A stretch of 64,000 nt of DNA from Paludibacter sp. (GTDB lineage Bacteria; Bacteroidota; Bacteroidia; Bacteroidales; Paludibacteraceae). The first letter of the stretch is position 1, and every line of letters starts with the position of its first letter. Of the stretch, positions 1 to 64,000 are shown in pieces. Position numbers and translations under genes: made by a program. The stretch lies in the NCBI GenBank assembly GCA_028692715.1, contig JAQUWU010000013.1:1-64000 (forward strand). Direction: 5' to 3'. Under the pieces are notes generated by a model that was given only the letters and a program-made list of their open reading frames with translations, did not search any database and was not told the origin of the DNA.

Positions 1-38
1 GATAAATTGAAATAAATGAGAAAAAATATGAGAAAATA

Positions 39-71
39 TTTGCATTCCGTATGTTAAATCTCATACCTTTG
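39..71 (+). promoter_or_regulatory. Bacteroidota-type promoter for the accessory island
   Basis: A TTTG at 39-42 and TACCTTTG at 64-71 match the -33 (TTTG) and -7 (TAnnTTTG) consensus of Bacteroidota housekeeping promoters, with 21 bases between them. Transcription would start at about 75-78, right at the ATG at 76. The first message would therefore be leaderless or nearly so, unless translation starts further downstream. The match is direct; activity is inferred. Confidence 0.55.
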
Positions 72-75
72 AGTT

Positions 76-1161
76 ATGAATAAAAAAATAAACAAAACTC
101 CTTCTTTTAATGGACTAAAAAGAAACTATAACGGAACTAAAAATCTGGGGATAGTATGTAACCACGGTTTGGTTGAAAAATTTATGTTTTTCACCGGTTT
201 TGATTTTTATGTGAATCTACTTAAGTTTATACTACTCACCACCGGAAAAACGTTACTCTATCTTGCATCAGGAACTGATAATATTGAAAAATATGATAAG
301 CTGGAAGATTATTCAAATATCATATTAGTAGATTATCAATTCCGTGATACAATCCATATTGATTACTCAGAAAACAAACGAATCATATGTTTAAACCTGG
401 ATGCTTACATTGCAATTCAAGTGCTACTCCTGTTGAATCACCGCATTGACACTTTAGTTGTCATTAATGAAGGATTAGAACAAGGAGGTGGAAATATGAA
501 CCTTGCTGAAAATGCATTTGCATTATTATTTCCGGTTCTATCAGAAAATCCCATTTTCATTGTGTCACGTAAATACTATGGAATGACGCAACGCTATAAA
601 ACAGCAAAACCAAAAAACTGGTTGAATCTTCCTTTTCAGACAAAGACAATATTAAATCAGAATGATGAAGGTTATATCAATCCGGATTTCTTCACTGATT
701 ATGAGTTTTGTAAAGGGAAAGGAGAAGTGGTTCAATTTAATAATAAAACAAGAAATGAACATACATTTCTACGCGGTAGGATAAAAGTGCATGTATTGCA
801 TTCTTCTTTATACAATCACTTAGATAAAATAGATTTGGGATTATCTCATTTTGAAAACGGTTATCAGGAAGAGATATTCAGAACAGGGATTACGAATGTA
901 TTAAATTGGAGGGGTGAATACAGGATTAAAAAAAGAATTAATCGTGATACTGAAATTGTAAAAACATATAATCTTAATGAAGTTGGTGAGTTGAATCAAC
1001 TGTGTGTAGATTATAGTGTAAAGAAATTGGGTTTAGTTCCCAATGGAAGTAATTACCTTGAACTGATAGATAAATTGAATCAGTTGGAAAATAAGATTAC
1101 TGATATTTACTTTTTTCACTTGCATCATGGTGACTTTAAAGCATTATATCAGGAAGTATAA
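76..1161 (+). CDS. Uncharacterised protein, first gene of accessory island
   Basis: A 361-residue protein that I do not recognise. It has no signal peptide and no convincing membrane segment, so it is probably cytoplasmic. The first half alternates hydrophobic strands and helices (around residues 80-170, including the stretch LVVINEGLEQGGGNMNLAEN), which suggests a nucleotide-binding or Rossmann-like alpha/beta fold, but no diagnostic motif is present. The C-terminal half is charged and ends in FFHLHHGDFKALYQEV. A strong promoter match lies immediately upstream. The next gene starts 62 bases downstream on the same strand, so it probably belongs to the cluster with the AAA+ ATPase. Function unknown. 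Confidence 0.7.
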   Translation: MNKKINKTPSFNGLKRNYNGTKNLGIVCNHGLVEKFMFFTGFDFYVNLLKFILLTTGKTLLYLASGTDNIEKYDKLEDYSNIILVDYQFRDTIHIDYSENKRIICLNLDAYIAIQVLLLLNHRIDTLVVINEGLEQGGGNMNLAENAFALLFPVLSENPIFIVSRKYYGMTQRYKTAKPKNWLNLPFQTKTILNQNDEGYINPDFFTDYEFCKGKGEVVQFNNKTRNEHTFLRGRIKVHVLHSSLYNHLDKIDLGLSHFENGYQEEIFRTGITNVLNWRGEYRIKKRINRDTEIVKTYNLNEVGELNQLCVDYSVKKLGLVPNGSNYLELIDKLNQLENKITDIYFFHLHHGDFKALYQEV

Positions 1162-1223
1162 AATAGAAGGAAATATATACCGTATACTATAGGGATGATT
1201 TATTTAATAAAAAAACAACAATT

Positions 1224-1730
1224 ATGAACAACAATAATATAACAAAAAACAAAACTATTGAATCCATTTTCAAACGGATTAGATTCCGTACAAACAGATA
1301 TCCACGCACAGTGATATTTGATTATTCTCCTGAAAGTGATTATCAATTACAAGAAGATTTTGTGACTTTGGAAGAAGGGGAACATCCAATCTTTGAAAGC
1401 TACAACAAGAATGGATATACTTTACTGACTACACATTATTTATATTCAGTAATATTAAGAAACGAAGAATCACTTCTGCTTGTAAAAAATCAAAGATTTA
1501 AAGTAAAGATCGAGGATTTGATTTATTTCAAATCACTGAATGATATAATTACGGAAAAAGAAAAGAGAACAGAGTATCAGGAAATTGCTTTAAAATTCAT
1601 TGAAACGACAACAGAAGAAGGTGGTATTTTATTTTATCTAAGAATAGGAACAGGGGAATTTATGTTTCATGAAATCTTACGTCAGATGGTAAGTATGAAT
1701 AACTTTTGTAAAAACCAGGAATTAAAATAA
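1224..1730 (+). CDS. Uncharacterised 168-residue protein, upstream partner of AAA+ ATPase
   Basis: A soluble acidic protein with no recognised domain. It is rich in beta-strand-like segments (around residues 60-110), and its C-terminal part has the look of a small alpha/beta adaptor. Its TAA stop is followed directly by the ATG of the AAA+ ATPase gene with no spacer, so the two are almost certainly translationally coupled and may form a complex. A 16-base sequence just upstream (1196-1211) recurs upstream of the serine recombinase. Function unknown. Confidence 0.65.
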   Translation: MNNNNITKNKTIESIFKRIRFRTNRYPRTVIFDYSPESDYQLQEDFVTLEEGEHPIFESYNKNGYTLLTTHYLYSVILRNEESLLLVKNQRFKVKIEDLIYFKSLNDIITEKEKRTEYQEIALKFIETTTEEGGILFYLRIGTGEFMFHEILRQMVSMNNFCKNQELK

Positions 1731-3386
1731 ATGGATAAAATCAATCACAAGCAAACAATACAGTACCTGAATTTCATTTTTATTAAATCTAAAAAATCAA
1801 AATTAGATTTTGAATCAAGTGAAGGGATAGATGAAGCATTCAGATATCTTTCTTCAATCTTCAACTTATCACACATTCAATGTGCATTATTGTCAATCAT
1901 TTTTTCATTTACAATCGATGAAGATTTAGAAAGAGTCAGAACTCAACGATTGTTAAGTTTCCTTGATATGGAATTAGAGGATTATTTCGATTTAACGGGT
2001 GACTTAGAACTACTGATCAAGAAAGGATTTATTCGTCAGAAAAACGAAGATAGAACTAACAATTTATATAATAGTTCATTCACAATCAATCAAGCATTAT
2101 TGGATATGCTGCTGCGTAATGAAACTATTGAATTTGAAAAACTATATGGGAATGGGTATAACTTCGTTCAGTTCTCCGGTCATATGTATCGAATTAATAA
2201 ATACAAGTTATTAAATCATCAATCAAAAGTTGATATATTTAATTCTATCGAAAGTAATGAAGACAGGAATGCAAATCTGACTCAAATCCAAACCTTAAAA
2301 TCATTTAATTTGGATGTGAAGGATAGGTTTGCAATGTATTATTTAATACATAAACAAAGTGATTTAGAATCAAAAGTGAGCACATATTCTTTGTCGTTCG
2401 ATGTTTATGGAATTGCGAATGCTGCATCTTTTATTAAACAACTTTCAGATAATAAAAGTCAGCTACAAATATTGGGATTAATTGAAATAGTTGGGAAATC
2501 AAATGAAGTTCAACTCACTTCAAAAGCAAAGGAACTGTTATTAAATGAACATTGCTTAACTAAGAATGAGGAAGAAGTTGAAACGTCTCACTATTATATT
2601 AAGCATGATACTATTCAGAAAAAGGAACTTTTCTTCAATTCTGAAATTCAAAGAGAATTAAATATACTTCAAACCTTACTGAAAAAAGACAACTTCAAAG
2701 AGTATCAGCAAGCAATGAAACTCAAAGGAAATAAAGCAGAAGGTATATCAATTTTATTGTATGGACCCAGTGGAACAGGGAAATCAAGTATTGCGGATAT
2801 GCTTGCTAAACAATCAAACCGTGATATCTTTCAAGTGGATCTCAGTGTGGTTCGGTCTAAATGGTGGGGAGAAAGTGAAAAAAATATTAAACAAATCTTC
2901 GAAGATTACAATGCAAAATGTAGTAAATCAGACACTATTCCCATTTTATTATTGAATGAGTGTGATGCGTTATTAGGAAAAAGAAACCATGATGGTGAAG
3001 ATAGTCATGATATGACTGAATCAACCATGATTAATTTATTGTTGGAGTTATTTGAAAAGAATAGTGGAATTATAATCGCTATCACGAATTTAGTAGAACA
3101 ATTGGACAATGCATTTATGCGTAGATTCACTATGAAGTATTTTATAGGAAACCCTGATAAAAAAGCAGTTAAATCAATATTGAAAAGTAAGATTGATTTT
3201 TTGGATGAAGGAGAAATTGAAAGAATTGCAGATAGACACTTACTTACTGGAGGTCAAATCGAAAATGTTTCTATGAAGTGCGTAATAAGTAAAATTATTA
3301 CTAAATCAAATCCTACAGTTTCTGAAATAATGGATTATTGCGAAAATGAGAAAATTAAAACGAACCTATGGAAGGAGGTATTTTAG
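1731..3386 (+). CDS. AAA+ ATPase with N-terminal helical/winged-helix-like region
   Basis: A 551-residue ATPase. The last 220 residues are a classic AAA module: Walker A GPSGTGKS at about 345-352, Walker B region ILLLNECDALL with Asn409-Glu410, and a later arginine-rich segment NAFMRRF that fits sensor/arginine-finger positions. The usual Walker B aspartate is replaced by asparagine while the catalytic glutamate is kept. This variant occurs in other bacterial COG0464-type ATPases, so it need not abolish activity. The first 340 residues are mostly helical with winged-helix-like pieces and probably bind a substrate or DNA. The gene starts immediately after the stop of the preceding gene and ends 3 bases before the next. 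The role is probably remodelling of a protein complex; the target is unknown. Confidence 0.85.
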   Translation: MDKINHKQTIQYLNFIFIKSKKSKLDFESSEGIDEAFRYLSSIFNLSHIQCALLSIIFSFTIDEDLERVRTQRLLSFLDMELEDYFDLTGDLELLIKKGFIRQKNEDRTNNLYNSSFTINQALLDMLLRNETIEFEKLYGNGYNFVQFSGHMYRINKYKLLNHQSKVDIFNSIESNEDRNANLTQIQTLKSFNLDVKDRFAMYYLIHKQSDLESKVSTYSLSFDVYGIANAASFIKQLSDNKSQLQILGLIEIVGKSNEVQLTSKAKELLLNEHCLTKNEEEVETSHYYIKHDTIQKKELFFNSEIQRELNILQTLLKKDNFKEYQQAMKLKGNKAEGISILLYGPSGTGKSSIADMLAKQSNRDIFQVDLSVVRSKWWGESEKNIKQIFEDYNAKCSKSDTIPILLLNECDALLGKRNHDGEDSHDMTESTMINLLLELFEKNSGIIIAITNLVEQLDNAFMRRFTMKYFIGNPDKKAVKSILKSKIDFLDEGEIERIADRHLLTGGQIENVSMKCVISKIITKSNPTVSEIMDYCENEKIKTNLWKEVF

Positions 3387-3389
3387 TAT

Positions 3390-3755
3390 ATGAATGACAA
3401 TAATAAAATAGAACTTACAGAGGAAGATGTGAAACTTGCGGATTATATTTACTCTATCCTGAAAAGTCAGCATTTAGTAATGATGTCTTGGGGATTTCAA
3501 TCACCTGTTGTGATAAGTTTGGGGTTAAGGTTTAAAGTCAATGGATTTTTATTGAAGGGTAGTGTTCATATTTTATATAATGGTGGGAGTGATTTATTTG
3601 ATATTTCATTTGTTAAAGAGGATGGTACTTTGAAAAATACTTTGGTAGGAATCTATTTTGACCAATTGGTAGAGGTGATCGATAATCATGTTGAAAAAGT
3701 AGAGAATTACAACGAAAGAGTGAATCAGGAATATAATATTATAGATTATGATTAA
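3390..3755 (+). CDS. Uncharacterised small protein following AAA+ ATPase
   Basis: A 121-residue acidic soluble protein with no motif I recognise. The N-terminus (residues 5-30) looks helical, the middle (residues 40-80) looks beta-rich, and the C-terminus is charged. It starts 3 bases after the ATPase stop, and its last 8 bases overlap the next gene, so it belongs to the same transcript. It is probably an accessory or substrate protein of the ATPase; this is inferred only from position. Confidence 0.6.
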   Translation: MNDNNKIELTEEDVKLADYIYSILKSQHLVMMSWGFQSPVVISLGLRFKVNGFLLKGSVHILYNGGSDLFDISFVKEDGTLKNTLVGIYFDQLVEVIDNHVEKVENYNERVNQEYNIIDYD

Positions 3756-3972
3756 AATACGATTAAATATGGATGCTATTGAATTTGTAAATGAATATCA
3801 AAACTTCCTTTATGAAATAGAAAGTATCATTAAACCGGAATTACTTCCTGCATTACAAGAATTGAAAGAAACAGATGCAGAAGATATTATTTCTGCTGAC
3901 TCGTGGTTCCTTAATGAAAATCAAGCGCGGGGATTTGTACTGAAATTATTTTTGAAGAAGTGCAATATATAA
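3748..3972 (+). CDS. Uncharacterised 74-residue protein, last gene of ATPase operon
   Basis: A small acidic helical protein overlapping the preceding gene by 8 bases (different frame), which implies translational coupling. An alternative start is the next Met at residue 8. No domain is recognised. A strong terminator hairpin follows 4 bases after the stop, closing the five-gene operon. Its small size and operon position would fit an accessory or antitoxin-like role, but nothing in the sequence shows that. Confidence 0.55.
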   Translation: MIKIRLNMDAIEFVNEYQNFLYEIESIIKPELLPALQELKETDAEDIISADSWFLNENQARGFVLKLFLKKCNI

Positions 3973-3976
3973 TAAT

Positions 3977-4027
3977 AGAGAATTAAGAACAGGAGTATTT
4001 TATATGTCCTGTTTTATTTTATTCTCT
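3977..4027 (+). terminator. Rho-independent terminator closing the island operon
   Basis: The inner stem is AACAGGA (3988-3994) with TCCTGTT (4007-4013), followed by the T-rich run TTATTTTATT. An outer stem, AGAGAAT (3977-3983) with ATTCTCT (4021-4027), extends the structure. It lies directly after the last operon gene. Confidence 0.7.
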
Positions 4028-4031
4028 CACT

Positions 4032-4060
4032 CACAATTTTGAGGTAGAATCCAAAATGTG
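4032..4060 (+). repeat. Inverted repeat upstream of serine recombinase
   Basis: Imperfect arms CACAATTTTG (4032-4041) and CAAAATGTG (4052-4060) flank a 10-base spacer, 91 bases before the recombinase start. The layout would suit an operator or a crossover site bound by a serine recombinase dimer. It could also simply be part of the leader. The repeat is visible; the role is a guess. Confidence 0.35.
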
Positions 4061-4151
4061 AATGATGATAAGGTTGGAATTTGGGTTGATTTATTTAATA
4101 AACATGGAATTCCTCACAAAAATAGAATTAAAGATGGACAAAGCTAAAAAT

Positions 4152-4781
4152 ATGAAGAAAATAAATATTTTATATACTCGGGTTTCAACTCTGGATCAAC
4201 GAACAGATCGTCAACGGATAAATAAAAAAGATTATGATTTGGTAATAGAAGATAAATGTTCAGGAACAATTCCCTTTTTCGAACGACCAGGTGGAAAAGA
4301 AATCTTGAGTTACATTGAAAAAGGGATAGTTGCAAAAATTAGTGCTATTACCATTGATCGCATGGGAAGAGATATGTTGGACATATTAAATACACTATCT
4401 TATTTAAATCAAAAACTGATACCGGTATTTTTCATAAATCAAGGATTGGTTACAATAAATGAGGACGGGAAAGAAAATCCGATTTCAAAACTTATCATAA
4501 GTATTCTTGCAACAATCAGCGAAATGGAACGTGGTCAGATTCGGGAAAGACAACTTGAAGGTGTAAAACTTGCGAAAGCAAGAGGTGTTTATAAAGGTCG
4601 AGTGCAAGGGTCAAAGGAAGATGTTCAACAATTTTTATCTAAACCCAAAAACAGAAAAGCTCTTGATTATTTAAAAAGAGGAATGTCGTTAACCGAAGCA
4701 GGGAAACTTGCAGGAGTGCATATCAATACAATGACGAAGATTAGGAAGTTTGGGATTGTTGATAATTATAACTCAAAATAA
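4152..4781 (+). CDS. Serine recombinase (resolvase/invertase family)
   Basis: A 209-residue small serine recombinase. The N-terminal catalytic domain begins INILYTRVSTLDQ, with the nucleophile at Ser12, followed by the family's arginine-containing DRMGRDMLDIL and the long E-helix region EMERGQIRERQLEGVKLAKARG. A C-terminal helix-turn-helix (about residues 160-200, with SLTEAGKLAGVHINTMTKIR) binds DNA. I chose the Met at 4152 because family members start a few residues before the YTRVS motif; an in-frame Met at 4134 and the longer frame from 4062 remain possible. It probably resolves or inverts DNA for the neighbouring accessory island. No partner att or res site could be fixed with certainty. 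Confidence 0.9.
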   Translation: MKKINILYTRVSTLDQRTDRQRINKKDYDLVIEDKCSGTIPFFERPGGKEILSYIEKGIVAKISAITIDRMGRDMLDILNTLSYLNQKLIPVFFINQGLVTINEDGKENPISKLIISILATISEMERGQIRERQLEGVKLAKARGVYKGRVQGSKEDVQQFLSKPKNRKALDYLKRGMSLTEAGKLAGVHINTMTKIRKFGIVDNYNSK

Positions 4782-5091
4782 TATTATTCTTAACTCAATG
4801 TTTAACTTGTTTTCAAATTTAGTTGGGTAATTGTTTACAGAAACGTGATAAATGAAACTGAGTGAATAAACTATGCGGTCTTGTGAAAATATAAGTGAAT
4901 ATTGACTCAAAATGAAAATAATTCAATATTTAATATAGATAAAATCCAACTAGTATTTGTTATAGATTTGTATTAAGACAGTGCCTAATAAAAGTAATTA
5001 AATGCAATAATATCAAAGATTTTTTCTTACTTTGTATTGTATTAATTAAATTGATACGTATTTCTAATTCAATAGGTTTTAATATGCATTT
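4782..5091. other. AT-rich intergenic region between island and HTCS gene
   Basis: 310 bases with no convincing gene. A TACTTTG at 5028-5034, about 58 bases before the HTCS start, resembles a one-base-short -7 box, but no -33 element is evident. I see no repeats, tRNA or attachment site that would mark the end of the island. Confidence 0.4.
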
Positions 5092-8000
5092 ATGAAGACA
5101 CACTATTTATTATATGTATTTTTTTTCAGTTCAATCTTTTGTATTGCACAGGAAATCCAATTTGACCATATTGATATTAATGATGGGCTTGCCGACAATT
5201 CGGTAAGAAAAATATTTCAGGATAAAAAAGGTTACATGTGGTTTGCTACTTTAAACGGGTTAAGCAGGTATGATGGTAATAATTTTAGAAATTTTAATGC
5301 TAAAGTAGGAACTGAGAACAGCTTAATATATAATAGTATTTCCATTGCAAAAGAAGACCATTGGGGATATATTTGGTGTCTTACCTATGATGGTAAAATA
5401 CAAATAGTTGATCCAACACGTAACAAAGTGATTAACCTACAGCCAAATGTACTGAAAAGCAATCAGTTATTCCGCAATTTTACATTAACACACCAAAATC
5501 AATTATGGTTATGGGGAAATCAAGGAGTTGTTAAGATAACTTATAATAATGAATTAAGTAAATTTCAACCAGAATTTATAGATACAAAGTTTATTGGAAT
5601 TGGCAATTCAATACATTTTTTATTTGAAGACAGTCAGCATAATGTTTGGTTAGGCACTGATTTGGGATTAGTAAAGTATGTTGATTCAGGAACCATGAAT
5701 CCTAAAATAAACAACTATTTCGAACGAACATCATTTATTAGTTTTTTTGAGGGAAAGGAAAACATATGGTTTGGGACAAATAACGATGGAATTAGAATAT
5801 TTAATAAAAAAAATAGGAAGTTTGACACAAAAAATTCAATAAATCTCAAACTAAAGGATTACCCGATTTATTGTATTTTACCTCTTTCCAATGATAGAAT
5901 CATATTAGGCTCAAAGAAAATACTTTTCGATGTTAATTTACAATCGCAAATTTTTTTTGAGATAAAACACACAGTACTAAAAGATATTTCAGGTTTTTTT
6001 AGAGATTCAAAAAATAACATTTGGCTAATTCCAACTAATAGAGGGGTTTATAGATATGACTACAATAATAAATCTCTTTTATATTTCGATTTAAATTCAA
6101 AAAGCAGAGAGTTTTTAGGTGATGTTGACAGACAACTATTTTACGAAGACAGTAATAAAGACTTATGGGTTGGAATAGATGGTGGAGGGCTATTTAAATA
6201 CATTCCTCTTCAAGAAAGATTTGAAAGTTTCACTTTCTCAGAAGAGAATTCACATAGTTTATCTTCTGATGTTGTATTGTCCATATGCGAAGATAACTCC
6301 AAAAATTTATGGATAGGCACTATGCATGGTGGATTAAATAAGCTTAATTTAACATCAGACAAGATTAAATGGCATATACCAAATCACGAACCTCTAAATA
6401 TACTAGAAAATGAGATCCGTTCTACAGTTAAAGATATTAAAGGTAATTTATGGGTCGGAAGTAAGGGTGGACAAATTATATGTTATGACTCAAATTATAA
6501 AATTACAGATAACTTTCCGAGTGATTTAACAGACGACTTTAAAAAGAAATTATATAACATAAATATATATTGTTTATTTATAGATAAAACGAACAACCTT
6601 TGGATAGGAACAAAGGGCAGAGGAATGTTTGTCATAAAAAACATACATAATTTAAACAAGAAAATTGATATTATTCACTATCAGCCTGAAAAATACCCTG
6701 CATTAGATAATGTGTACTCTATTAAACAAGATTATTATGGTCAATATTGGATAGGATCTTTTAAAAATGGTCTTAGCTTACTTAAAAATCCATTTTCACA
6801 TTTTGAAATTTCAACATTTGAAAATTCAGAAGTAGAAGGTAGTATTTTGAGTAATTATATTCGATATGTTTTTCTTGATAGTAAACACAATTTATGGATT
6901 GGGACTTCGAGAGGTATTAGTTTATTACCAAATTTGTATCTTAGAAATCCTAAGGGGAAGTTTATTTCAATAGTAAATGATAGTAAAAACTTGTCAAGTT
7001 TAAGTTATAATAGTGTAGATTATATATATGAAGGTAGTAATAAAAAAATATATGTCGCAACCATGGGAGGTGGATTGAACCAACTTGAGAGTTACAATGT
7101 AGATTCATTAAAGTTTAAATGGAAATCATTTAATACATCAAGTGGCTTATCTTCTAATACCATTTACGCAATTCAGGAAGATAATAACAAAAATTTATGG
7201 TTAAGTACAAGTCTTGGTTTAAATAAATACAATATCAAAAATGAACATATAGAGATTTTTTATATTGAAAAAAAACACAGACTAAGTTATTTTACCGAAA
7301 GTTGTGCACAAAAGCTTAATAATGGAGATATTTTATTTGGAAACAGAAAAGGATTCATAACATTTAATCCAAAAGAGATCAATAAAATATCAACAAAATT
7401 TCCTGTAGTTTTTTCCCGTTTATTTATAAATGGTATAGAGATACTACCCGAAGAGTCTAAAATACTTCTCAAGTCTATTGAGAATACAAATGAAATAAAT
7501 CTAACATATAAGGAAAACTCAATTCGACTGGATTTTTCAGTACTTGATTACTCTAATCCTGAAAAAATTCAATATTCATATATTTTAGAAGGAAAAGATG
7601 AAAATTGGTCACCACTTTTAAGTAGTAATATTGCAATATATCAGAATTTACCTCCTGCCAATTATATTTTCCGATTAAAAGCAACTAATAGTGATGGTTT
7701 TCTAATACCTGGAGAATTAATTTTAAAAGTCAACATAAAGCCACCTTTTATTAAAAGTCCTTTGGGTTATACACTCATTATATGTATTTTAATAATTGTA
7801 GTTGTGATTGGTCTGCGTTTTTACAAAAAACAAATAACAATACAACAAGAAATAATTTATGCCGACAGACTTAACAATAAGAAGTTGGAATATTACACCA
7901 ATATATCACACGAATTTAAAACACCGCTAACATTAATTATTGGTCCCGCTCAAGACTTAATACGCGAAAATCAAGCCGACAACGGAGTAACATATTATGC

Positions 8001-9414
8001 CCAAAAGATATTGAACAATGCCGGGTATTTACTACAGCTTGTCGAGCAAATACTTGATTTCAGGAAGATTAGCGAAAACAAACAAACGCTACAAGTAGCA
8101 CACGTAAATATCAATAATTTAGTCAGGAATATATACCTTGAATTTAAACCATTGGCTGAAAAGGGCGATTATAAATACAACTTTGTGGATCATGATCATG
8201 AGATCTATGGTTATGTCGACCAGAAAGTGCTGTCAAAAATTACTTATAACCTGCTTTCTAATGCATTTAAATTCACATCAGCTGGTAAGTCCATTTCATT
8301 GGAAATATTAACCAGCGACAACGATCGACTTTTGACGCTTAACTTCCGGGACGAAGGAAAAGGTATAAGCATTGAGAATCAACTAACGCTTTTCGAAAGG
8401 TTTGGGAAAAGTGATAACAGCTCCGGCTTAGGACTTTCGTATGTAAAAGAACTTGTTGACATGCACACCGGAAAAATAAGTGTGGAAAGTGAATTAGAAC
8501 GCGGCACCATCTTTACTATTCAAATACCAATAGATGAAGCAAGCTATTCTAAAAGTGATATACTGGAAGGAGTTTCGGAAGAGTTAAACTATTTAGAACC
8601 AACCGATACATCTAAAAATGATACTTTGGATGATACCAACCCGGATGAATTTGGAAGCTCAATACTTATTATTGAAGATAATGACGAGATGAGAGAGTAT
8701 CTGAATAAAAAATTCAGCCAATTCTACAAAGTTTATTTAGCTTCGAATGGTAAAGAAGGGGTTCAGGTAGCCAATGAAGTTTTACCTGATTTAATAATTT
8801 CGGACGTAATGATGCCGATAATGGATGGAATTGAGGCTACAAGTATACTTCGGGATAATTTTGATACAAGTCATATCCCAATCATACTACTGACAGCCAA
8901 TTCGTCGGAAGAAAAAAGACTCGAAGGCTTGGAAACAGGAGCTGATGATTACATAAACAAGCCGTTTGATTTTACTCAATTACAGTTGAAAATCAAAAAT
9001 ATTATCGAGAAAAGACAAAAATTATTACAAAATTTCAACAAAGAACCTGAATTACAAATCGAAATATTAACAAAGTCAAAACAAGATAAAAAGTTTATTG
9101 AGAAAGTGACAACATTGATTGAAGAAAATTTAGGAAAACCAGTCTTTAATATTGATCTGTTATCGTCTGAAATGGGGTGTAGTAGAACCTTATTTTATAA
9201 AAAAATGAAAGCTATAACGGGCGACACTCCAAATATATATATAAACACCATACAAATGAAAAAGGCTGCAATGTTGCTAAAGAATACCAATTATTCAGTA
9301 CTTGATGTTAGTGTAATGGTAGGATATAATGACAGTATTTATTTCAGTAAAACCTTTAAAAAACACTTTGGTGTTAACCCAAAGACATATCAAATTCAAA
9401 GTAGATATACTTAA
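5092..9414 (+). CDS. Hybrid two-component system sensor/regulator (HTCS)
   Basis: A 1440-residue one-protein signalling system typical of Bacteroidota polysaccharide loci. A signal peptide (about 1-19) leads into a periplasmic two-propeller sensor with repeated NLWIGT/GGL motifs (Reg_prop), then a Y_Y_Y domain (about 800-875) and one membrane helix (about 888-910). The cytoplasmic part has HisKA with SHEFKTPLTL (His940), HATPase with NLLSNAFKF and DEGKGIS, a receiver domain with phospho-acceptor Asp1238 in SDVMMPIMDG, and an AraC-type helix-turn-helix (about 1337-1440). By family knowledge it senses oligosaccharides of the target glycan and activates the locus. Given the surrounding enzymes, the ligand is probably a rhamnogalacturonan fragment. 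It converges on the RhaB operon. Confidence 0.95.
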   Translation: MKTHYLLYVFFFSSIFCIAQEIQFDHIDINDGLADNSVRKIFQDKKGYMWFATLNGLSRYDGNNFRNFNAKVGTENSLIYNSISIAKEDHWGYIWCLTYDGKIQIVDPTRNKVINLQPNVLKSNQLFRNFTLTHQNQLWLWGNQGVVKITYNNELSKFQPEFIDTKFIGIGNSIHFLFEDSQHNVWLGTDLGLVKYVDSGTMNPKINNYFERTSFISFFEGKENIWFGTNNDGIRIFNKKNRKFDTKNSINLKLKDYPIYCILPLSNDRIILGSKKILFDVNLQSQIFFEIKHTVLKDISGFFRDSKNNIWLIPTNRGVYRYDYNNKSLLYFDLNSKSREFLGDVDRQLFYEDSNKDLWVGIDGGGLFKYIPLQERFESFTFSEENSHSLSSDVVLSICEDNSKNLWIGTMHGGLNKLNLTSDKIKWHIPNHEPLNILENEIRSTVKDIKGNLWVGSKGGQIICYDSNYKITDNFPSDLTDDFKKKLYNINIYCLFIDKTNNLWIGTKGRGMFVIKNIHNLNKKIDIIHYQPEKYPALDNVYSIKQDYYGQYWIGSFKNGLSLLKNPFSHFEISTFENSEVEGSILSNYIRYVFLDSKHNLWIGTSRGISLLPNLYLRNPKGKFISIVNDSKNLSSLSYNSVDYIYEGSNKKIYVATMGGGLNQLESYNVDSLKFKWKSFNTSSGLSSNTIYAIQEDNNKNLWLSTSLGLNKYNIKNEHIEIFYIEKKHRLSYFTESCAQKLNNGDILFGNRKGFITFNPKEINKISTKFPVVFSRLFINGIEILPEESKILLKSIENTNEINLTYKENSIRLDFSVLDYSNPEKIQYSYILEGKDENWSPLLSSNIAIYQNLPPANYIFRLKATNSDGFLIPGELILKVNIKPPFIKSPLGYTLIICILIIVVVIGLRFYKKQITIQQEIIYADRLNNKKLEYYTNISHEFKTPLTLIIGPAQDLIRENQADNGVTYYAQKILNNAGYLLQLVEQILDFRKISENKQTLQVAHVNINNLVRNIYLEFKPLAEKGDYKYNFVDHDHEIYGYVDQKVLSKITYNLLSNAFKFTSAGKSISLEILTSDNDRLLTLNFRDEGKGISIENQLTLFERFGKSDNSSGLGLSYVKELVDMHTGKISVESELERGTIFTIQIPIDEASYSKSDILEGVSEELNYLEPTDTSKNDTLDDTNPDEFGSSILIIEDNDEMREYLNKKFSQFYKVYLASNGKEGVQVANEVLPDLIISDVMMPIMDGIEATSILRDNFDTSHIPIILLTANSSEEKRLEGLETGADDYINKPFDFTQLQLKIKNIIEKRQKLLQNFNKEPELQIEILTKSKQDKKFIEKVTTLIEENLGKPVFNIDLLSSEMGCSRTLFYKKMKAITGDTPNIYINTIQMKKAAMLLKNTNYSVLDVSVMVGYNDSIYFSKTFKKHFGVNPKTYQIQSRYT

Positions 9415-9480
9415 AAAAAATGAGTAGTCAAAAACAATTGATAGGAAACACTATTGATATTACTATTTATAAAATGGTAT

Positions 9481-9511
9481 AAGAGGAACCTATTTAACTG
9501 AAGTCCCTCTT
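9481..9511. terminator. Possible weak terminator between convergent HTCS and kinase genes
   Basis: Arms AAGAGGAAC (9481-9489) and GTCCCTCTT (9503-9511) pair with one mismatch across a 13-base loop, in the 116-base gap between two convergent genes. The T-run is poor on both strands, so this is a weak call. Confidence 0.3.
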
Positions 9512-9530
9512 CCTTGTAAAAATTTGAAAG

Positions 9531-11006
9531 TTACAATCCTGTTACAGTTAAGAATTTTTCATATGCTTCCTCCCATGCTTCCGGGTTCTCAGGGTAGAAT
9601 TCGTCAATATGAACCGACTCGGCTATGATCTGACGCATTTCCTGTAACGAACCAACACATCCGGCTGCTTTTGCCTGAAGCATAATATTACCGATAGCGG
9701 TTGCTTCCGAAGGTCCGCCAATTACAGGTATTCCAATAGAGTTTGCTGTCCATTGATTTAATAATGGGTTCTTTGATCCTCCACCTATCACATGTAGTTT
9801 TTCGATGGGGAATGGAGCCATATCTTTCAATAAGCCCAAAACATTGCGGTATTTCAGTGAAAGACTTTCGAAAATACAACGTACAAACTCCGGGTGAGTC
9901 TGAGGTACTTTTTGTCCGGTAGCCGAACAATAATCCTGAATAGCCCTGGTCATACTTATCGGGTTTACGAATGAACTATGATCCGGCTCAATAAACGATT
10001 GAAATGGATCAACAGTATCGGCCATTTGCACAATTTTTTCATATGCATAAGTGATGCCTTCTTTTTTCCATTCTTTCATGCATTGTTCCAGAATCCACAT
10101 TCCTGTAATATTTTTCAGAAAACGGATTGTTCCTTCTACGCCACCTTCGTTAGTGAAGTTGTTTTTCGATGTTTGCTCGTTTATAATGGGATCCTTTAAT
10201 TCAACTCCCATCATCGACCAGGTACCGGAACTCAGGTAAGCATAATTTTCATTGGCAGCAGGAACAGCAGCAACCGCAGAGGCAGTATCATGTCCTGCAA
10301 CAGCCACTACATTTACTTTACCCAGCTCGCTTTCTTCGGCCAAATCATCTCGTAATGTACCAATCAGGTGTCCCGGCATTACAATTTCGCCTAAAACAGA
10401 AGGTGAAACACCTGCTTTTTCGAGCAATTCAGCTTCGAATTTTTTAGTACGGGGATTTAAAATCTGTGATGTAGAAGCAATCGTATATTCCACTACTTTA
10501 TTGCCAGTAAGCATATAAGCTAACGCATCAGCCATAAAAAGGATTTCTTTAGTAGCTTTCAATAATGAATTGTTGGCCTGACTCATTGCAAAAAGTTGAA
10601 ATAAACTGTTGAAATTTATCACTTGACTTCCTGTCAGATTATACACTTTTTCGCGGGGAACGATTTCGAAGTATTTTTCGGGAGCACCAATACTGTGTGG
10701 GTCGCGGTATGCATAAGGAGCACCAAGAATAGAACCATCTTCGGCCAACAAGGCAAAGTCAACACCCCAGGTATCAACACCTATAGATGTTATTACAACA
10801 CCTTCATTTTTAGCAGCTATGAGACCTGCTTTCAGATGTTCGAACAATGAATAGATGTTCCAATGAAAGTGATCTCCAATTTGAAGAATTTGGTTTGGGA
10901 AACGGGTCAGTTCTTTCATTTGAAGTCTGCCATTTTCAATTGTACCCAGAATGGATCGACCGCTGGTTGCACCCAGATCGAATGCAAGGAATGATTTGTT
11001 TTTCAT
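9531..11006 (-). CDS. rhaB: Rhamnulokinase / L-fuculokinase (FGGY family)
   Basis: A 491-residue FGGY carbohydrate kinase that phosphorylates a 6-deoxy-ketohexose (L-rhamnulose or L-fuculose) at C1 in the cytoplasm. It shows the N-terminal phosphate loop FLAFDLGATSGRSILG, IDTWGVDFALL, the sugar-loop segment AYRDPHS, AGHDTASAVAAVP, YLSSGTWSMMG and the adenosine motif HVIGGGSKNPLLNQ. Length is normal. The start at 11006 is preferred because it lies directly before the conserved N-terminus; the frame stays open to 11048. It is the last gene of the minus-strand operon that begins with the two DUF4450-like genes. Rhamnulokinases and fuculokinases of Bacteroidota look alike, and FucU/FucP also occur in the window, so the exact substrate is not settled. 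Confidence 0.88.
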   Translation of the reverse strand: MKNKSFLAFDLGATSGRSILGTIENGRLQMKELTRFPNQILQIGDHFHWNIYSLFEHLKAGLIAAKNEGVVITSIGVDTWGVDFALLAEDGSILGAPYAYRDPHSIGAPEKYFEIVPREKVYNLTGSQVINFNSLFQLFAMSQANNSLLKATKEILFMADALAYMLTGNKVVEYTIASTSQILNPRTKKFEAELLEKAGVSPSVLGEIVMPGHLIGTLRDDLAEESELGKVNVVAVAGHDTASAVAAVPAANENYAYLSSGTWSMMGVELKDPIINEQTSKNNFTNEGGVEGTIRFLKNITGMWILEQCMKEWKKEGITYAYEKIVQMADTVDPFQSFIEPDHSSFVNPISMTRAIQDYCSATGQKVPQTHPEFVRCIFESLSLKYRNVLGLLKDMAPFPIEKLHVIGGGSKNPLLNQWTANSIGIPVIGGPSEATAIGNIMLQAKAAGCVGSLQEMRQIIAESVHIDEFYPENPEAWEEAYEKFLTVTGL

Positions 11007-11158
11007 GTGTAAATTAATTGTTTTATCATGGTCACATGGAACTCGCATACCAAATTTTATCTCCCGTTGGTCGCTGACCGCTGGTTCAGAATCTTTGGTA
11101 AATGCTTGCGTTCATGCTCGTTTCATGAATATCGTAAATTATTATATTTAGTATTTAT

Positions 11159-12337
11159 TTATCTGGGCAAAATAAACTGACCTGCCCCAGCTGAAAGCCA
11201 AACTTCAGGAGGCCATATTTCGTGAAGTACTTCTGTTAAGATAAGCTTCTCGGCCAATTGAATTCCTCTTAATAGGTTCACTGGATAAGTTCCGGCTGCT
11301 ATAGCCAACCGGGTGCTTCCTATTAAACGATCATTCCACTCTATTTTTCGTTTGAGATCGCGTATAACCCGTAATACGGGGTCTGAGAGCAATGGGTTAG
11401 TCATTCTTTCCAGCAAATCACGGGCATATTCTTTCCAACCATGAACTGTAAATAAGTCATCAACACCATGATACTTATTAATTAATCCGGCTCCTGCTTC
11501 ATCAATAAATGCTTTTCGGGTAATTTCCATAAGATCGGTTTGAAGACCGGCCTCCGCTAACGTTCGACAGCCTCGCTCATGCGCTAAAAGGCCAAGAAGC
11601 AAATGTATTGCATTGTGCCCATAGAGTTTCGCCTCTTCAAACGGAAGAAGGTCAGCTTTTTCATCAAAAATGTCAATTCTACGAGTAAATCCAGGTAAGT
11701 CAATCTTTGATATTAATATCTTATTGAAAGCTTCAACAAGGACTGTTTTATTATTATTTGGAGTGAGTGGTGCAAGTCCATATTGCTCAACAACCATAGA
11801 ATCCTCAACAATACTAGACATTTTACCGATAACTGTATTCAGAAACTGAACATTGCTCAGGCTTTGATCTCCTCCATATTTCTCTACACCAGCCCGCAGT
11901 GCTTCAGCAGCATGATTATTGTTTTCTGCAGTATAAATGATGGTTTGTTTGTCTGAGTTTCGTTTTTTCAATCCTTCGGCCAAACATGAGACAACCGAAA
12001 GATCTCCTCCCCTATCATAAAACGCAATTGAAGGCAGCGATGTGGAAATTTCGTCAGCCACAGCAATGGCCTCAATTAGCTCCTGTCTGTCTTTTTCGCT
12101 CCTCGGATTCAACATTCTGACACCTTCAATCTCAGTTGTCAAAATAGAATCGTGAAAAGCTATATTAATTGTACAACGTCCATTATTTTTATTTATGGCA
12201 TCCACCAGTGCATCATCCACTTCGGCAATAGTAAAGGATTTAAAGTTGCCGGAACGAAATGCTTCATAAAGAAACAAACCTGTTTGAATTGGCCCCAGAC
12301 CGAAACCTACAAAATTTCCCTTTTCAATATTTTTCAT
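11159..12337 (-). CDS. Mannitol/altronate dehydrogenase-like polyol oxidoreductase
   Basis: A 392-residue protein of the mannitol dehydrogenase superfamily. A Rossmann NAD(P) motif is at the N-terminus (VGFGLGPIQTGLF). A mid-protein YTAENNNHAAEA matches the region of the family's ENN-type substrate motif, and the helical C-terminal domain contains AKLYGHNAIHLLLG, which fits the catalytic Lys and the N...H pair. The start at 12337 is chosen because it precedes the Rossmann strand directly; it overlaps the end of the upstream gene by 14 bases, which indicates translational coupling. Family members oxidise sugar alcohols, their phosphates or aldonates. Here it probably acts on a polyol or uronate-derived intermediate from pectin sugars; the substrate cannot be read from the sequence. 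Confidence 0.7.
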   Translation of the reverse strand: MKNIEKGNFVGFGLGPIQTGLFLYEAFRSGNFKSFTIAEVDDALVDAINKNNGRCTINIAFHDSILTTEIEGVRMLNPRSEKDRQELIEAIAVADEISTSLPSIAFYDRGGDLSVVSCLAEGLKKRNSDKQTIIYTAENNNHAAEALRAGVEKYGGDQSLSNVQFLNTVIGKMSSIVEDSMVVEQYGLAPLTPNNNKTVLVEAFNKILISKIDLPGFTRRIDIFDEKADLLPFEEAKLYGHNAIHLLLGLLAHERGCRTLAEAGLQTDLMEITRKAFIDEAGAGLINKYHGVDDLFTVHGWKEYARDLLERMTNPLLSDPVLRVIRDLKRKIEWNDRLIGSTRLAIAAGTYPVNLLRGIQLAEKLILTEVLHEIWPPEVWLSAGAGQFILPR

Positions 12338-13214
12338 GTTGATTAGTGTTTTGTTGAACCTCATTCGCTTGTTTTTGTAAAAATTCAAGCCCATTCTTAA
12401 TAAAATCAGGTGCATCAGGACAGACATTTTTGAATATGCCACGTTTATAACCGAATCCATTTTCTCCTGTATTGTACGTTTCCATCAAGATACGTGCATT
12501 CGGACAAACATCTGCCAATGTATGAAATACATCACTCCATGGAACAAGTCCACCTCCGGGTACTCCCCGGTCACTTTCGCAGGCATGGATTCCCCATAAT
12601 GCGCTACCACAAGTCTTTATAGCACTAGCATAATCACGCTCTTCCGTAATCATATGGTAGGTATCAAGATTGATGTAGAGTTGTGGGTGCTGAACCAGAG
12701 AAACCAAATCAATAGCTTCTTGAGCCGAATGTACCAGATGAGTTCGAAATCGGCTCATAGGTTCAATGACCAGTTTTACATTTAAACTTTCGGCAAATTC
12801 AGCCAATTGATAAAGATTTTGTGCTATTCGTTCCAATTCGGCATATTGCCTTGGTTGACGCAAAATATGACCAGGATGCCCATAAGTAGCTCCATTATAA
12901 GCAACTGCTCCTAACTCGGATGCCCGCTTTAAAATCTGACGATGCCACTCCATGCCAAGTTGCTGTTTCTCTACCGATTCGGAAGAGATATCACACTCCA
13001 TTGGCCAAACATTACCCGGCCCAACTGTCAACTCGAGACCAAGCTCACAGGCTCTTTTTCTAACCGGAATTGGGTCAAAAGCAATGTCATCTCCAAGAGA
13101 AATTTCAAACAAACTCAAACCAAGATCTCGGGCTTCATTGAGGATATATAGGCAATCGTCCGTCCAATGCTCTATCCAGAGAAACTGATGCGCCCCATAT
13201 TTATATGATTTCAT
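12324..13214 (-). CDS. Sugar phosphate isomerase/epimerase (xylose isomerase-like TIM barrel)
   Basis: A 296-residue AP-endonuclease-2/xylose-isomerase-like TIM barrel, close in style to D-tagatose/D-psicose 3-epimerases. Candidate metal ligands are Glu in LVIEPMSRFRTH, Asp in LYINLDTYHM, His in GIHACESDRGVPG and Glu in ILMETYNTG, the E-D-H-E set of the family. There is no signal peptide, so it is cytoplasmic. It is the middle gene of the operon between the DUF4450-like genes (48-base gap) and the polyol dehydrogenase (14-base overlap). It would interconvert ketoses before phosphorylation or reduction. Whether it can stand in for the missing rhamnose or fucose isomerase is open. Confidence 0.78.
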   Translation of the reverse strand: MKSYKYGAHQFLWIEHWTDDCLYILNEARDLGLSLFEISLGDDIAFDPIPVRKRACELGLELTVGPGNVWPMECDISSESVEKQQLGMEWHRQILKRASELGAVAYNGATYGHPGHILRQPRQYAELERIAQNLYQLAEFAESLNVKLVIEPMSRFRTHLVHSAQEAIDLVSLVQHPQLYINLDTYHMITEERDYASAIKTCGSALWGIHACESDRGVPGGGLVPWSDVFHTLADVCPNARILMETYNTGENGFGYKRGIFKNVCPDAPDFIKNGLEFLQKQANEVQQNTNQHEKY

Positions 13215-13262
13215 TTTTTGTTATATTAGCGTTGTCAACAATATTTATTCAGCTACAAGATA

Positions 13263-16200
13263 TTACTTGGCCAGCGTTACACTCATTAAACCAACTACAA
13301 CCTCGTTTGCAGTTGTTTTCAAAACCAACTCTTTCAATTGTTTCGAGGCATTTAATGGTAGGTCTAAGACTGTTGCAGCACCACCATCAATCTGACCGGT
13401 ATTGAATTTAAAACCGGGTAGTACCGAATTGTTGTTAAACGTAAACTGTGCCGTTTTAAGATACAATCGTTGTGGACGTGGGGCATCGAATGGAAAAGCT
13501 GAATTATCCACATAGTAATCTTTTTCAATAGGATGCCATGTTTCAGGATTACGAAGCACCAGGCTGTCTTTTGACCCATCAGCATAAACAGCGTACACCG
13601 TTGCATTGGTAAAGCGCGATTGCATATAATTGGTACTACCTGCCATAAGCAAATAGGCATGACTAGCCGTTTGATTCACCGGTATACTAACTTCTTTCGG
13701 AAAATTATCCCACTGCGAAGTAAATACTATGTTTTTAGCATTATCTTCGCCCGGAGTAGCAAATGGAACGCCTTGCGGGGTTACAATCTCGTTCTTTGTT
13801 CCGGCAGTTTTGCGTAGGCCCGAATCATCGATATTGGCCGTAATTTCGGGGTGAGTCCATTCTCCAATACCGGAACTTGGCAATGCCAACGTTGGGTAAG
13901 GACAACGTGGAGTTAGGTATTTATTTTTAAAGATATTAGTCACCTTGTCATTAAAAACATTCGTCAGATCCAGCTTTTCGTAAGTGGTTGTCTTCGGATT
14001 TTCAATCGTCCAGTTTGCCACCCATTCTGTTTGCGTTTTATTGTTGCCGGCATCGACAGAAACTACATTGTAACCATTTACAAGGAACTGCGCTGGAATA
14101 ATAATACTGGCAGATTTTGCATTGCCCTCAACCTTAACTTTGGTGGTAAAAGCATTGCTTCCCGGGTTAACAGTTAAGCTAACATCCATACCCGCAGCAG
14201 TGTTATTCCTCAAATAGAAATTTAAACTGTTTGAGGGCTGCTCGTTTGGCGCTATTACTTCGATTGGTTTACTAATTTCGAAAGTAACAGCTTCCCACCA
14301 TGTCATGTTGTTTTGTTTTACTTTTACGAACAACGACCTGTGACCCATTTCACCTTTCACGGTTCCGCTAACAACACTTTCTGTTTTCTGAATATTAGCA
14401 AGTACAGCTTGTGGATCAAACACATCGGTAATCAGAGCGTTTGGAGATCCGACTGAGAATTTCTCGCCAAGAGCATACCTTGCATTTGAACTAAGCTTTG
14501 TAATGGCATTACCGGCATATTCAATTGAAATATCGAACTTCGAACCGATTTCGGTCGTAAATTCAATTTCAGGGTGATCAATGCTATTCTCGTTGTAGTT
14601 GAAGTCGATATTTTTTCCGTTTACCTTCACTGAAACAATCTTATCCAGTAGTGGGCTTGTGCAAAAATGAATTTTTACTGGCTTTGCAAAAGTGGGTATT
14701 ACGGTGTAATTAGCGGTATTTCCTACTCGTTTATACGAAAATTTAATGTCGGGAATAGTGATGGCTGCGTGATTCCATTTTTCAGGGAAACCGGGTTTAA
14801 TGGTCACCACCCCATCGAGCAGATTGGGTTTAATACCAAACAAACCTTCAACCAACGAACGTGAAGCCATACCAATGCAGTCGGCAAAATCGCGATAAGT
14901 TTCGCCACGAGCCGCATCGTAAGCCGACAATTGTACAAAATTTCCCGGACTACTCCCCAAATACATCGCATCCAATATTGAACCTTTAAACATTTTCATA
15001 GCTTCCTCGCTACGCCCAGTTTGCCAAAATGACAAGGCTGTGTGTAGATTCTCGGCAAACACCACATTGTTAACAGACCAGTTGTAAGGCATCCAATTAG
15101 TGGTGGAAACCATATAATTATCTGTTTCTTTTAGACCTTTGGCCAATACAGGTATATGAGGTATTTCGTGGTTAATATACTCTGTCATTTGGTACGCTTT
15201 AAAAAGGTCGGTTACCTCGGAGTCGATGGTATGGTAAACAGTCCAAACCCCGGCAGCAGGGTGGGTTTGCTTTAGTCCCAGGTAATCGCGGTATTCGGCA
15301 TACCAACCTTTCGTTGGATACCAAAGCAATTCATCCATGGCTGTTTTTATGTTTCGGGCTTCTGTCTCGTATGGAGTAGGATCTTCCCCTATTAATTTGG
15401 CTAAATGCGCCATATTTTTGTTGCTATAATAATTATAAGCTGAAGAATGGGTAACACCACCACCATTATATTGTAATCCATCGCTGGCCCAAATAGCGGC
15501 ATAGGCATCGTAAAGTCCATCACGCCCTACGTTAAAATTACGTTTTTCCCATTCCATGTGGCGTTTGAGTAAGGGCCATGTTTTTTTCACATACTCTAAA
15601 TCACCAGTCCACAGGTAATGACGCAAAAGGGCATCGACATATACCAAATTCATATCGTAGTGGTGTGGACGATTGTTTTCATTGGGGTTACGACAAATAT
15701 AACCATTTGAAAAAACTGCATTGCCCATTTTTTCTTCCTGACGTGATAATAGTTTTTGGGGATCAGGAACATTTGGTCCGCCTTCGGGCGAAATAACCTG
15801 CGAAGCCGCATAAGCATCAAAGTGAGTTCGGGAACGGTCGCTCCAGCCAAGTACATCACCCACGTAAGGACCACGCCATCCGTTAAGTCGCATTCTAAAA
15901 ACAATAGCTCCATGTAACCAGGCTGGAGATTCCCAGGTAGCATCAGCAGCATAACTAAGCACGCCTCCCAGATTATTTAAATAAGGGTCAGGAGTTTCAA
16001 TTACTACCCGATCGACATCTTTTAAACGTTCTTTGTTGGCACGTGCAAATATTTCAGGACTGTTGGTATATTTAAACCCAGACTCATTTCCTTTAGCAAT
16101 GATGAAATACAATGTACCATCAGCTTTCACTTTTGTGCAAAGTGCCGGTGTTTTTTCACTTGTCGACGCAAAAAAGCTAAGAGGATCTTTGGCCTTCGAA

Positions 16201-16973
16201 GCATCTGACACTTTTGTTATTCCTTTTTCGGGAAAAATACCGCACATATACTGAACCTTGCCCTTGAGCGCTTGATTCGAATTAGTATTTGATTTTTCAG
16301 CTCCAGAAACAGGATTTATGTAACGTTCAGATTCTTTCACTACATTGCCTGTAAAATAAGCTAAAACAAAGTTGTTTTTGTTTATTTCGAGAGAATTATT
16401 GGTGCAATTTTCGGGTTTCAAATAAAAACTTGATTCGGGGTCAGCTCCTAATTCACCATCTCGGTGAAATCTTTCGTTGCTTACACCACCATAAGAACAG
16501 AACACATCCAGGTTTGAGGGCGTATTTTTACCTTCAACTTTAATGACAACACCTTCTTTTTCGTAAAGAGCCAACACGGTAATGGTTAGTTTTCCCTTTC
16601 CTAACAGAGGATCGGTAACTTCATACGTCATTTTACCGGGAGAGTAACGAGCCACATATTTTGCTGCCTCCGAAACCCATTTACTCTTCTTACCTTTGGC
16701 AATACCAATTTTTATATTGCCACCCATACCGGGAAGAAACATGGCAAATTCCGGAATATCGCCAGTCTCGACCCTGAATCCGGTATTACCGCCATACAAT
16801 GCACGGTTGAACCTTCGTGCACCATTTTCAATGACAAAATCTCCACCATCCGGTCTATAACGAACTTCACGTTCCATGTTATGCCAATAAGCTCCATTGT
16901 TTTGAACCGGCTGAGATATGCCACTTGCACAAAAAGCAAGAAAAACTAAAATAAATAAATAACGAGTTATCAT
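13263..16973 (-). CDS. DUF4450-like secreted glycosidase candidate, copy 1
   Basis: A 1236-residue protein with a Sec signal peptide (about 1-20, ending SGISQP). Residues 30-330 form the N-terminal domain I match to DUF4450 (RRFNRALYG, GFRVETGDIPEF, GADPESSFYLKPENC). Residues 340-760 look like an (alpha/alpha)6 six-hairpin glycosidase barrel: GWRGPYVGDVLGWSDR near 371, IWASDGLQYNGGGVTHSS near 503, ARGETYRDFAD near 693. A beta-rich linker follows, then a C-terminal module from about 1000 with GIGEW, TPQGVPFATP and IDGGAATVLDLPL. Two paralogues lie in the window. It is followed in the operon by an epimerase, a dehydrogenase and a rhamnulokinase, so release of a deoxyhexose is a reasonable inference. 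It is clearly richer in G+C than its neighbour copy. Confidence 0.8.
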   Translation of the reverse strand: MITRYLFILVFLAFCASGISQPVQNNGAYWHNMEREVRYRPDGGDFVIENGARRFNRALYGGNTGFRVETGDIPEFAMFLPGMGGNIKIGIAKGKKSKWVSEAAKYVARYSPGKMTYEVTDPLLGKGKLTITVLALYEKEGVVIKVEGKNTPSNLDVFCSYGGVSNERFHRDGELGADPESSFYLKPENCTNNSLEINKNNFVLAYFTGNVVKESERYINPVSGAEKSNTNSNQALKGKVQYMCGIFPEKGITKVSDASKAKDPLSFFASTSEKTPALCTKVKADGTLYFIIAKGNESGFKYTNSPEIFARANKERLKDVDRVVIETPDPYLNNLGGVLSYAADATWESPAWLHGAIVFRMRLNGWRGPYVGDVLGWSDRSRTHFDAYAASQVISPEGGPNVPDPQKLLSRQEEKMGNAVFSNGYICRNPNENNRPHHYDMNLVYVDALLRHYLWTGDLEYVKKTWPLLKRHMEWEKRNFNVGRDGLYDAYAAIWASDGLQYNGGGVTHSSAYNYYSNKNMAHLAKLIGEDPTPYETEARNIKTAMDELLWYPTKGWYAEYRDYLGLKQTHPAAGVWTVYHTIDSEVTDLFKAYQMTEYINHEIPHIPVLAKGLKETDNYMVSTTNWMPYNWSVNNVVFAENLHTALSFWQTGRSEEAMKMFKGSILDAMYLGSSPGNFVQLSAYDAARGETYRDFADCIGMASRSLVEGLFGIKPNLLDGVVTIKPGFPEKWNHAAITIPDIKFSYKRVGNTANYTVIPTFAKPVKIHFCTSPLLDKIVSVKVNGKNIDFNYNENSIDHPEIEFTTEIGSKFDISIEYAGNAITKLSSNARYALGEKFSVGSPNALITDVFDPQAVLANIQKTESVVSGTVKGEMGHRSLFVKVKQNNMTWWEAVTFEISKPIEVIAPNEQPSNSLNFYLRNNTAAGMDVSLTVNPGSNAFTTKVKVEGNAKSASIIIPAQFLVNGYNVVSVDAGNNKTQTEWVANWTIENPKTTTYEKLDLTNVFNDKVTNIFKNKYLTPRCPYPTLALPSSGIGEWTHPEITANIDDSGLRKTAGTKNEIVTPQGVPFATPGEDNAKNIVFTSQWDNFPKEVSIPVNQTASHAYLLMAGSTNYMQSRFTNATVYAVYADGSKDSLVLRNPETWHPIEKDYYVDNSAFPFDAPRPQRLYLKTAQFTFNNNSVLPGFKFNTGQIDGGAATVLDLPLNASKQLKELVLKTTANEVVVGLMSVTLAK

Positions 16974-16997
16974 GAAATTGGTATTAAATTGTATAGA

Positions 16998-19900
16998 TTA
17001 TCTCTTTAATGTTGCAGCCATTAAGCCAATTACAACATCATTTGTATTCGTTGCAAGTTTTATACTTGATAAGGTTTTATCCGGATTCAATGGCAAGTCA
17101 AGCATTGAGGCTGCACCTCCATCAATTCTCACGGTATGGTTTCTCGATATCACATTGTATGAATCCAAGTGCCATTCGCCTGTTTTTAAATAAAACCTCG
17201 TTGGTTGTGGTTTAGTCAGATTAAATGCATACCCATCATGGTGGTAGTCTTGTTCTATAGGCCACCAATTGTCAGGGCTTTTTAATAGTAAAATATCTTT
17301 TGATCCATCCGTATATTGGATTTGAATTTCACCATTAATCATATGTATTTGCATATGATGCATTGACCCTGCCATTAATAGATATATGTGACTAGCTTTA
17401 CCGGAAAGTGGTATCTCAATAGAATCCGGATAATTGTCCCATTTCGATGAAAAGACAATGTTTTTTCCAATGACATCTGGTGTGTTAAATGGCACACCTT
17501 GCGGTGAAACGATATTTCCGTTTGCTTTAGCAATATTCCAAAATCCTGAATCGTCAATCTTCTCCATTTCATTATATGAACACCAATCACCAATACCTTG
17601 AATAGGAATGCTCAGGGTTGGATATGGGCAACGTGGCGAATAATACTGTTTATTGAAGATATTTGTTACTCTATCATTATAGACGTCAGATAGTTCTACG
17701 GACTCATATTTGTCCGCTTTTGTAGATTTTAAATGCCAGTTAATAACATCATCTTTGAATTGAACATTGTTTGACAGCCATTGAATATTATTACTTCCGG
17801 GAACAAGCTTATCTTTCGAGATATTTATTGTTTCAGTAGATGTGCGTGCTGGAATATTGACTGATTTTGAAAAATCACCAACAGATACCTTACCATTTAC
17901 AGATTTTGACGTATTATTTCTTGTAACAAATTGAATTTTATCTTCTTGTTGAGTTTTATCATATACAAAATCAATCGGATTTCTTAATTCAAAAGAAATT
18001 GGTAACCACCAAATCAGAGCACCTTGTTGTACTTTTGCAAAAGCAGTTCTCCACCCTATACTTCCTTGAAGTGTTGCCGATAAATTGTTGTTTGTGCTTA
18101 CATTTGAAAGAATGCCTTGAGGATCGTACACATCAATAAACCTGATTTTCTGACTTTTCAAGCTGAGGCTATCGCCCAAAGCATAGAAATAGTTCACAGT
18201 TGTTTCTTCTATTTGTTCGCCTGCCCATTCTATTTCAACTTCAAACTTTTTCTCTTTGTTTGTTTCAATAATAATCTCAGGACAACCAATAGCATTTTCG
18301 GACAAAGTCCACTTGGTGGCAACCCCGTTTACCTTCACCTCATTTATTTGATCGTACAGTGCTTTAACGTTTAATTTTAAATGAATAGGTTCCATAAATT
18401 TTGAACTAAAGTTATACGTTTCCCTCTTTCCATTCTTTTTAAATTGTAATTCAAAATCAGGTGTTTCAATACTTGCATGATTCCATGATTCTGGAAATCC
18501 GGGTCGAAAATTTATAACATGATTTATTAAATCAGGAGACACTCCAAATAGGCCTTCTATAAATGCTCTTGAAGCCATGCCTATTCCATCTGCAAAATCC
18601 CGATAAAGTTCACCTCTAAATGCGTCATAAAATGATAGTTGCCCGAAATTTCCTGGACTTGAACCTAAAAACATATTATCAATAAAAGTGCTTTTTGTAA
18701 GATTATATGCATCATCGTTTCTACCAGCTTGCCAATAAGTTAAAGCTGTGTGCAAAACTTCTGCCATTGCGACATTGTTGTTCGACCATGTATAAGGCAT
18801 CCAGTTTGTTGTAGGAATTGTATAGTATTTATTTGAATTAAGACCTGATGCAACTATTGGAATCTGTGGTATATATTTGTCTACATACCGGGTCATTTGA
18901 TAAGTTTGGAAAGGATCAGCAGCACCCTCATCTACTGAATGATAAACTGTCCACAATGCTGCAGAAGGATGCAAAAGCTGATTCCCTAGTAAATCTTTAT
19001 ACTCAGCAAACCAACCAAGTTCGGGCATCCATAACTGTTTGTTCATCGCTTTTTTTATTTTCTCAGCTTCTTTCGCATAAGGTGTAGGATCTTTTCCAAC
19101 AAGCGGTGCAATTTGAGCCGCTATTTTATTGGCTCTATAGTTATAAGCAGAGGAGTGTGTTACACCCCCGCCATTATATTGAAGAGCATCGCTTGCCCAA
19201 ATACAGCAATATGCATCGTATAGTCCATCGTCATTTCCATCAAAGTTTCTTTTTTCCCAAGCCAGATGTCTGGTTAAGACAGGCCAGCTTTTTTTCAAAA
19301 ATTCAATATCTCCAGTCCAATTGAAATGAGATAGTAATTCTGATATAAACACAATGTTCATATCATAATGATGAGGCATATTTCCAGCTTTTGGATATCT
19401 ACCAATATATCCATCAGTATAAAGGGCTGTTCCAACTTCTTCTTTTTGTCTTGCAAGATTTGTTGCCGTATCAGGTACACTTATTCCAGATGCAGGTTCA
19501 GTGAATTGAGCAGCAAAATAACCTTGAAAATGGGTTCGTGCTCTGTCATGCCAGCCCAACCAATCTCCAGCATACGCACCTCTCCAGCCATTTAATGCCA
19601 TTCGCCAAGCAATTGCGCCATGAAGAAACGATTTCCCATCCCATATAGCATCCGCGGCTGTACTTAACGTTGAAGCAACAGAATTTATATATTCATCAGG
19701 TGTATTAATTTTTATTCTGTCGGCAATTGACTTACGTTTATTTTCAGCTTGATTATATACATTAGATAAATTCTCGTTAGCGGATATTTTTTTCGATTTT
19801 GGATCAACAAGCATTATGTAATTAGTTAGCTCATTTAGTGAAATAGTCCCAGCAATTGCAGGCGTGTTCGATTTTCCAGTCTTGGTTAATTTTAATGGAG

Positions 19901-20687
19901 TAGACTGTTTTGAGGCATTTACAATATGTATGTTGAAGCTTTTGCTAACAATTCCACGTATTTGTTTTTTTTCATTCAAACGTGTTGAGTTTAATTCCTC
20001 TTTGTTTGCCTTGTAATTTATTTCATATGTTTCATTATCGCTTAAACTACGACCAATACCGTAGTGTAATGTAAAAGCATTGTTTGAAATTTTATATTCA
20101 TTCGTAGTACAATTCTCAGGTTTTAGGTAAAAACTCGACTCAGGATCAGCTCCTAAATCACCATCTCGAGAGAATCGTTGGTAACTTGCACCTCCAAATA
20201 CCCAAAAAAGTTCCAGATCTGCAGGTATGTTTTCAGAGTTGATTTTAATAATGCAACCATCGGCATCTGCCATAGCTAATATAGAAAGATTTAACTTTCC
20301 ACTCCCAAGCAACTGATCTGTAATTTCATAGCTCATATTCCCGGCTTCATATCGAGCTATAATATTGTCCGCTTTTATCAACCACTTTGAGATCTTTGAT
20401 TTAATCAAGCCAAAACGTATCGTACCACCCAATTGAGGCATATATAATGAAAATTCAGGTAAATCTCCAGTCTCTACTCTAAAACCAGTATGTGTACCAT
20501 ACAGAGCTCTGTTGAAACGTTTGGTTCCATTTACAATTGTGAAACCATTTTTATCCGGTTTATATCGTAACTCTCGTTGTTGTTTATACCAGGGTTTAAA
20601 ATTTTGCAATTGTGCTACTGTACACTGAAGGGATAAAAAAAGCATGAAAAATGCAATGAAAAATTTTTTTCTATTAAATCTACACAT
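16998..20687 (-). CDS. DUF4450-like secreted glycosidase candidate, copy 2
   Basis: A 1229-residue protein with a signal peptide (about 1-25, ending LQCTVAQ). Its domain order matches copy 1: DUF4450-like region (KRFNRALYGTHTGFRVETGD), six-hairpin barrel with GWRGAYAGDWLGWHDR near 373, WASDALQYNGGGVTHSS near 501 and RGELYRDFADGIGMASR near 700, a beta-rich linker and the C-terminal IDGGAASMLDLPL module. It is the first gene of the operon, 24 bases upstream of copy 1, and is driven from the divergent control region at 20.7-21.0 kb. Protein similarity to copy 1 is obvious throughout, but it is visibly more AT-rich, so this is not a recent tandem duplication. Substrate unknown; an alpha-linked deoxyhexose such as rhamnose is the best guess. 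Confidence 0.8.
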   Translation of the reverse strand: MCRFNRKKFFIAFFMLFLSLQCTVAQLQNFKPWYKQQRELRYKPDKNGFTIVNGTKRFNRALYGTHTGFRVETGDLPEFSLYMPQLGGTIRFGLIKSKISKWLIKADNIIARYEAGNMSYEITDQLLGSGKLNLSILAMADADGCIIKINSENIPADLELFWVFGGASYQRFSRDGDLGADPESSFYLKPENCTTNEYKISNNAFTLHYGIGRSLSDNETYEINYKANKEELNSTRLNEKKQIRGIVSKSFNIHIVNASKQSTPLKLTKTGKSNTPAIAGTISLNELTNYIMLVDPKSKKISANENLSNVYNQAENKRKSIADRIKINTPDEYINSVASTLSTAADAIWDGKSFLHGAIAWRMALNGWRGAYAGDWLGWHDRARTHFQGYFAAQFTEPASGISVPDTATNLARQKEEVGTALYTDGYIGRYPKAGNMPHHYDMNIVFISELLSHFNWTGDIEFLKKSWPVLTRHLAWEKRNFDGNDDGLYDAYCCIWASDALQYNGGGVTHSSAYNYRANKIAAQIAPLVGKDPTPYAKEAEKIKKAMNKQLWMPELGWFAEYKDLLGNQLLHPSAALWTVYHSVDEGAADPFQTYQMTRYVDKYIPQIPIVASGLNSNKYYTIPTTNWMPYTWSNNNVAMAEVLHTALTYWQAGRNDDAYNLTKSTFIDNMFLGSSPGNFGQLSFYDAFRGELYRDFADGIGMASRAFIEGLFGVSPDLINHVINFRPGFPESWNHASIETPDFELQFKKNGKRETYNFSSKFMEPIHLKLNVKALYDQINEVKVNGVATKWTLSENAIGCPEIIIETNKEKKFEVEIEWAGEQIEETTVNYFYALGDSLSLKSQKIRFIDVYDPQGILSNVSTNNNLSATLQGSIGWRTAFAKVQQGALIWWLPISFELRNPIDFVYDKTQQEDKIQFVTRNNTSKSVNGKVSVGDFSKSVNIPARTSTETINISKDKLVPGSNNIQWLSNNVQFKDDVINWHLKSTKADKYESVELSDVYNDRVTNIFNKQYYSPRCPYPTLSIPIQGIGDWCSYNEMEKIDDSGFWNIAKANGNIVSPQGVPFNTPDVIGKNIVFSSKWDNYPDSIEIPLSGKASHIYLLMAGSMHHMQIHMINGEIQIQYTDGSKDILLLKSPDNWWPIEQDYHHDGYAFNLTKPQPTRFYLKTGEWHLDSYNVISRNHTVRIDGGAASMLDLPLNPDKTLSSIKLATNTNDVVIGLMAATLKR

Positions 20688-20841
20688 AGTTGATAAATGA
20701 AGTTTTATATTGAGTTTTAAAATTTATTCTATTTCTTAAAGTAAAGTCTTTATTTATTGAATATTCACAAATGGTCAAGGCAAACTGATCTGCACTAAAG
20801 TTTAAATTAATTATAGCAAATTTACAGATACTCTACCAGTC

Positions 20842-20855
20842 TGTATAGTAAAATC
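20842..20855 (+). repeat. 14-base shared motif, copy A
   Basis: TGTATAGTAAAATC here is identical to 38233-38246, upstream of the AraC gene and FucU. It overlaps the first of two local direct repeats, the core TATAGTAAAATCGTAT being followed 23 bases later by TATAGAAAATCGTAT. It may be a regulator binding site. Confidence 0.5.
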
Positions 20856-20866
20856 GTATGTATAAC

Positions 20867-20881
20867 TATAGAAAATCGTAT
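20867..20881 (+). repeat. Second half of tandem direct repeat
   Basis: TATAGAAAATCGTAT repeats 20844-20859 with one base missing. The 22-23 base spacing is about two helical turns, which fits side-by-side binding of two AraC-type DNA-binding domains. Confidence 0.5.
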
Positions 20882-21002
20882 CAATATATTCAGGTACAAT
20901 AATCTAAGAAAATGTGTATTATATTACTATGATTCACTTAGAGTATAAACTATTTTTGTGTACTGTTTTTCCATAGAAACATTTTTAAATATATAATATA
21001 TA

Positions 21003-24000
21003 ATGAGAAACAAAATCACAAATCAAACAAAAAACAACAATTATCTTTTGAAAAAGACACTTTGGATTGTAGTTTTTGTATTAACTGTACAAATAGTTTT
21101 TGCACAGTCACTTACAGTGAAAGGTAAAGTAAAAGACACACAAGGTGCCCCAATTCTCGGAGCAACAATTTTAGTTCTGGGAACAACAACAGGAACATTA
21201 TCTGATTTCGAAGGTAATTTTACAATTACAGTCCCAAATTCAAAATCTGTTATAAAATGTTCTTATATTGGAATGGAACCACAAACATTTGTAGTGGGTA
21301 ATCAATTATTTCCTGTTATAACATTAAATGAATCTGCTTTTGCGTTAAGTGAAGTGGTTGCCATTGGATATGGAGCTGCCAAAAAAGGAAGTGTTACCGG
21401 TTCAATTGTACAGGTCAATAGTAGACAGTTAGAGAATCGTTCTGTTTTAAGAGTTGATCAGGCATTAGCAGGTCAAATGGCTGGTGTTAGTGTAAAAGCA
21501 ACCACTGGAGATCTAGGAGCACCACTTCAAATATCTATACGTGGAAAAACATCTGTTTCTGCAACAAATGAACCATTGTATGTTGTTGATGGTGTTCCAA
21601 CGACGGATATTTCAGATTTGATAATAAGTGATGTTGAGTCAATCAATGTTTTAAAGGATGCATCTTCATCTGCCATTTATGGTTCAAGAGGGGCAAATGG
21701 AGTTGTAATTATAACTACTAAAAGTGGAAAAAGCGGGAAAACAAAATTTACTTTTGGTAGTTACTTTGGAGTACAAAGTCTTGAGAAGAAAATTGATTTA
21801 CTTAGCTCACAGGAATGGATAAACCTTGACAAAGAGGTTATAGATGCCCGATGGGTAAAAAGAGGAAAAGAGCTAGGAAAAGATTGGCAAGCGACAGATT
21901 CTTACGAATATCGATTGTCGCAACTTGGAAGTTTTAATAAAAGTTACATGTATGATCCTTTGTGGCAATACGGCACAGATAGTCTTGCTCTAATAGATTG
22001 GCAAGATGAATTGTATAGAGTTGCACCAATTCAAGAATATCAATTGTCAGCTTCCGGTGGTAGTAAAAACATAAATTACCACATATCTGGGACTTATCTA
22101 AAACAAGATGGTATAATAAAATATACTAGTTATAACAAAATTAATTTTAGATCGAATTTAAGTGTAAAATTCAATGATAAGTTATCTCTTGATTTTACGC
22201 TGAGTCCAACAAGTTCTGTTAATAACGGTGGTTTAACAACAGGGAAGGACATGATGGTTCACAGGGCACTTTCAATGGCACCTGTTGCTGATAAAAAATA
22301 TGGGACAGAAACTGGTGTATATCCAAATACCACATATTTATTTGCAGGTTCATCGTGTAGCCCCGTTGCATATTTACGCGAAATTACATATCGTCAGGAA
22401 GATTCGAGAATGCGTACTAATCTAGCACTAAATTACGAAATATTTAAAGGATTAAAAGCAAGATTTTCCGGATCAATGGATGATCGAAATATAATCTTAC
22501 ATCGATATATGCCTACTAAAGTTCAATCTAGTAATGCTTCTGCTACTGAAGGTCAGCTAAGTACAGCCTTATTAACATCTCAACGGATTAGTAATAATGT
22601 TTTTGAGTCAACTTTAAATTACAATACTAGTTTAAGTAAGCATAATCTTGATTTTCTAGCAGGTTATTCCATCGAAGATAAACATAGTGATAGAGCAACT
22701 CAAAAACATACGCAATTTAACAATGACATTCTAACTACTTTTTCTTTGAATAATTCGACAGTGAGTGAAAGTAGTTATGAGCTTTATGATGATAGATTGA
22801 TGTCCTATTTTGCACGTGGACAATATGATTATGACAACAGATATTTGCTAAATATGAGTCTTCGACGTGATGGATCTTCACGATTTGGAAAAGATAATCT
22901 ATGGGGTACATTTCCATCTTTTTCGGTTGGTTGGAGAGTTAGTAATGAAAAATTCATGTCCAAGATTGAATTTGTTAGCAGCATGAAGTTAAGATATAGC
23001 TTTGGTATGACAGGAAATAATAGTATTCCATTATATAGATCATTCGCAGAATTAGCTACCAGTAATTACTCATTTGGAAATCAAATAGCATATGGTTATG
23101 CAAATGGAACTCTGGAAAATACAGATCTTGGTTGGGAAAAAACAAACTCTTCAAACTTCGGAATAGACTTGGGTGTATTGAAAAACAGATTGTTTTTATC
23201 GTTTGATTATTATTATAAAAAAACGAGCAATATGTTATATTATGTACCCGTAGCTGCTGTAACAGGATTTACTAATGGCTGGCAAAATATAGGCTCAATG
23301 CAAAACAATGGATATGAATTAGAGTTAACAACCCATAATTTGAATGGAAAATTTAAATGGGACACCAATATAAACTTTTCTCATAATTCAAATAAAGTAT
23401 TAAGTCTTGGTCCTGACAACACTCCGATATTGAGTGGCTTTGAAAATAAAACAACAATACTTAAGGTTGGATTACCCATGTATTCTTATTATATGTACGA
23501 TGCCATTGGTGTTTACATGAACCAAGCAGACTTAGATAACTCTCCTAAAATGTCAACTAATATTGTTGGTGATATTAAGTATAGAGATGCAAACGAAGAT
23601 GGGATAATAAATGAAAATGATAAAACAATTGTAGGAAAACCTGAACCCGATTTTTTCTGGGGGTTGACTAATACTTTTAGGTATAAGAATTTTGATTTAT
23701 CGATATTATTGCAAGGTCAGCAAGGTGGTAAAATTTATGGTATTATTGGACGTGCATATGATAATTCAAATGGTGAAACTTCAATAAATCGTCCTGCACA
23801 CTGGAAAAACAGATGGCAATCAGAAGAAAACCCCGGTAACGGAATAATTCCGAGAATTGATGGAACCACAAGTGGATTATATGACTCCAGATGGCTTTAT
23901 GATGCAACATATTGGAAAGTAAAAAATGTGACATTAACATATAATCTACCTAAAAACACTATCAAAAATATAACAGCTGCTCAAATTTATTTTTCTGGTG

Positions 24001-24128
24001 ACAACCTGTTTATGCGCGATCATTATGAAATTGGATACTCTCCTGAAGCTGAAAATAATGCAGGAGGAGACTACGGTGGATATCCGCTTGCACGAGTATT
24101 AACTTTAGGTGTTAAAATGACATTTTAA
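21003..24128 (+). CDS. SusC-like TonB-dependent outer-membrane transporter
   Basis: A 1041-residue SusC/RagA receptor. Signal peptide (about 1-34, ending QIVFAQ), N-terminal carboxypeptidase-D-like regulatory domain (KGKVKDTQGAPILGATI), the signature VVAIGYGAAKKGSVTGSI, a plug domain with QISIRGKTSVSATNEPLYVVDG and SAIYGSRGANGVVIITTK, then a 22-strand barrel ending in ARVLTLGVKMTF with the C-terminal aromatic residue. It imports oligosaccharides, by position those made by the PL4 lyase encoded two genes downstream. The SusD partner follows after 12 bases. Confidence 0.95.
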   Translation: MRNKITNQTKNNNYLLKKTLWIVVFVLTVQIVFAQSLTVKGKVKDTQGAPILGATILVLGTTTGTLSDFEGNFTITVPNSKSVIKCSYIGMEPQTFVVGNQLFPVITLNESAFALSEVVAIGYGAAKKGSVTGSIVQVNSRQLENRSVLRVDQALAGQMAGVSVKATTGDLGAPLQISIRGKTSVSATNEPLYVVDGVPTTDISDLIISDVESINVLKDASSSAIYGSRGANGVVIITTKSGKSGKTKFTFGSYFGVQSLEKKIDLLSSQEWINLDKEVIDARWVKRGKELGKDWQATDSYEYRLSQLGSFNKSYMYDPLWQYGTDSLALIDWQDELYRVAPIQEYQLSASGGSKNINYHISGTYLKQDGIIKYTSYNKINFRSNLSVKFNDKLSLDFTLSPTSSVNNGGLTTGKDMMVHRALSMAPVADKKYGTETGVYPNTTYLFAGSSCSPVAYLREITYRQEDSRMRTNLALNYEIFKGLKARFSGSMDDRNIILHRYMPTKVQSSNASATEGQLSTALLTSQRISNNVFESTLNYNTSLSKHNLDFLAGYSIEDKHSDRATQKHTQFNNDILTTFSLNNSTVSESSYELYDDRLMSYFARGQYDYDNRYLLNMSLRRDGSSRFGKDNLWGTFPSFSVGWRVSNEKFMSKIEFVSSMKLRYSFGMTGNNSIPLYRSFAELATSNYSFGNQIAYGYANGTLENTDLGWEKTNSSNFGIDLGVLKNRLFLSFDYYYKKTSNMLYYVPVAAVTGFTNGWQNIGSMQNNGYELELTTHNLNGKFKWDTNINFSHNSNKVLSLGPDNTPILSGFENKTTILKVGLPMYSYYMYDAIGVYMNQADLDNSPKMSTNIVGDIKYRDANEDGIINENDKTIVGKPEPDFFWGLTNTFRYKNFDLSILLQGQQGGKIYGIIGRAYDNSNGETSINRPAHWKNRWQSEENPGNGIIPRIDGTTSGLYDSRWLYDATYWKVKNVTLTYNLPKNTIKNITAAQIYFSGDNLFMRDHYEIGYSPEAENNAGGDYGGYPLARVLTLGVKMTF

Positions 24129-24140
24129 ACAAATAGAAAA

Positions 24141-25610
24141 ATGAAAAATATATATATAATAATTTTAGTGATTTCAACCATATTCACATCATGTTCAGAT
24201 GATTTTCTATTAACACAGAACCCAAATAAAATAGATAGTGAAAATTACTACCAAACAGAAAGTCAAATAAATGCTGCGGTTAATGGCACATATGGTGTAT
24301 TAAGACAATACCCTGAATTATATTTCTTTTATTTAAGCGAAGGTAGGTCAAATAACTATTATTCCGGCACATCAAATGCTCAACGTGATTTAGTTGATAT
24401 TTCAAATTATAACGAAACCTCAGAATTGACATCTTTAGAAGAAGCATGGGAACTGGGTTATTCATTAATTGCCAAAACAAATAAAGTTTTATCTGTAATT
24501 GACGATGTAAGCTTTAAATCAGAAGGGACAAAAACTATAGACAAAGCTCAGATGAGATTTTTGCGCGCTTTTGGTCATTTTGAACTTTTGCGTGTATTTG
24601 GAAATATTCCAATTATAGAAAATGTAATTTCACCAGTTCAAGCAGGTAAAATTGGAAGATCCGACAGAATTAAAGTATTGGAATTTATCGAAAGTGATTT
24701 GAAATATGCTATTGATAACTTACCGGAAAGTTATACTTCAACTGAACTTGGAAAAGTTACAAAACAGGCAGCAATGGCATATTTAGCCAAAGTTTATCTG
24801 ACATGGGGACAATACCCGATATATAATGCAAATAAAATCGATAATGCCATATCATTATTAACCGAAATTACAGGTAAAGCTAGTTATATGACTTGGGCTA
24901 CAAAATTTGAAGACATTTTTAAAAGTGCGAGCGATAATAAATATTGTATGTTTGAAATTCAATTTTTCTCTGGTTCGAGTGGACTTGGTGCAACATTTCC
25001 TTCTGAATTATTACCAAGTCAAATGAAAGAATTTCCATATACTGGTGGAGTTCCAAGATTATCACCTAGTGAAGATATATTAAAACAATTTGACAAAAAA
25101 ATAGATTTACGATTTGATGCAACATTTGATACAATATACACTAACAGTTATTATGTTAAGATTAAGGAGAATATAACTGCTAAATGGTTTGAAACTGGGT
25201 TTAAGCTTCTAAATAGAAATGATTGGCCTCAAAATTTTCCACTTATCAGACCTGCAGAAGTTAATCTAATGTATGCAGAAGCTTTATTAGTGAAAAATGA
25301 TTTACCAACAACAGAAGCTATTAATTCGCTAAATAAGACACGTTTACGTGCAGGATTAGAATATTATACACCTGCTACAAAAGAAGAATTTGAACAAGAA
25401 TTACAGAACGAATACCGAAGGGAGTTTGTGGCTGAAGGTGTTTATTGGCATTATTTAGTAAGATCAGGAAAAGCTGTAGATGTTATGAATTCCTGGTTTA
25501 CAAATACAAGTCAAAATATTACTATTGATGAAAAACGGTTAATTTATCCGGTACCGTATCTTCAAATGTCGATATACCCCGGACTTTATACGCAAAACCC
25601 GGGTTATTGA
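24141..25610 (+). CDS. SusD-like surface glycan-binding lipoprotein
   Basis: A 489-residue RagB/SusD protein. The lipoprotein signal has the lipobox IFTSCS (Cys about 18), followed by the family start DDFLLTQNPNKIDSENYYQ, a TPR-rich helical core (RFLRAFGHFELLRVFGNIPI) and the usual C-terminal NEYRREFVAEGVYWHYLVR and YPVPYLQMSIYPGLYTQNPGY. It caps the SusC barrel and captures glycan at the cell surface. Slightly short for the family but complete. Confidence 0.95.
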   Translation: MKNIYIIILVISTIFTSCSDDFLLTQNPNKIDSENYYQTESQINAAVNGTYGVLRQYPELYFFYLSEGRSNNYYSGTSNAQRDLVDISNYNETSELTSLEEAWELGYSLIAKTNKVLSVIDDVSFKSEGTKTIDKAQMRFLRAFGHFELLRVFGNIPIIENVISPVQAGKIGRSDRIKVLEFIESDLKYAIDNLPESYTSTELGKVTKQAAMAYLAKVYLTWGQYPIYNANKIDNAISLLTEITGKASYMTWATKFEDIFKSASDNKYCMFEIQFFSGSSGLGATFPSELLPSQMKEFPYTGGVPRLSPSEDILKQFDKKIDLRFDATFDTIYTNSYYVKIKENITAKWFETGFKLLNRNDWPQNFPLIRPAEVNLMYAEALLVKNDLPTTEAINSLNKTRLRAGLEYYTPATKEEFEQELQNEYRREFVAEGVYWHYLVRSGKAVDVMNSWFTNTSQNITIDEKRLIYPVPYLQMSIYPGLYTQNPGY

Positions 25611-25661
25611 TACACAGTAATTATTTCAATTCATTACTTATTTCGTTTAAAGATATTATCT

Positions 25662-27647
25662 ATGTCAAGAAAGGTATTTATTTATATGGTTCTTACTCTG
25701 TTGTGTGTAAATGCATATTCACAAGGTTTAGCAACTATTTCAGGCTCAAACATATATGTTAATAATGGAGTATTGACCGCTACAATAAATGGCGGGATAA
25801 TGACATCTTTGAAAAAAAATGATGGAAGTAATATATTGGCAAATGGCGGATCAGGTTATTTTTCATATGATGATAACGATGGCTACCATTCACCATCAAA
25901 TTCTGTTCCTAGTGTAAATGTAAACAATGCTGAAATGGCGGATTTTTATTATACACTTACAGGTAGTTTCATAGTTGAAATGCATTATGTTTTCAGAAAA
26001 AATGAAAGTGGTTTTTATACTTATTATATAATTAAAGATAATGGTGTACAATACAAGACCATGACAGAGGTCCGTTTTGCTATTAGAGCTGATAAGAATA
26101 TTTTTAATTATGGTTGGACTTGTGAACGCGAAGGAAATATGGTAACTCCTGAAGCAATGACATCTTATGTCGAAGAAGTTCAAGATGCAACCTTTAAATT
26201 AACCGATGGCTCTATATATACAAAATACGATTGGTCAGTATATCGTAAAGATGATTTGTTACATGGATTACTAGGTAATGGTGCCGGGATTTGGAATATC
26301 GAAGCGAGTAGGGAATATGTTAATGGCGGACCGACAATGCAAGAATTGACAGTTCATAGCACAACAACAACACCTATACTACTAACTTATTTCCAATCCG
26401 GCCATTATGGATCACAAGGAGTATATCTTAAACGGGAATACTCAACATGGAGCAAGATTTACGGACCTACATTTATTTATGTGAATACAGGAACAAGTAA
26501 CAGTAATCTTATCGAAGATGCCAAAAGCATGGCAAAAGAAAAAGAAGCTGAATGGCCTTATACATGGTTAACTAACACTTTATATCCATTAGATAGGGGA
26601 ACGCTTACCGGAACATTAAAAATGACTGGTAGTGGTGAAGTTGACAGTGCTTATGTTTTTTTGACTGAAGCAGGGCCTAGTTGGATTACCAACAACAGTG
26701 AGACATGGCAACTCCAACCATATTCCTACTTTTTTGGTGGTACATCTGAAAATACTGGTTATTTCAACATTAAAAACATTAGACCAGGTACATATACAAT
26801 GTATGCTTATACCCAAAAAGGTAAATTGGTAAACAATTTAAAGGTTGAAGGAATCACTATTTCAGCTGGAACAAATTCGCTTGGCGATGTTGTTTGGAAT
26901 ACCGGGGATAAAAGCAATGTGATTTTTCAGGTGGGGAAATCTAATCATAAATCGGACGAATTTGCTTTTGCAGATCTACCCCGATTGTATGGACGATGGA
27001 AAGATACACCGGTTGCACTTGTTTTTAACACTGCAACTAACAATGACCGTGATGATTGGTATTATTGCCAAAGAGTAAATACACTTTGGGATATAACTTT
27101 CAATTTGTCGAATTTAAGTTCATTATCTGCTCCTACACTTAAATTTGCAATTGCAGGTGTTGATGATGGTCCTCATCTAGATGTTTTGCTAAACTCAACG
27201 AAAATTTCAACTATTGATTTTGGTTCTGATAGTGGTATCAGAAGAAGTTCATTGACCGGTGGAAAATATTCATTTTACTCATACAATGTAAATAAAAACT
27301 TATTACATGAAGGAGCAAATACCTTAACTATGAAATGTTATGGAAGTACAACGGAATATAAAGGACTCATGTATGATGCTATTTTGATGGAATCTGATGT
27401 AGTTAACGATATTGTCAACTTAAACACCGAATCACTCTACAATATAGCAAATAAAGATGGTTCGATAACAATTCATTCTAATGCAGTTGGAACTTCTTCA
27501 TTACATATTTACACCATGACAGGATTATTAGTTTATAAGGGTTTAATCAGCACAGGTAATAATAAAATTAATTTATTTTCACCCGGTATTTATATTTTAA
27601 TCCTAAAAAATGGAGACATAATAACTAAAAGAAAAATTATTGCTTAA
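25662..27647 (+). CDS. PL4 rhamnogalacturonan lyase with T9SS sorting domain
   Basis: A 661-residue secreted enzyme. Signal peptide (about 1-20), beta-sandwich catalytic domain (about 25-300) that includes GWTCEREGNMVTPEAMTSYV and YRKDDLLHGLLGNGAGIW, a fibronectin-like carboxypeptidase-regulatory domain (about 305-405; GYFNIKNIRPGTYTMYAYT), a CBM-like jelly roll (about 420-575; FADLPRLYGRWKDTPVAL), and a C-terminal type A sorting domain (about 590-661; GIYILILKNGDIITKRKIIA). This three-domain layout is that of PL4 rhamnogalacturonan endolyases, which cleave the Rha-(1-4)-GalA bond of RG-I by beta-elimination. The sorting domain indicates export through the type IX system, so attachment at the surface or release is likely. 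Confidence 0.88.
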   Translation: MSRKVFIYMVLTLLCVNAYSQGLATISGSNIYVNNGVLTATINGGIMTSLKKNDGSNILANGGSGYFSYDDNDGYHSPSNSVPSVNVNNAEMADFYYTLTGSFIVEMHYVFRKNESGFYTYYIIKDNGVQYKTMTEVRFAIRADKNIFNYGWTCEREGNMVTPEAMTSYVEEVQDATFKLTDGSIYTKYDWSVYRKDDLLHGLLGNGAGIWNIEASREYVNGGPTMQELTVHSTTTTPILLTYFQSGHYGSQGVYLKREYSTWSKIYGPTFIYVNTGTSNSNLIEDAKSMAKEKEAEWPYTWLTNTLYPLDRGTLTGTLKMTGSGEVDSAYVFLTEAGPSWITNNSETWQLQPYSYFFGGTSENTGYFNIKNIRPGTYTMYAYTQKGKLVNNLKVEGITISAGTNSLGDVVWNTGDKSNVIFQVGKSNHKSDEFAFADLPRLYGRWKDTPVALVFNTATNNDRDDWYYCQRVNTLWDITFNLSNLSSLSAPTLKFAIAGVDDGPHLDVLLNSTKISTIDFGSDSGIRRSSLTGGKYSFYSYNVNKNLLHEGANTLTMKCYGSTTEYKGLMYDAILMESDVVNDIVNLNTESLYNIANKDGSITIHSNAVGTSSLHIYTMTGLLVYKGLISTGNNKINLFSPGIYILILKNGDIITKRKIIA

Positions 27648-27681
27648 TAAAATAATTAATAACAATTTAAAATCAATTATC

Positions 27682-28815
27682 ATGAAAAAATTCTATTTTA
27701 TTTTTTGTTCCTTTATCCTTTTTGCAGTTGGAAATATTGCTGCTCAGGAAACTACCGTACATTCAGTCACAGATACTGCCTTTGTTAGTTCAACTGCTGA
27801 ATACCAGATTTTAATGACAACAGTAAGTGAGGTTGGAAAAACAACTGTTTCAATTGAAATTAAACCATTAGCTAGCGATTTGGGTCAAATTTACGATGTA
27901 AATATATCACGTGATACTGACGCTAGGTTGAGTGGACGTGGAAGATTTATGACAAGTGTAAAACCAGATGCGCAAGGTCGAATTGTTGCTGAAGATGCAC
28001 ATGCTTCATGGGATGCAAGTAACGTTGGAACTGGAACTTATCCAACAGGTACTCCCTTATTCTATTCCGTAACAATAAATAGAACTACTGAGAATGGTGG
28101 GACTGCTCGTGGTAAGCGCTCAATTCCAGCTATTTATTTAGGAAAAGAGCCAGATTATGCCGCTAACGAATCAATAAATAATGGTCAGTTAATGCTAAAC
28201 ACACTTGCTTGGGTAAATAAAGCAGATAGTACTGTTTTATTAAGACTCGGTTTTGCAGGAGAAAATGATATGTTGACATACCAACAATTACTTTTGGCTA
28301 AAGTAACCCCGTTATATCCAGCAGGAGACAGTCCAATTTACATTAAGAATACATGGTTCAATAATTCTTCGTCAACAACAGGAAGAACTGATGCCGGATA
28401 TGGAAATATTTATTGGGGTAATGAAGGAGTAACTTATGCGAAAATAAAAGTAAATCCTAATTGGGTAGATAATGCTGGGAATACATATATTTGGTTTTCA
28501 TTAGGGTATCCATCAACATCAACTGTTATACCTATTGAAGTTAATATGGGTTTTACATCAACAGCAATTGCTAAGATATCTATGAATAATTGCAAAGTTT
28601 TCCCAACCATTACAAAAGATTTAGTACATTTTGAATCAAATAGTAACATACGTGCTATATCCGTCGTAAACATATTAGGTCAAAATGTATATTCAAATAC
28701 TGGCAACCTTTCTGAGAAATTCACTTTAGATATGTCAAAGAAACCATCTGGATTATATAATATATTTGTTAAGTTTGATAAAGAAGAAGTAGTTTATAAG
28801 GTTATAAAAAAGTAA
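27682..28815 (+). CDS. Unknown secreted protein with T9SS sorting domain
   Basis: A 377-residue protein with a signal peptide (about 1-21, ending GNIAAQ), a beta-rich body of about 270 residues that I do not recognise, and a C-terminal type A sorting domain (about 300-377: FPTITKDLVHFES, VVNILGQNVYS, SGLYNIFVKF). The start at 27682 is chosen because the signal peptide begins there; the frame extends upstream to 27640 and overlaps the PL4 gene. The gene follows PL4 by 34 bases and ends the operon before a clear terminator. It may be a glycan-binding protein or an enzyme that works with the lyase. Confidence 0.75.
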   Translation: MKKFYFIFCSFILFAVGNIAAQETTVHSVTDTAFVSSTAEYQILMTTVSEVGKTTVSIEIKPLASDLGQIYDVNISRDTDARLSGRGRFMTSVKPDAQGRIVAEDAHASWDASNVGTGTYPTGTPLFYSVTINRTTENGGTARGKRSIPAIYLGKEPDYAANESINNGQLMLNTLAWVNKADSTVLLRLGFAGENDMLTYQQLLLAKVTPLYPAGDSPIYIKNTWFNNSSSTTGRTDAGYGNIYWGNEGVTYAKIKVNPNWVDNAGNTYIWFSLGYPSTSTVIPIEVNMGFTSTAIAKISMNNCKVFPTITKDLVHFESNSNIRAISVVNILGQNVYSNTGNLSEKFTLDMSKKPSGLYNIFVKFDKEEVVYKVIKK

Positions 28816-28839
28816 ATATATAATTTAGTTTTAGTTAAC

Positions 28840-28885
28840 AAGCTCGAGTTTTTATATCAATATGATATGAAACTCGAGCTTTTTT
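28840..28885 (+). terminator. Terminator of the SusCD/PL4 operon
   Basis: A 12-base stem, AAGCTCGAGTTT with AAACTCGAGCTT, and a loop around TATATCAATATGATATG are followed by TTTTTT. It sits 25 bases after the last stop codon of the operon. Confidence 0.85.
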
Positions 28886-29424
28886 ATATATAAAATAACA
28901 ATCTATTATTTTAATATTCCCAAATTAGTATATAGTTAGGTATTCAGTTTCGAATTACATAAAAAACTATGATATTATTCTATATATAAAAAAATCATTT
29001 CTAATATTCGGAACAATAATTTTCTCTATATAATTTTAAATCAATTTAATTGAAAAACAATAAATTAATATACATTTTTATATTCAAACTCATTTATATA
29101 ATTGATTAAACTTTTAATAAAACCAATATATTTACTGCTGCAATACAATTATCATGATGAATAAAATAGTATTATACTATTAAGACAAATAAATATCTAA
29201 AATACTGTATAAAAAAAGGAATTGATGCAATCAACTATTTTAGAAGCTAATGAACCGACAGAGAATTTCTCAATTTTGAAATTGGAAGGATAAATGAATT
29301 GTTCTGAGTGGACAGTATAGACTAGTATCTTTTAAAAAATTGAATTAAGATTGATGGACTTCTTTGGATATCTAACAAATATAAGTATTACAATTTCAAA
29401 CGATATATACTCAAATGCTAAGAA
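28886..29424. other. AT-rich gap between operon end and insertion sequence
   Basis: About 540 bases of very AT-rich sequence with no credible gene. A 22-codon open frame at 29224 (MQSTILEANEPTENFSILKL...) has no homology I recognise and is probably chance. No tRNA or repeat array is seen. Confidence 0.5.
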
Positions 29425-30892
29425 GTCGGACCTTAAAAAGCATATAATATAATGAATATCAGTATAATATATTTGTAAATAGTTGTTTATATCTACAAGT
29501 TTTTGTATATTCGATGCGAAATACTTGCAATTAAAATATGTTACCAAAGAAGAAAAATTCCACACAGGGCAGTATGTTTTTTGGATTGGAAGATATGTTA
29601 AGCCAAAAACATCCGATGTATATTTTAGCCAATAAGGTAAATTGGCAACTGTTTGAAGAGACATTTTCACCATTGTATTGTTTGGATAATGGACGTCCGG
29701 CAAAGCCGATTCGACTTATGGTTGGATTGTTGATATTAAAGCATTTGCGTAACATATCAGACGAGAGCGTGGTTGAACAATGGAGTGAAAATGTTTATTA
29801 TCAGTACTTTTGTGGTGAGAATGAGTTTTTGCCCATTGAACCTTGTGAAGCATCAGAGTTAGTTCATTTTCGTCATCGAATAGGAGAATCCGGGATTGAA
29901 CTGATACTCAAAGAAAGTATTCGGATAAATGGTGATGACAGCAATGATTCAACGGCCAGTATTGACACTACTGTTCAGGAAAAGAATATCACTTTTCCCA
30001 CAGATAGCAAATTGCACCGAAAGATTATTGACAAATGCAAAAAGATAGCAGAGAAAGAAAATCTGCCAGTTCGTCAAAGCTATACGCGGACATTAAAAAA
30101 ATTGAGTTTAGATCAACGCTTTCGGAATCACCCACGCAATAAGTGGAAAGCCAGAAAAGCCGATAGAAAAGAAAAAACGATTGCAGGCAGATTAGTGCGT
30201 GAGTTGGAACGTAATTTATTGCCCGACTTGAGATATCAATCAGATATTGATTTGTTTAAGCGTATTTTAAGTCAGAAAAAGAGCGATAAAAATAAAATTT
30301 ATTCAGTGCATGAGCCTGATGTTCAATGCATATCCAAAGGAAAAGAGCATAAAAAATATGAATTTGGAAATAAAGTTTCGATTATTTATACGCAAACTAC
30401 GGGAGTGATTATTGGGGCTATGGGCTTTAGAAATCCTTATGATGGACATTCCATAGAACCAGCATTGGAACAAACCGAAAGGCTATTGGGCAAAAGAACA
30501 ATAAAGACGTTGATTGGAGATAGAGGGTACAAAGGAAAAAGACAAATAAACGATACAACAATCGAAATCCCAAAACCATTTAGCAGTAAAAAACAAACTC
30601 AATATCAACAAAATAAGCTGAAAAAACAATTTAGAAAAAGAGCTGCTATAGAACCCATAAACGGTCATTTAAAAACAGACCATCGCTTAAATCGTAATTT
30701 CTACAAAGGAATTACAGGCGATAATATTAATGTGATTCTTGCTGCAGCTGCATTTAACTTTAAAAGGATGATGAATAAATGGAAATCATCTTTTTGGCTA
30801 GAATTTAAAATACAAATTGTTGACTTGATAAACTCGTTGTTTTACCAAATCAACAATTATTTACAAATAAAATGGGCTTTTTAAGGCTCGAC
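29425..30892 (+). mobile_element. IS5-like insertion sequence
   Basis: A complete-looking element of about 1468 bases. The 17-base imperfect terminal inverted repeats are GTCGGACCTTAAAAAGC (29425-29441) and GCTTTTTAAGGCTCGAC (30876-30892), with two mismatches. The six bases TAAGAA flank both ends (29419-29424 and 30893-30898) and may be a target duplication, although six bases is not the usual length for IS5 subgroups. One transposase gene fills the element; its stop codon lies inside the right repeat. It sits in the convergent gap between the SusCD/PL4 operon and GH105 and breaks no recognisable gene. Confidence 0.7.
29538..30884 (+). CDS. IS5-family DDE transposase
   Basis: A 448-residue transposase. 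The N-terminal DNA-binding region has the family pattern PIRLMVGLLILKHLRNISDE and SELVHFRHRIGESG. The catalytic triad is spread over TASIDTTVQEKN (first Asp), TLIGDRGYKGK (second Asp) and AAIEPINGHLKTDHRLNRN (Glu with the YREK-like follow-up). A lysine-rich insertion lies in between. The reading frame is intact and the length is normal, so it may be active. Confidence 0.88.
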   Translation: MLPKKKNSTQGSMFFGLEDMLSQKHPMYILANKVNWQLFEETFSPLYCLDNGRPAKPIRLMVGLLILKHLRNISDESVVEQWSENVYYQYFCGENEFLPIEPCEASELVHFRHRIGESGIELILKESIRINGDDSNDSTASIDTTVQEKNITFPTDSKLHRKIIDKCKKIAEKENLPVRQSYTRTLKKLSLDQRFRNHPRNKWKARKADRKEKTIAGRLVRELERNLLPDLRYQSDIDLFKRILSQKKSDKNKIYSVHEPDVQCISKGKEHKKYEFGNKVSIIYTQTTGVIIGAMGFRNPYDGHSIEPALEQTERLLGKRTIKTLIGDRGYKGKRQINDTTIEIPKPFSSKKQTQYQQNKLKKQFRKRAAIEPINGHLKTDHRLNRNFYKGITGDNINVILAAAAFNFKRMMNKWKSSFWLEFKIQIVDLINSLFYQINNYLQIKWAF

Positions 30893-30971
30893 TAAGAAAT
30901 AATCAGCCATTGTTCTTCTTTACGAAAACAATAATTTTATTGATAATTAAAAATTAAAGGTTTGAAATTTT

Positions 30972-31009
30972 GATGAAAATAAACAGCCATTTCTTAAAAG
31001 AAATGACTG
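30972..31009 (-). terminator. Terminator of GH105 gene
   Basis: Arms CAGCCATTTCTT (30984-30995) and AAGAAATGACTG (30998-31009) pair with one mismatch. On the minus strand the hairpin is followed by TTTATTTTC. It begins 36 bases after the GH105 stop. Confidence 0.65.
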
Positions 31010-31044
31010 CTTAAGTAGGTTAAAAATTATTAAAGGTATTCAGT

Positions 31045-32373
31045 TTATCTATTGTTTCCAATTTTATCATATTGCTTTTCAGCACTAATTTCATTATACC
31101 TTGGAGCATCAATCATTTCCACTAATGCTCGCAAAACAGGTCCTTCGCCCATTGGATCGTTTTCCTGAGTAGGACGATTATAATAATATTTTATCGAAGG
31201 CATAATACCCGTTCCTACACAGATAGCTGTCACATCGCCCTGAGGAGTAATTTTGGACATAATCCCTTTCAAACCTTGCTCCGCAACATAAATGAAATCT
31301 GGATGTATCCAACCCTCTTTCACTCCACGAGCCAAACCAAATACAAACATTGAAGATCCAGTAATTTCATCGTATGAATCAGGCTTATCCAACAATTGAT
31401 GCCAAAGACCACTAGCACCTTGATAGCGTGCAACACCACTTGCTTGTTCTTTGAAATTGTCAATCACTGCTTGTCGCATTGGATGGTCTTTTGGCATTCG
31501 TGCTAACAAGTCAGCCTGAGCCATGAAAATCCAACCGTTCGCACGACTCCAATGAGCCACTCCATGTTCTTTCGTGTCTGTATGAAAGCAGTGGTAATAA
31601 ATTTGTTTTTCCTTGCACCATAAATATTTGTTATATTTTAGTATCTGATTGGCTGCATCTGTGAAGTATTTATTATCTCCGGTAAATTGGCCCATTCGAC
31701 TTAAAAATGAAATAGCCATAAATGAGTCGTCTGCCCAAATTGTATTCTCATGAGGCCAAATTCGAGCTATGGTTCCATCAGCTAACCTAGGTTCATTCTC
31801 ATTTAAATGTTCAGCCGTTTGATTGATGTAATTTAAAAAAGCTGGATTTGGGTATTTTCGCTGAAGATCAATAAGACATGCACCCATTGGTCCATTATCG
31901 TCCAGACGTTTTCCTCTAAAATACATATGCCAACTAACATTCCTTACTGCGTTCCAACCTCCTTTGAGAAAAGCTTGATCATACATTTTTTTGAAAAAAA
32001 ATAAATTACCTTCATTTAATATAAAATTTATATTCTTCAATACATATTCTTCGTATTGTTTGACTTTTATTTTATTGCCAAGTTCCATCAATGCTATGTT
32101 AGTTACACCATTTGTGTAATGCCATTGATTATACTTCGATTGCACCTGCACATCAGACGACAAAGGTAGATCTTTTACAGATTTATATGTTTCTGCAGTT
32201 TTTTTATTTTCAAAAAGATAGGTCGTCGAATTGATAATTCGATTGGCAATTAATTTAGCCACTTCCTCAGTAGACATTTTGTTTTGAGCAAATGAAGTAC
32301 TAATTCCAATATAAAAAATTGTCAGTAAAGTACCATATTTCAAATTTATTCTATTTTTTTTATTTTTCATCAT
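31045..32373 (-). CDS. GH105 unsaturated rhamnogalacturonyl hydrolase
   Basis: A 442-residue (alpha/alpha)6-barrel enzyme of the YteR/YesR type, with a signal peptide (about 1-29, ending TSFAQ), so probably periplasmic. Motifs: QWHYTNGVTNIALMEL, the acidic pair in TIWADDSFMAISFLSRMG, HWSRANGWIFMAQADLL, LWHQLLDKPDSYDEITGSS and the C-terminal MGEGPVLRALVEM. By family knowledge it removes the unsaturated galacturonyl residue left by rhamnogalacturonan lyases, so it acts right after PL4 and exposes rhamnose at the non-reducing end. A -7-like TAACTTTG on the minus strand at 32595-32588 could give a leader of about 200 bases. Confidence 0.92.
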   Translation of the reverse strand: MMKNKKNRINLKYGTLLTIFYIGISTSFAQNKMSTEEVAKLIANRIINSTTYLFENKKTAETYKSVKDLPLSSDVQVQSKYNQWHYTNGVTNIALMELGNKIKVKQYEEYVLKNINFILNEGNLFFFKKMYDQAFLKGGWNAVRNVSWHMYFRGKRLDDNGPMGACLIDLQRKYPNPAFLNYINQTAEHLNENEPRLADGTIARIWPHENTIWADDSFMAISFLSRMGQFTGDNKYFTDAANQILKYNKYLWCKEKQIYYHCFHTDTKEHGVAHWSRANGWIFMAQADLLARMPKDHPMRQAVIDNFKEQASGVARYQGASGLWHQLLDKPDSYDEITGSSMFVFGLARGVKEGWIHPDFIYVAEQGLKGIMSKITPQGDVTAICVGTGIMPSIKYYYNRPTQENDPMGEGPVLRALVEMIDAPRYNEISAEKQYDKIGNNR

Positions 32374-32691
32374 ATTATTTATAAATTGAATTAATCCACA
32401 TTTTAATTATTTCAAAGTTTTGACTAAAATTACCGAATCAATAAAAATAAAATACTATTTTATTTCTTACAAATAAGAATGTATATGAATCAAAACAGAG
32501 TCAAATTCATATTTACATATTTGTTAACAGAGTATAACTTTCAAATATTAATTAAAAATAGTAATAGTTAAATTTATCCAAGATAGTCAAAGTTATTATT
32601 GTTATTATGTTTAAAAGTTACTAATGTTTTATAGTTAGTTGACAAAAATGCCATAATTTAAAATACTAGATACGAATAATTAATCAATATT
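32374..32691. other. AT-rich spacer upstream of GH105
   Basis: 318 bases with no gene. It holds a minus-strand -7-like box TAACTTTG (32595-32588) and a small perfect hairpin, TTCTTA-CAAA-TAAGAA (32464-32479), that would lie in the GH105 leader if the box is used. Copies of the 14-base motif seen at 20.8 and 38.2 kb are not found here. Confidence 0.35.
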
Positions 32692-33846
32692 CTAACAAAA
32701 TAAATCGTTTGATTTAAGATTTAAATAATAATTTAAATCTACTTTCAGTATTTGTAAAGATATTTCATTTAAAGATTCAAAATCACCTTTAAAGTGCATG
32801 GTTGTATGTGTATGTAACAATGAATCTCCTGGTTTCAAATTGGCTGCTGCCGAAGAAGTCTCAATTTCAAAAAAAGGACCCATAATGCTACCATCTTCTA
32901 ATGGTCCATCATTGTAAGAATTAATTACATCACCTTTAAAAGGTTCATCTTGAAACTCCCACATTGAGTTTACATAAACATGATCACTGTTTTCATAAAA
33001 GCTAAATTTCACAATAGTTAGTGTACCGTTTTCTGCATCATAGGCACCAGCAAAAGGAGTAGTCATTTCCGGTGGAGTTCCGATTTTTCCACGTTTACCT
33101 CCGTCGCCTTTAAACAATAATGCATTCTCAGTTACAGTTAAACGATCAGCATCAATCTTACCAAAATAGCTATCGTTAATTCTAGCCGTTTCTGATTTTT
33201 TGAAAGGAATGATAACAGTATTCTTGTCAGAAGGAATAAATTGACCCAATATCCAAATTGATAACATCCCAGTTTGCTTAGTCCATTCAAAATCTCCAGT
33301 ATTTGTAAGTAAATTACTTGAAGTAAATACAACAGAATCAACACTAGCTGGAATTTCAATGCCGAACTGAGTTGCTATTGTATTGTTGTCTAGCAATTTT
33401 ACGGTTCTATCAAGTTTGCAAGAAAAAAGAGTACCCGAAAAATTCTCCAATACTGCTGATTTAGTAAATGTTACTGTTTGATTATTGGAAGAAACTAATT
33501 CCCATTTGTCGGTGTCGATAAGACTTGGTGCTTGCCAATCTTCAAAATCAAAACCCATACCCGAACTTCCTTTAAAAAAAATTGAATATTGTCCACCTTC
33601 AGGTCCTAACCAATAACGATCTTCGCCACCAAAATTATTGCAATGTGGCAAGAATTTACCGGATGCAATCAAATTGTAATTTAACCAACCAAAACTGTAA
33701 CCATTTTCTCCATTTGCTGTACTTGTTAGTACTCGTCCTTGTAAATCAGGAGTTAGAAGTAATCGTTTATCACCATTTACCAATTCTACTACTCGTAAAT
33801 GTTTTTCTAGAAATAATTTGTCTGATTTATAATTTTTATTTTCCAT
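32692..33846 (-). CDS. DUF6786-like / aldose epimerase-fold protein
   Basis: A 384-residue cytoplasmic-looking protein without a signal peptide. Its beta-rich sequence (RLLLTPDLQGRVLTSTA, CNNFGGEDRYWLGPEGGQYSIFF, TPFAGAYDAENGTLTIVKF, NSYNDGP) recalls galactose-mutarotase-like beta-sandwich proteins that are common in Bacteroidota sugar loci and annotated DUF6786. The start at 33846 is preferred because the upstream 24 codons look non-coding. It lies 88 bases after the FucP gene and may share its transcript. The probable role is handling anomers of an imported sugar; the exact activity is unproven. Confidence 0.65.
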   Translation of the reverse strand: MENKNYKSDKLFLEKHLRVVELVNGDKRLLLTPDLQGRVLTSTANGENGYSFGWLNYNLIASGKFLPHCNNFGGEDRYWLGPEGGQYSIFFKGSSGMGFDFEDWQAPSLIDTDKWELVSSNNQTVTFTKSAVLENFSGTLFSCKLDRTVKLLDNNTIATQFGIEIPASVDSVVFTSSNLLTNTGDFEWTKQTGMLSIWILGQFIPSDKNTVIIPFKKSETARINDSYFGKIDADRLTVTENALLFKGDGGKRGKIGTPPEMTTPFAGAYDAENGTLTIVKFSFYENSDHVYVNSMWEFQDEPFKGDVINSYNDGPLEDGSIMGPFFEIETSSAAANLKPGDSLLHTHTTMHFKGDFESLNEISLQILKVDLNYYLNLKSNDLFC

Positions 33847-33934
33847 GAAATATTTGATATTGAAAATAGAAACATCCGAAAAGATAATTAATTGGAAATT
33901 TCTATAATCTGTTGACATTTAACTATAACTATCT

Positions 33935-35320
33935 TTATTGGAAATTGTGTTTAATTTCGTCTTTATTGGCACGTAGGCCATATAATGCTACAACAACAAA
34001 ACTAAATACCGGTATCCAAAATGAAACAGTTATGCTACCATAGGTAGTTGATAGAAATCCTTGCCCGGTGGTAAGTAACGCTCCTCCTAAAATTGCCATA
34101 ACTAAGAATGAACCACCAACTTTTGCTTCACCTTCATTTAATCCTTCAAGGGCAATTCCGTAAATAGTAGGGAACATTAATGACATGAAGAATGAGATCA
34201 TTACCAGTCCAATAACTCCGGTCATTCCTGTTAAGAAGATTGCCACTAATGCTGATATTATAGCTCCAGAAGCTGCAATTGCTAATAAAATACCCGGACG
34301 TAAATAACGCATTAATGCAGTGAATATGAACCTTGACACCATAAACAAAACTAATGATGATAAATAAAAGGTATTGCCAATATTTTCGGCAGTGGTTGTA
34401 GCATCAAATCTCCAAATTGTTGACCAAAAGTCATGATTCTTAATAAATGAGGCAACATTTTCTCCTATAATTAAATCTGTTTTAGGATCAACTAATCCTA
34501 GTGCTAACATTACATAGCGAATAGTGTAAGACCATACGCCAATTTGCGCACCAACATAGAAAAATTGAGCTAAAACTCCTAAAGAGAAATGTTTACGCTT
34601 GAACAATTGTTTCATTGTAGCACCAAAAGTGATACGAGATTCATCTTTCTCATTTGGCATTTTTTTGTACAACAAGATACCAATTAGCAGAGCCAAAAGC
34701 ACAAAGCCAACACACATATAAGTAATAGTGACCGCAGACATCTCGCTTTGTTGAGCTACTTGAAGTTGAGCATCAGTCATTGTACTTTTATTCGAACTTA
34801 GGTGAGAGAGTATAAATACTTGACTCAATATAATCCCTGATATTGAACCAATAGGATTAAAAGCCTGAGCAAAATTTAAACGAAGTGTAGAGTTTTCAGG
34901 GCGACCCATTGTTAGAATATATGGATTAGCAGTTGTTTCGAGTATTGAGCAACCTCCAGCCATAATATAAATTGCAAATAAATAGAATCCGTATGATTCC
35001 ATTTGTCCTGCAGGATAAAATAAAAATGTTCCAACAGCATATAAACCCAATCCTACAATTATCCCTGTTTTGAAATTATACTTGCGAATTAAAAATGCAG
35101 CCGGAAGCGCAAAGCAAGCATAAGAGCCATAAAAAGCCATTTGGATAAATGAAGTTTGAAAATCCGTCATTTCCAAAATATTCTTGAATGCCGCCAAAAG
35201 GGTATCAGTCATATTATTGGCTATACCCCAGAAAAAGAAAAGTGATGTAACTAAAATGAATGGAATTAGATAATTCCGTCCGTCTTTACCCCTTAGGAGC
35301 GTGATTTTTTCTGTATTCAT
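33935..35320 (-). CDS. fucP: FucP-type sugar:proton symporter (MFS)
   Basis: A 461-residue major facilitator with about 12 hydrophobic helices. It has the FucP-family hallmarks FFFWGIANNMTDTLLAAFKN in helix 1, ALPAAFLIRKYNFKTGI after helix 2 and ILETTANPYILTMGRPE in helix 4. In other Bacteroidota this family carries L-fucose, L-rhamnose, galactose or glucose across the inner membrane. Next to FucU and the reductase/dehydrogenase pair, a 6-deoxyhexose is the likely cargo. Upstream lies its own promoter-like box (35426-35419) behind a terminator hairpin, so it is probably transcribed separately from the aldo/keto reductase. Confidence 0.88.
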   Translation of the reverse strand: MNTEKITLLRGKDGRNYLIPFILVTSLFFFWGIANNMTDTLLAAFKNILEMTDFQTSFIQMAFYGSYACFALPAAFLIRKYNFKTGIIVGLGLYAVGTFLFYPAGQMESYGFYLFAIYIMAGGCSILETTANPYILTMGRPENSTLRLNFAQAFNPIGSISGIILSQVFILSHLSSNKSTMTDAQLQVAQQSEMSAVTITYMCVGFVLLALLIGILLYKKMPNEKDESRITFGATMKQLFKRKHFSLGVLAQFFYVGAQIGVWSYTIRYVMLALGLVDPKTDLIIGENVASFIKNHDFWSTIWRFDATTTAENIGNTFYLSSLVLFMVSRFIFTALMRYLRPGILLAIAASGAIISALVAIFLTGMTGVIGLVMISFFMSLMFPTIYGIALEGLNEGEAKVGGSFLVMAILGGALLTTGQGFLSTTYGSITVSFWIPVFSFVVVALYGLRANKDEIKHNFQ

Positions 35321-35418
35321 TGGTTAGATGTAATATTTATAAAATAATTTAGTATAAGTCAAATTGATTAACTCATGAATCTGATATTTTCAAAGACTTT
35401 AATCTGACAAACAGCTCA

Positions 35419-35426
35419 CAAAGCTA
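35419..35426 (-). promoter_or_regulatory. Candidate -7 box for fucP
   Basis: TAGCTTTG on the minus strand matches TAnnTTTG; a TTTG lies about 25 bases further upstream, a slightly long spacing. The predicted transcript would start near 35412, giving a leader of about 90 bases. Confidence 0.35.
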
Positions 35427-35436
35427 AAATATGGTA

Positions 35437-35474
35437 AGTCTGAAGAAAGTTCAAAAATAGAACTTCTTCAGACT
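35437..35474 (-). terminator. Hairpin terminator after aldo/keto reductase
   Basis: A 15-16 base near-perfect stem, AGTCTGAAGAAAGTTC with GAACTTCTTCAGACT (one bulged base) around a 7-base loop, begins 6 bases after the aldo/keto reductase stop and separates it from fucP. The T-tract is weak, but the stem is long. Confidence 0.65.
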
Positions 35475-35479
35475 ACAAT

Positions 35480-36484
35480 TTATTTAGCAATTTCACCATC
35501 TAAGTCCCATAAGTCTTCCCAACCTTTAGCAGACTCCCACAAAAAAACTTGACCTTTAATCAAACGACAATTTTTGTCAATTTTTGAAACAGCTTCCATT
35601 TCTTCTTCGGTAAGTGAACCTTCAATAATTCCTTTTAGATTAGCATACATTTTTTCTGGTTTCACAGAGAATGGTATGGTTATTTGACCTCGCTGTACAG
35701 CCCATTTCAAACAAACTACTGCAGGATGAATTCCTAAACGCTGAGCAATTGCAACAATAATAGGATCTTCCATGTCAACAGTATCTTCAGGTGTTTTATC
35801 GCGATCAGGACGACCAGGAGAACCTATTGGGCTATAGCCAATAACTGCTACACCATTATCTTTCATAAACTTATACAATTCTGGCTGTTGGAAATGTGGG
35901 TGAATTTCCATTTCATTCAATACTGGTTTGATTTTACAATCGCGTAGAATCAGTTTCATTTTTGCAATTGTAACATTCGATGTTCCAATATTTTTTACTA
36001 AGCCAGCTTCGAAAAGACCTTCCATTTGCGCCCATGTTTTCATGTAATTTTCATGAATGTAAGGTACCGAATTTGGTTGACGAGCTGAAACATCACATTT
36101 TGGAGCATGATAATTAGGGAATGGCCAGTGAACTAAGTACAAGTCTAAGTAATCTACTTGTAAATCAGTCATTGATTGTTTGCATGAAGCTACTACATCA
36201 TCGTGTTTATCATTCCAAACTTTTGACGTAATCCAAAGGTCTTCGCGTTTTACTACACCTTCGGCAAATAATTCTTGAAGTGCAGCACCAATTTCTTTTT
36301 CGTTGGTATAAACAGACGCACAGTCGATATGACGGTAACCCATACGGATGGCAGTTTTTACACCTTCTGCTACGGTTAAAGCATCGTAGTTATCAGAACC
36401 AAAAGTCCCTAAACCAATTACCGGGATTTTTGAACCTGTATTAAGGGTAATAGTTGGCACTAATGCTGGATCAATTTTTTGCAT
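35480..36484 (-). CDS. Aldo/keto reductase
   Basis: A 334-residue NAD(P)H-dependent TIM-barrel oxidoreductase. It shows TGSKIPVIGLGTFG, GYRHIDCASVYTNEKEIG (catalytic Asp and Tyr), EDLWITSKVWNDKH (catalytic Lys), LYLVHWPFP (catalytic His) and the cofactor-binding tail TIPFSVKPEKMYANL. It resembles aldose/xylose reductases in length and motifs. It is flanked by a zinc alcohol dehydrogenase (91 bases upstream) and FucU. An aldose reductase followed by a polyol dehydrogenase would convert an aldose to a ketose without an isomerase; this is a hypothesis from position. Confidence 0.85.
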   Translation of the reverse strand: MQKIDPALVPTITLNTGSKIPVIGLGTFGSDNYDALTVAEGVKTAIRMGYRHIDCASVYTNEKEIGAALQELFAEGVVKREDLWITSKVWNDKHDDVVASCKQSMTDLQVDYLDLYLVHWPFPNYHAPKCDVSARQPNSVPYIHENYMKTWAQMEGLFEAGLVKNIGTSNVTIAKMKLILRDCKIKPVLNEMEIHPHFQQPELYKFMKDNGVAVIGYSPIGSPGRPDRDKTPEDTVDMEDPIIVAIAQRLGIHPAVVCLKWAVQRGQITIPFSVKPEKMYANLKGIIEGSLTEEEMEAVSKIDKNCRLIKGQVFLWESAKGWEDLWDLDGEIAK

Positions 36485-36575
36485 ATAAAATATATTTTTA
36501 AAATATTAGAACCAAGAGCCAAGATTAATACTCAGCTATGGTTCATATGTAAATAGTAAATGATTAACTAGTAAA

Positions 36576-37637
36576 TTATTTGATTTCTTCGTCGAAAACG
36601 ATAGCTACTTTACCACATTTACCATCAGCCATTAAAGAATAAGCCTCAGGAGCATCATCTAATTTAAAGCGGTGAGTAACTAATTCTTCTGGGTGAATTC
36701 CCCAACGAACAATACGTTCAACTAATTCTTCCATTCTCCAAATTGCAGTTACCCATGAGCCATAGATAGTTTTTTGATCGTGGATAATATCCGGACTTGG
36801 ATTGAACTCAACAGTACCACCTTCGCCGATCATAACCATTTTACCCCATTGGCGAGTAGCGCGGATACAAAGTTGACGAGCTAAAGTATGACCAGAGCAG
36901 TCTACTGTTTTCTCAAATCCCATACCGTTTGTAACAGCCATAACTTTCTCCAAAGTATCAGGACCAGAAACAAATACTTCATCAGCCAAGCCAAGATCCA
37001 TAGCGATTTGACAACGTTCAGCAACAGTATCAACACCAATAACTTTTTCAGCTCCCATGGCTTTAGCAAGCATTAAAGCAGCCAAACCAACAGGGCCTAA
37101 ACCAGTAACCAGAACAGCATCGTTACCACTGATTCCAATTTTTTCCAAGCCTTCGTAAACAGTTCCAAAACCACAGGCAATTTGAGCACCATCTGTATAT
37201 GTTAGCGAATCAGGAAGTAATACCAAATCTTTTTCTTCGGCTATCATATATTCCGACATACCTCCATCACGTTGCCATCCATAAGCAGCGCGTGATTCGC
37301 TTTTACACGAAATCATATATCCACGACGACAATCGTTGCAACATCCGCAACCTGAAATATGATAAACTACTACACGGTCGCCCTCTTTGAATCGTTTCAT
37401 GCCCGGACCACAAGCAATTATTTGACCAGCAGGCTCATGACCACATATTTTATTTTGATACCCTTCAGGACCTTTACCTAAGTGTTCGCGATAAATAGCA
37501 CGAATATCACTACCACAAATTGTAGATGATTTAATTTTTAACAACACTTCACCATGACCTGGTGTTGGAAATTCTACCTCCTTAAAAACAACTGTGCTGT
37601 TTCCTGGTAAGTAAGCTGCTTTAGATTTGTAAGCCAT
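36576..37637 (-). CDS. Zinc-dependent medium-chain alcohol/polyol dehydrogenase
   Basis: A 353-residue MDR protein. The catalytic zinc site includes Cys in STICGSDIRAIY and GHEPAGQI. The structural zinc site is the four-cysteine cluster SGCGCCNDCRRGYMISCKS. The Rossmann motif GLGPVGLAALMLAKAMGAEK binds NAD(P). Family members oxidise alcohols and polyols (sorbitol, threonine, galactitol or L-arabitol dehydrogenases). It lies 42 bases downstream of fucU in one operon with the aldo/keto reductase, which suggests a shared sugar substrate. Confidence 0.88.
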   Translation of the reverse strand: MAYKSKAAYLPGNSTVVFKEVEFPTPGHGEVLLKIKSSTICGSDIRAIYREHLGKGPEGYQNKICGHEPAGQIIACGPGMKRFKEGDRVVVYHISGCGCCNDCRRGYMISCKSESRAAYGWQRDGGMSEYMIAEEKDLVLLPDSLTYTDGAQIACGFGTVYEGLEKIGISGNDAVLVTGLGPVGLAALMLAKAMGAEKVIGVDTVAERCQIAMDLGLADEVFVSGPDTLEKVMAVTNGMGFEKTVDCSGHTLARQLCIRATRQWGKMVMIGEGGTVEFNPSPDIIHDQKTIYGSWVTAIWRMEELVERIVRWGIHPEELVTHRFKLDDAPEAYSLMADGKCGKVAIVFDEEIK

Positions 37638-37679
37638 AATAATATTAATTTTTATTGTTTATATTTTATTTTATTGAAA

Positions 37680-38114
37680 TTAAATTATTGGAGTAACTCC
37701 TTTTTTCAAAAGGATATTTCCATACTTAGCCGTTTCGCCAGTCATTACAACAGCAAATGCAGATTTAGCACGTTCGTAAAACGCAAACCGATCAATTCGC
37801 TCTATTGCAGGGACATTTGGGTTTGTAATGTGGATACTTTTAAGATAAGCCTCTTCTACCGTAGGATCAAGTTGATCGCCAGGCACTGCAGCCATCATAG
37901 CTATTGGGTGAGGGACATAAGAGTCCAATTCGTAAAGAGGCAAGATAGCTGCCAATAAATCAGGGATACGCAGACCATCGGCACGTAAAACCCTGCCATT
38001 AAATGATTCTGCTGGGAAATGAGCATCGGCTAAAATAATTTCTTCACCGTGACCCATACGGGCCATTACCTCTAAAAGTTCTGGACTAATTAATGCTGAA
38101 ATTCCTTTAAGCAT
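37680..38114 (-). CDS. fucU: FucU/RbsD-family L-fucose mutarotase
   Basis: A 144-residue FucU/RbsD protein with [71 protein letters not shown] and a C-terminal [10 protein letters not shown], all hallmarks of L-fucose mutarotase. It speeds interconversion of the alpha and beta anomers of the imported sugar in the cytoplasm. First gene of the minus-strand operon fucU-dehydrogenase-reductase. A -7-like box TAACTTTG lies about 90 bases upstream. Confidence 0.92.
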
Positions 38115-38296
38115 GGTTGTAATTTTATTATTAATAAGATTATATTTGATTTATGTAAATTATTGATTACTTTTACAAGTAGGATAATCATAATACGCTA
38201 TACAAAGTTATACTATATAACACTTTAGTCGTTGTATAGTAAAATCAAGTTTGTGTACAAAATAAACATAGTATTTTTTCATATCATTTTTTAATA
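38115..38296. promoter_or_regulatory. Divergent control region between fucU and AraC regulator
   Basis: The minus strand carries TAACTTTG (38210 to 38203), a good -7 box for fucU. Upstream of it lies the 14-base motif shared with 20842-20855. An 8-base inverted repeat, CTATACAA (38198-38205) and TTGTATAG (38232-38239), frames the region. Autoregulation by the AraC protein encoded next door is plausible. Confidence 0.5.
38233..38246 (+). repeat. 14-base shared motif, copy B
   Basis: TGTATAGTAAAATC is identical to 20842-20855. In both places it lies about 17-22 bases upstream of a minus-strand -7-like box that reads into a sugar operon, a spacing that fits an activator site. Confidence 0.5.
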
Positions 38297-39208
38297 ATGT
38301 CAGGACAATTAAGAAAACTATCAGACAATCAAAAATATGACCCTTGGGAAATTAAACAAAATATAGAAGAAGTTAGGGTTATAACACATTGTTGCAGGTA
38401 TTGGATGCTCTCAGAATGGGAATGTGAAAACATGTCGTTCCCCTTTTGGCGATTATATCATAGTAGTACAGGAGGATCATATGTAGAATTTGATGATATA
38501 GAATTTCATTTAAGCAACGAAACATTAATTCTAATACCACCTAACACATCGTTTAATACACACATCAAGAAAAATAGATATTCAAAGCAAGAGAGTATTG
38601 TGGGGCAGAAATTAAAAAATGAGGAGGATATTCTGTTTTTACAAAACAAAGGATTGTGTGACCAATTATTTATACATTTCAATTTAGGATATCCGTTTGA
38701 CTCTATTAAACCAGCCATTTACGAAATAAAAGTAAATGACTATTGTTTTGATCTGATTAGGGAAATAAAATCTAAAATGCTTATTACACCAAATGATATA
38801 AGTATTCAGTCAAATATAAAAATTAAATCACTTATTTTATTCGGGCTACAAAACATCCCCGACAATCTGTGGAAATTTCCAACCATCGACAAAAGAATCC
38901 TCAAGATAATTAAGTACATCGACAAAAATATATCCAAAGATTTATCTAATAATGATCTAAGCAACGTATCTAACCTTGCTACCAATTCTTTCGCCCGTTT
39001 ATTTCGAGAATCAATTCATTGCTCCGTTCAGAAATACATTCAACGTCGCAGAATTGAACATGCTATAATGTTGCTGCATCACACAAACATGCAAATAGAA
39101 GATATCGCCCTTGAGTGCGGATTTTATGACAGGCACCACTTCTCTAAAATTTTCAAAACTCAAACAGGAATTCCTCCGGCAAGATATAGGCAAAGAATTA
39201 GAATATAG
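38297..39208 (+). CDS. AraC-family transcriptional regulator
   Basis: A 303-residue regulator. The N-terminal cupin-like ligand-binding half (about 30-190) includes SNETLILIPPNTSFNTHI. The C-terminal double helix-turn-helix (about 205-303) includes VQKYIQRRRIEHAIMLLHHT, IEDIALECGFYDRHHFSKIF and TGIPPARYRQR. It probably senses a cytoplasmic sugar, perhaps the deoxyhexose brought in by FucP, and controls the divergent fucU operon. Its stop lies only 29 bases from the stop of the convergent DUF4450 copy 3. Confidence 0.9.
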   Translation: MSGQLRKLSDNQKYDPWEIKQNIEEVRVITHCCRYWMLSEWECENMSFPFWRLYHSSTGGSYVEFDDIEFHLSNETLILIPPNTSFNTHIKKNRYSKQESIVGQKLKNEEDILFLQNKGLCDQLFIHFNLGYPFDSIKPAIYEIKVNDYCFDLIREIKSKMLITPNDISIQSNIKIKSLILFGLQNIPDNLWKFPTIDKRILKIIKYIDKNISKDLSNNDLSNVSNLATNSFARLFRESIHCSVQKYIQRRRIEHAIMLLHHTNMQIEDIALECGFYDRHHFSKIFKTQTGIPPARYRQRIRI

Positions 39209-39237
39209 AATAATATAAAGTTTTATAGAATATTTCG

Positions 39238-42200
39238 TTATTTGGTCAATGTAATTGCCATCAAACCAATTATCAATTCGTTAGCTGTACTTTTCAATTG
39301 TAGCGAATGTAGTTCTTTGTTTTTATCAAGCGGAATATTTAGTATTACGCCTGCTCCACCATCAATAACTCTACCGTAGACTTCTGAAGGGTCAATCTTT
39401 AGATCTTTTTCCAAATTCCGGCTCACAATACCCGATTTGAATGCTACACGGTACGGACGAGGAGTATTTAATTGAAATGCCAGGCCATCGGCATAAAAAT
39501 CTTGCTCAATCGGACACCATGTATCAGGGTTAATTAATTGAAGTACTTCATTAGAACCATCCTTATATCTCACAGTTACCGTGCCGTTTTCAAAATTACA
39601 TTGCATCGGGTTGGTTGTTCCAGCCATAAGTAAAATAGCGTTTTGTGCTTTTCCAGTTAATGGTACTGAAATCGAATCGGGATAATTGTCCCACAAAGTA
39701 GTGAAAGCAATGTTGTTTCCCTCAGGAATACGGAAAGGTAATCCAAATGGTGTTGTAAATGTTTGATTTATGGTAGATTTTCGAATCCCAGCATCATCAA
39801 TGACATATGAAAGCAGTGGTTTACACCATTCACCGATTCCTTGCCATGGGGTTTGCAATGTGGTGTAAGGAGAGCGGGGAGACATATATTTATTTCTAAA
39901 AATATTTCTAACAGATGCATTTAAGACACTATCCATGTTCACCAACTCGAATTTAATATTCTCTTTTGTGAAATCCGGCAAAAGTGAATTCTTCGCAAAT
40001 TGATTGTCATTCTTTGTCTTTTTAATATTATCGGGTTGCCACCAGGTCATTTGCCCCTGTGACAGTTTTACAAAACCGTCTCTTTTAGCTGTTTCTTTTG
40101 CTTTAGAGGTTTGCAAAGCATTACCTTCCCATTCTATTTTTATGTCAAGTTGTTCATTGCTTCCACACAATATTTCGACCAGCGGAAACTCGATATTTTC
40201 AGTCAAAGCCCATGTAGCAGCTTTCCCATTTATTTTAAGCGATATTATTTTTTCGTTAGTTGCCGGTACTTTTAGTATAATTTCAGCCTTTTCAGCAAAT
40301 TTATTTTTTATCAAATAGCTATCTGTTAATCTTTTACGTTTGAAATTAAATTCTATATAAGGCGATGAAAATTCGGCAAAATCCCACTCTCGGGGCAAGC
40401 CTGGACGAATAATAACTTTTGAGTTGAGCAAATCTGGCGCAATACCGAAAAGCCCTTGTACCAAAGCGCGTGAATACATTCCAATGGGGTCTCCAAAGTC
40501 GCGGTATGTTTCGCCACGAGCTGCATCGTAAAAGCTTATTTGCCCAACATTTCCTGGCGAACGACCGAGATACATACCATCAAAAATAGCACTTTTGAAA
40601 ATGCGGTAAGCTTCGTCAGGACGCCCCGCCTGCCAAAATGCAAGCGAAGTATGAGCTACTTCGGCAAAAGCAACATTATTGAGCGACCAGTAATAAGGTT
40701 GCCAGTTGGTTGTAGAGAGCATATCATAGTCACCGTCAATGCCTTTTGCTAAAACAGGAATATGCGGAATTTCGCGGTCGACATAGCTGGTTGCAAGGTA
40801 TTGCTGGAAAATATCGCCAATTTCGGAGTCGATACTATGATAAACAGTCCAAAGTGCTGCCGAAGGGTGAATCTTTTTGTTACCCATAAAATCGACATAT
40901 TCGGCCCAACAGCCAGTTTCAGGGAGCCACAATTTTGCATTTAGTGCATTTAATATTTTTTTAGCTTCGTTTTGATAGGGTGTAGGGTCTTCGTTATTTA
41001 GTTCAGCAATGCGAGCAATAATTTTGTTTGCACGGTAGTTGTACGCCGACGAATGGGTTACTCCACCGCTATTGTATTGTAGCGCATCACTTGCCCAAAT
41101 GCAACAGTAAGCATCGTAAAGGCCATCGTTATCGGGGTCGAAGTTGTGTTTTTCCCACTCGATATGACGTTTCAATAAAGGGAACATTTTGCGTGCATAG
41201 TCTAAATCTCCAGTCCAGTTAAGATGCCACAATAGCTCGTCAACATATACCAGATTCATATCGTAGTGGTGCATCTGAGCATTATTATTGGGTGTTCGGC
41301 AAATATAACCGGTACTATACATCTGAGTTCCCCATTTTTTTTCGGCACGGGCAAGGTGCAAAGCAGTATCTTGCGAAGGGTGCTGAATGATTGGCTCTAC
41401 AGAAGTAACTTGCGAAGCAGCATAAGCATCGTAATGCTTACGTGCACGGTCAGTATATCCCATAAAGTCGCCGATGTAGGCAGCACGCCATCCGGCAAGT
41501 TGTACACGCCAGCCAATAGCCCCGTGCAACCACGAGTTATTGCCATCCCAAACCCCGTTGGCGGCAGTGCTTAATGCCCCGGCAACAGTATTGAAATATT
41601 TATCTGGTGTTTTAATTGAGATTTGTTCCGATATTTTTTTAGCAACATTATCTGCTTTTTGATAAATAGCGTCCCCTTGTGCATTGTCAATTTGCTGCAA
41701 ATCAGCTCCGTTTAATAGCAAATAAACGGTTTTGCCAGTGAAGTTAAGTTCTATATCTTTAAGCTTTTTACCAGCTTCCAAAACATCAGGAGCATTAACT
41801 CCCATTTCACCAAGGTGCTTTAATTTGGTTGCTTTAATTTTGGAAAGCACTGCCAACAACCTAAAGTTCTGTGAGTTTTTTTCCATTTCTACCTTCCAAA
41901 TAGCACCGTCTTTATCGGCTAATGCTAGTGCTGAAATTAGGATCTTTGCATTACCGAAACTTTTGTCTTTAACTTCATAGTTGCGTTTCCCTGCTGAATA
42001 CCATGATTTACAATAACCAACAGAATCGAGGGGTAACTTTTTATCACCCGTAACAGCCACAAATGCTATGTTTGTACTGTTATCGGCATTTTTGTAGTAA
42101 TATGCAAACACAGGACGGTCGCTTGTTTCGAGCCGGGAATCGTCATAAGTTCCGTATAATGAACGTGTAAAACGATTATTCCCATTTACACATACAAATG

Positions 42201-42381
42201 CATTACCCTCTGGTAAATACTGAAAATCCCGCACTGCTTTACGATTTGCAGGAACGTTGAAAGATTCGCGAGCAAGGGCATTTTTATTGGAGGAAGTAAC
42301 TATCTGAGCACTCAAACTAATAAACGACAATTGAAGAATTACAATTATCATTGATAATATGAAAAATTTACTTAAATGCAT
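39238..42381 (-). CDS. DUF4450-like secreted glycosidase candidate, copy 3 (shorter form)
   Basis: A 1047-residue paralogue of the two proteins at 13-21 kb. The start at 42381 is chosen because the signal peptide (MHLSKFFILSMIIVILQ..., cleaved near LSAQ) begins there. It keeps the DUF4450-like region (NRFTRSLYGTYDDSRLETSD, shortened by about 60-70 residues), the six-hairpin barrel (GWRAAYIGDFMGYTDR near 305, WASDALQYNSGGVTHSS near 434, ARGETYRDFGDPIGMYSR) and the C-terminal module (TPFGLPF, WDNYPDSI, IDGGAGVILNIPL). It lacks most of the beta-rich linker of about 150-170 residues found in copies 1 and 2. It ends the GH28/GH2/GH43 cluster, so it probably works on the same pectic material. Confidence 0.8.
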   Translation of the reverse strand: MHLSKFFILSMIIVILQLSFISLSAQIVTSSNKNALARESFNVPANRKAVRDFQYLPEGNAFVCVNGNNRFTRSLYGTYDDSRLETSDRPVFAYYYKNADNSTNIAFVAVTGDKKLPLDSVGYCKSWYSAGKRNYEVKDKSFGNAKILISALALADKDGAIWKVEMEKNSQNFRLLAVLSKIKATKLKHLGEMGVNAPDVLEAGKKLKDIELNFTGKTVYLLLNGADLQQIDNAQGDAIYQKADNVAKKISEQISIKTPDKYFNTVAGALSTAANGVWDGNNSWLHGAIGWRVQLAGWRAAYIGDFMGYTDRARKHYDAYAASQVTSVEPIIQHPSQDTALHLARAEKKWGTQMYSTGYICRTPNNNAQMHHYDMNLVYVDELLWHLNWTGDLDYARKMFPLLKRHIEWEKHNFDPDNDGLYDAYCCIWASDALQYNSGGVTHSSAYNYRANKIIARIAELNNEDPTPYQNEAKKILNALNAKLWLPETGCWAEYVDFMGNKKIHPSAALWTVYHSIDSEIGDIFQQYLATSYVDREIPHIPVLAKGIDGDYDMLSTTNWQPYYWSLNNVAFAEVAHTSLAFWQAGRPDEAYRIFKSAIFDGMYLGRSPGNVGQISFYDAARGETYRDFGDPIGMYSRALVQGLFGIAPDLLNSKVIIRPGLPREWDFAEFSSPYIEFNFKRKRLTDSYLIKNKFAEKAEIILKVPATNEKIISLKINGKAATWALTENIEFPLVEILCGSNEQLDIKIEWEGNALQTSKAKETAKRDGFVKLSQGQMTWWQPDNIKKTKNDNQFAKNSLLPDFTKENIKFELVNMDSVLNASVRNIFRNKYMSPRSPYTTLQTPWQGIGEWCKPLLSYVIDDAGIRKSTINQTFTTPFGLPFRIPEGNNIAFTTLWDNYPDSISVPLTGKAQNAILLMAGTTNPMQCNFENGTVTVRYKDGSNEVLQLINPDTWCPIEQDFYADGLAFQLNTPRPYRVAFKSGIVSRNLEKDLKIDPSEVYGRVIDGGAGVILNIPLDKNKELHSLQLKSTANELIIGLMAITLTK

Positions 42382-42471
42382 TTTTAACTGATAATTTAAG
42401 AAAAGAGACAATTGAAGATGAATTTGGTTTTTTCATTGAAGAACCACGTTGTATCTTAAAGAGTTTTTGTA

Positions 42472-44067
42472 TTAATCCTTGTATTCAAACCATTCAAACA
42501 AGGCTTTTTGTTCGCTTGTTTTTCTGTTACTGGTTGCGTACACTCCCACTCCTGTGCCGTTAAATTTATTGAATTTATTATCAGAAATAACCTCCAGACT
42601 TTGAGTGCCACCAATGATTCTCATGTCATTCTCCGTTTCGCCATAACTAAAAATTGCATCTAAACCAGCTCCTATTACCTTTAAATAAACAATTGGTTTG
42701 TTGTAAGGCTGTTGTTCAATGATTTTCTTTTTTCCAAGGTGCGTTTTTACGAGCGTAATATCAGTTTTGCCTTTCAGTAAACTGTAGTAGCCGTCTGCTG
42801 TTCGATAAAGTATTAAACCTGCTTGTTCATTTTCTTTTTTTGTTCGAAACTCCAGTTTGGTACTTGCTTTGAAATGATGATGTTTTACTTTTTGTATAAG
42901 CATAGACGCATTTGTGAGACTATCAATTACTTCCGGCTGCAATGATAAAAACAACTTCCCTTTTTCAATTTGATAAAATTCCCTATGCGGTGTTCTTACT
43001 GTGTACCACCCGAGGTTTAATTTGTCGGCATCAAAATTGTCACGAACAGGAGTTTCTTTAACCGGCGTCCATGGTAAATTTGGTCGCTTTTGTTCCGACA
43101 ATATCACTCCATAGCCTACATTGAAAATTGGCGTTCGGTTTTCGAAATCGATTTTACACAAGAATGTTTCGCGTGCAAGGGGACTTTTCCCGTTTATCAA
43201 TCGTTTAGCCAATACTACTGCCCACCATTCACCATTCTGTGTTTGCACTATATCTGCATGCCCAGGTGATTGAATTGGATAATTTGATCCTAAATGTCGA
43301 TGAGTAAGTACCGGGTTAATTTTATCCGAAACGTAGGATCCGTTTACAGAATCGCTATGATGCGCAGTTACTGCATGAAGATATCCGGAACCACCTTCAG
43401 CCATTAACAATAAATATTTTTTATTGATTTTGTAAATGTGCGGACCTTCTGCAAATGTTGCATTATTAGCATGTCCATAGGTTAGAACTTTCCGCTCCCC
43501 AATAAATGTACCAGTGCTCAAATCCAGTTCCTGCATCCAAACAGCACATTGCGATGGCCATGATTTTTCAAAATCCCACCAATTGCCTGTATAGTAGCAT
43601 TTTCCATTATCGTCCCAAAATAGAGATGGATCGATTCCAACTGCATCTTTTAACCAAACGGGATCAGACCAGGGACCTTGTGGGTTAGTTGCAGTAATAA
43701 AAAAATTACCACCACATTTGTTCGCTGTATTGATGATATAAAACAGACCTTTGTGATATCGGATGGTAGGTGCCCAAAGTCCATCATTGTCATTAATACC
43801 TATCATATTTATTATGCCGGGACGATCAATTCCATGCCCAATTAATTCCCAGTTAACCAAATCTTTACTGTGAAAAACAGGTAAACCAGGATACCAAGTA
43901 AACGAAGAAATAACCATGTAATAATCGTCGCCCACCCTACAAATGGAGGGATCAGGGTTAAAACCTGACAGAATGGGATTTTGAAAAGTAGTTGGAACCG
44001 GCTGAGCAAAAATAAGGACTTGAGAAATTAACATCAATCCTATGGTTACACTTTTGATTATTTTCAT
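42472..44067 (-). CDS. GH43 family glycosidase
   Basis: A 531-residue secreted enzyme. The start at 44067 directly precedes the signal peptide (about 1-21). The five-bladed propeller (about 25-330) shows NPDPSICRVGDDYYMV (catalytic base Asp), AVGIDPSLFWDDNGKCYY (pKa-modulating Asp region) and ATFAEGPHIYKI (acid Glu). A concanavalin-like GH43 C2 domain follows (about 340-531; LEFRTKKENEQAGLILYR). GH43 members of this layout act on arabinan, xylan or galactan side chains. Here trimming of arabinose or galactose from RG-I side chains fits the context. It lies 60 bases before the downstream third DUF4450 copy and about 110 bases after GH2. Confidence 0.88.
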   Translation of the reverse strand: MKIIKSVTIGLMLISQVLIFAQPVPTTFQNPILSGFNPDPSICRVGDDYYMVISSFTWYPGLPVFHSKDLVNWELIGHGIDRPGIINMIGINDNDGLWAPTIRYHKGLFYIINTANKCGGNFFITATNPQGPWSDPVWLKDAVGIDPSLFWDDNGKCYYTGNWWDFEKSWPSQCAVWMQELDLSTGTFIGERKVLTYGHANNATFAEGPHIYKINKKYLLLMAEGGSGYLHAVTAHHSDSVNGSYVSDKINPVLTHRHLGSNYPIQSPGHADIVQTQNGEWWAVVLAKRLINGKSPLARETFLCKIDFENRTPIFNVGYGVILSEQKRPNLPWTPVKETPVRDNFDADKLNLGWYTVRTPHREFYQIEKGKLFLSLQPEVIDSLTNASMLIQKVKHHHFKASTKLEFRTKKENEQAGLILYRTADGYYSLLKGKTDITLVKTHLGKKKIIEQQPYNKPIVYLKVIGAGLDAIFSYGETENDMRIIGGTQSLEVISDNKFNKFNGTGVGVYATSNRKTSEQKALFEWFEYKD

Positions 44068-44174
44068 TTTAAAGCTTCCTTTTCTATCCATTCTTACTAA
44101 TTATTTTTTAGCTACTTATTTTAATTTTCTATTTTTTTTCAATTTTTCAAGTAATTTGGGTTTTGCCAAATTCA

Positions 44175-47100
44175 TTATTCATAAATTTCCGCTTCGATAA
44201 TCTGAAACTGTGCTTTGGTGTTGGTTTTATTATTTTCAATTTCTTTATTTCCAGTTATTTCTACAATTGATCCAAATGCATCATCCTCTTTATTCTGCCC
44301 GATTAACTGCAATCTAACATATCTACCTTTGGTTGGCTTAAATGGTAACACAATATAACCAAGACTCTTGGGAGTTTCACCCTCGAAAACAACTATATTA
44401 TCCACGCAAATTTTAATAGGGTAACTTTTGTTACGCCAACCCGATAATTTTAATTCAACTTCCCTTACAATAGCATCCTTTTCTAGTTCATAGCTTATCC
44501 ATGCATCTGTTATTTCACCAGTATTCGACCACTTTGAGAGTTCATTATCATCGTAACTCTGATAAGCTGTTTTTTCGTTACTTCCTGCTGCAACATTTAC
44601 AATCTTAACAGGTTTACGATTTACTTGAAAGGATGGTGTTTCTGGTGTTGCTCCTCGTTCAAGATAAGAAGGTTGATTATCACCTGAAATATAAGAAGAA
44701 AGTCCGGATTTTTGTGAAACCTGTTTTGATTTGAATTCAAGTACAGCCTTTTCAAGTCCATCAGATTGAGCAGTCAGACGAACTAAACCTGCTTTTGGTG
44801 TTGATCTGATTAAAATGCGATTTACACCACATTCTACTGGTAAAACTTTTTCTAAAATATAATTACCTTCCTTGCCTTGTGCTATTCCACCTCTCCATTC
44901 AGCCTCACCGCTTAAATTAAAAGTTATCATTTCATTGGCAAGAGGACATCTCTTTCCTTGTTCATCGGTTACTTCAACCTCTACTAAAACTAAATCAGCA
45001 CCATCTGCTTTAAATCCATCAGGAGCTTGTATAAGTTTTAAATTAATTTTTTTTGCTGTGCCGACTGTTTCTTTACATGTACGACTCAAAATATTACCTT
45101 CAGTATCATAACTTACTGCTTCAACGATACCTACTTCAAATTTAATATTACTAAAAGTAAATAAAAACTGAGAACTTTGTTGTCCAAAACCACATGATTT
45201 ACCGTTAACAAATAATTCAACCCGATCGCCAGTAGAGGCAACCAGAACATCTTTCTTTTCTCTGATCACAGAATTTTCCTCATCCTCCGTCAATTCATAC
45301 GGGGTTTGCCAATGTCCGCATATATATGTACCATGCTTTTCAATATCCACCCAACCATTCCACATTATCTGATGTGCAAAAAAAGCATCTTTAGGTATAC
45401 GCATCGCATCCACTTCTCCACTTCTCCTGTAATTCTCAGCACCCCTGAAATGTGTATTTGAATCAGAGAAGATAATATTAGTGCCACCCGAATTTACTCT
45501 TTTTCCAGTTCCAGGACGAACACGATAGTAATCGTACCAACGATTGATGGTTTCGATAAAAAACGAATCCTGATTGCGGTTATAGCTTGTAGCATCAGAT
45601 TTCTGCACAATATCATTGGTTACTGTAGATTTGAAGTATTTATTACCAACTCCGTTTTTGTGATACGGAAATGAATAATCATCCCAATATTTACGTAATG
45701 CCTCATCTCTGCAATATTCCATAGCCCAAAAAGGCTTTTGGGCACTTTTATTTATATAAAGCATTTCACCTCCATATTCGGCAATATTACTGTCCAGCAT
45801 TTCCCGTGAGCCTATGGCTCTACCACCGTATGGGTCATACAAATCACGAATACTCTTCATCTCAGCCATATGTTCTTCGCTTATTCCGTCGTTTCCACTC
45901 TCATAGAAAATGATACTTGGATTATTTCGGTTATAAATAATGGCATCGCGCATTAATTCCATTCTGTGTTCCCAACGTCTACCTGTCACATCTTTTTCGG
46001 CATCACCAGCGGGCATTGCTTGCATTAGTCCAACACGGTCGCATGATTCAATGTCTTGCTTCCATGGGGTAACATGCATCCAGCGGACTAGATTACCATT
46101 GCTTTCGACCATTAACCTATTGCTGAAATCGCTTAACCAAGCAGGTACAGACATTCCAACTGCAGGCCACTCATTACTTGTTCGTTGAGCGTAGCCCTTC
46201 ATTTGAATAACTCTATCGTTTAAAAAAACCATTCCATCTCTGAAAGCAGTTTTTCTGAAACCAGTTCGGGTTTTAACAACGTCCAATGGAACTCCGTTTA
46301 CTTTTAAAACTGTACTAACATTGTAAAGATATCCATAACCCCAACTCCAGAAATTCAGATTTTCCACTAATGCACCGGCCTTTACTCTAGTTGTTTCACC
46401 TGCTTTAATAGAAAATTCAGATCCTGATATTTTTTTTATAATTTTACCATCTATATCTTCCAGTATTACTTCATAAGAAAAGTTTTTATCAGTTTCAAAT
46501 TCATTTCTTACCTCTGATTCAGCATAAATCATCGCACGCTTTTTAGACACATTGATTTCACGGGCATAAATATAAGTACCCGTAGTTTTCAGGTTGCTGT
46601 ACAATGGAAAGGTTTGATATAGTTTTGGTGTAATATGCAAGAACACATTTTTTGGAATACCTCCGTAATTAGCATTGAAATTTTTATCGTTCCACTGATA
46701 AGTTGAACCGCTGGATTTCTCCTTATATCTCCAGGAATTATCAATTCGAACTGCGATTAAATTGTCACTTTTGTAGTTAACAACATTGGTAATATCGAAA
46801 CCGAAAGCCATAACGCCATTTTCATGCATCCCAATATTTTTACCATTCACCCAAAATTCAGCTCCAAAGCGAACCCCTTCAAATTCGAGAAATACTTTTT
46901 TACCTAAAGATGATTTTGGTAATTTGAAATTTTTACGATACCACACTATTGTATCACTAAGTTCATCAATTGGAATCCGAAAAGATTCGTCTTCATTGAA
47001 TGCATTTGGTAAAGTTACTTTTTTTGACGTCTTTGATTCAGAAGCCTGTTTGATATTTACATCGCCAAAAACTATTTCCCAGTCAGAATTAAAATTGTAT

Positions 47101-47192
47101 TTAGAACGCTGGTTTTGTGAATCTAAAAAATTGGGAATAAACAAAATCAATAATAATAAAATAATAATATTTTTAGATAAGTGTTGTGTCAT
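44175..47192 (-). CDS. GH2 family glycosidase with atypical acid/base position
   Basis: A 1005-residue protein with a signal peptide (about 1-25, ending FLDSQNQ). Domains in order: sugar-binding jelly roll (about 30-190; WYRKNFKLP, EFWVNGKNIG), immunoglobulin-like domain, TIM barrel (about 300-600), two more beta domains (VDEQGKRCPL-type Big/DUF4982 region) and a C-terminal discoidin/NPCBM-like domain (WISYELEKDAIVREVELKLS). The likely nucleophile is Glu492 in FWAMEYC. At the usual N-E acid/base site the sequence reads YESGNDG, with Asp435 in place of Glu. This GH2 subgroup commonly serves pectin as beta-galactosidase or beta-uronidase. The substitution may mean altered chemistry or that a nearby Glu (432) serves. 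Confidence 0.85.
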   Translation of the reverse strand: MTQHLSKNIIILLLLILFIPNFLDSQNQRSKYNFNSDWEIVFGDVNIKQASESKTSKKVTLPNAFNEDESFRIPIDELSDTIVWYRKNFKLPKSSLGKKVFLEFEGVRFGAEFWVNGKNIGMHENGVMAFGFDITNVVNYKSDNLIAVRIDNSWRYKEKSSGSTYQWNDKNFNANYGGIPKNVFLHITPKLYQTFPLYSNLKTTGTYIYAREINVSKKRAMIYAESEVRNEFETDKNFSYEVILEDIDGKIIKKISGSEFSIKAGETTRVKAGALVENLNFWSWGYGYLYNVSTVLKVNGVPLDVVKTRTGFRKTAFRDGMVFLNDRVIQMKGYAQRTSNEWPAVGMSVPAWLSDFSNRLMVESNGNLVRWMHVTPWKQDIESCDRVGLMQAMPAGDAEKDVTGRRWEHRMELMRDAIIYNRNNPSIIFYESGNDGISEEHMAEMKSIRDLYDPYGGRAIGSREMLDSNIAEYGGEMLYINKSAQKPFWAMEYCRDEALRKYWDDYSFPYHKNGVGNKYFKSTVTNDIVQKSDATSYNRNQDSFFIETINRWYDYYRVRPGTGKRVNSGGTNIIFSDSNTHFRGAENYRRSGEVDAMRIPKDAFFAHQIMWNGWVDIEKHGTYICGHWQTPYELTEDEENSVIREKKDVLVASTGDRVELFVNGKSCGFGQQSSQFLFTFSNIKFEVGIVEAVSYDTEGNILSRTCKETVGTAKKINLKLIQAPDGFKADGADLVLVEVEVTDEQGKRCPLANEMITFNLSGEAEWRGGIAQGKEGNYILEKVLPVECGVNRILIRSTPKAGLVRLTAQSDGLEKAVLEFKSKQVSQKSGLSSYISGDNQPSYLERGATPETPSFQVNRKPVKIVNVAAGSNEKTAYQSYDDNELSKWSNTGEITDAWISYELEKDAIVREVELKLSGWRNKSYPIKICVDNIVVFEGETPKSLGYIVLPFKPTKGRYVRLQLIGQNKEDDAFGSIVEITGNKEIENNKTNTKAQFQIIEAEIYE

Positions 47193-47230
47193 ATTATAAA
47201 ATGGTCAGTTTAATTATTACATAATTTTTA

Positions 47231-47287
47231 AAATAACTCATACTAAATGCTGGAAAAAGCATGCATTTCCATTGTATTGAGTTATTT
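47231..47287. repeat. Nested inverted repeat upstream of GH2
   Basis: Outer arms AAATAACTCA (47231-47240) and TGAGTTATTT (47278-47287) are perfect. Inside, AAATGC and GCATTT can pair and frame a small ATGCT/AGCAT hairpin. A 57-base structured element of unknown role in the leader or promoter of GH2. Confidence 0.45.
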
Positions 47288-47353
47288 CAAAAAGGTTAGG
47301 AGTTTTTTTATGTGAAGTAAATAATTTAAATTAGAAGTTATGATATTGAATTA

Positions 47354-47401
47354 ATTAGCAGGACTAAATCCCAATAACAACCGGGATTTAGTCCTGCTAA
47401 T
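47354..47401 (-). terminator. Perfect 19-base stem-loop after GH28
   Basis: The arms at 47354-47372 and 47383-47401 are exact reverse complements around a 10-base loop (core ATTAGCAGGACTAAATCCC). It starts 9 bases after the GH28 stop. There is no strong T-run on either strand, so it may be a terminator or an mRNA-stabilising/processing structure that sets different levels for SusCD/GH28 and GH2. Confidence 0.6.
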
Positions 47402-47409
47402 CAACATAT

Positions 47410-48792
47410 TTAATTGACATTCAATTTCTGATGACTAACTTCTGAAATTAAGCTAACAGGAGAATTGATTTTTGACGAATTTACTTTAATATCTTTCCAC
47501 TTACAGTTTTGAATCAATGTTTTGTCAAAAGAACCATTTTTGGCAATTATTTCAAGATTTTCAAAAGTAAAATCTTTAAGTTGATATTGTGTAGAAGATT
47601 TCACACTAATGAATGTATTACATTCAACTTTGCAATTGCGCATAACAATAGAACTAGCCGTTGACTTTGGTTGGGTTTGTCCTTTTAAATCAAAAAACTG
47701 AGTCCATGGACTTATGTTAAGAAACACTCGAGAAGAACCAGTTATATCTTCTACCAATATATATTCATGTCTTTGTGGAGTATCAGGTCTCATTTTAAGC
47801 AATAATAAATTATGTGCATTTTTTAGATTACACCTGCGAAAAATCACATTATAAGTATGTACAGATTCGCTTCCAAGAGTTAGAGCCGGACATTCATCTA
47901 TCGTATTGTCTTCAATAATAATATTCTTATTACATCCATTGTTCGAATCTTTATCTGCGTTGGGACCTTTACCCCCTTTTAAGCAGATTCCATCATCATT
48001 TACTGATATATAACAATTTTTAATCAACACATTGCTACATACATCCAAATCAATTCCATCAGAGCTTGGAGATGGAGTACCTGTTTTTTTGTTAGGAGCA
48101 TATATATAAACTCCAAGAATTTTAAGACTTTCGCATTTGTAATAGTGTGAAGTCCAAAAAGGTGAATTTATTAATTTCACTCCAGATATTGTTATGTTTT
48201 TACAATTTGAAACATATAATAATCTAGGACGTTGTTCGTCCATATTAGTACATTTAGGATTCCATTTTCGCCTCAACCAGAATGCTCTCCAATATCTATG
48301 TCCATTGCCATTTATGGTTCCCCTCCCTGAAATAGTAAAACCATCAATGCTATCAGCATTAACGAGAGCCGCAAAATAATTCAATGTTTGACCTTCAATT
48401 CGGGTCGGAACTATTCTGAAGTCAGCAATATCATCACTTCCTTTCAAGACAGCATCTTTTTCGAGGAATAAATGTGTATTTTGTTTAAAAAATAGTGAGC
48501 CACTCAGGAACGTTCCTTTAGGAACAATAATAACACCACCACCATTTTTGGCGGCGTTATCGATAATTGACTGTATTTGTTTTGTTTGCACCGTGTTGCT
48601 GTCAATCTTCACACCATAATCCGTAATTATATATTTTTTCCCAAGATTTGAAATATCAGTTGGTTTAAATTGCGAAAACCATGCAGGGATATGAGAACCA
48701 TCAGGAAATGTATCCTGAGCATATAATTCTAGGTTAATCTGAAAACCTAACAATATTAGAATGACAATATAAGAGATTTTACGAATTTTCAT
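47410..48792 (-). CDS. GH28 polygalacturonase/rhamnogalacturonase-type hydrolase
   Basis: A 460-residue secreted right-handed beta-helix enzyme with a signal peptide (about 1-26, ending ELYAQD). GH28 motifs are SDGIDLDVCSN (about 246-256) and NDDGICLKGGKG (about 265-276), which carry the catalytic Asp residues, then TLGSESV and LLLKMRPDTPQRHEY, matching the GHG and RxK regions in altered form. The N-terminal IITDYGVKIDS and GGVIIVPKGTFLSGSL are typical of the family. It hydrolyses galacturonic acid linkages in homogalacturonan or RG-I; the context favours rhamnogalacturonan. It is 19 bases downstream of SusD, in one operon with SusC. Confidence 0.9.
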   Translation of the reverse strand: MKIRKISYIVILILLGFQINLELYAQDTFPDGSHIPAWFSQFKPTDISNLGKKYIITDYGVKIDSNTVQTKQIQSIIDNAAKNGGGVIIVPKGTFLSGSLFFKQNTHLFLEKDAVLKGSDDIADFRIVPTRIEGQTLNYFAALVNADSIDGFTISGRGTINGNGHRYWRAFWLRRKWNPKCTNMDEQRPRLLYVSNCKNITISGVKLINSPFWTSHYYKCESLKILGVYIYAPNKKTGTPSPSSDGIDLDVCSNVLIKNCYISVNDDGICLKGGKGPNADKDSNNGCNKNIIIEDNTIDECPALTLGSESVHTYNVIFRRCNLKNAHNLLLLKMRPDTPQRHEYILVEDITGSSRVFLNISPWTQFFDLKGQTQPKSTASSIVMRNCKVECNTFISVKSSTQYQLKDFTFENLEIIAKNGSFDKTLIQNCKWKDIKVNSSKINSPVSLISEVSHQKLNVN

Positions 48793-48811
48793 TTGTTGTT
48801 TTTTTTTATTA

Positions 48812-50587
48812 TCAATTTACTTTTATGTACCATTTGTCTGACGAGCTTAAATCAGCAGCAGTATTTCCTGATTTATCAAATTTCTTTTTTATATTTTCAT
48901 CCCATAAAAACCGATCACCTTTTCCTGCTTCTTCTTTGTTTAGTCGACGTGCTACACGGACAAGATCTTCCCATCGATGTCCTTCAAATCCGAGTTCGAG
49001 TGCTGCTTCTTGTATGATAACATTTTCCATAAAATGAATAGAGTCATCCTTCGTAACACATGTTTCAGGAAAAGTTAGGGATTTTAAAGAAACGCGGCCT
49101 CTTATTCCGACGCTACTGCGCCACGGTGCTCGAATATATGGTTGATCACTCTGACGGGCATCGAAAGTAAATGGATACGGGTATAAATTGAAAGGATTTT
49201 CTCCCGGTATTTTAATGGAATCACCCGGATAAGTTGTACCATCAGCTTTAGTGTAAACAAAAGTATTTCCTTTTAATCCCGAATTTACCATTGCCCATGC
49301 CAATTTAGGATAACCAGCTCTATTTGCTGCTTCGGCAAAACGTAAATGTAATCCACCTGCTCTGTAAAGCCACCAACCACCGGCATAATTTCCATTTGGA
49401 ATTTCATCGAACATGGAATATTTACGTATTACATTATCATTCCCAACTTTATCGAATCCTCCGGTTAATCCACGTGCATCAAATGGAGCACTATTTAATT
49501 GCACTTGATTTCCCCAAACAGATTCTACTGCATAATCAGATGGCTTAAGCTTATATGAACCATTCTTAATTACTGGATCAAAAAGCTTACGAAATGCTGT
49601 GAAATCACTATTGTAGCGCTTATCATAACTAACAAACCAAATCATTTCATTTAGTCCGTTGGTTGTAGTTGAAGCAAACATTCTTCTCCAAGTATTGAAC
49701 ATTGAGTTAACGTCATCTCCATAATATCTATAATAACCCACACCATACCAAGTTGGCAAACTTTCACCTTTGTTAACCACATCCGAGCCACCAGGGCCTA
49801 CCAAGCGATATTTAGAGACATCACCATTTGCTTCACCAGTGGCTAAAACCAACCGATACTGTAATGCTGCAGATTCATATTGATCATTAAATAAATACAA
49901 ATCACCAAGCAAACAATGTTTGTTGATAAACATTGAAGCAAGCGAATAAACATCATCGATCTTGTCTTTAATCAGATTAGAGACTTTATAATCTTCTAAA
50001 GTTGATAATGATTCCATTTCAGCGATTAATGTAGGAATTAAATCATCTATAGAAAGTTCAATACCATTATTTACATCATTTTCGGAATAAACCGGAGTTG
50101 TAAAATAAGTTGCTTTACCAAACTGAATTCCAATTTGCAAATAAACCCATACTCTAATTGAAGCCACATCAGAATATCTTTCGTTATATTCATCTTGAGT
50201 AATTTTTTTATCCGATAACATGGATTTTAAATTCGTCATAATATCATTACTAAATTGAATGATACCATAGAATTTTGAAACATTTGCCCAAGGATTTTCT
50301 TTAGATGGACGATTATTATTTATTTCTTCCAGGTAATAGTCAGCATTGGGAGTAATGTCAAGCAAATCAGCACGAAGTTCATTGAGCACAACAACCTGCG
50401 CTTGCAATTCTGAAAATCTACCGTAAAGCCCAAGTATGGCTGCATCAACATCTTCAGTTCCAGTATAGAATTGTTTGTAATCCAATACTTCCAATGGTTC
50501 AGTTTCACACGATGAAAAAGTGAAAATCAATGACAAAAGAGCTGTTGCAGCTAGATAATTTTTTATTTTTTTTATGATGCTTTTCAT
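48812..50587 (-). CDS. SusD-like surface glycan-binding lipoprotein
   Basis: A 591-residue RagB/SusD protein with the lipobox TFSSCET (Cys about 27), DVDAAILGLYGRFSELQAQV at the N-terminus, a helical TPR core and the family's late LRFAEAANRAGYPKLAW and ELGFEGHRWEDLVRVARRLNK. Its C-terminus WYIKVN is typical. Encoded 17 bases after its SusC and 19 bases before GH28, so all three are co-transcribed. Confidence 0.93.
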   Translation of the reverse strand: MKSIIKKIKNYLAATALLSLIFTFSSCETEPLEVLDYKQFYTGTEDVDAAILGLYGRFSELQAQVVVLNELRADLLDITPNADYYLEEINNNRPSKENPWANVSKFYGIIQFSNDIMTNLKSMLSDKKITQDEYNERYSDVASIRVWVYLQIGIQFGKATYFTTPVYSENDVNNGIELSIDDLIPTLIAEMESLSTLEDYKVSNLIKDKIDDVYSLASMFINKHCLLGDLYLFNDQYESAALQYRLVLATGEANGDVSKYRLVGPGGSDVVNKGESLPTWYGVGYYRYYGDDVNSMFNTWRRMFASTTTNGLNEMIWFVSYDKRYNSDFTAFRKLFDPVIKNGSYKLKPSDYAVESVWGNQVQLNSAPFDARGLTGGFDKVGNDNVIRKYSMFDEIPNGNYAGGWWLYRAGGLHLRFAEAANRAGYPKLAWAMVNSGLKGNTFVYTKADGTTYPGDSIKIPGENPFNLYPYPFTFDARQSDQPYIRAPWRSSVGIRGRVSLKSLTFPETCVTKDDSIHFMENVIIQEAALELGFEGHRWEDLVRVARRLNKEEAGKGDRFLWDENIKKKFDKSGNTAADLSSSDKWYIKVN

Positions 50588-50604
50588 ATATTAATTTCTT
50601 TTTT

Positions 50605-53600
50605 TTACAATCCCAAACTTAAGCCAATTGAAAAAATTCTTGGTTGTGCTGACACACATGGATCAATTCCATAATACAATGGAGATTGTCCAAATGCAAA
50701 TTCAGGATCTACACCTTTATACTTTGTAAATGTCAGAAGGTTTTCTGCAGTCGCAAAAACTGTAAACTGGTTGACAAATAATTTTAAATTTTGAGGAAAT
50801 TGGTATTCTATTGTTAGTGTTTTCATGCGTAGATATGAACCATCTTCTATCCAACGATCACTAAAGCGGGCATTCCCCATTGGATCTCCCAATATTGCCA
50901 TTGGTAAAGTTGTTATATCACCTTCCTTTTTCCATCTGGTCAAAGTTGAAAGTGACTGGTTATTGTAAGTTGAAAGTCCTTCTAATTGTGAGCGTGTATA
51001 ATTATAAACATCGTTTCCTAAGGAATATAAAAAATTGGCGTATAACATCCAGTTTTTATATTTAAAGGAACTTGTTATACCACCATATAGATCAGGGTTA
51101 GGATTGCCAATGATTATCCGATCGTTTTCATCAATTAAATTATCTCCACCGGTTTGATTTACAAATTTCACATCTCCTGCTCCAAATGGCACTTGTACTA
51201 AACCATGCATTTCATAAAGACCATCAGCTTGAGCATCTGATTTTGTGGAATATACTCCATTTGTTTCATAACCATAAAATACACCAAGTGGCTGACCAAC
51301 CTTTGTTTGTATATTTGCACCTAGAACTTCAGAAATAAATTCTTCGTCCGATAAATTGAGAATTAAGTTTTTATTGTGCGAAACATTCAAACCCAAATCC
51401 CATTTAAATGACTCTGTGTTGAATACCCTTACATTAACAGATATATCTACCCCGGTATTACGCATTTTTCCAGCATTTGAAAAGCTCGTAGAAAATCCTG
51501 TACGTTGATCCGGTGTGGTCTGTAAAATCATATTGGAAATTGTGTTTGAGTACAAATCAAGTCCAAGATTTATTCGCTCATTAAATATTGAAAAATCGAA
51601 ACCACCGTTCATTCTTGTCATTTTTTCTGGTTCGAGGAAGGTGTCTGCAAGATTTCCAAGTGCCATTCCATAATTCCCGAGAATGTTTTGAGAAACATAA
51701 TAACGGTGTGCAGTATTATTTCCTATTTCATCATTACCACTGACACCCAAACTTCCACGTATTTTTAATAATGAAATCCAATCTAACTCTTTCATAAATT
51801 TTTCACTACTTACTATCCATGCAGCAGCAACTTGTGGATATAAAAACATTGTAGGTGCATTCTCTCCTGAACGTGAAGTGCCATCGGCAGAAACAGCCAA
51901 ATTAAACAAATAGCGATTGGATATTGTATAATCTAGATTTGCGTAAGCCGACAACCAATTCCAGGCGCCAATACTGCCTCCGATTCTTCTCAGAAGCGCA
52001 TCGCCATATCCTATGCCTTTAAAGTCGTCTGAAAGAGAGTTATATCCCCTGCCGTAATCATCTTCGGCATTATTACTTTGATAACGAAAACCTGCATTTG
52101 CAGCAATTTTATGATCTATAGAAATTTGTTTGTTATAATTGGCAAATGCATTTAAATATAAAGACAATAGTCTGTTGACATTATGTTGAGATTCATTTCG
52201 AACATCAGTATTGTTAATTTGATCATACTTAATTCCTGTAGAGGAATAGAAAATCCTTTCGCGTCCTTTATTGTAATTAATTCCAAGCAACATATTCAGA
52301 TCTAAATCCTTACTGATTTTCGTTCCTAAAAGAAAATTTCCTAAAAACCGATAATTTAAATTTTCAACCAGATTATTGTTTATTAATACATATGGATTTG
52401 AATTCCCAAAAATATCGTAATCTTCAACATTTGGAGAAGGTGTTCCTTCTTCTGTATAAAAATGGGTTGAAGTAAAAGGTGATTTAGTAAGTGCTGAAAG
52501 TATTGGATTAAATCTAATATTACTTCCTTCGTTTACCAAATTTTTTGTGCCAAAAATATAACTCATATTTGTATGGAAATAGGACTTATTAGTCAATTTA
52601 ACTTCTGCATTAAAGCGTGTATTGAAACGTTGGTAGCCTGTATTGATTATTGTTCCTTTCTGGTTAAGAAAACCCAGTGATAACATATAATTTGCAACCT
52701 CATCACCCCCTGAGACATTTAAATAATAGTTCTGATTAATACTATTCTGATAAATTTGATCCTGCCAGTTAGTTTCATGATTGTAGCGATAATAATCAGG
52801 GTTACCTTCATAGCCCCATGATTGCATTACAGGTTTATTAGTATTAAAATAGGGCAATGTATTCATTTCTGCAAATGACATGTCCAGGTTTTGACGTTGA
52901 ATTAACTCTGCAAGTAAATATTTGTGTTCCGAAGCATTTAAAACTGGAAATTGAACAGGTTCAACATTAATACCTGTGTGCAGATGTGCATTAATTGTAG
53001 TTTTCAGTTCTTTTGCCTTTTTAGTTTTAATTAAAATAACTCCGTTTCCACCTTTCACGCCATAAATTGAAGTTCCATCCTTAAGTACTGTTATAGATTC
53101 AATATCTTTTACATCGATTGATGATAAAGGATTTGCAAAATAATTATCAATAAGCGAAGTAGAATAATTACTGTTTTCCATTGGTATTCCATCAACAACA
53201 AAAAGTGGCATCGCACCTGCATTCATAGAATTCAACCCCCTAATATAAATATTTGAACCATTTCCGGGCAAACCAGAACGGATTATTGAATTTACACCGC
53301 TTAAAGAACCTTTAAAAAGAGCATCAGGAGTCTCAGCAACGCTTAAGTCTGTGTTTTCACTTATGCTGCTCCACGTATTAGGTAAATAAGTAGAACTATG
53401 ATATTTGCCATCGAAAGTATAAATATCCTTTTGTGAACCTTTATAACCTACTTCAAATAATTGTATAATGAGTTGTTCATGACCTCTAATAGCAACTTCC
53501 TTTTTAGCATATCCGGCACCTGTAACAACAAGTACAACATCATTCTTAGGTAACACCATTGTAAACGAGCCATCATCATTTGTAATTTCACTGGTTAAAC

Positions 53601-53763
53601 CAGTTAAATCAATATGAATACCAGCAAGAGGTTTACCTGTAGCCCCATTAACAACTTTGCCTTGAACCTTGAAAGTTACTTGACTTATATTTTCAGCGGT
53701 GACTTTACCAGAACATATCAATAAGACAATTATTGCTATTACGAAAATTAATTTTTTAGTCAT
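50605..53763 (-). CDS. SusC-like TonB-dependent transporter, divergent N-terminus
   Basis: A 1052-residue receptor with a signal peptide (about 1-23, ending KVTAE) and a carboxypeptidase-D-like domain (KVVNGATGKPLAGIHIDLTG). In place of the usual VVVVGYG-type linker it has a shortened stretch LFEVGYKGSQKDIYTF. The plug has NIYIRGLNSMNAGAMPLFVVDG and a variant SIYGVKGGNGVILIKTK. The barrel ends in PRIFSIGLSLGL. The linker change could affect contact with TonB or the periplasmic partner, but the protein is full length and paired with SusD. It follows the fasciclin lipoprotein by 71 bases. Confidence 0.93.
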   Translation of the reverse strand: MTKKLIFVIAIIVLLICSGKVTAENISQVTFKVQGKVVNGATGKPLAGIHIDLTGLTSEITNDDGSFTMVLPKNDVVLVVTGAGYAKKEVAIRGHEQLIIQLFEVGYKGSQKDIYTFDGKYHSSTYLPNTWSSISENTDLSVAETPDALFKGSLSGVNSIIRSGLPGNGSNIYIRGLNSMNAGAMPLFVVDGIPMENSNYSTSLIDNYFANPLSSIDVKDIESITVLKDGTSIYGVKGGNGVILIKTKKAKELKTTINAHLHTGINVEPVQFPVLNASEHKYLLAELIQRQNLDMSFAEMNTLPYFNTNKPVMQSWGYEGNPDYYRYNHETNWQDQIYQNSINQNYYLNVSGGDEVANYMLSLGFLNQKGTIINTGYQRFNTRFNAEVKLTNKSYFHTNMSYIFGTKNLVNEGSNIRFNPILSALTKSPFTSTHFYTEEGTPSPNVEDYDIFGNSNPYVLINNNLVENLNYRFLGNFLLGTKISKDLDLNMLLGINYNKGRERIFYSSTGIKYDQINNTDVRNESQHNVNRLLSLYLNAFANYNKQISIDHKIAANAGFRYQSNNAEDDYGRGYNSLSDDFKGIGYGDALLRRIGGSIGAWNWLSAYANLDYTISNRYLFNLAVSADGTSRSGENAPTMFLYPQVAAAWIVSSEKFMKELDWISLLKIRGSLGVSGNDEIGNNTAHRYYVSQNILGNYGMALGNLADTFLEPEKMTRMNGGFDFSIFNERINLGLDLYSNTISNMILQTTPDQRTGFSTSFSNAGKMRNTGVDISVNVRVFNTESFKWDLGLNVSHNKNLILNLSDEEFISEVLGANIQTKVGQPLGVFYGYETNGVYSTKSDAQADGLYEMHGLVQVPFGAGDVKFVNQTGGDNLIDENDRIIIGNPNPDLYGGITSSFKYKNWMLYANFLYSLGNDVYNYTRSQLEGLSTYNNQSLSTLTRWKKEGDITTLPMAILGDPMGNARFSDRWIEDGSYLRMKTLTIEYQFPQNLKLFVNQFTVFATAENLLTFTKYKGVDPEFAFGQSPLYYGIDPCVSAQPRIFSIGLSLGL

Positions 53764-53834
53764 ATTTTGTTATGTGAATTTTTATAATATATTAACAATA
53801 CATTCAATTCTGAATGAAATACATAAAATCAATC

Positions 53835-55565
53835 TCAATCATTTGGATCAACAATTGGTTTAATTTTAAGATAATTGAGAAACATTAATCCTGGATAACT
53901 GGTTCTAGTAAACGTATTTGTAACTAAAAATGTGGCTTTACCATATGTTGGACAGATGATTTGACTTCCCAAACCAAATGCATCTACTTCTGTCAGAAGA
54001 GTAGCAGGTGTACCAAGCACAAAATATGAAGTTGCCTCTGTTTCGTTTACCGATTTTTTAAATCGTTTCAATATGGTTTCTCTATTTATACCAGCAGAAT
54101 CAATGCCGCCCATACAGGTAAATGCACTAAAATTATTTGCGATATATCCATCTGCTGTGCGTTTTACTACAGACTCGCCCGGGAAACTCAACATCAATTT
54201 TTGGTGAATTGCTACAGGAATTGTATCATAAATTCTAACTTTTGCATCATTATAACCCAAGTCAATTCTCATTCCTACTAAATGCGATGATACATCGTCA
54301 TACGCATTCCATGCGATTTCATAAGATGTGGAATAGAGGGTTGGTTCATATTTCAAATAGCAATTTATAGCATTTGTACGGTTGTCGCCATCGTATCTGA
54401 TTGAACCAGAAGATTGACTCACATCAACTAGTGAATCAGTCCCATTTATTGCAAACAAACGACGGGTAAAATTGTGAGTAAAAACGGTAACACCTTTGAG
54501 CAATATATCATTTCCACCCTTTGCCCACGATCTGTATCTTTCTAACCATGGATCCTGAGGATATCTTTCAACATAATCATTTGCATCAATAATTTGTTCT
54601 TTTATTTTATTTTGATATATTTTAATATCTGCCGCACTGACTTTATATACCATCCCGTTTGATGCCTGATAGCTTTCTTTGATATTTGCAAAATCAATAT
54701 CAACCAACACATTCTTTGTAGAAGGGAAACGTCCGGATTCAGTAATTTTTACACTACTTAATACAAGATCTCCGGTAATTTGATTCAATATTTCTTTTTC
54801 CATTTTAACCACATCTTTCTGAAAGAAATACTTTTTGTATTTGTTTTTCAGAATATCGAATGCTGCGTTATCAATTAGTAATACAGTGAAATTCAGATTT
54901 TCATTATCGACCGGATAATTCGAAAGAAAATCATTTTGTGCTGTCCATATTGTATCGTAAATAGGTTTTCCATGTATATCAACTCCTGTTTGAATACTTT
55001 TTTCGGTATCCATTACTTCACGAAACTCAGATTGGATGTATGAAACCTGATTATAATCTGATTGCTCTTTTAGGTATTCCCAAATATTTTTTCTAGGTAA
55101 AATTGATGCTTCAAGAATATGCACGATTCCATTCTTTCCAGTTAAGTTATGGTTAATAATTGTAGCACAGGATATTGTATTTTTGCCTACCGGGATATTC
55201 TTATTGTTGATCATTCGTACACTTTCAGTTTCGAAAGTGCTATCAGCTTTGATAAAATATTGTAAATATGCAATGTAATCCATTATCCAGACTTTCATTT
55301 CTTCTACGTTGTCAATATTTAAATCTTTCAAAGCATCGTTGGTTGGAGCAAAAACAGTAATTGAATTTTCATTCTGAAGAAGTTTATCATATCCTGTTTT
55401 TTGCAATACATTTGTAAATATTGATATTTCAGGTTTTGACTGACATATTTCGAACAAATCTTTGTTGGAAGTGTCATTTCTTAGCTCTAACAGATCATCC
55501 CAGTTATTACAAGAATAAAAAAAACTAACAAATAGGAGAATCGATATTTTTATGGTTAATTTCAT
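53835..55565 (-). CDS. Fasciclin (FAS1) domain lipoprotein
   Basis: A 576-residue lipoprotein (lipobox SFFYSCN, Cys about 19). A FAS1 domain at about 30-180 shows SITVFAPTNDALKDL (H1-type box) and GKNGIVHILEASILPRK (H2-type box). A degenerate second FAS1 (NLNFTVLLIDNAAFDIL) and a beta-rich C-terminal half follow. FAS1 proteins of this kind sit next to SusCD pairs in Bacteroidota and are thought to be surface glycan-binding or adhesive partners. Transcribed between two SusCD pairs, 63 bases after another FAS1 gene. Confidence 0.82.
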   Translation of the reverse strand: MKLTIKISILLFVSFFYSCNNWDDLLELRNDTSNKDLFEICQSKPEISIFTNVLQKTGYDKLLQNENSITVFAPTNDALKDLNIDNVEEMKVWIMDYIAYLQYFIKADSTFETESVRMINNKNIPVGKNTISCATIINHNLTGKNGIVHILEASILPRKNIWEYLKEQSDYNQVSYIQSEFREVMDTEKSIQTGVDIHGKPIYDTIWTAQNDFLSNYPVDNENLNFTVLLIDNAAFDILKNKYKKYFFQKDVVKMEKEILNQITGDLVLSSVKITESGRFPSTKNVLVDIDFANIKESYQASNGMVYKVSAADIKIYQNKIKEQIIDANDYVERYPQDPWLERYRSWAKGGNDILLKGVTVFTHNFTRRLFAINGTDSLVDVSQSSGSIRYDGDNRTNAINCYLKYEPTLYSTSYEIAWNAYDDVSSHLVGMRIDLGYNDAKVRIYDTIPVAIHQKLMLSFPGESVVKRTADGYIANNFSAFTCMGGIDSAGINRETILKRFKKSVNETEATSYFVLGTPATLLTEVDAFGLGSQIICPTYGKATFLVTNTFTRTSYPGLMFLNYLKIKPIVDPND

Positions 55566-55628
55566 ATTTTATTTAATTTTGCAAATGATACTTTAGTTAT
55601 TCATGCATTTAAATTTTTCACTTTTAAT

Positions 55629-57398
55629 TTAGTTGTTTGCATTACAATCTGAATATGGATATATTTCACAATCCTGCATTCCTTCATCTATCCATTTACC
55701 AGCCATATCAATTCTTGGCCAAATCTGATCTTCATCTACTGGAATAAACTGTACCATATCGTACCAACCTTCAGTTCCATCGTTTGTAGATTCAAGTCGT
55801 AGTATATGTCTTCCTGTAGTGTATACTTTTATCGTTCCTAATAAGTGCATACACATAATGCTTGAATACACTCCTGTGTATTGTTTCCAACCTTGCGAAA
55901 GTGCAACTTCAGGTTGAGTATTTGCTAAACTTGGCATATAATCACTCATTTTAAACACATATGGTAATACCTGATCTTCTTTACCATCCTGTTTGAAAAT
56001 AGTTTTCAGAATTGAACTTGATGTACGGCGGTAACCTAGCCAGACTTTATAGGAAATACCATCTTCACCCGTAATTTGATTTTTACCACCTACAAGCACA
56101 GGAGTTTTTAATTCCATCCAACCATTTAGTTTGGTTGACATACGAAATCTTAACCTATCATTATAGGTGTACATATCAGTACCTAATGTTTTAGGCAAAG
56201 CCCATGAATCATAAACTATGGGTTGTGGTGATTTACCTCCCCATGTAATTTCTGATAAATCGCCGGGTAAGAATGTGGCACTACCTCCTTTACGGAATAT
56301 TTTTAAGGCCATAATTTCAGGTTGTTCAGCAATATCCCAATATACCCGATAAGCTGCACGGTTTTTAATAGTAATATTTCCGTTAATTTCGTGTACTACA
56401 CCGTTAGAACATGAATAATTTGAATACTCGCTATCTTTCAGTAATGGAACACCTTCTTCTGTTACTTTTGGCATAATTAGTTCGTTAACAATAATACTAT
56501 TCGATTTTGCCTTAAACATCAGCACCTGACCTTTTATTAATGATTCAATTGCTGAACTTCTCATTAAATCCAATGTATATTGTTGCCTGTTAATTCCATG
56601 ATAACCAATATAATTATAAATAAGTGTATCGGAAACTACAGTTGGTGTATTTTTATGCAGTAATTCTAAAAGTTCTTCCTTGGAGTTGATTCCCGATTTG
56701 GCAAAGGCCTCATTGCTTTGAATAAAGAAAGTATAATTGCGGTTACTTTGAACTACAGAAAATGTATCAACCCAAGATGTTTCGCTGAAAAGCAATTTCA
56801 TTAATGAGTATTCTGATTCTGGTAACGATTGTATCAAATCAGTTATTGTTTGAGTTGGTGGTGTTAATACCTTATCAATTATGTGAATATACCCATTTGC
56901 ACCATGTAGATTGGATGTAATAATATTAGCCTGTCTATTAATTAAATAAGTACTCTTGCCATAGATATTAACAGGTTTATTAGTAAGATATCTGTGGGCG
57001 AAATTTATTGTTGACAATCTGCCTTCTTCAAAATCAGAAGTCGGAATACTGTCCGGTATTAAATGAAATTTTATAATTTCAACAGCTTCATCACTGCTTA
57101 AATCATTTACGCTTGATTTACCTATTGATTGTAAATAATTCTGAATTGCATTATTAGAGGGAACAAACAAAGTATAGTTTCCATATGCATGAATAGTTCC
57201 TCTGAATTTTGCATAATCAATAATGGCTAAAAACTCTGACAATTCATTTTCTTCCAGGATTTCATCTATCATCTTTTCCTCATAGATTTTATATGTAGTT
57301 TCCTGACCTTCCCTTTCACACGAAGTGAAAACAAATTGAACAGATAAAAAGATGATAAAAATCAGTAATGACATTAAATTAAACTGACGTTTTCTCAT
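55629..57398 (-). CDS. Fasciclin (FAS1) domain lipoprotein, two FAS1 repeats
   Basis: A 589-residue lipoprotein. The start at 57398 gives a tidy signal (MRKRQFNLMSLLIFIIF...) with lipobox VFTSCE; the frame also allows 57425. FAS1-1 (about 35-185) has NYTLFVPSNNAIQNYL and GANGYIHIIDKVLTPP. FAS1-2 (about 190-350) has NYTFFIQSNEAFAKSG and CSNGVVHEINGNI. The last 240 residues are beta-rich with tryptophans (ITWGGKSPQP, LNGWMELKTPV) and may bind carbohydrate. Encoded between a SusD and the next FAS1 gene, which points to a shared surface complex. Confidence 0.85.
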   Translation of the reverse strand: MRKRQFNLMSLLIFIIFLSVQFVFTSCEREGQETTYKIYEEKMIDEILEENELSEFLAIIDYAKFRGTIHAYGNYTLFVPSNNAIQNYLQSIGKSSVNDLSSDEAVEIIKFHLIPDSIPTSDFEEGRLSTINFAHRYLTNKPVNIYGKSTYLINRQANIITSNLHGANGYIHIIDKVLTPPTQTITDLIQSLPESEYSLMKLLFSETSWVDTFSVVQSNRNYTFFIQSNEAFAKSGINSKEELLELLHKNTPTVVSDTLIYNYIGYHGINRQQYTLDLMRSSAIESLIKGQVLMFKAKSNSIIVNELIMPKVTEEGVPLLKDSEYSNYSCSNGVVHEINGNITIKNRAAYRVYWDIAEQPEIMALKIFRKGGSATFLPGDLSEITWGGKSPQPIVYDSWALPKTLGTDMYTYNDRLRFRMSTKLNGWMELKTPVLVGGKNQITGEDGISYKVWLGYRRTSSSILKTIFKQDGKEDQVLPYVFKMSDYMPSLANTQPEVALSQGWKQYTGVYSSIMCMHLLGTIKVYTTGRHILRLESTNDGTEGWYDMVQFIPVDEDQIWPRIDMAGKWIDEGMQDCEIYPYSDCNANN

Positions 57399-57489
57399 TA
57401 TTACTTTTATTAATATTTTTTTCATGATAATGTATTATAATTGGTTAAGCTAAACTTCTTGATATTATAGGTTAGCCATTGATTGTTTT

Positions 57490-59142
57490 TTATTTATAAA
57501 ACTCATTTTGAACCAATTTACTATTTCTTTTTAGTTCATCCGCATTGATGGGTAGATAATGACTTCCAAAATTATTTAACCACTTATTCTGAAGACTACC
57601 AACTTTTTCCGGTGATGTGCTTATTAATGACATATCTTCGAGATATTTCAAATTTTCAGGGCTGTAATTATTTCTTCGGGCATGTCGTAAAACATCAAAC
57701 CATCTTTTGCCTTCAAAACAAAATTCTCTGGCACGCTCCATAAGAATAGCTTTCTCGATTGTTTTTCCTTCAATTGAACCTGATTGTTTATAAAAAGGAT
57801 TTGATGTTTCTGTAGCATTTCTTATATTCCTGATTTCAAATAATAATGCCTGAGCATCGAGTAATTTGCTTTGATTATCACCTTCAATAATTGCTTCTTG
57901 TGCTAATGCTTCTGCTTTCATTAAAATCACATCAGCTAATCGATAAAAAATCCAATTTGTGTATGAAGATCCTTCATAACCTTCTAAACGTGTCTTTCCA
58001 ATATGTTTCCATATATTCCCTGCAGAATTATATGAGAATTTTTCACTTCGTACATCATAATAATTTCTATCAATCAAAGATTCCGGAAAAAAAACCCCCC
58101 GCATGTTAGTCATATTTGGAAGAATTTGAGCTACATTACTTTTAGTAGAACCAAACCATGTGAAAAATGGATTTGACAATTTATCATCCAAAGAATATTG
58201 TAATTCAAAAATACTTTCGGTACTATTACCTTCTCCATATACTTTTGTAAACAAATTATCAATATCACCTTCACTGGCAAAATTTGCTGTATCAGATATC
58301 ATTGTTGTCAAATTTTCATTGTACAATTTTTCAATACCAACAGAAATCAGTGAGAATTGACCTGATTCAATAATTTGATTACATTGGTAAATACAATTTG
58401 CATAATCGCTTTTCCAGAGATATAAGTCAGCTAATAAAGCTTTCATAGCCCATTTTGTAAACCGCCCTTTTGTAAATACAACTGAATTATATGAACTCGG
58501 TAATGTGTTTTCTTGATCAATACGTTCTAAAGTTACTATTAATGAATCTACTATATCAGTCTGAGATGTTTGGGATACTAAATAGTCCTGACTATCATAT
58601 ATACTAGCCTGTGTAATGTATGGTACGTCCCGAAAAGTTCTTAATAAATAAAAGTATGTTAAACTTCGGATACATTCAGCTTCGGCAATATATTGTTTCA
58701 TAAGTTTTTCACTAAAAGACAAATCCTTTTTACGGGCAATTGGTGAAAACTCAATAACCGTGTTACATTGATTAATTGTACGATAAAATAGCGACCAGTC
58801 AGTGTAAGTATTTAGTGTAGAGATCTCTCCCGTATTTAATTCTAGTAAATTTGGATCTTTTTGTGATTGTGTTGGTTGTACTATTTGTAAAGGAGCAGCC
58901 ATATCAGCTCTTAATTCACCCCAAACAAAATAACGTTTCACACAGTCATTAGCTTCAGATGAAGTACTTCCTCCTTTTAAGGATATATAACAACCCATTA
59001 AACTCGAAAGCGTTTCTTCCTTTGTTTTCCAAAACTGATCGCGTATTACGCCATCTTCAGGTGGAACTTCAAGCCAATCTGAACAAGATGTGAAAGTTAA
59101 AATTGCAATTAGAAGTATAATAATTGATTTTTGTGATTTCAT
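57490..59142 (-). CDS. SusD-like surface glycan-binding lipoprotein
   Basis: A 550-residue RagB/SusD protein with lipobox LTFTSCSDWLEVPPEDGV, TPR core (AEAECIRSLTYFYLLRTFRDVPYI) and C-terminal family segment MERAREFCFEGKRWFDVLRHAR. Length is normal. It follows its SusC by 33 bases. Confidence 0.95.
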   Translation of the reverse strand: MKSQKSIIILLIAILTFTSCSDWLEVPPEDGVIRDQFWKTKEETLSSLMGCYISLKGGSTSSEANDCVKRYFVWGELRADMAAPLQIVQPTQSQKDPNLLELNTGEISTLNTYTDWSLFYRTINQCNTVIEFSPIARKKDLSFSEKLMKQYIAEAECIRSLTYFYLLRTFRDVPYITQASIYDSQDYLVSQTSQTDIVDSLIVTLERIDQENTLPSSYNSVVFTKGRFTKWAMKALLADLYLWKSDYANCIYQCNQIIESGQFSLISVGIEKLYNENLTTMISDTANFASEGDIDNLFTKVYGEGNSTESIFELQYSLDDKLSNPFFTWFGSTKSNVAQILPNMTNMRGVFFPESLIDRNYYDVRSEKFSYNSAGNIWKHIGKTRLEGYEGSSYTNWIFYRLADVILMKAEALAQEAIIEGDNQSKLLDAQALLFEIRNIRNATETSNPFYKQSGSIEGKTIEKAILMERAREFCFEGKRWFDVLRHARRNNYSPENLKYLEDMSLISTSPEKVGSLQNKWLNNFGSHYLPINADELKRNSKLVQNEFYK

Positions 59143-59175
59143 ATATTTTATGATTTTCTTAAATTAAACAAAAAA

Positions 59176-62100
59176 CTAAAATGCTAGATTCAAACCCAAT
59201 GTAAATTGTTTAGCAACAGGAGTTCTGGAATTATCTTCGCCCGAGCTTAAATTAACTTCAGGATCCTGACCTGTATACTTTGTCCAAACAAATAAGTTAT
59301 TTACAGTACCATATAGATACAGTTCTGTCAATCCAAGTTTCTTTAACGCATCCCGTTTGAAGTTGTATTTTAAGGTAAGTGATTTCCATCTGACGAACGA
59401 ACCATCTTCTACATAACGGCTTGATGCCAACCAATTGTAACCTCGATAGTCTCCATTATTTACCATTGCACGTGGTAGTAAATCAGAAGGTGCATCTTCT
59501 ATATTGTCATAAGGATGAGTCCAGCGTTTTAAAACAGCAGTACTCTGATTATTAAATCCATACATTGCCTCTAAATTCATACGAGAAGAATTTTTAATAT
59601 AATTGCCATATCTGAAAAAGAAAACTGTATTCAGAGTTAAATCTTTCCATCTAATAGAAGGTGTAAATCCACCAGTGAAAAGTGGATTTTTATCTCCTAA
59701 CCAAACAATATCCTGATAATTTATATTCCCGTCATGATTAACATCAACATATTTTGCATCTCCTGGTTTGAACTGATAAGAATAAGTTGGATATCCAAAT
59801 CGCATATACACAGGCTGACTGTTACCATTAATATCTGTAGTGTATATTTTTTCATTGTTTGCATCGCGAGCAATTGTTTGATCTTCGTTGAGATATACTC
59901 CATTGTAAATATATCCAAAAAATGAACCGACTGATTTATTCAAAACAATACGAGATAAATAACTTCCGGCTTGATCCCAGTTTCCACTTTCAAGACTTCG
60001 ATATTGAGATATTTCTTTAATAACATTTTCATTACGAGCTACATTAAATGCAATATTTACCTTTAGCTCTTTTGTTTGAACCGGAGTGAAATTTACATTT
60101 ATTTCCCAACCTCTGTTTTGTACAACTCCCTGATTTAATCCCACTTCTGTAAAACCAGAAGTGGTCGGTAACGATGCTTCATCTGACCATTGATCCTGGA
60201 CAGTTCGAGTATAATATTCACCTTCAATATTTAATTTATTTTTAAATGCCTGTAAATTAAATCCATAGTTCGTTGTAATACTCTTTTCCCAACGGAGTTC
60301 ACTTAATTCAAGATTAGTAGAATAACTTGCCTGCTCACCTCCATAAGTCCATGAATAGGTACTATATCGGTTATAAAAACTTGCATCTGGAGCTTTTCCT
60401 GAAATTCCCCATGATGTACGAAGTGAAAAATCATCCAACCATTTCCAGTTTTTAAACCATTTCTCTCCGGATAAACGATAGCGTGCAGAAACTGCAGGAA
60501 ATAACCCAAATCTATATTCTCGTCCAAAATTGGAACTTCCGTTTAAGTTCAGGTTACCGTAAATAATATATTTATCAAGTAATGTATAATTAACATTTAC
60601 ATAACTTGATAATGATCTGCCACTACCAGAGCCAGAACTAATACTACCTCCCGGGGTAACTTTTGATAATATTGAGGGGTCGGTAAACCATTCATTTGGC
60701 AGATTGGTTGATTGAGATGAATATGAGAAACTTCTTGAAAAACCGATATTTGAACCGAGCATTGCTATTAATCTATGTTTTTTTTCATCTTCGAATTTTG
60801 GAGTGAAAAATAATCTGCTAATACTTGAGAATGAATATCCTTCTTTGTCTCCATCATTCGCTTTATTTGCTTCTCTTTCAGTCCAGAGTAATCCTGTTGC
60901 AGATTGAGGCAAGAACATTTTTATTTTATTATTCGATGTTTGGTATGAAACGTCTGAAGTAAATCGAAACAACTCGTTTGGACGAAATGTAAGTGAAAGT
61001 TTTGGTAATATTACGTCAGCCGTTGTTGTGTACTGACCATACAATGCCATTGCAACAGGATTATACGAAGAAGGATAAGAACCTTGTTTGTTGTCAACTG
61101 GAGTAAAAAAAGTAGGCGTTTGCTCTCCAAATTCATCAATATAATAAATGCTCATATTTGGCATTTTAGAATATGCGTGCCCCCGAACATTTTCGTAATT
61201 TTTCTCGGTAACTCCATGCGTAAAAGAAATATCGGCATGAAAATTCAGTTTGTCTGAAACAAAATAATCAAGATTTGTACGTGTATTAATACGATCAAAA
61301 GAGGTACCAAGTGTATTTCCATTGTTGTGAGAATATCCGGCAGAAATGGAGTATCTTAGCTTACTTGTACCACCACGTACAGCTAGGTCATATTGTTGTG
61401 AAAAAGTGGGTCTTTCAACAGCACTGAGCCAATCAGTATTTTGAGAATAATTATAGTAGTAAACAGGGTTATTTACATCGTAAGCAAATTCCGGATAAAG
61501 CAGTGGATCTAAAATAATTCCTGCATTTGCATTTGCTTCTAAAACCAAAGTAGTATATTCTTTGCCACTTAATGTAGGAATTCTGGAGGTAAGCGGGCTA
61601 TAAGATGCTGTAGTACGAAAAGTTATTTTGGGGGGAGAAATACTCCCACGTTTTGTTGTAATTTGCAAAACACCATTTGCGGCTCTTGAACCCCATATTG
61701 CGTTTGCTGCGGCATCTTTTAATACTACAATTTCTTCAATATCATTAGGAGCGATATTGAGTAATTGTGAAAAATCTTCTTCGGTTGCTGTACTAAAATC
61801 AAATTGCCCTATTTCCGTCTCTAGTGGCACCCCATCAACAACAATTAACGGTTGGTTGTCACCTGAGATTGAAGTTGTTCCTCTGATTCTTATCGACATA
61901 CCACTGCCTGGATCACCCGCATTTGCGACAATGTCAACGCCAGCCATTCTTCCCTGCATAGCTTCATCAATAGAGGTAACTTGCAGGTCACCAATATCAG
62001 CTGCTGATAGTTTACTTATTGCCATCGATATATCTCTTTCATCGATGTCCAATGCACCTACTGATTGTTTTTGTTTTGCAATTATTGTTACTTCCTCTAA

Positions 62101-62421
62101 TTTATTATTGTCATTTAGTTCAATTTTAAAATTTCTGTTTGTACCAATGATTATTTTTTTTTTCTGATATCCAACATAAGAAACAGAAAGTGTATTTTTG
62201 GAATCATTTATAACCAAGCTGAAATTCCCATCAAAATTAGTTACAGTGCTGGAAATAATCCGGTTATCGCTATTTTCTTCTACAACAGTTGCACCAATAA
62301 GGGGGAGTTTATCATTTGAAGCTATAACCGTCCCTCGTATTAATATTTTATCCTGAGCAGTTAATACTATGGATATAAAAACAAATATTACTAAAAGAGT
62401 ATTTTTTTTTGCGTTTTTCAT
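59176..62421 (-). CDS. SusC-like TonB-dependent transporter
   Basis: A 1081-residue receptor: signal peptide (about 1-22, ending VLTAQ), carboxypeptidase-D-like domain (RGTVIASNDKLPLIGATVVE), linker EEVTIIAKQKQSVGALDI, plug (SIRIRGTTSISGDNQPLIVVDG, NAIWGSRAANGVLQITTK) and a barrel ending KQFTLGLNLAF. Pairs with the SusD encoded next. Its barrel differs from the other two SusC proteins in the window, so a different oligosaccharide is likely. Confidence 0.95.
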   Translation of the reverse strand: MKNAKKNTLLVIFVFISIVLTAQDKILIRGTVIASNDKLPLIGATVVEENSDNRIISSTVTNFDGNFSLVINDSKNTLSVSYVGYQKKKIIIGTNRNFKIELNDNNKLEEVTIIAKQKQSVGALDIDERDISMAISKLSAADIGDLQVTSIDEAMQGRMAGVDIVANAGDPGSGMSIRIRGTTSISGDNQPLIVVDGVPLETEIGQFDFSTATEEDFSQLLNIAPNDIEEIVVLKDAAANAIWGSRAANGVLQITTKRGSISPPKITFRTTASYSPLTSRIPTLSGKEYTTLVLEANANAGIILDPLLYPEFAYDVNNPVYYYNYSQNTDWLSAVERPTFSQQYDLAVRGGTSKLRYSISAGYSHNNGNTLGTSFDRINTRTNLDYFVSDKLNFHADISFTHGVTEKNYENVRGHAYSKMPNMSIYYIDEFGEQTPTFFTPVDNKQGSYPSSYNPVAMALYGQYTTTADVILPKLSLTFRPNELFRFTSDVSYQTSNNKIKMFLPQSATGLLWTEREANKANDGDKEGYSFSSISRLFFTPKFEDEKKHRLIAMLGSNIGFSRSFSYSSQSTNLPNEWFTDPSILSKVTPGGSISSGSGSGRSLSSYVNVNYTLLDKYIIYGNLNLNGSSNFGREYRFGLFPAVSARYRLSGEKWFKNWKWLDDFSLRTSWGISGKAPDASFYNRYSTYSWTYGGEQASYSTNLELSELRWEKSITTNYGFNLQAFKNKLNIEGEYYTRTVQDQWSDEASLPTTSGFTEVGLNQGVVQNRGWEINVNFTPVQTKELKVNIAFNVARNENVIKEISQYRSLESGNWDQAGSYLSRIVLNKSVGSFFGYIYNGVYLNEDQTIARDANNEKIYTTDINGNSQPVYMRFGYPTYSYQFKPGDAKYVDVNHDGNINYQDIVWLGDKNPLFTGGFTPSIRWKDLTLNTVFFFRYGNYIKNSSRMNLEAMYGFNNQSTAVLKRWTHPYDNIEDAPSDLLPRAMVNNGDYRGYNWLASSRYVEDGSFVRWKSLTLKYNFKRDALKKLGLTELYLYGTVNNLFVWTKYTGQDPEVNLSSGEDNSRTPVAKQFTLGLNLAF

Positions 62422-62520
62422 ATATTTTACAAGATTATTAATAACAATGACAATAAATTTGGAGACAGGCTATATCTATTGCATATTTTGTTGAATCCTA
62501 AAATTGATTTGTGTTAAATA

Positions 62521-64000
62521 TTAATTTCGTTCAGAAACAGTAAACGTGAAAAAATTATTAATTTCATGTATTACAGCTTTACTTGCTATTCGGTTACTTC
62601 TGTATGAGTTTTGTACTGAGCTACCTGTAGGCTTACCTCTTTGAATACGTAAAGTAGTAGTTGTACCTAACCCGGCATTAATGGCGATCATACCTGCAGA
62701 TTTCACATTAAGTGGTGTGAGTAGTAACAATCCACTGGAATTCTTTTTTACTGATATTAAAGTTGATTGGTTAACTAATCCCCATGGTTCATCTGTAATT
62801 TTCAGAAGTGTAGGCATTGGGATACTATCCGGCATATCAATATTAACAGGATATAGATAATTTAAACCATCATCTGGAAATACCCTGCCGACTAAGATAT
62901 GAGCATTTACAAATTTTGTAGCTTGCGCCAAATAATTGATTTTGTCAGAAGTTATAGAATCTAAAGGCATTATATATCCTTTGTTTTTAGCTTCGGTCAT
63001 AGCAGTATTGTTAGGCATCAAGATTGTATAATAGTTTTCAGATTTTATACCCGCTAAAGTATTATCCGCAGAACTTTTAAGACAACGTTCCAAATAATCA
63101 ACAAATGTTTTTACATTCGGATTTTCCGTACGAGCCCGATCTATATAGGACCACAAATCCTTTTCAGATACTATTGTTGCTGAATTACGTGAAGCATATT
63201 CTAACATTTTATCAACATTGAAAGCTTGACCGTTATTAAAATTGTCGTTTACTTTCGTGAAATTCACATACGATCCATCCTCAATATTACCTGCAGCCTG
63301 CATTCCAATACCACTTTTGTATCGTACCATATCTCCACTTAAACTTGTTAGAAATGACCAACTTTCATATTGAGTAATTTTTGGCAGCTGGTCAAAGTCT
63401 TGAATATTTGCATTAATTTCACCGCTAGAAGATTGTACTTTAAGTTGCCCGGGAAAAATATGTAATTGCATTAAACGTTTCAAACGGGTATCAGCATTTG
63501 CAACTGAATTGCTAAAAGTATTATTCTCCCCCGAATAATTAAAGCCATCCTGTTTTAGTAATTCATCTGAAAAATTAAGAATTGTATACCTTTGATTAGG
63601 ATTATCATTTAATATACTTTTCATTAAATCTTCACGTAATCCGTTACTAAAATATTTTAAATAGGCTGTATTCAACCAACTGTGAGTAGGATTTAATAGA
63701 ATTTCTGAATATACGGTTTCAAAAAAACGGCTTTTAACAATATGATCAATTAAATAAACAAAACCATTACTTGCCATCCTTTTTTCAATAATTCCGTCCT
63801 GTGAAAATGTATTACCAGTACTTCCTGCACCATTTAAATATTCACCAGTAAAGTTTTTTGTTTTTTGATAATGAGTACCCCAAACCAACTCTTTTGCCAT
63901 ATGCGTATTAATTAAAGTTGATATAACCTCCAATGGTAGTTGTTCACGACTTGAATAATACTTTAATAATTTTGTTTTAATATATTGCTCCAAAATATCG
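62521..64000 (-). CDS. Fasciclin-type protein, 5' end beyond the window
   Basis: At least 490 residues of a protein whose frame stays open to the window edge, so the N-terminus and signal are missing here; the coding frame before EQYIKTKLLKYY continues with no stop. A helical stretch (about 1-190) precedes a FAS1-like region (ENYYTILMPNNTAMTEAKNKG ... ATKFVNAHILVGRVFPDD) ending SKAVIHEINNFFTF. The C-terminal H2-type box supports the FAS1 call. It lies 99 bases upstream of a SusC gene and probably heads the same operon. Confidence 0.7.
   Translation of the reverse strand, partial: DILEQYIKTKLLKYYSSREQLPLEVISTLINTHMAKELVWGTHYQKTKNFTGEYLNGAGSTGNTFSQDGIIEKRMASNGFVYLIDHIVKSRFFETVYSEILLNPTHSWLNTAYLKYFSNGLREDLMKSILNDNPNQRYTILNFSDELLKQDGFNYSGENNTFSNSVANADTRLKRLMQLHIFPGQLKVQSSSGEINANIQDFDQLPKITQYESWSFLTSLSGDMVRYKSGIGMQAAGNIEDGSYVNFTKVNDNFNNGQAFNVDKMLEYASRNSATIVSEKDLWSYIDRARTENPNVKTFVDYLERCLKSSADNTLAGIKSENYYTILMPNNTAMTEAKNKGYIMPLDSITSDKINYLAQATKFVNAHILVGRVFPDDGLNYLYPVNIDMPDSIPMPTLLKITDEPWGLVNQSTLISVKKNSSGLLLLTPLNVKSAGMIAINAGLGTTTTLRIQRGKPTGSSVQNSYRSNRIASKAVIHEINNFFTFTVSERN

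Follow-up and report, generated by a model that had tools for sequence, protein, structure and literature searches.

Predicted glycosidases of the DUF4450 family in rhamnogalacturonan I loci and their co-occurrence with the protein U718

Rhamnogalacturonan I (RG-I), a pectin common in the diet and in soil, is broken down by Bacteroidota along routes that are regarded as largely mapped. The DUF4450 domain has a structural counterpart in PDB entry 4e0e, a 178-residue "putative uncharacterized protein" with no function given that matches the N-terminal DUF4450 domain alone, and that we take to be the DUF4450 domain solved by structural genomics from BT_4147 of B. thetaiotaomicron, a gene of the RG-I locus BT4145-4183. 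The portions of one published study that we consulted list locus BT4145-83 for rhamnogalacturonan I and report that deletion of BT4178 brought growth down to 58.5% of wild type (PMC3243724). In the literature searched (CC0, CC BY and CC BY-SA papers), neither DUF4450 nor PF14614 is named; broader RG-I searches gave no title or abstract start on the family among the matches listed, while searches for BT4147/BT4148 returned unrelated crystal papers and the matches listed for 4e0e were unrelated as well.

Several described enzyme families resemble the DUF4450 proteins in part. The GH94 disaccharide phosphorylases have in common with them the order of sandwich, barrel and beta region as well as an aligned catalytic Asp, but the DUF4450 proteins have no GH94 Pfam match and appear to be exported. 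The GH78 alpha-L-rhamnosidases likewise have an (alpha/alpha)6 barrel followed by a C-terminal beta domain, whereas the DUF4450 proteins lack both a Bac_rhamnosid6H match and the D.P.R.E motif. GH116 and the MGH1-like (GH63) families give weak Pfam matches and fold matches to the DUF4450 proteins, and GH106 enzymes of the BT4145 type occupy the same RG-I loci, although the DUF4450 proteins themselves have no GH106 match.

We analyzed a stretch of 64,000 nucleotides from Paludibacter sp. (the window), in which a sequence-only reading had placed three DUF4450-like paralogues. All three exist at the positions claimed, and all lie on the minus strand, which that reading had left unstated. The features of the window are as follows.

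9531..11048, minus strand: rhamnulokinase-like FGGY kinase (TIGR02627, 494 bits, cut-off 528)
11159..12460, minus strand: mannitol-1-phosphate dehydrogenase-like protein, with a true start that probably lies within the ORF (NCBIfam, below cut-off)
12324..13214, minus strand: sugar epimerase/isomerase-like TIM barrel (NCBIfam, below cut-off)
13263..16973, minus strand: P0001, DUF4450 protein of 1236 aa (Pfam; export from a signal peptide read by eye)
16998..20687, minus strand: P0002, DUF4450 protein of 1229 aa, 24 bp from P0001
21003..25610, plus strand: SusC-like/SusD-like pair, divergent from the P0002 run
25662..27647, plus strand: PL4 rhamnogalacturonan lyase with a T9SS sorting tail
29538-30884: transposase gene, between the PL4 side and the GH88/GH105 group
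31045..32373, minus strand: GH88/GH105-family protein, probable unsaturated uronidase (PF07470, E 1.2e-67)
39238..42381, minus strand: P0003, DUF4450 protein of 1047 aa, catalytic motifs kept
42472..44091, minus strand: GH43 protein, adjoining P0003
44175..47192, minus strand: GH2 protein of the P0003 locus
47410..48792, minus strand: GH28 protein, equivalog of the BT4153 rhamnogalacturonidase (NF049899, 681 bits, cut-off 650)
48812..63993, minus strand: two SusC/SusD-like pairs and three fasciclin-domain proteins of the P0003 locus

Read along their strand, P0002 and P0001 are succeeded by the epimerase-like and dehydrogenase-like genes and then by the kinase. The gaps flanking P0001 are 24 bp and 48 bp, a spacing that fits co-transcription of P0002, P0001 and the kinase. 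The kinase of this run had been called a rhamnulokinase/fuculokinase; it is indeed rhamnulokinase-like, but its score falls under the model's cut-off. Past the transposase lie the GH88/GH105-family protein, a DUF6786 protein, a FucP-type transporter and two oxidoreductases, and GH43, GH2, GH28, Sus pairs and fasciclin proteins make up a second locus with P0003. The PL4 and GH105-type proteins recognized earlier are both present, and the statement that neither GH78 nor GH106 is visible is borne out for 32 of the window's 33 ORFs that reach 150 aa, the antisense ORF 61628-62167 being the one left out.

All three proteins pass the gathering cut-off of Pfam DUF4450 (PF14614; 27 bits), with 188.1 bits for P0001 (E 1.8e-55), 199.1 for P0002 (E 7.6e-59) and 36.1 for P0003 (E 6.1e-9). 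Of the shared N-terminal region that had been described, only half is present in P0003, which covers the first half of the model alone (positions 7-103 of 212) and is also without a middle beta region. Identity to P0001 is 46% for P0002 and 45% for P0003, and each protein has a hydrophobic N terminus that looks, by eye, like a signal peptide. The blocks GWR..Y.GD..G..DR.R, WASD.LQYN.GGVTHSS and RGE.YRDF.D are common to all three. The C-terminal module is shared too, but it does not end in IDGGA as had been proposed: this motif lies 37 residues upstream of the P0001 C terminus, and its Asp is variable, being kept in 51 of 84 sequences (the best 80 of 576 loci and 4 more). The parts of P0001 are given below.

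16038..16736, minus strand: DUF4450 domain, residues 80-312 (Pfam E 1.8e-55)
14841..15971, minus strand: (alpha/alpha)6 barrel, about residues 335-711 (AlphaFold helices, fold matches)
15480..15482, minus strand: codon of D498 in the WASD motif, proposed general acid (84 of 84 sequences; GH94 alignment)
14880..14918, minus strand: residues 686-698 (YDA.RGE.YRDF.D), proposed catalytic-base site, in the loop that leads into the last barrel helix
13266..14006, minus strand: C-terminal beta module, about residues 990-1236, containing IDGGA

The AlphaFold model of P0001 is confident (pLDDT 88, pTM 0.90) and supports the six-hairpin barrel that had been read from the letters. Structural comparison with Foldseek and VIA-align gives it a glycosidase-type fold that lies near GH78, GH116 and GH94 alike. 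No confident match to a characterized family was found in Pfam or NCBIfam: Bac_rhamnosid6H (GH78), Glyco_hydro_106 and Glyco_hydro_94 go unmatched in P0001-P0003 at E values up to 1 in Pfam, and no NCBIfam family reaches its cut-off for any of the three. The MGH1-like_GH model gives 28.7 (P0001), 27.7 (P0002) and 24.8 bits (P0003) against a cut-off of 27, with about 50 of 356 positions matched. GH127 and GH142 were recognized neither in the 50 fold rows listed nor in Pfam, which carries no weight against either. A PDB sequence search with P0001 alone found nothing at E < 0.1 (best match E 0.11), and a profile of 57 homologues matched 4e0e at E 9.3e-6, over the DUF4450 part alone; the folding alignment comprised 57 sequences, 54 of them from the 80 loci and the others being P0001-P0003.

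Invariance across the family is highest in the barrel. Residue counts and the tree rest on 84 sequences, namely 80 loci (the best 80 of 576), P0001-P0003 and a fourth DUF4450 copy in the same genome (contig C37). In this set, D440, E476, W495-A496-S497-D498, E560, D584, E641, D686, Y693-R694-D695-F696, D698 and R705 are invariant (84/84) and E691 is kept in 83, so that loss of acidic residues across homologues did not occur. The motifs, called near-invariant in the sequence-only reading, contain many such residues but also others that vary, including D379 (76/84), H509 (78/84) and G690 (78/84). Invariant columns make up 62 of 377 in the barrel, the highest share of the protein, compared with 6 of 298 in the N-terminal part, 7 of 278 in the middle and 18 of 247 in the C-terminal module (same 84 sequences, including the best 80 of 576). 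The D.P.R.E motif, which we take to be the GH78 signature holding the general-acid Glu, occurs in 0 of the 84, and GH78-type catalysis by the DUF4450 proteins therefore looks unlikely, although they may conceivably act as rhamnosidases through a different set of residues. There is no invariant Glu in P0001 residues 335-439 among these sequences, and the Glu that presumably serves as base in GH63 and GH78, going by its position there, has no obvious counterpart in the DUF4450 proteins.

The three copies in the window do not appear to stem from a recent tandem duplication, a scenario we rejected since they fall into separate groups with support of 92 to 100 in the 84-row tree (including the best 80 of 576 loci). 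P0001 groups with loci L005 and L083 (99), P0002 with L059 (100) and with the group of L031, L039, L009 and L013 (93), and P0003 with Dysgonomonas and relatives (92), on a long branch (0.97) whose place is unsure. The P0001-P0002 pair would therefore be old or assembled from different sources. DUF4450 was found in 6 of 148 genomes of the phylum, and four copies in one genome are unusual, because the other five carry one copy each.

A scan of contigs from 84,980 species gave the 80 loci, which are the best 80 of 576 relatives and are themselves related, so that the counts that follow are not independent. Flanks of up to 10 kb were examined per locus, some loci lying on short contigs, and neighboring ORFs of at least 150 aa were clustered, with one representative of each cluster named by Pfam and NCBIfam. 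At least one of eight pectin-related clusters, a selection of our own that excludes U718 and GH2 and includes a pectate-lyase-like cluster, is present in 55 of the 80 loci; the other 25, several of them on short contigs, have none. GH28 is found near DUF4450 in 34 loci, GH106 in 23 (57 being without it within the flanks examined), the cluster of the window's GH88/GH105-family protein in 21, a second GH88-family cluster in 15, PL11 in 18, GDSL esterases in 10, PL22 in 8, and a GH2 resembling BT4156, under that model's cut-off, in 13. From its density in 99 phylum genomes, about 0.1 GH106 would be expected in these loci; the GH106 representative scores 855 bits against the BT4145 model (cut-off 1300). 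In three genomes, GH106, GH28, PL11, GH88, GH2, DUF4450 and U718 lie together within 40-80 kb, as assigned by best BLASTP match to the clusters. The DUF4450 family is tied to RG-I loci that often hold GH106, GH28, GH88/GH105-family proteins and PL11, and from fold and conserved residues its members are very probably glycosidases of these loci.

The co-occurrence with U718 is the new element of this analysis and its most informative addition. U718 has no match in Pfam or NCBIfam, and its predicted model, built from a folding alignment of 34 of 40 U718 rows, is GH65/GH95-like. Among the best 80 of 576 loci, it adjoins DUF4450 in 29 and lies within the flanks examined in 40, the remaining 40 being without it, and the 5 of 99 genomes that carry it are precisely those with DUF4450. 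Within 24 genomes of the same class, co-occurrence with DUF4450 has a p value of 2.4e-5 for U718 and 0.003 for GH106, kinship being ignored in both. As a control, GH94 is found in 27 of the same 99 genomes and in 2 of the 5 with DUF4450, one of these matches being weak and below cut-off. A sequence relationship between U718 and DUF4450 was considered and rejected, profile comparison giving a probability of 0.4%; the two have only the general barrel class in common.

DUF4450 proteins have a sugar-cutting build and are found in RG-I gene clusters, often beside U718, and therefore probably make a cut in RG-I that has been assigned to no enzyme so far. The reading toward which we lean, with modest confidence, is that they are exported exo-glycosidases of a family uncharacterized as far as Pfam and NCBIfam were compared, acting in the periplasm on RG-I oligosaccharides beside GH106. 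These proteins, which combine the DUF4450 domain with an (alpha/alpha)6 barrel, would act by single-displacement (inverting) hydrolysis, with D498 as the putative general acid and an acid of the 686-698 loop as the base, and would work alongside the GH106 rhamnosidase and not replace it. The choice of base is a guess, because the GH63/GH78 Glu has no counterpart and the GH94 enzymes are phosphorylases; the inverting mechanism with D498 as acid is therefore putative. That the DUF4450 proteins, with U718, remove a residue left by GH106 and GH28 is a suggestion we hold in near balance, with doubt slightly the heavier. We advance more tentatively the idea that DUF4450 and U718 represent two new GH families, inherited together and acting in turn on an RG-I motif beyond the reach of the described GH106, GH28, GH105 and PL11 set.

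It is possible, if somewhat doubtful, that the DUF4450 proteins are uronidases or side-chain beta-glycosidases that trim galacturonic acid, glucuronic acid, galactose or xylose from RG-I branches; this is one way to fill in the exo-glycosidase reading and not wholly separate from it. The barrel relatives that act on beta linkages point in this direction: GH116 (PF04685) gives 20.2 bits with P0001 and 24.7 with P0002, under its cut-off of 26.3 (best E 1.7e-5; P0003 unlisted), the 57-homologue profile finds 8ic6, an exo-beta-D-arabinofuranosidase, at E 0.00099 and 1v7v, a chitobiose phosphorylase, at E 0.049, and GH94 aligns with the family in profile comparison. Clusters of GH115, GH43 and GH2 in some of the DUF4450 loci (best 80 of 576) are consistent with such a role. 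However, residue-level pointers to any one sugar are absent, and galacturonic acid and galactose are already covered by GH28 and GH2.

The sequence-only reading had proposed that these proteins fill a gap left by a missing alpha-L-rhamnosidase or act on another deoxyhexosyl linkage. Its glycosidase-type fold, conserved acids and RG-I tie have stood, and rhamnose genes (RhaT, a RhaD fusion, RhaI or RhaA, and kinase) lie near DUF4450 in 10 of the best 80 of 576 loci, but the missing deoxyhexose-releasing step is unsupported. One kinase cluster among these rhamnose genes has no NCBIfam match. Elsewhere, the same genome encodes an L-rhamnose isomerase, two GH106 proteins (contigs C12 and C16, the C16 copy beside a GH28) and five GH78-type PF17389 (Bac_rhamnosid6H) matches, of which one is short and another carries an internal stop. 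GH106 is found in 13 of 99 phylum genomes, including all five with DUF4450 (5/99), and in four of these five it shares a contig with DUF4450, about 9 to 50 kb away; in the genome from which the window comes, GH106 is on other contigs. We therefore rejected the gap argument. That DUF4450 is found where GH106 already is disfavors a replacement role but is compatible with a second rhamnosidase that has a different specificity, and the P0001-P0002 locus, which in the window has neither GH106 nor GH28, leaves room for a rhamnosidase there. Such enzymes would form a new alpha-L-rhamnosidase family with another aglycone preference than GH106 or a tolerance of branched RG-I. Weighing against the reading toward which we lean, a profile of four GH78 sequences from this genome (of five fetched; one with an internal stop omitted) matched with a probability of 94.5%, over 104 columns only, above the 48.5% over 403 columns for GH94; global-mode alignments spanned 3 and 13 columns. 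Given GH106 in 5/5 DUF4450 genomes and D.P.R.E in 0/84 sequences (including the best 80 of 576), we consider a rhamnosidase unlikely. Since every RG-I locus involves rhamnose, catabolism genes for this sugar do not single out the DUF4450 enzyme.

That the proteins are inverting phosphorylases or lyases and not hydrolases is very improbable. GH94 phosphorylases head the Foldseek list, GH78 heading that of VIA-align with low rmsd, and in comparison with a profile of seven GH94 sequences (from eight fetched loci, L104 with its frame of 2906 aa omitted; WND.LN in 5/7) D498 stands opposite the D of WND, presumably the GH94 general acid, a placement with which the weak HMMER alignment to 1v7v agrees. 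Against this, going by the signal peptides read by eye, the proteins would leave the cytoplasm, and phosphorolysis outside it is rare. Moreover, several invariant acids are still available to act as the base, and no polysaccharide lyase was recognized among the 50 fold-match rows listed for P0001. A binding or structural protein without catalysis is scarcely credible, for although large beta regions stand at both ends and the C-terminal module is conserved, it is the barrel, many acids included, that is most invariant.

Should its joint action prove true, the DUF4450-U718 pair would point to a linkage or branch of RG-I that has yet to be charted. Because the two occur as a pair, the idea lends itself to a direct test that needs two proteins and a single substrate. 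If RG-I loci hold a conserved pair of unassigned enzymes, the map of RG-I breakdown would lack a step.

A protein cluster that we call U718 emerges as a recurrent companion of the DUF4450 proteins, the putative RG-I glycosidases of the window, since among the best 80 of 576 relatives it lies near DUF4450 in L055 and in 39 further loci (L numbers denote loci from other genomes). U718 had no match in Pfam or NCBIfam, while its predicted structure resembles GH65/GH95. Two representatives are:

L055:7762-9918, U718 example of 718 aa
G000 contig C45:4454-6499, U718 of L094

Also repeated near DUF4450 is a set of fasciclin-like proteins with one or two SusC/SusD pairs, present in L023, L027, L036, L040, L047, L054, L056, L064 and L069 as well as in the stretches below; naming by the Pfam Fasciclin family applies to the window proteins and one L054 protein only.

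Window 48812-63993, SusC/SusD and fasciclin-like set
L095:1-10792, SusC/SusD and fasciclin-like set

Other genes of the window are:

4062-4781, resolvase-family gene, upstream
11159-13214, dehydrogenase and sugar epimerase-like protein, between the rhamnulokinase-like kinase and P0001 (DUF4450)
29538-30884, DDE transposase gene, separating the PL4 locus from the GH88/GH105 run
32692-37637, single run of DUF6786 protein, FucP-type transporter, aldo-keto reductase and zinc dehydrogenase

Neither the dehydrogenase nor the epimerase-like protein had a relative at E 1e-8 in the same best 80 of 576 loci, and at that threshold relatives of the DUF6786 run were likewise absent among their ORFs of at least 150 aa. 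As called, the dehydrogenase and epimerase-like ORFs overlap, and thus the true dehydrogenase start probably lies further inside its ORF. The DUF6786 run may encode a pathway that handles some unusual sugar.

L025, a typical Bacteroidota-like locus, stands under the record name Thalassovita (Pseudomonadota), probably a binning error. In the Flavobacterium-type loci L042, L044, L045 and L048, DUF4450 and U718 are accompanied by a xylose isomerase gene and a sulfatase gene, the latter recognised by eye, which hints that the substrates of these loci are xylose-bearing or sulfated.
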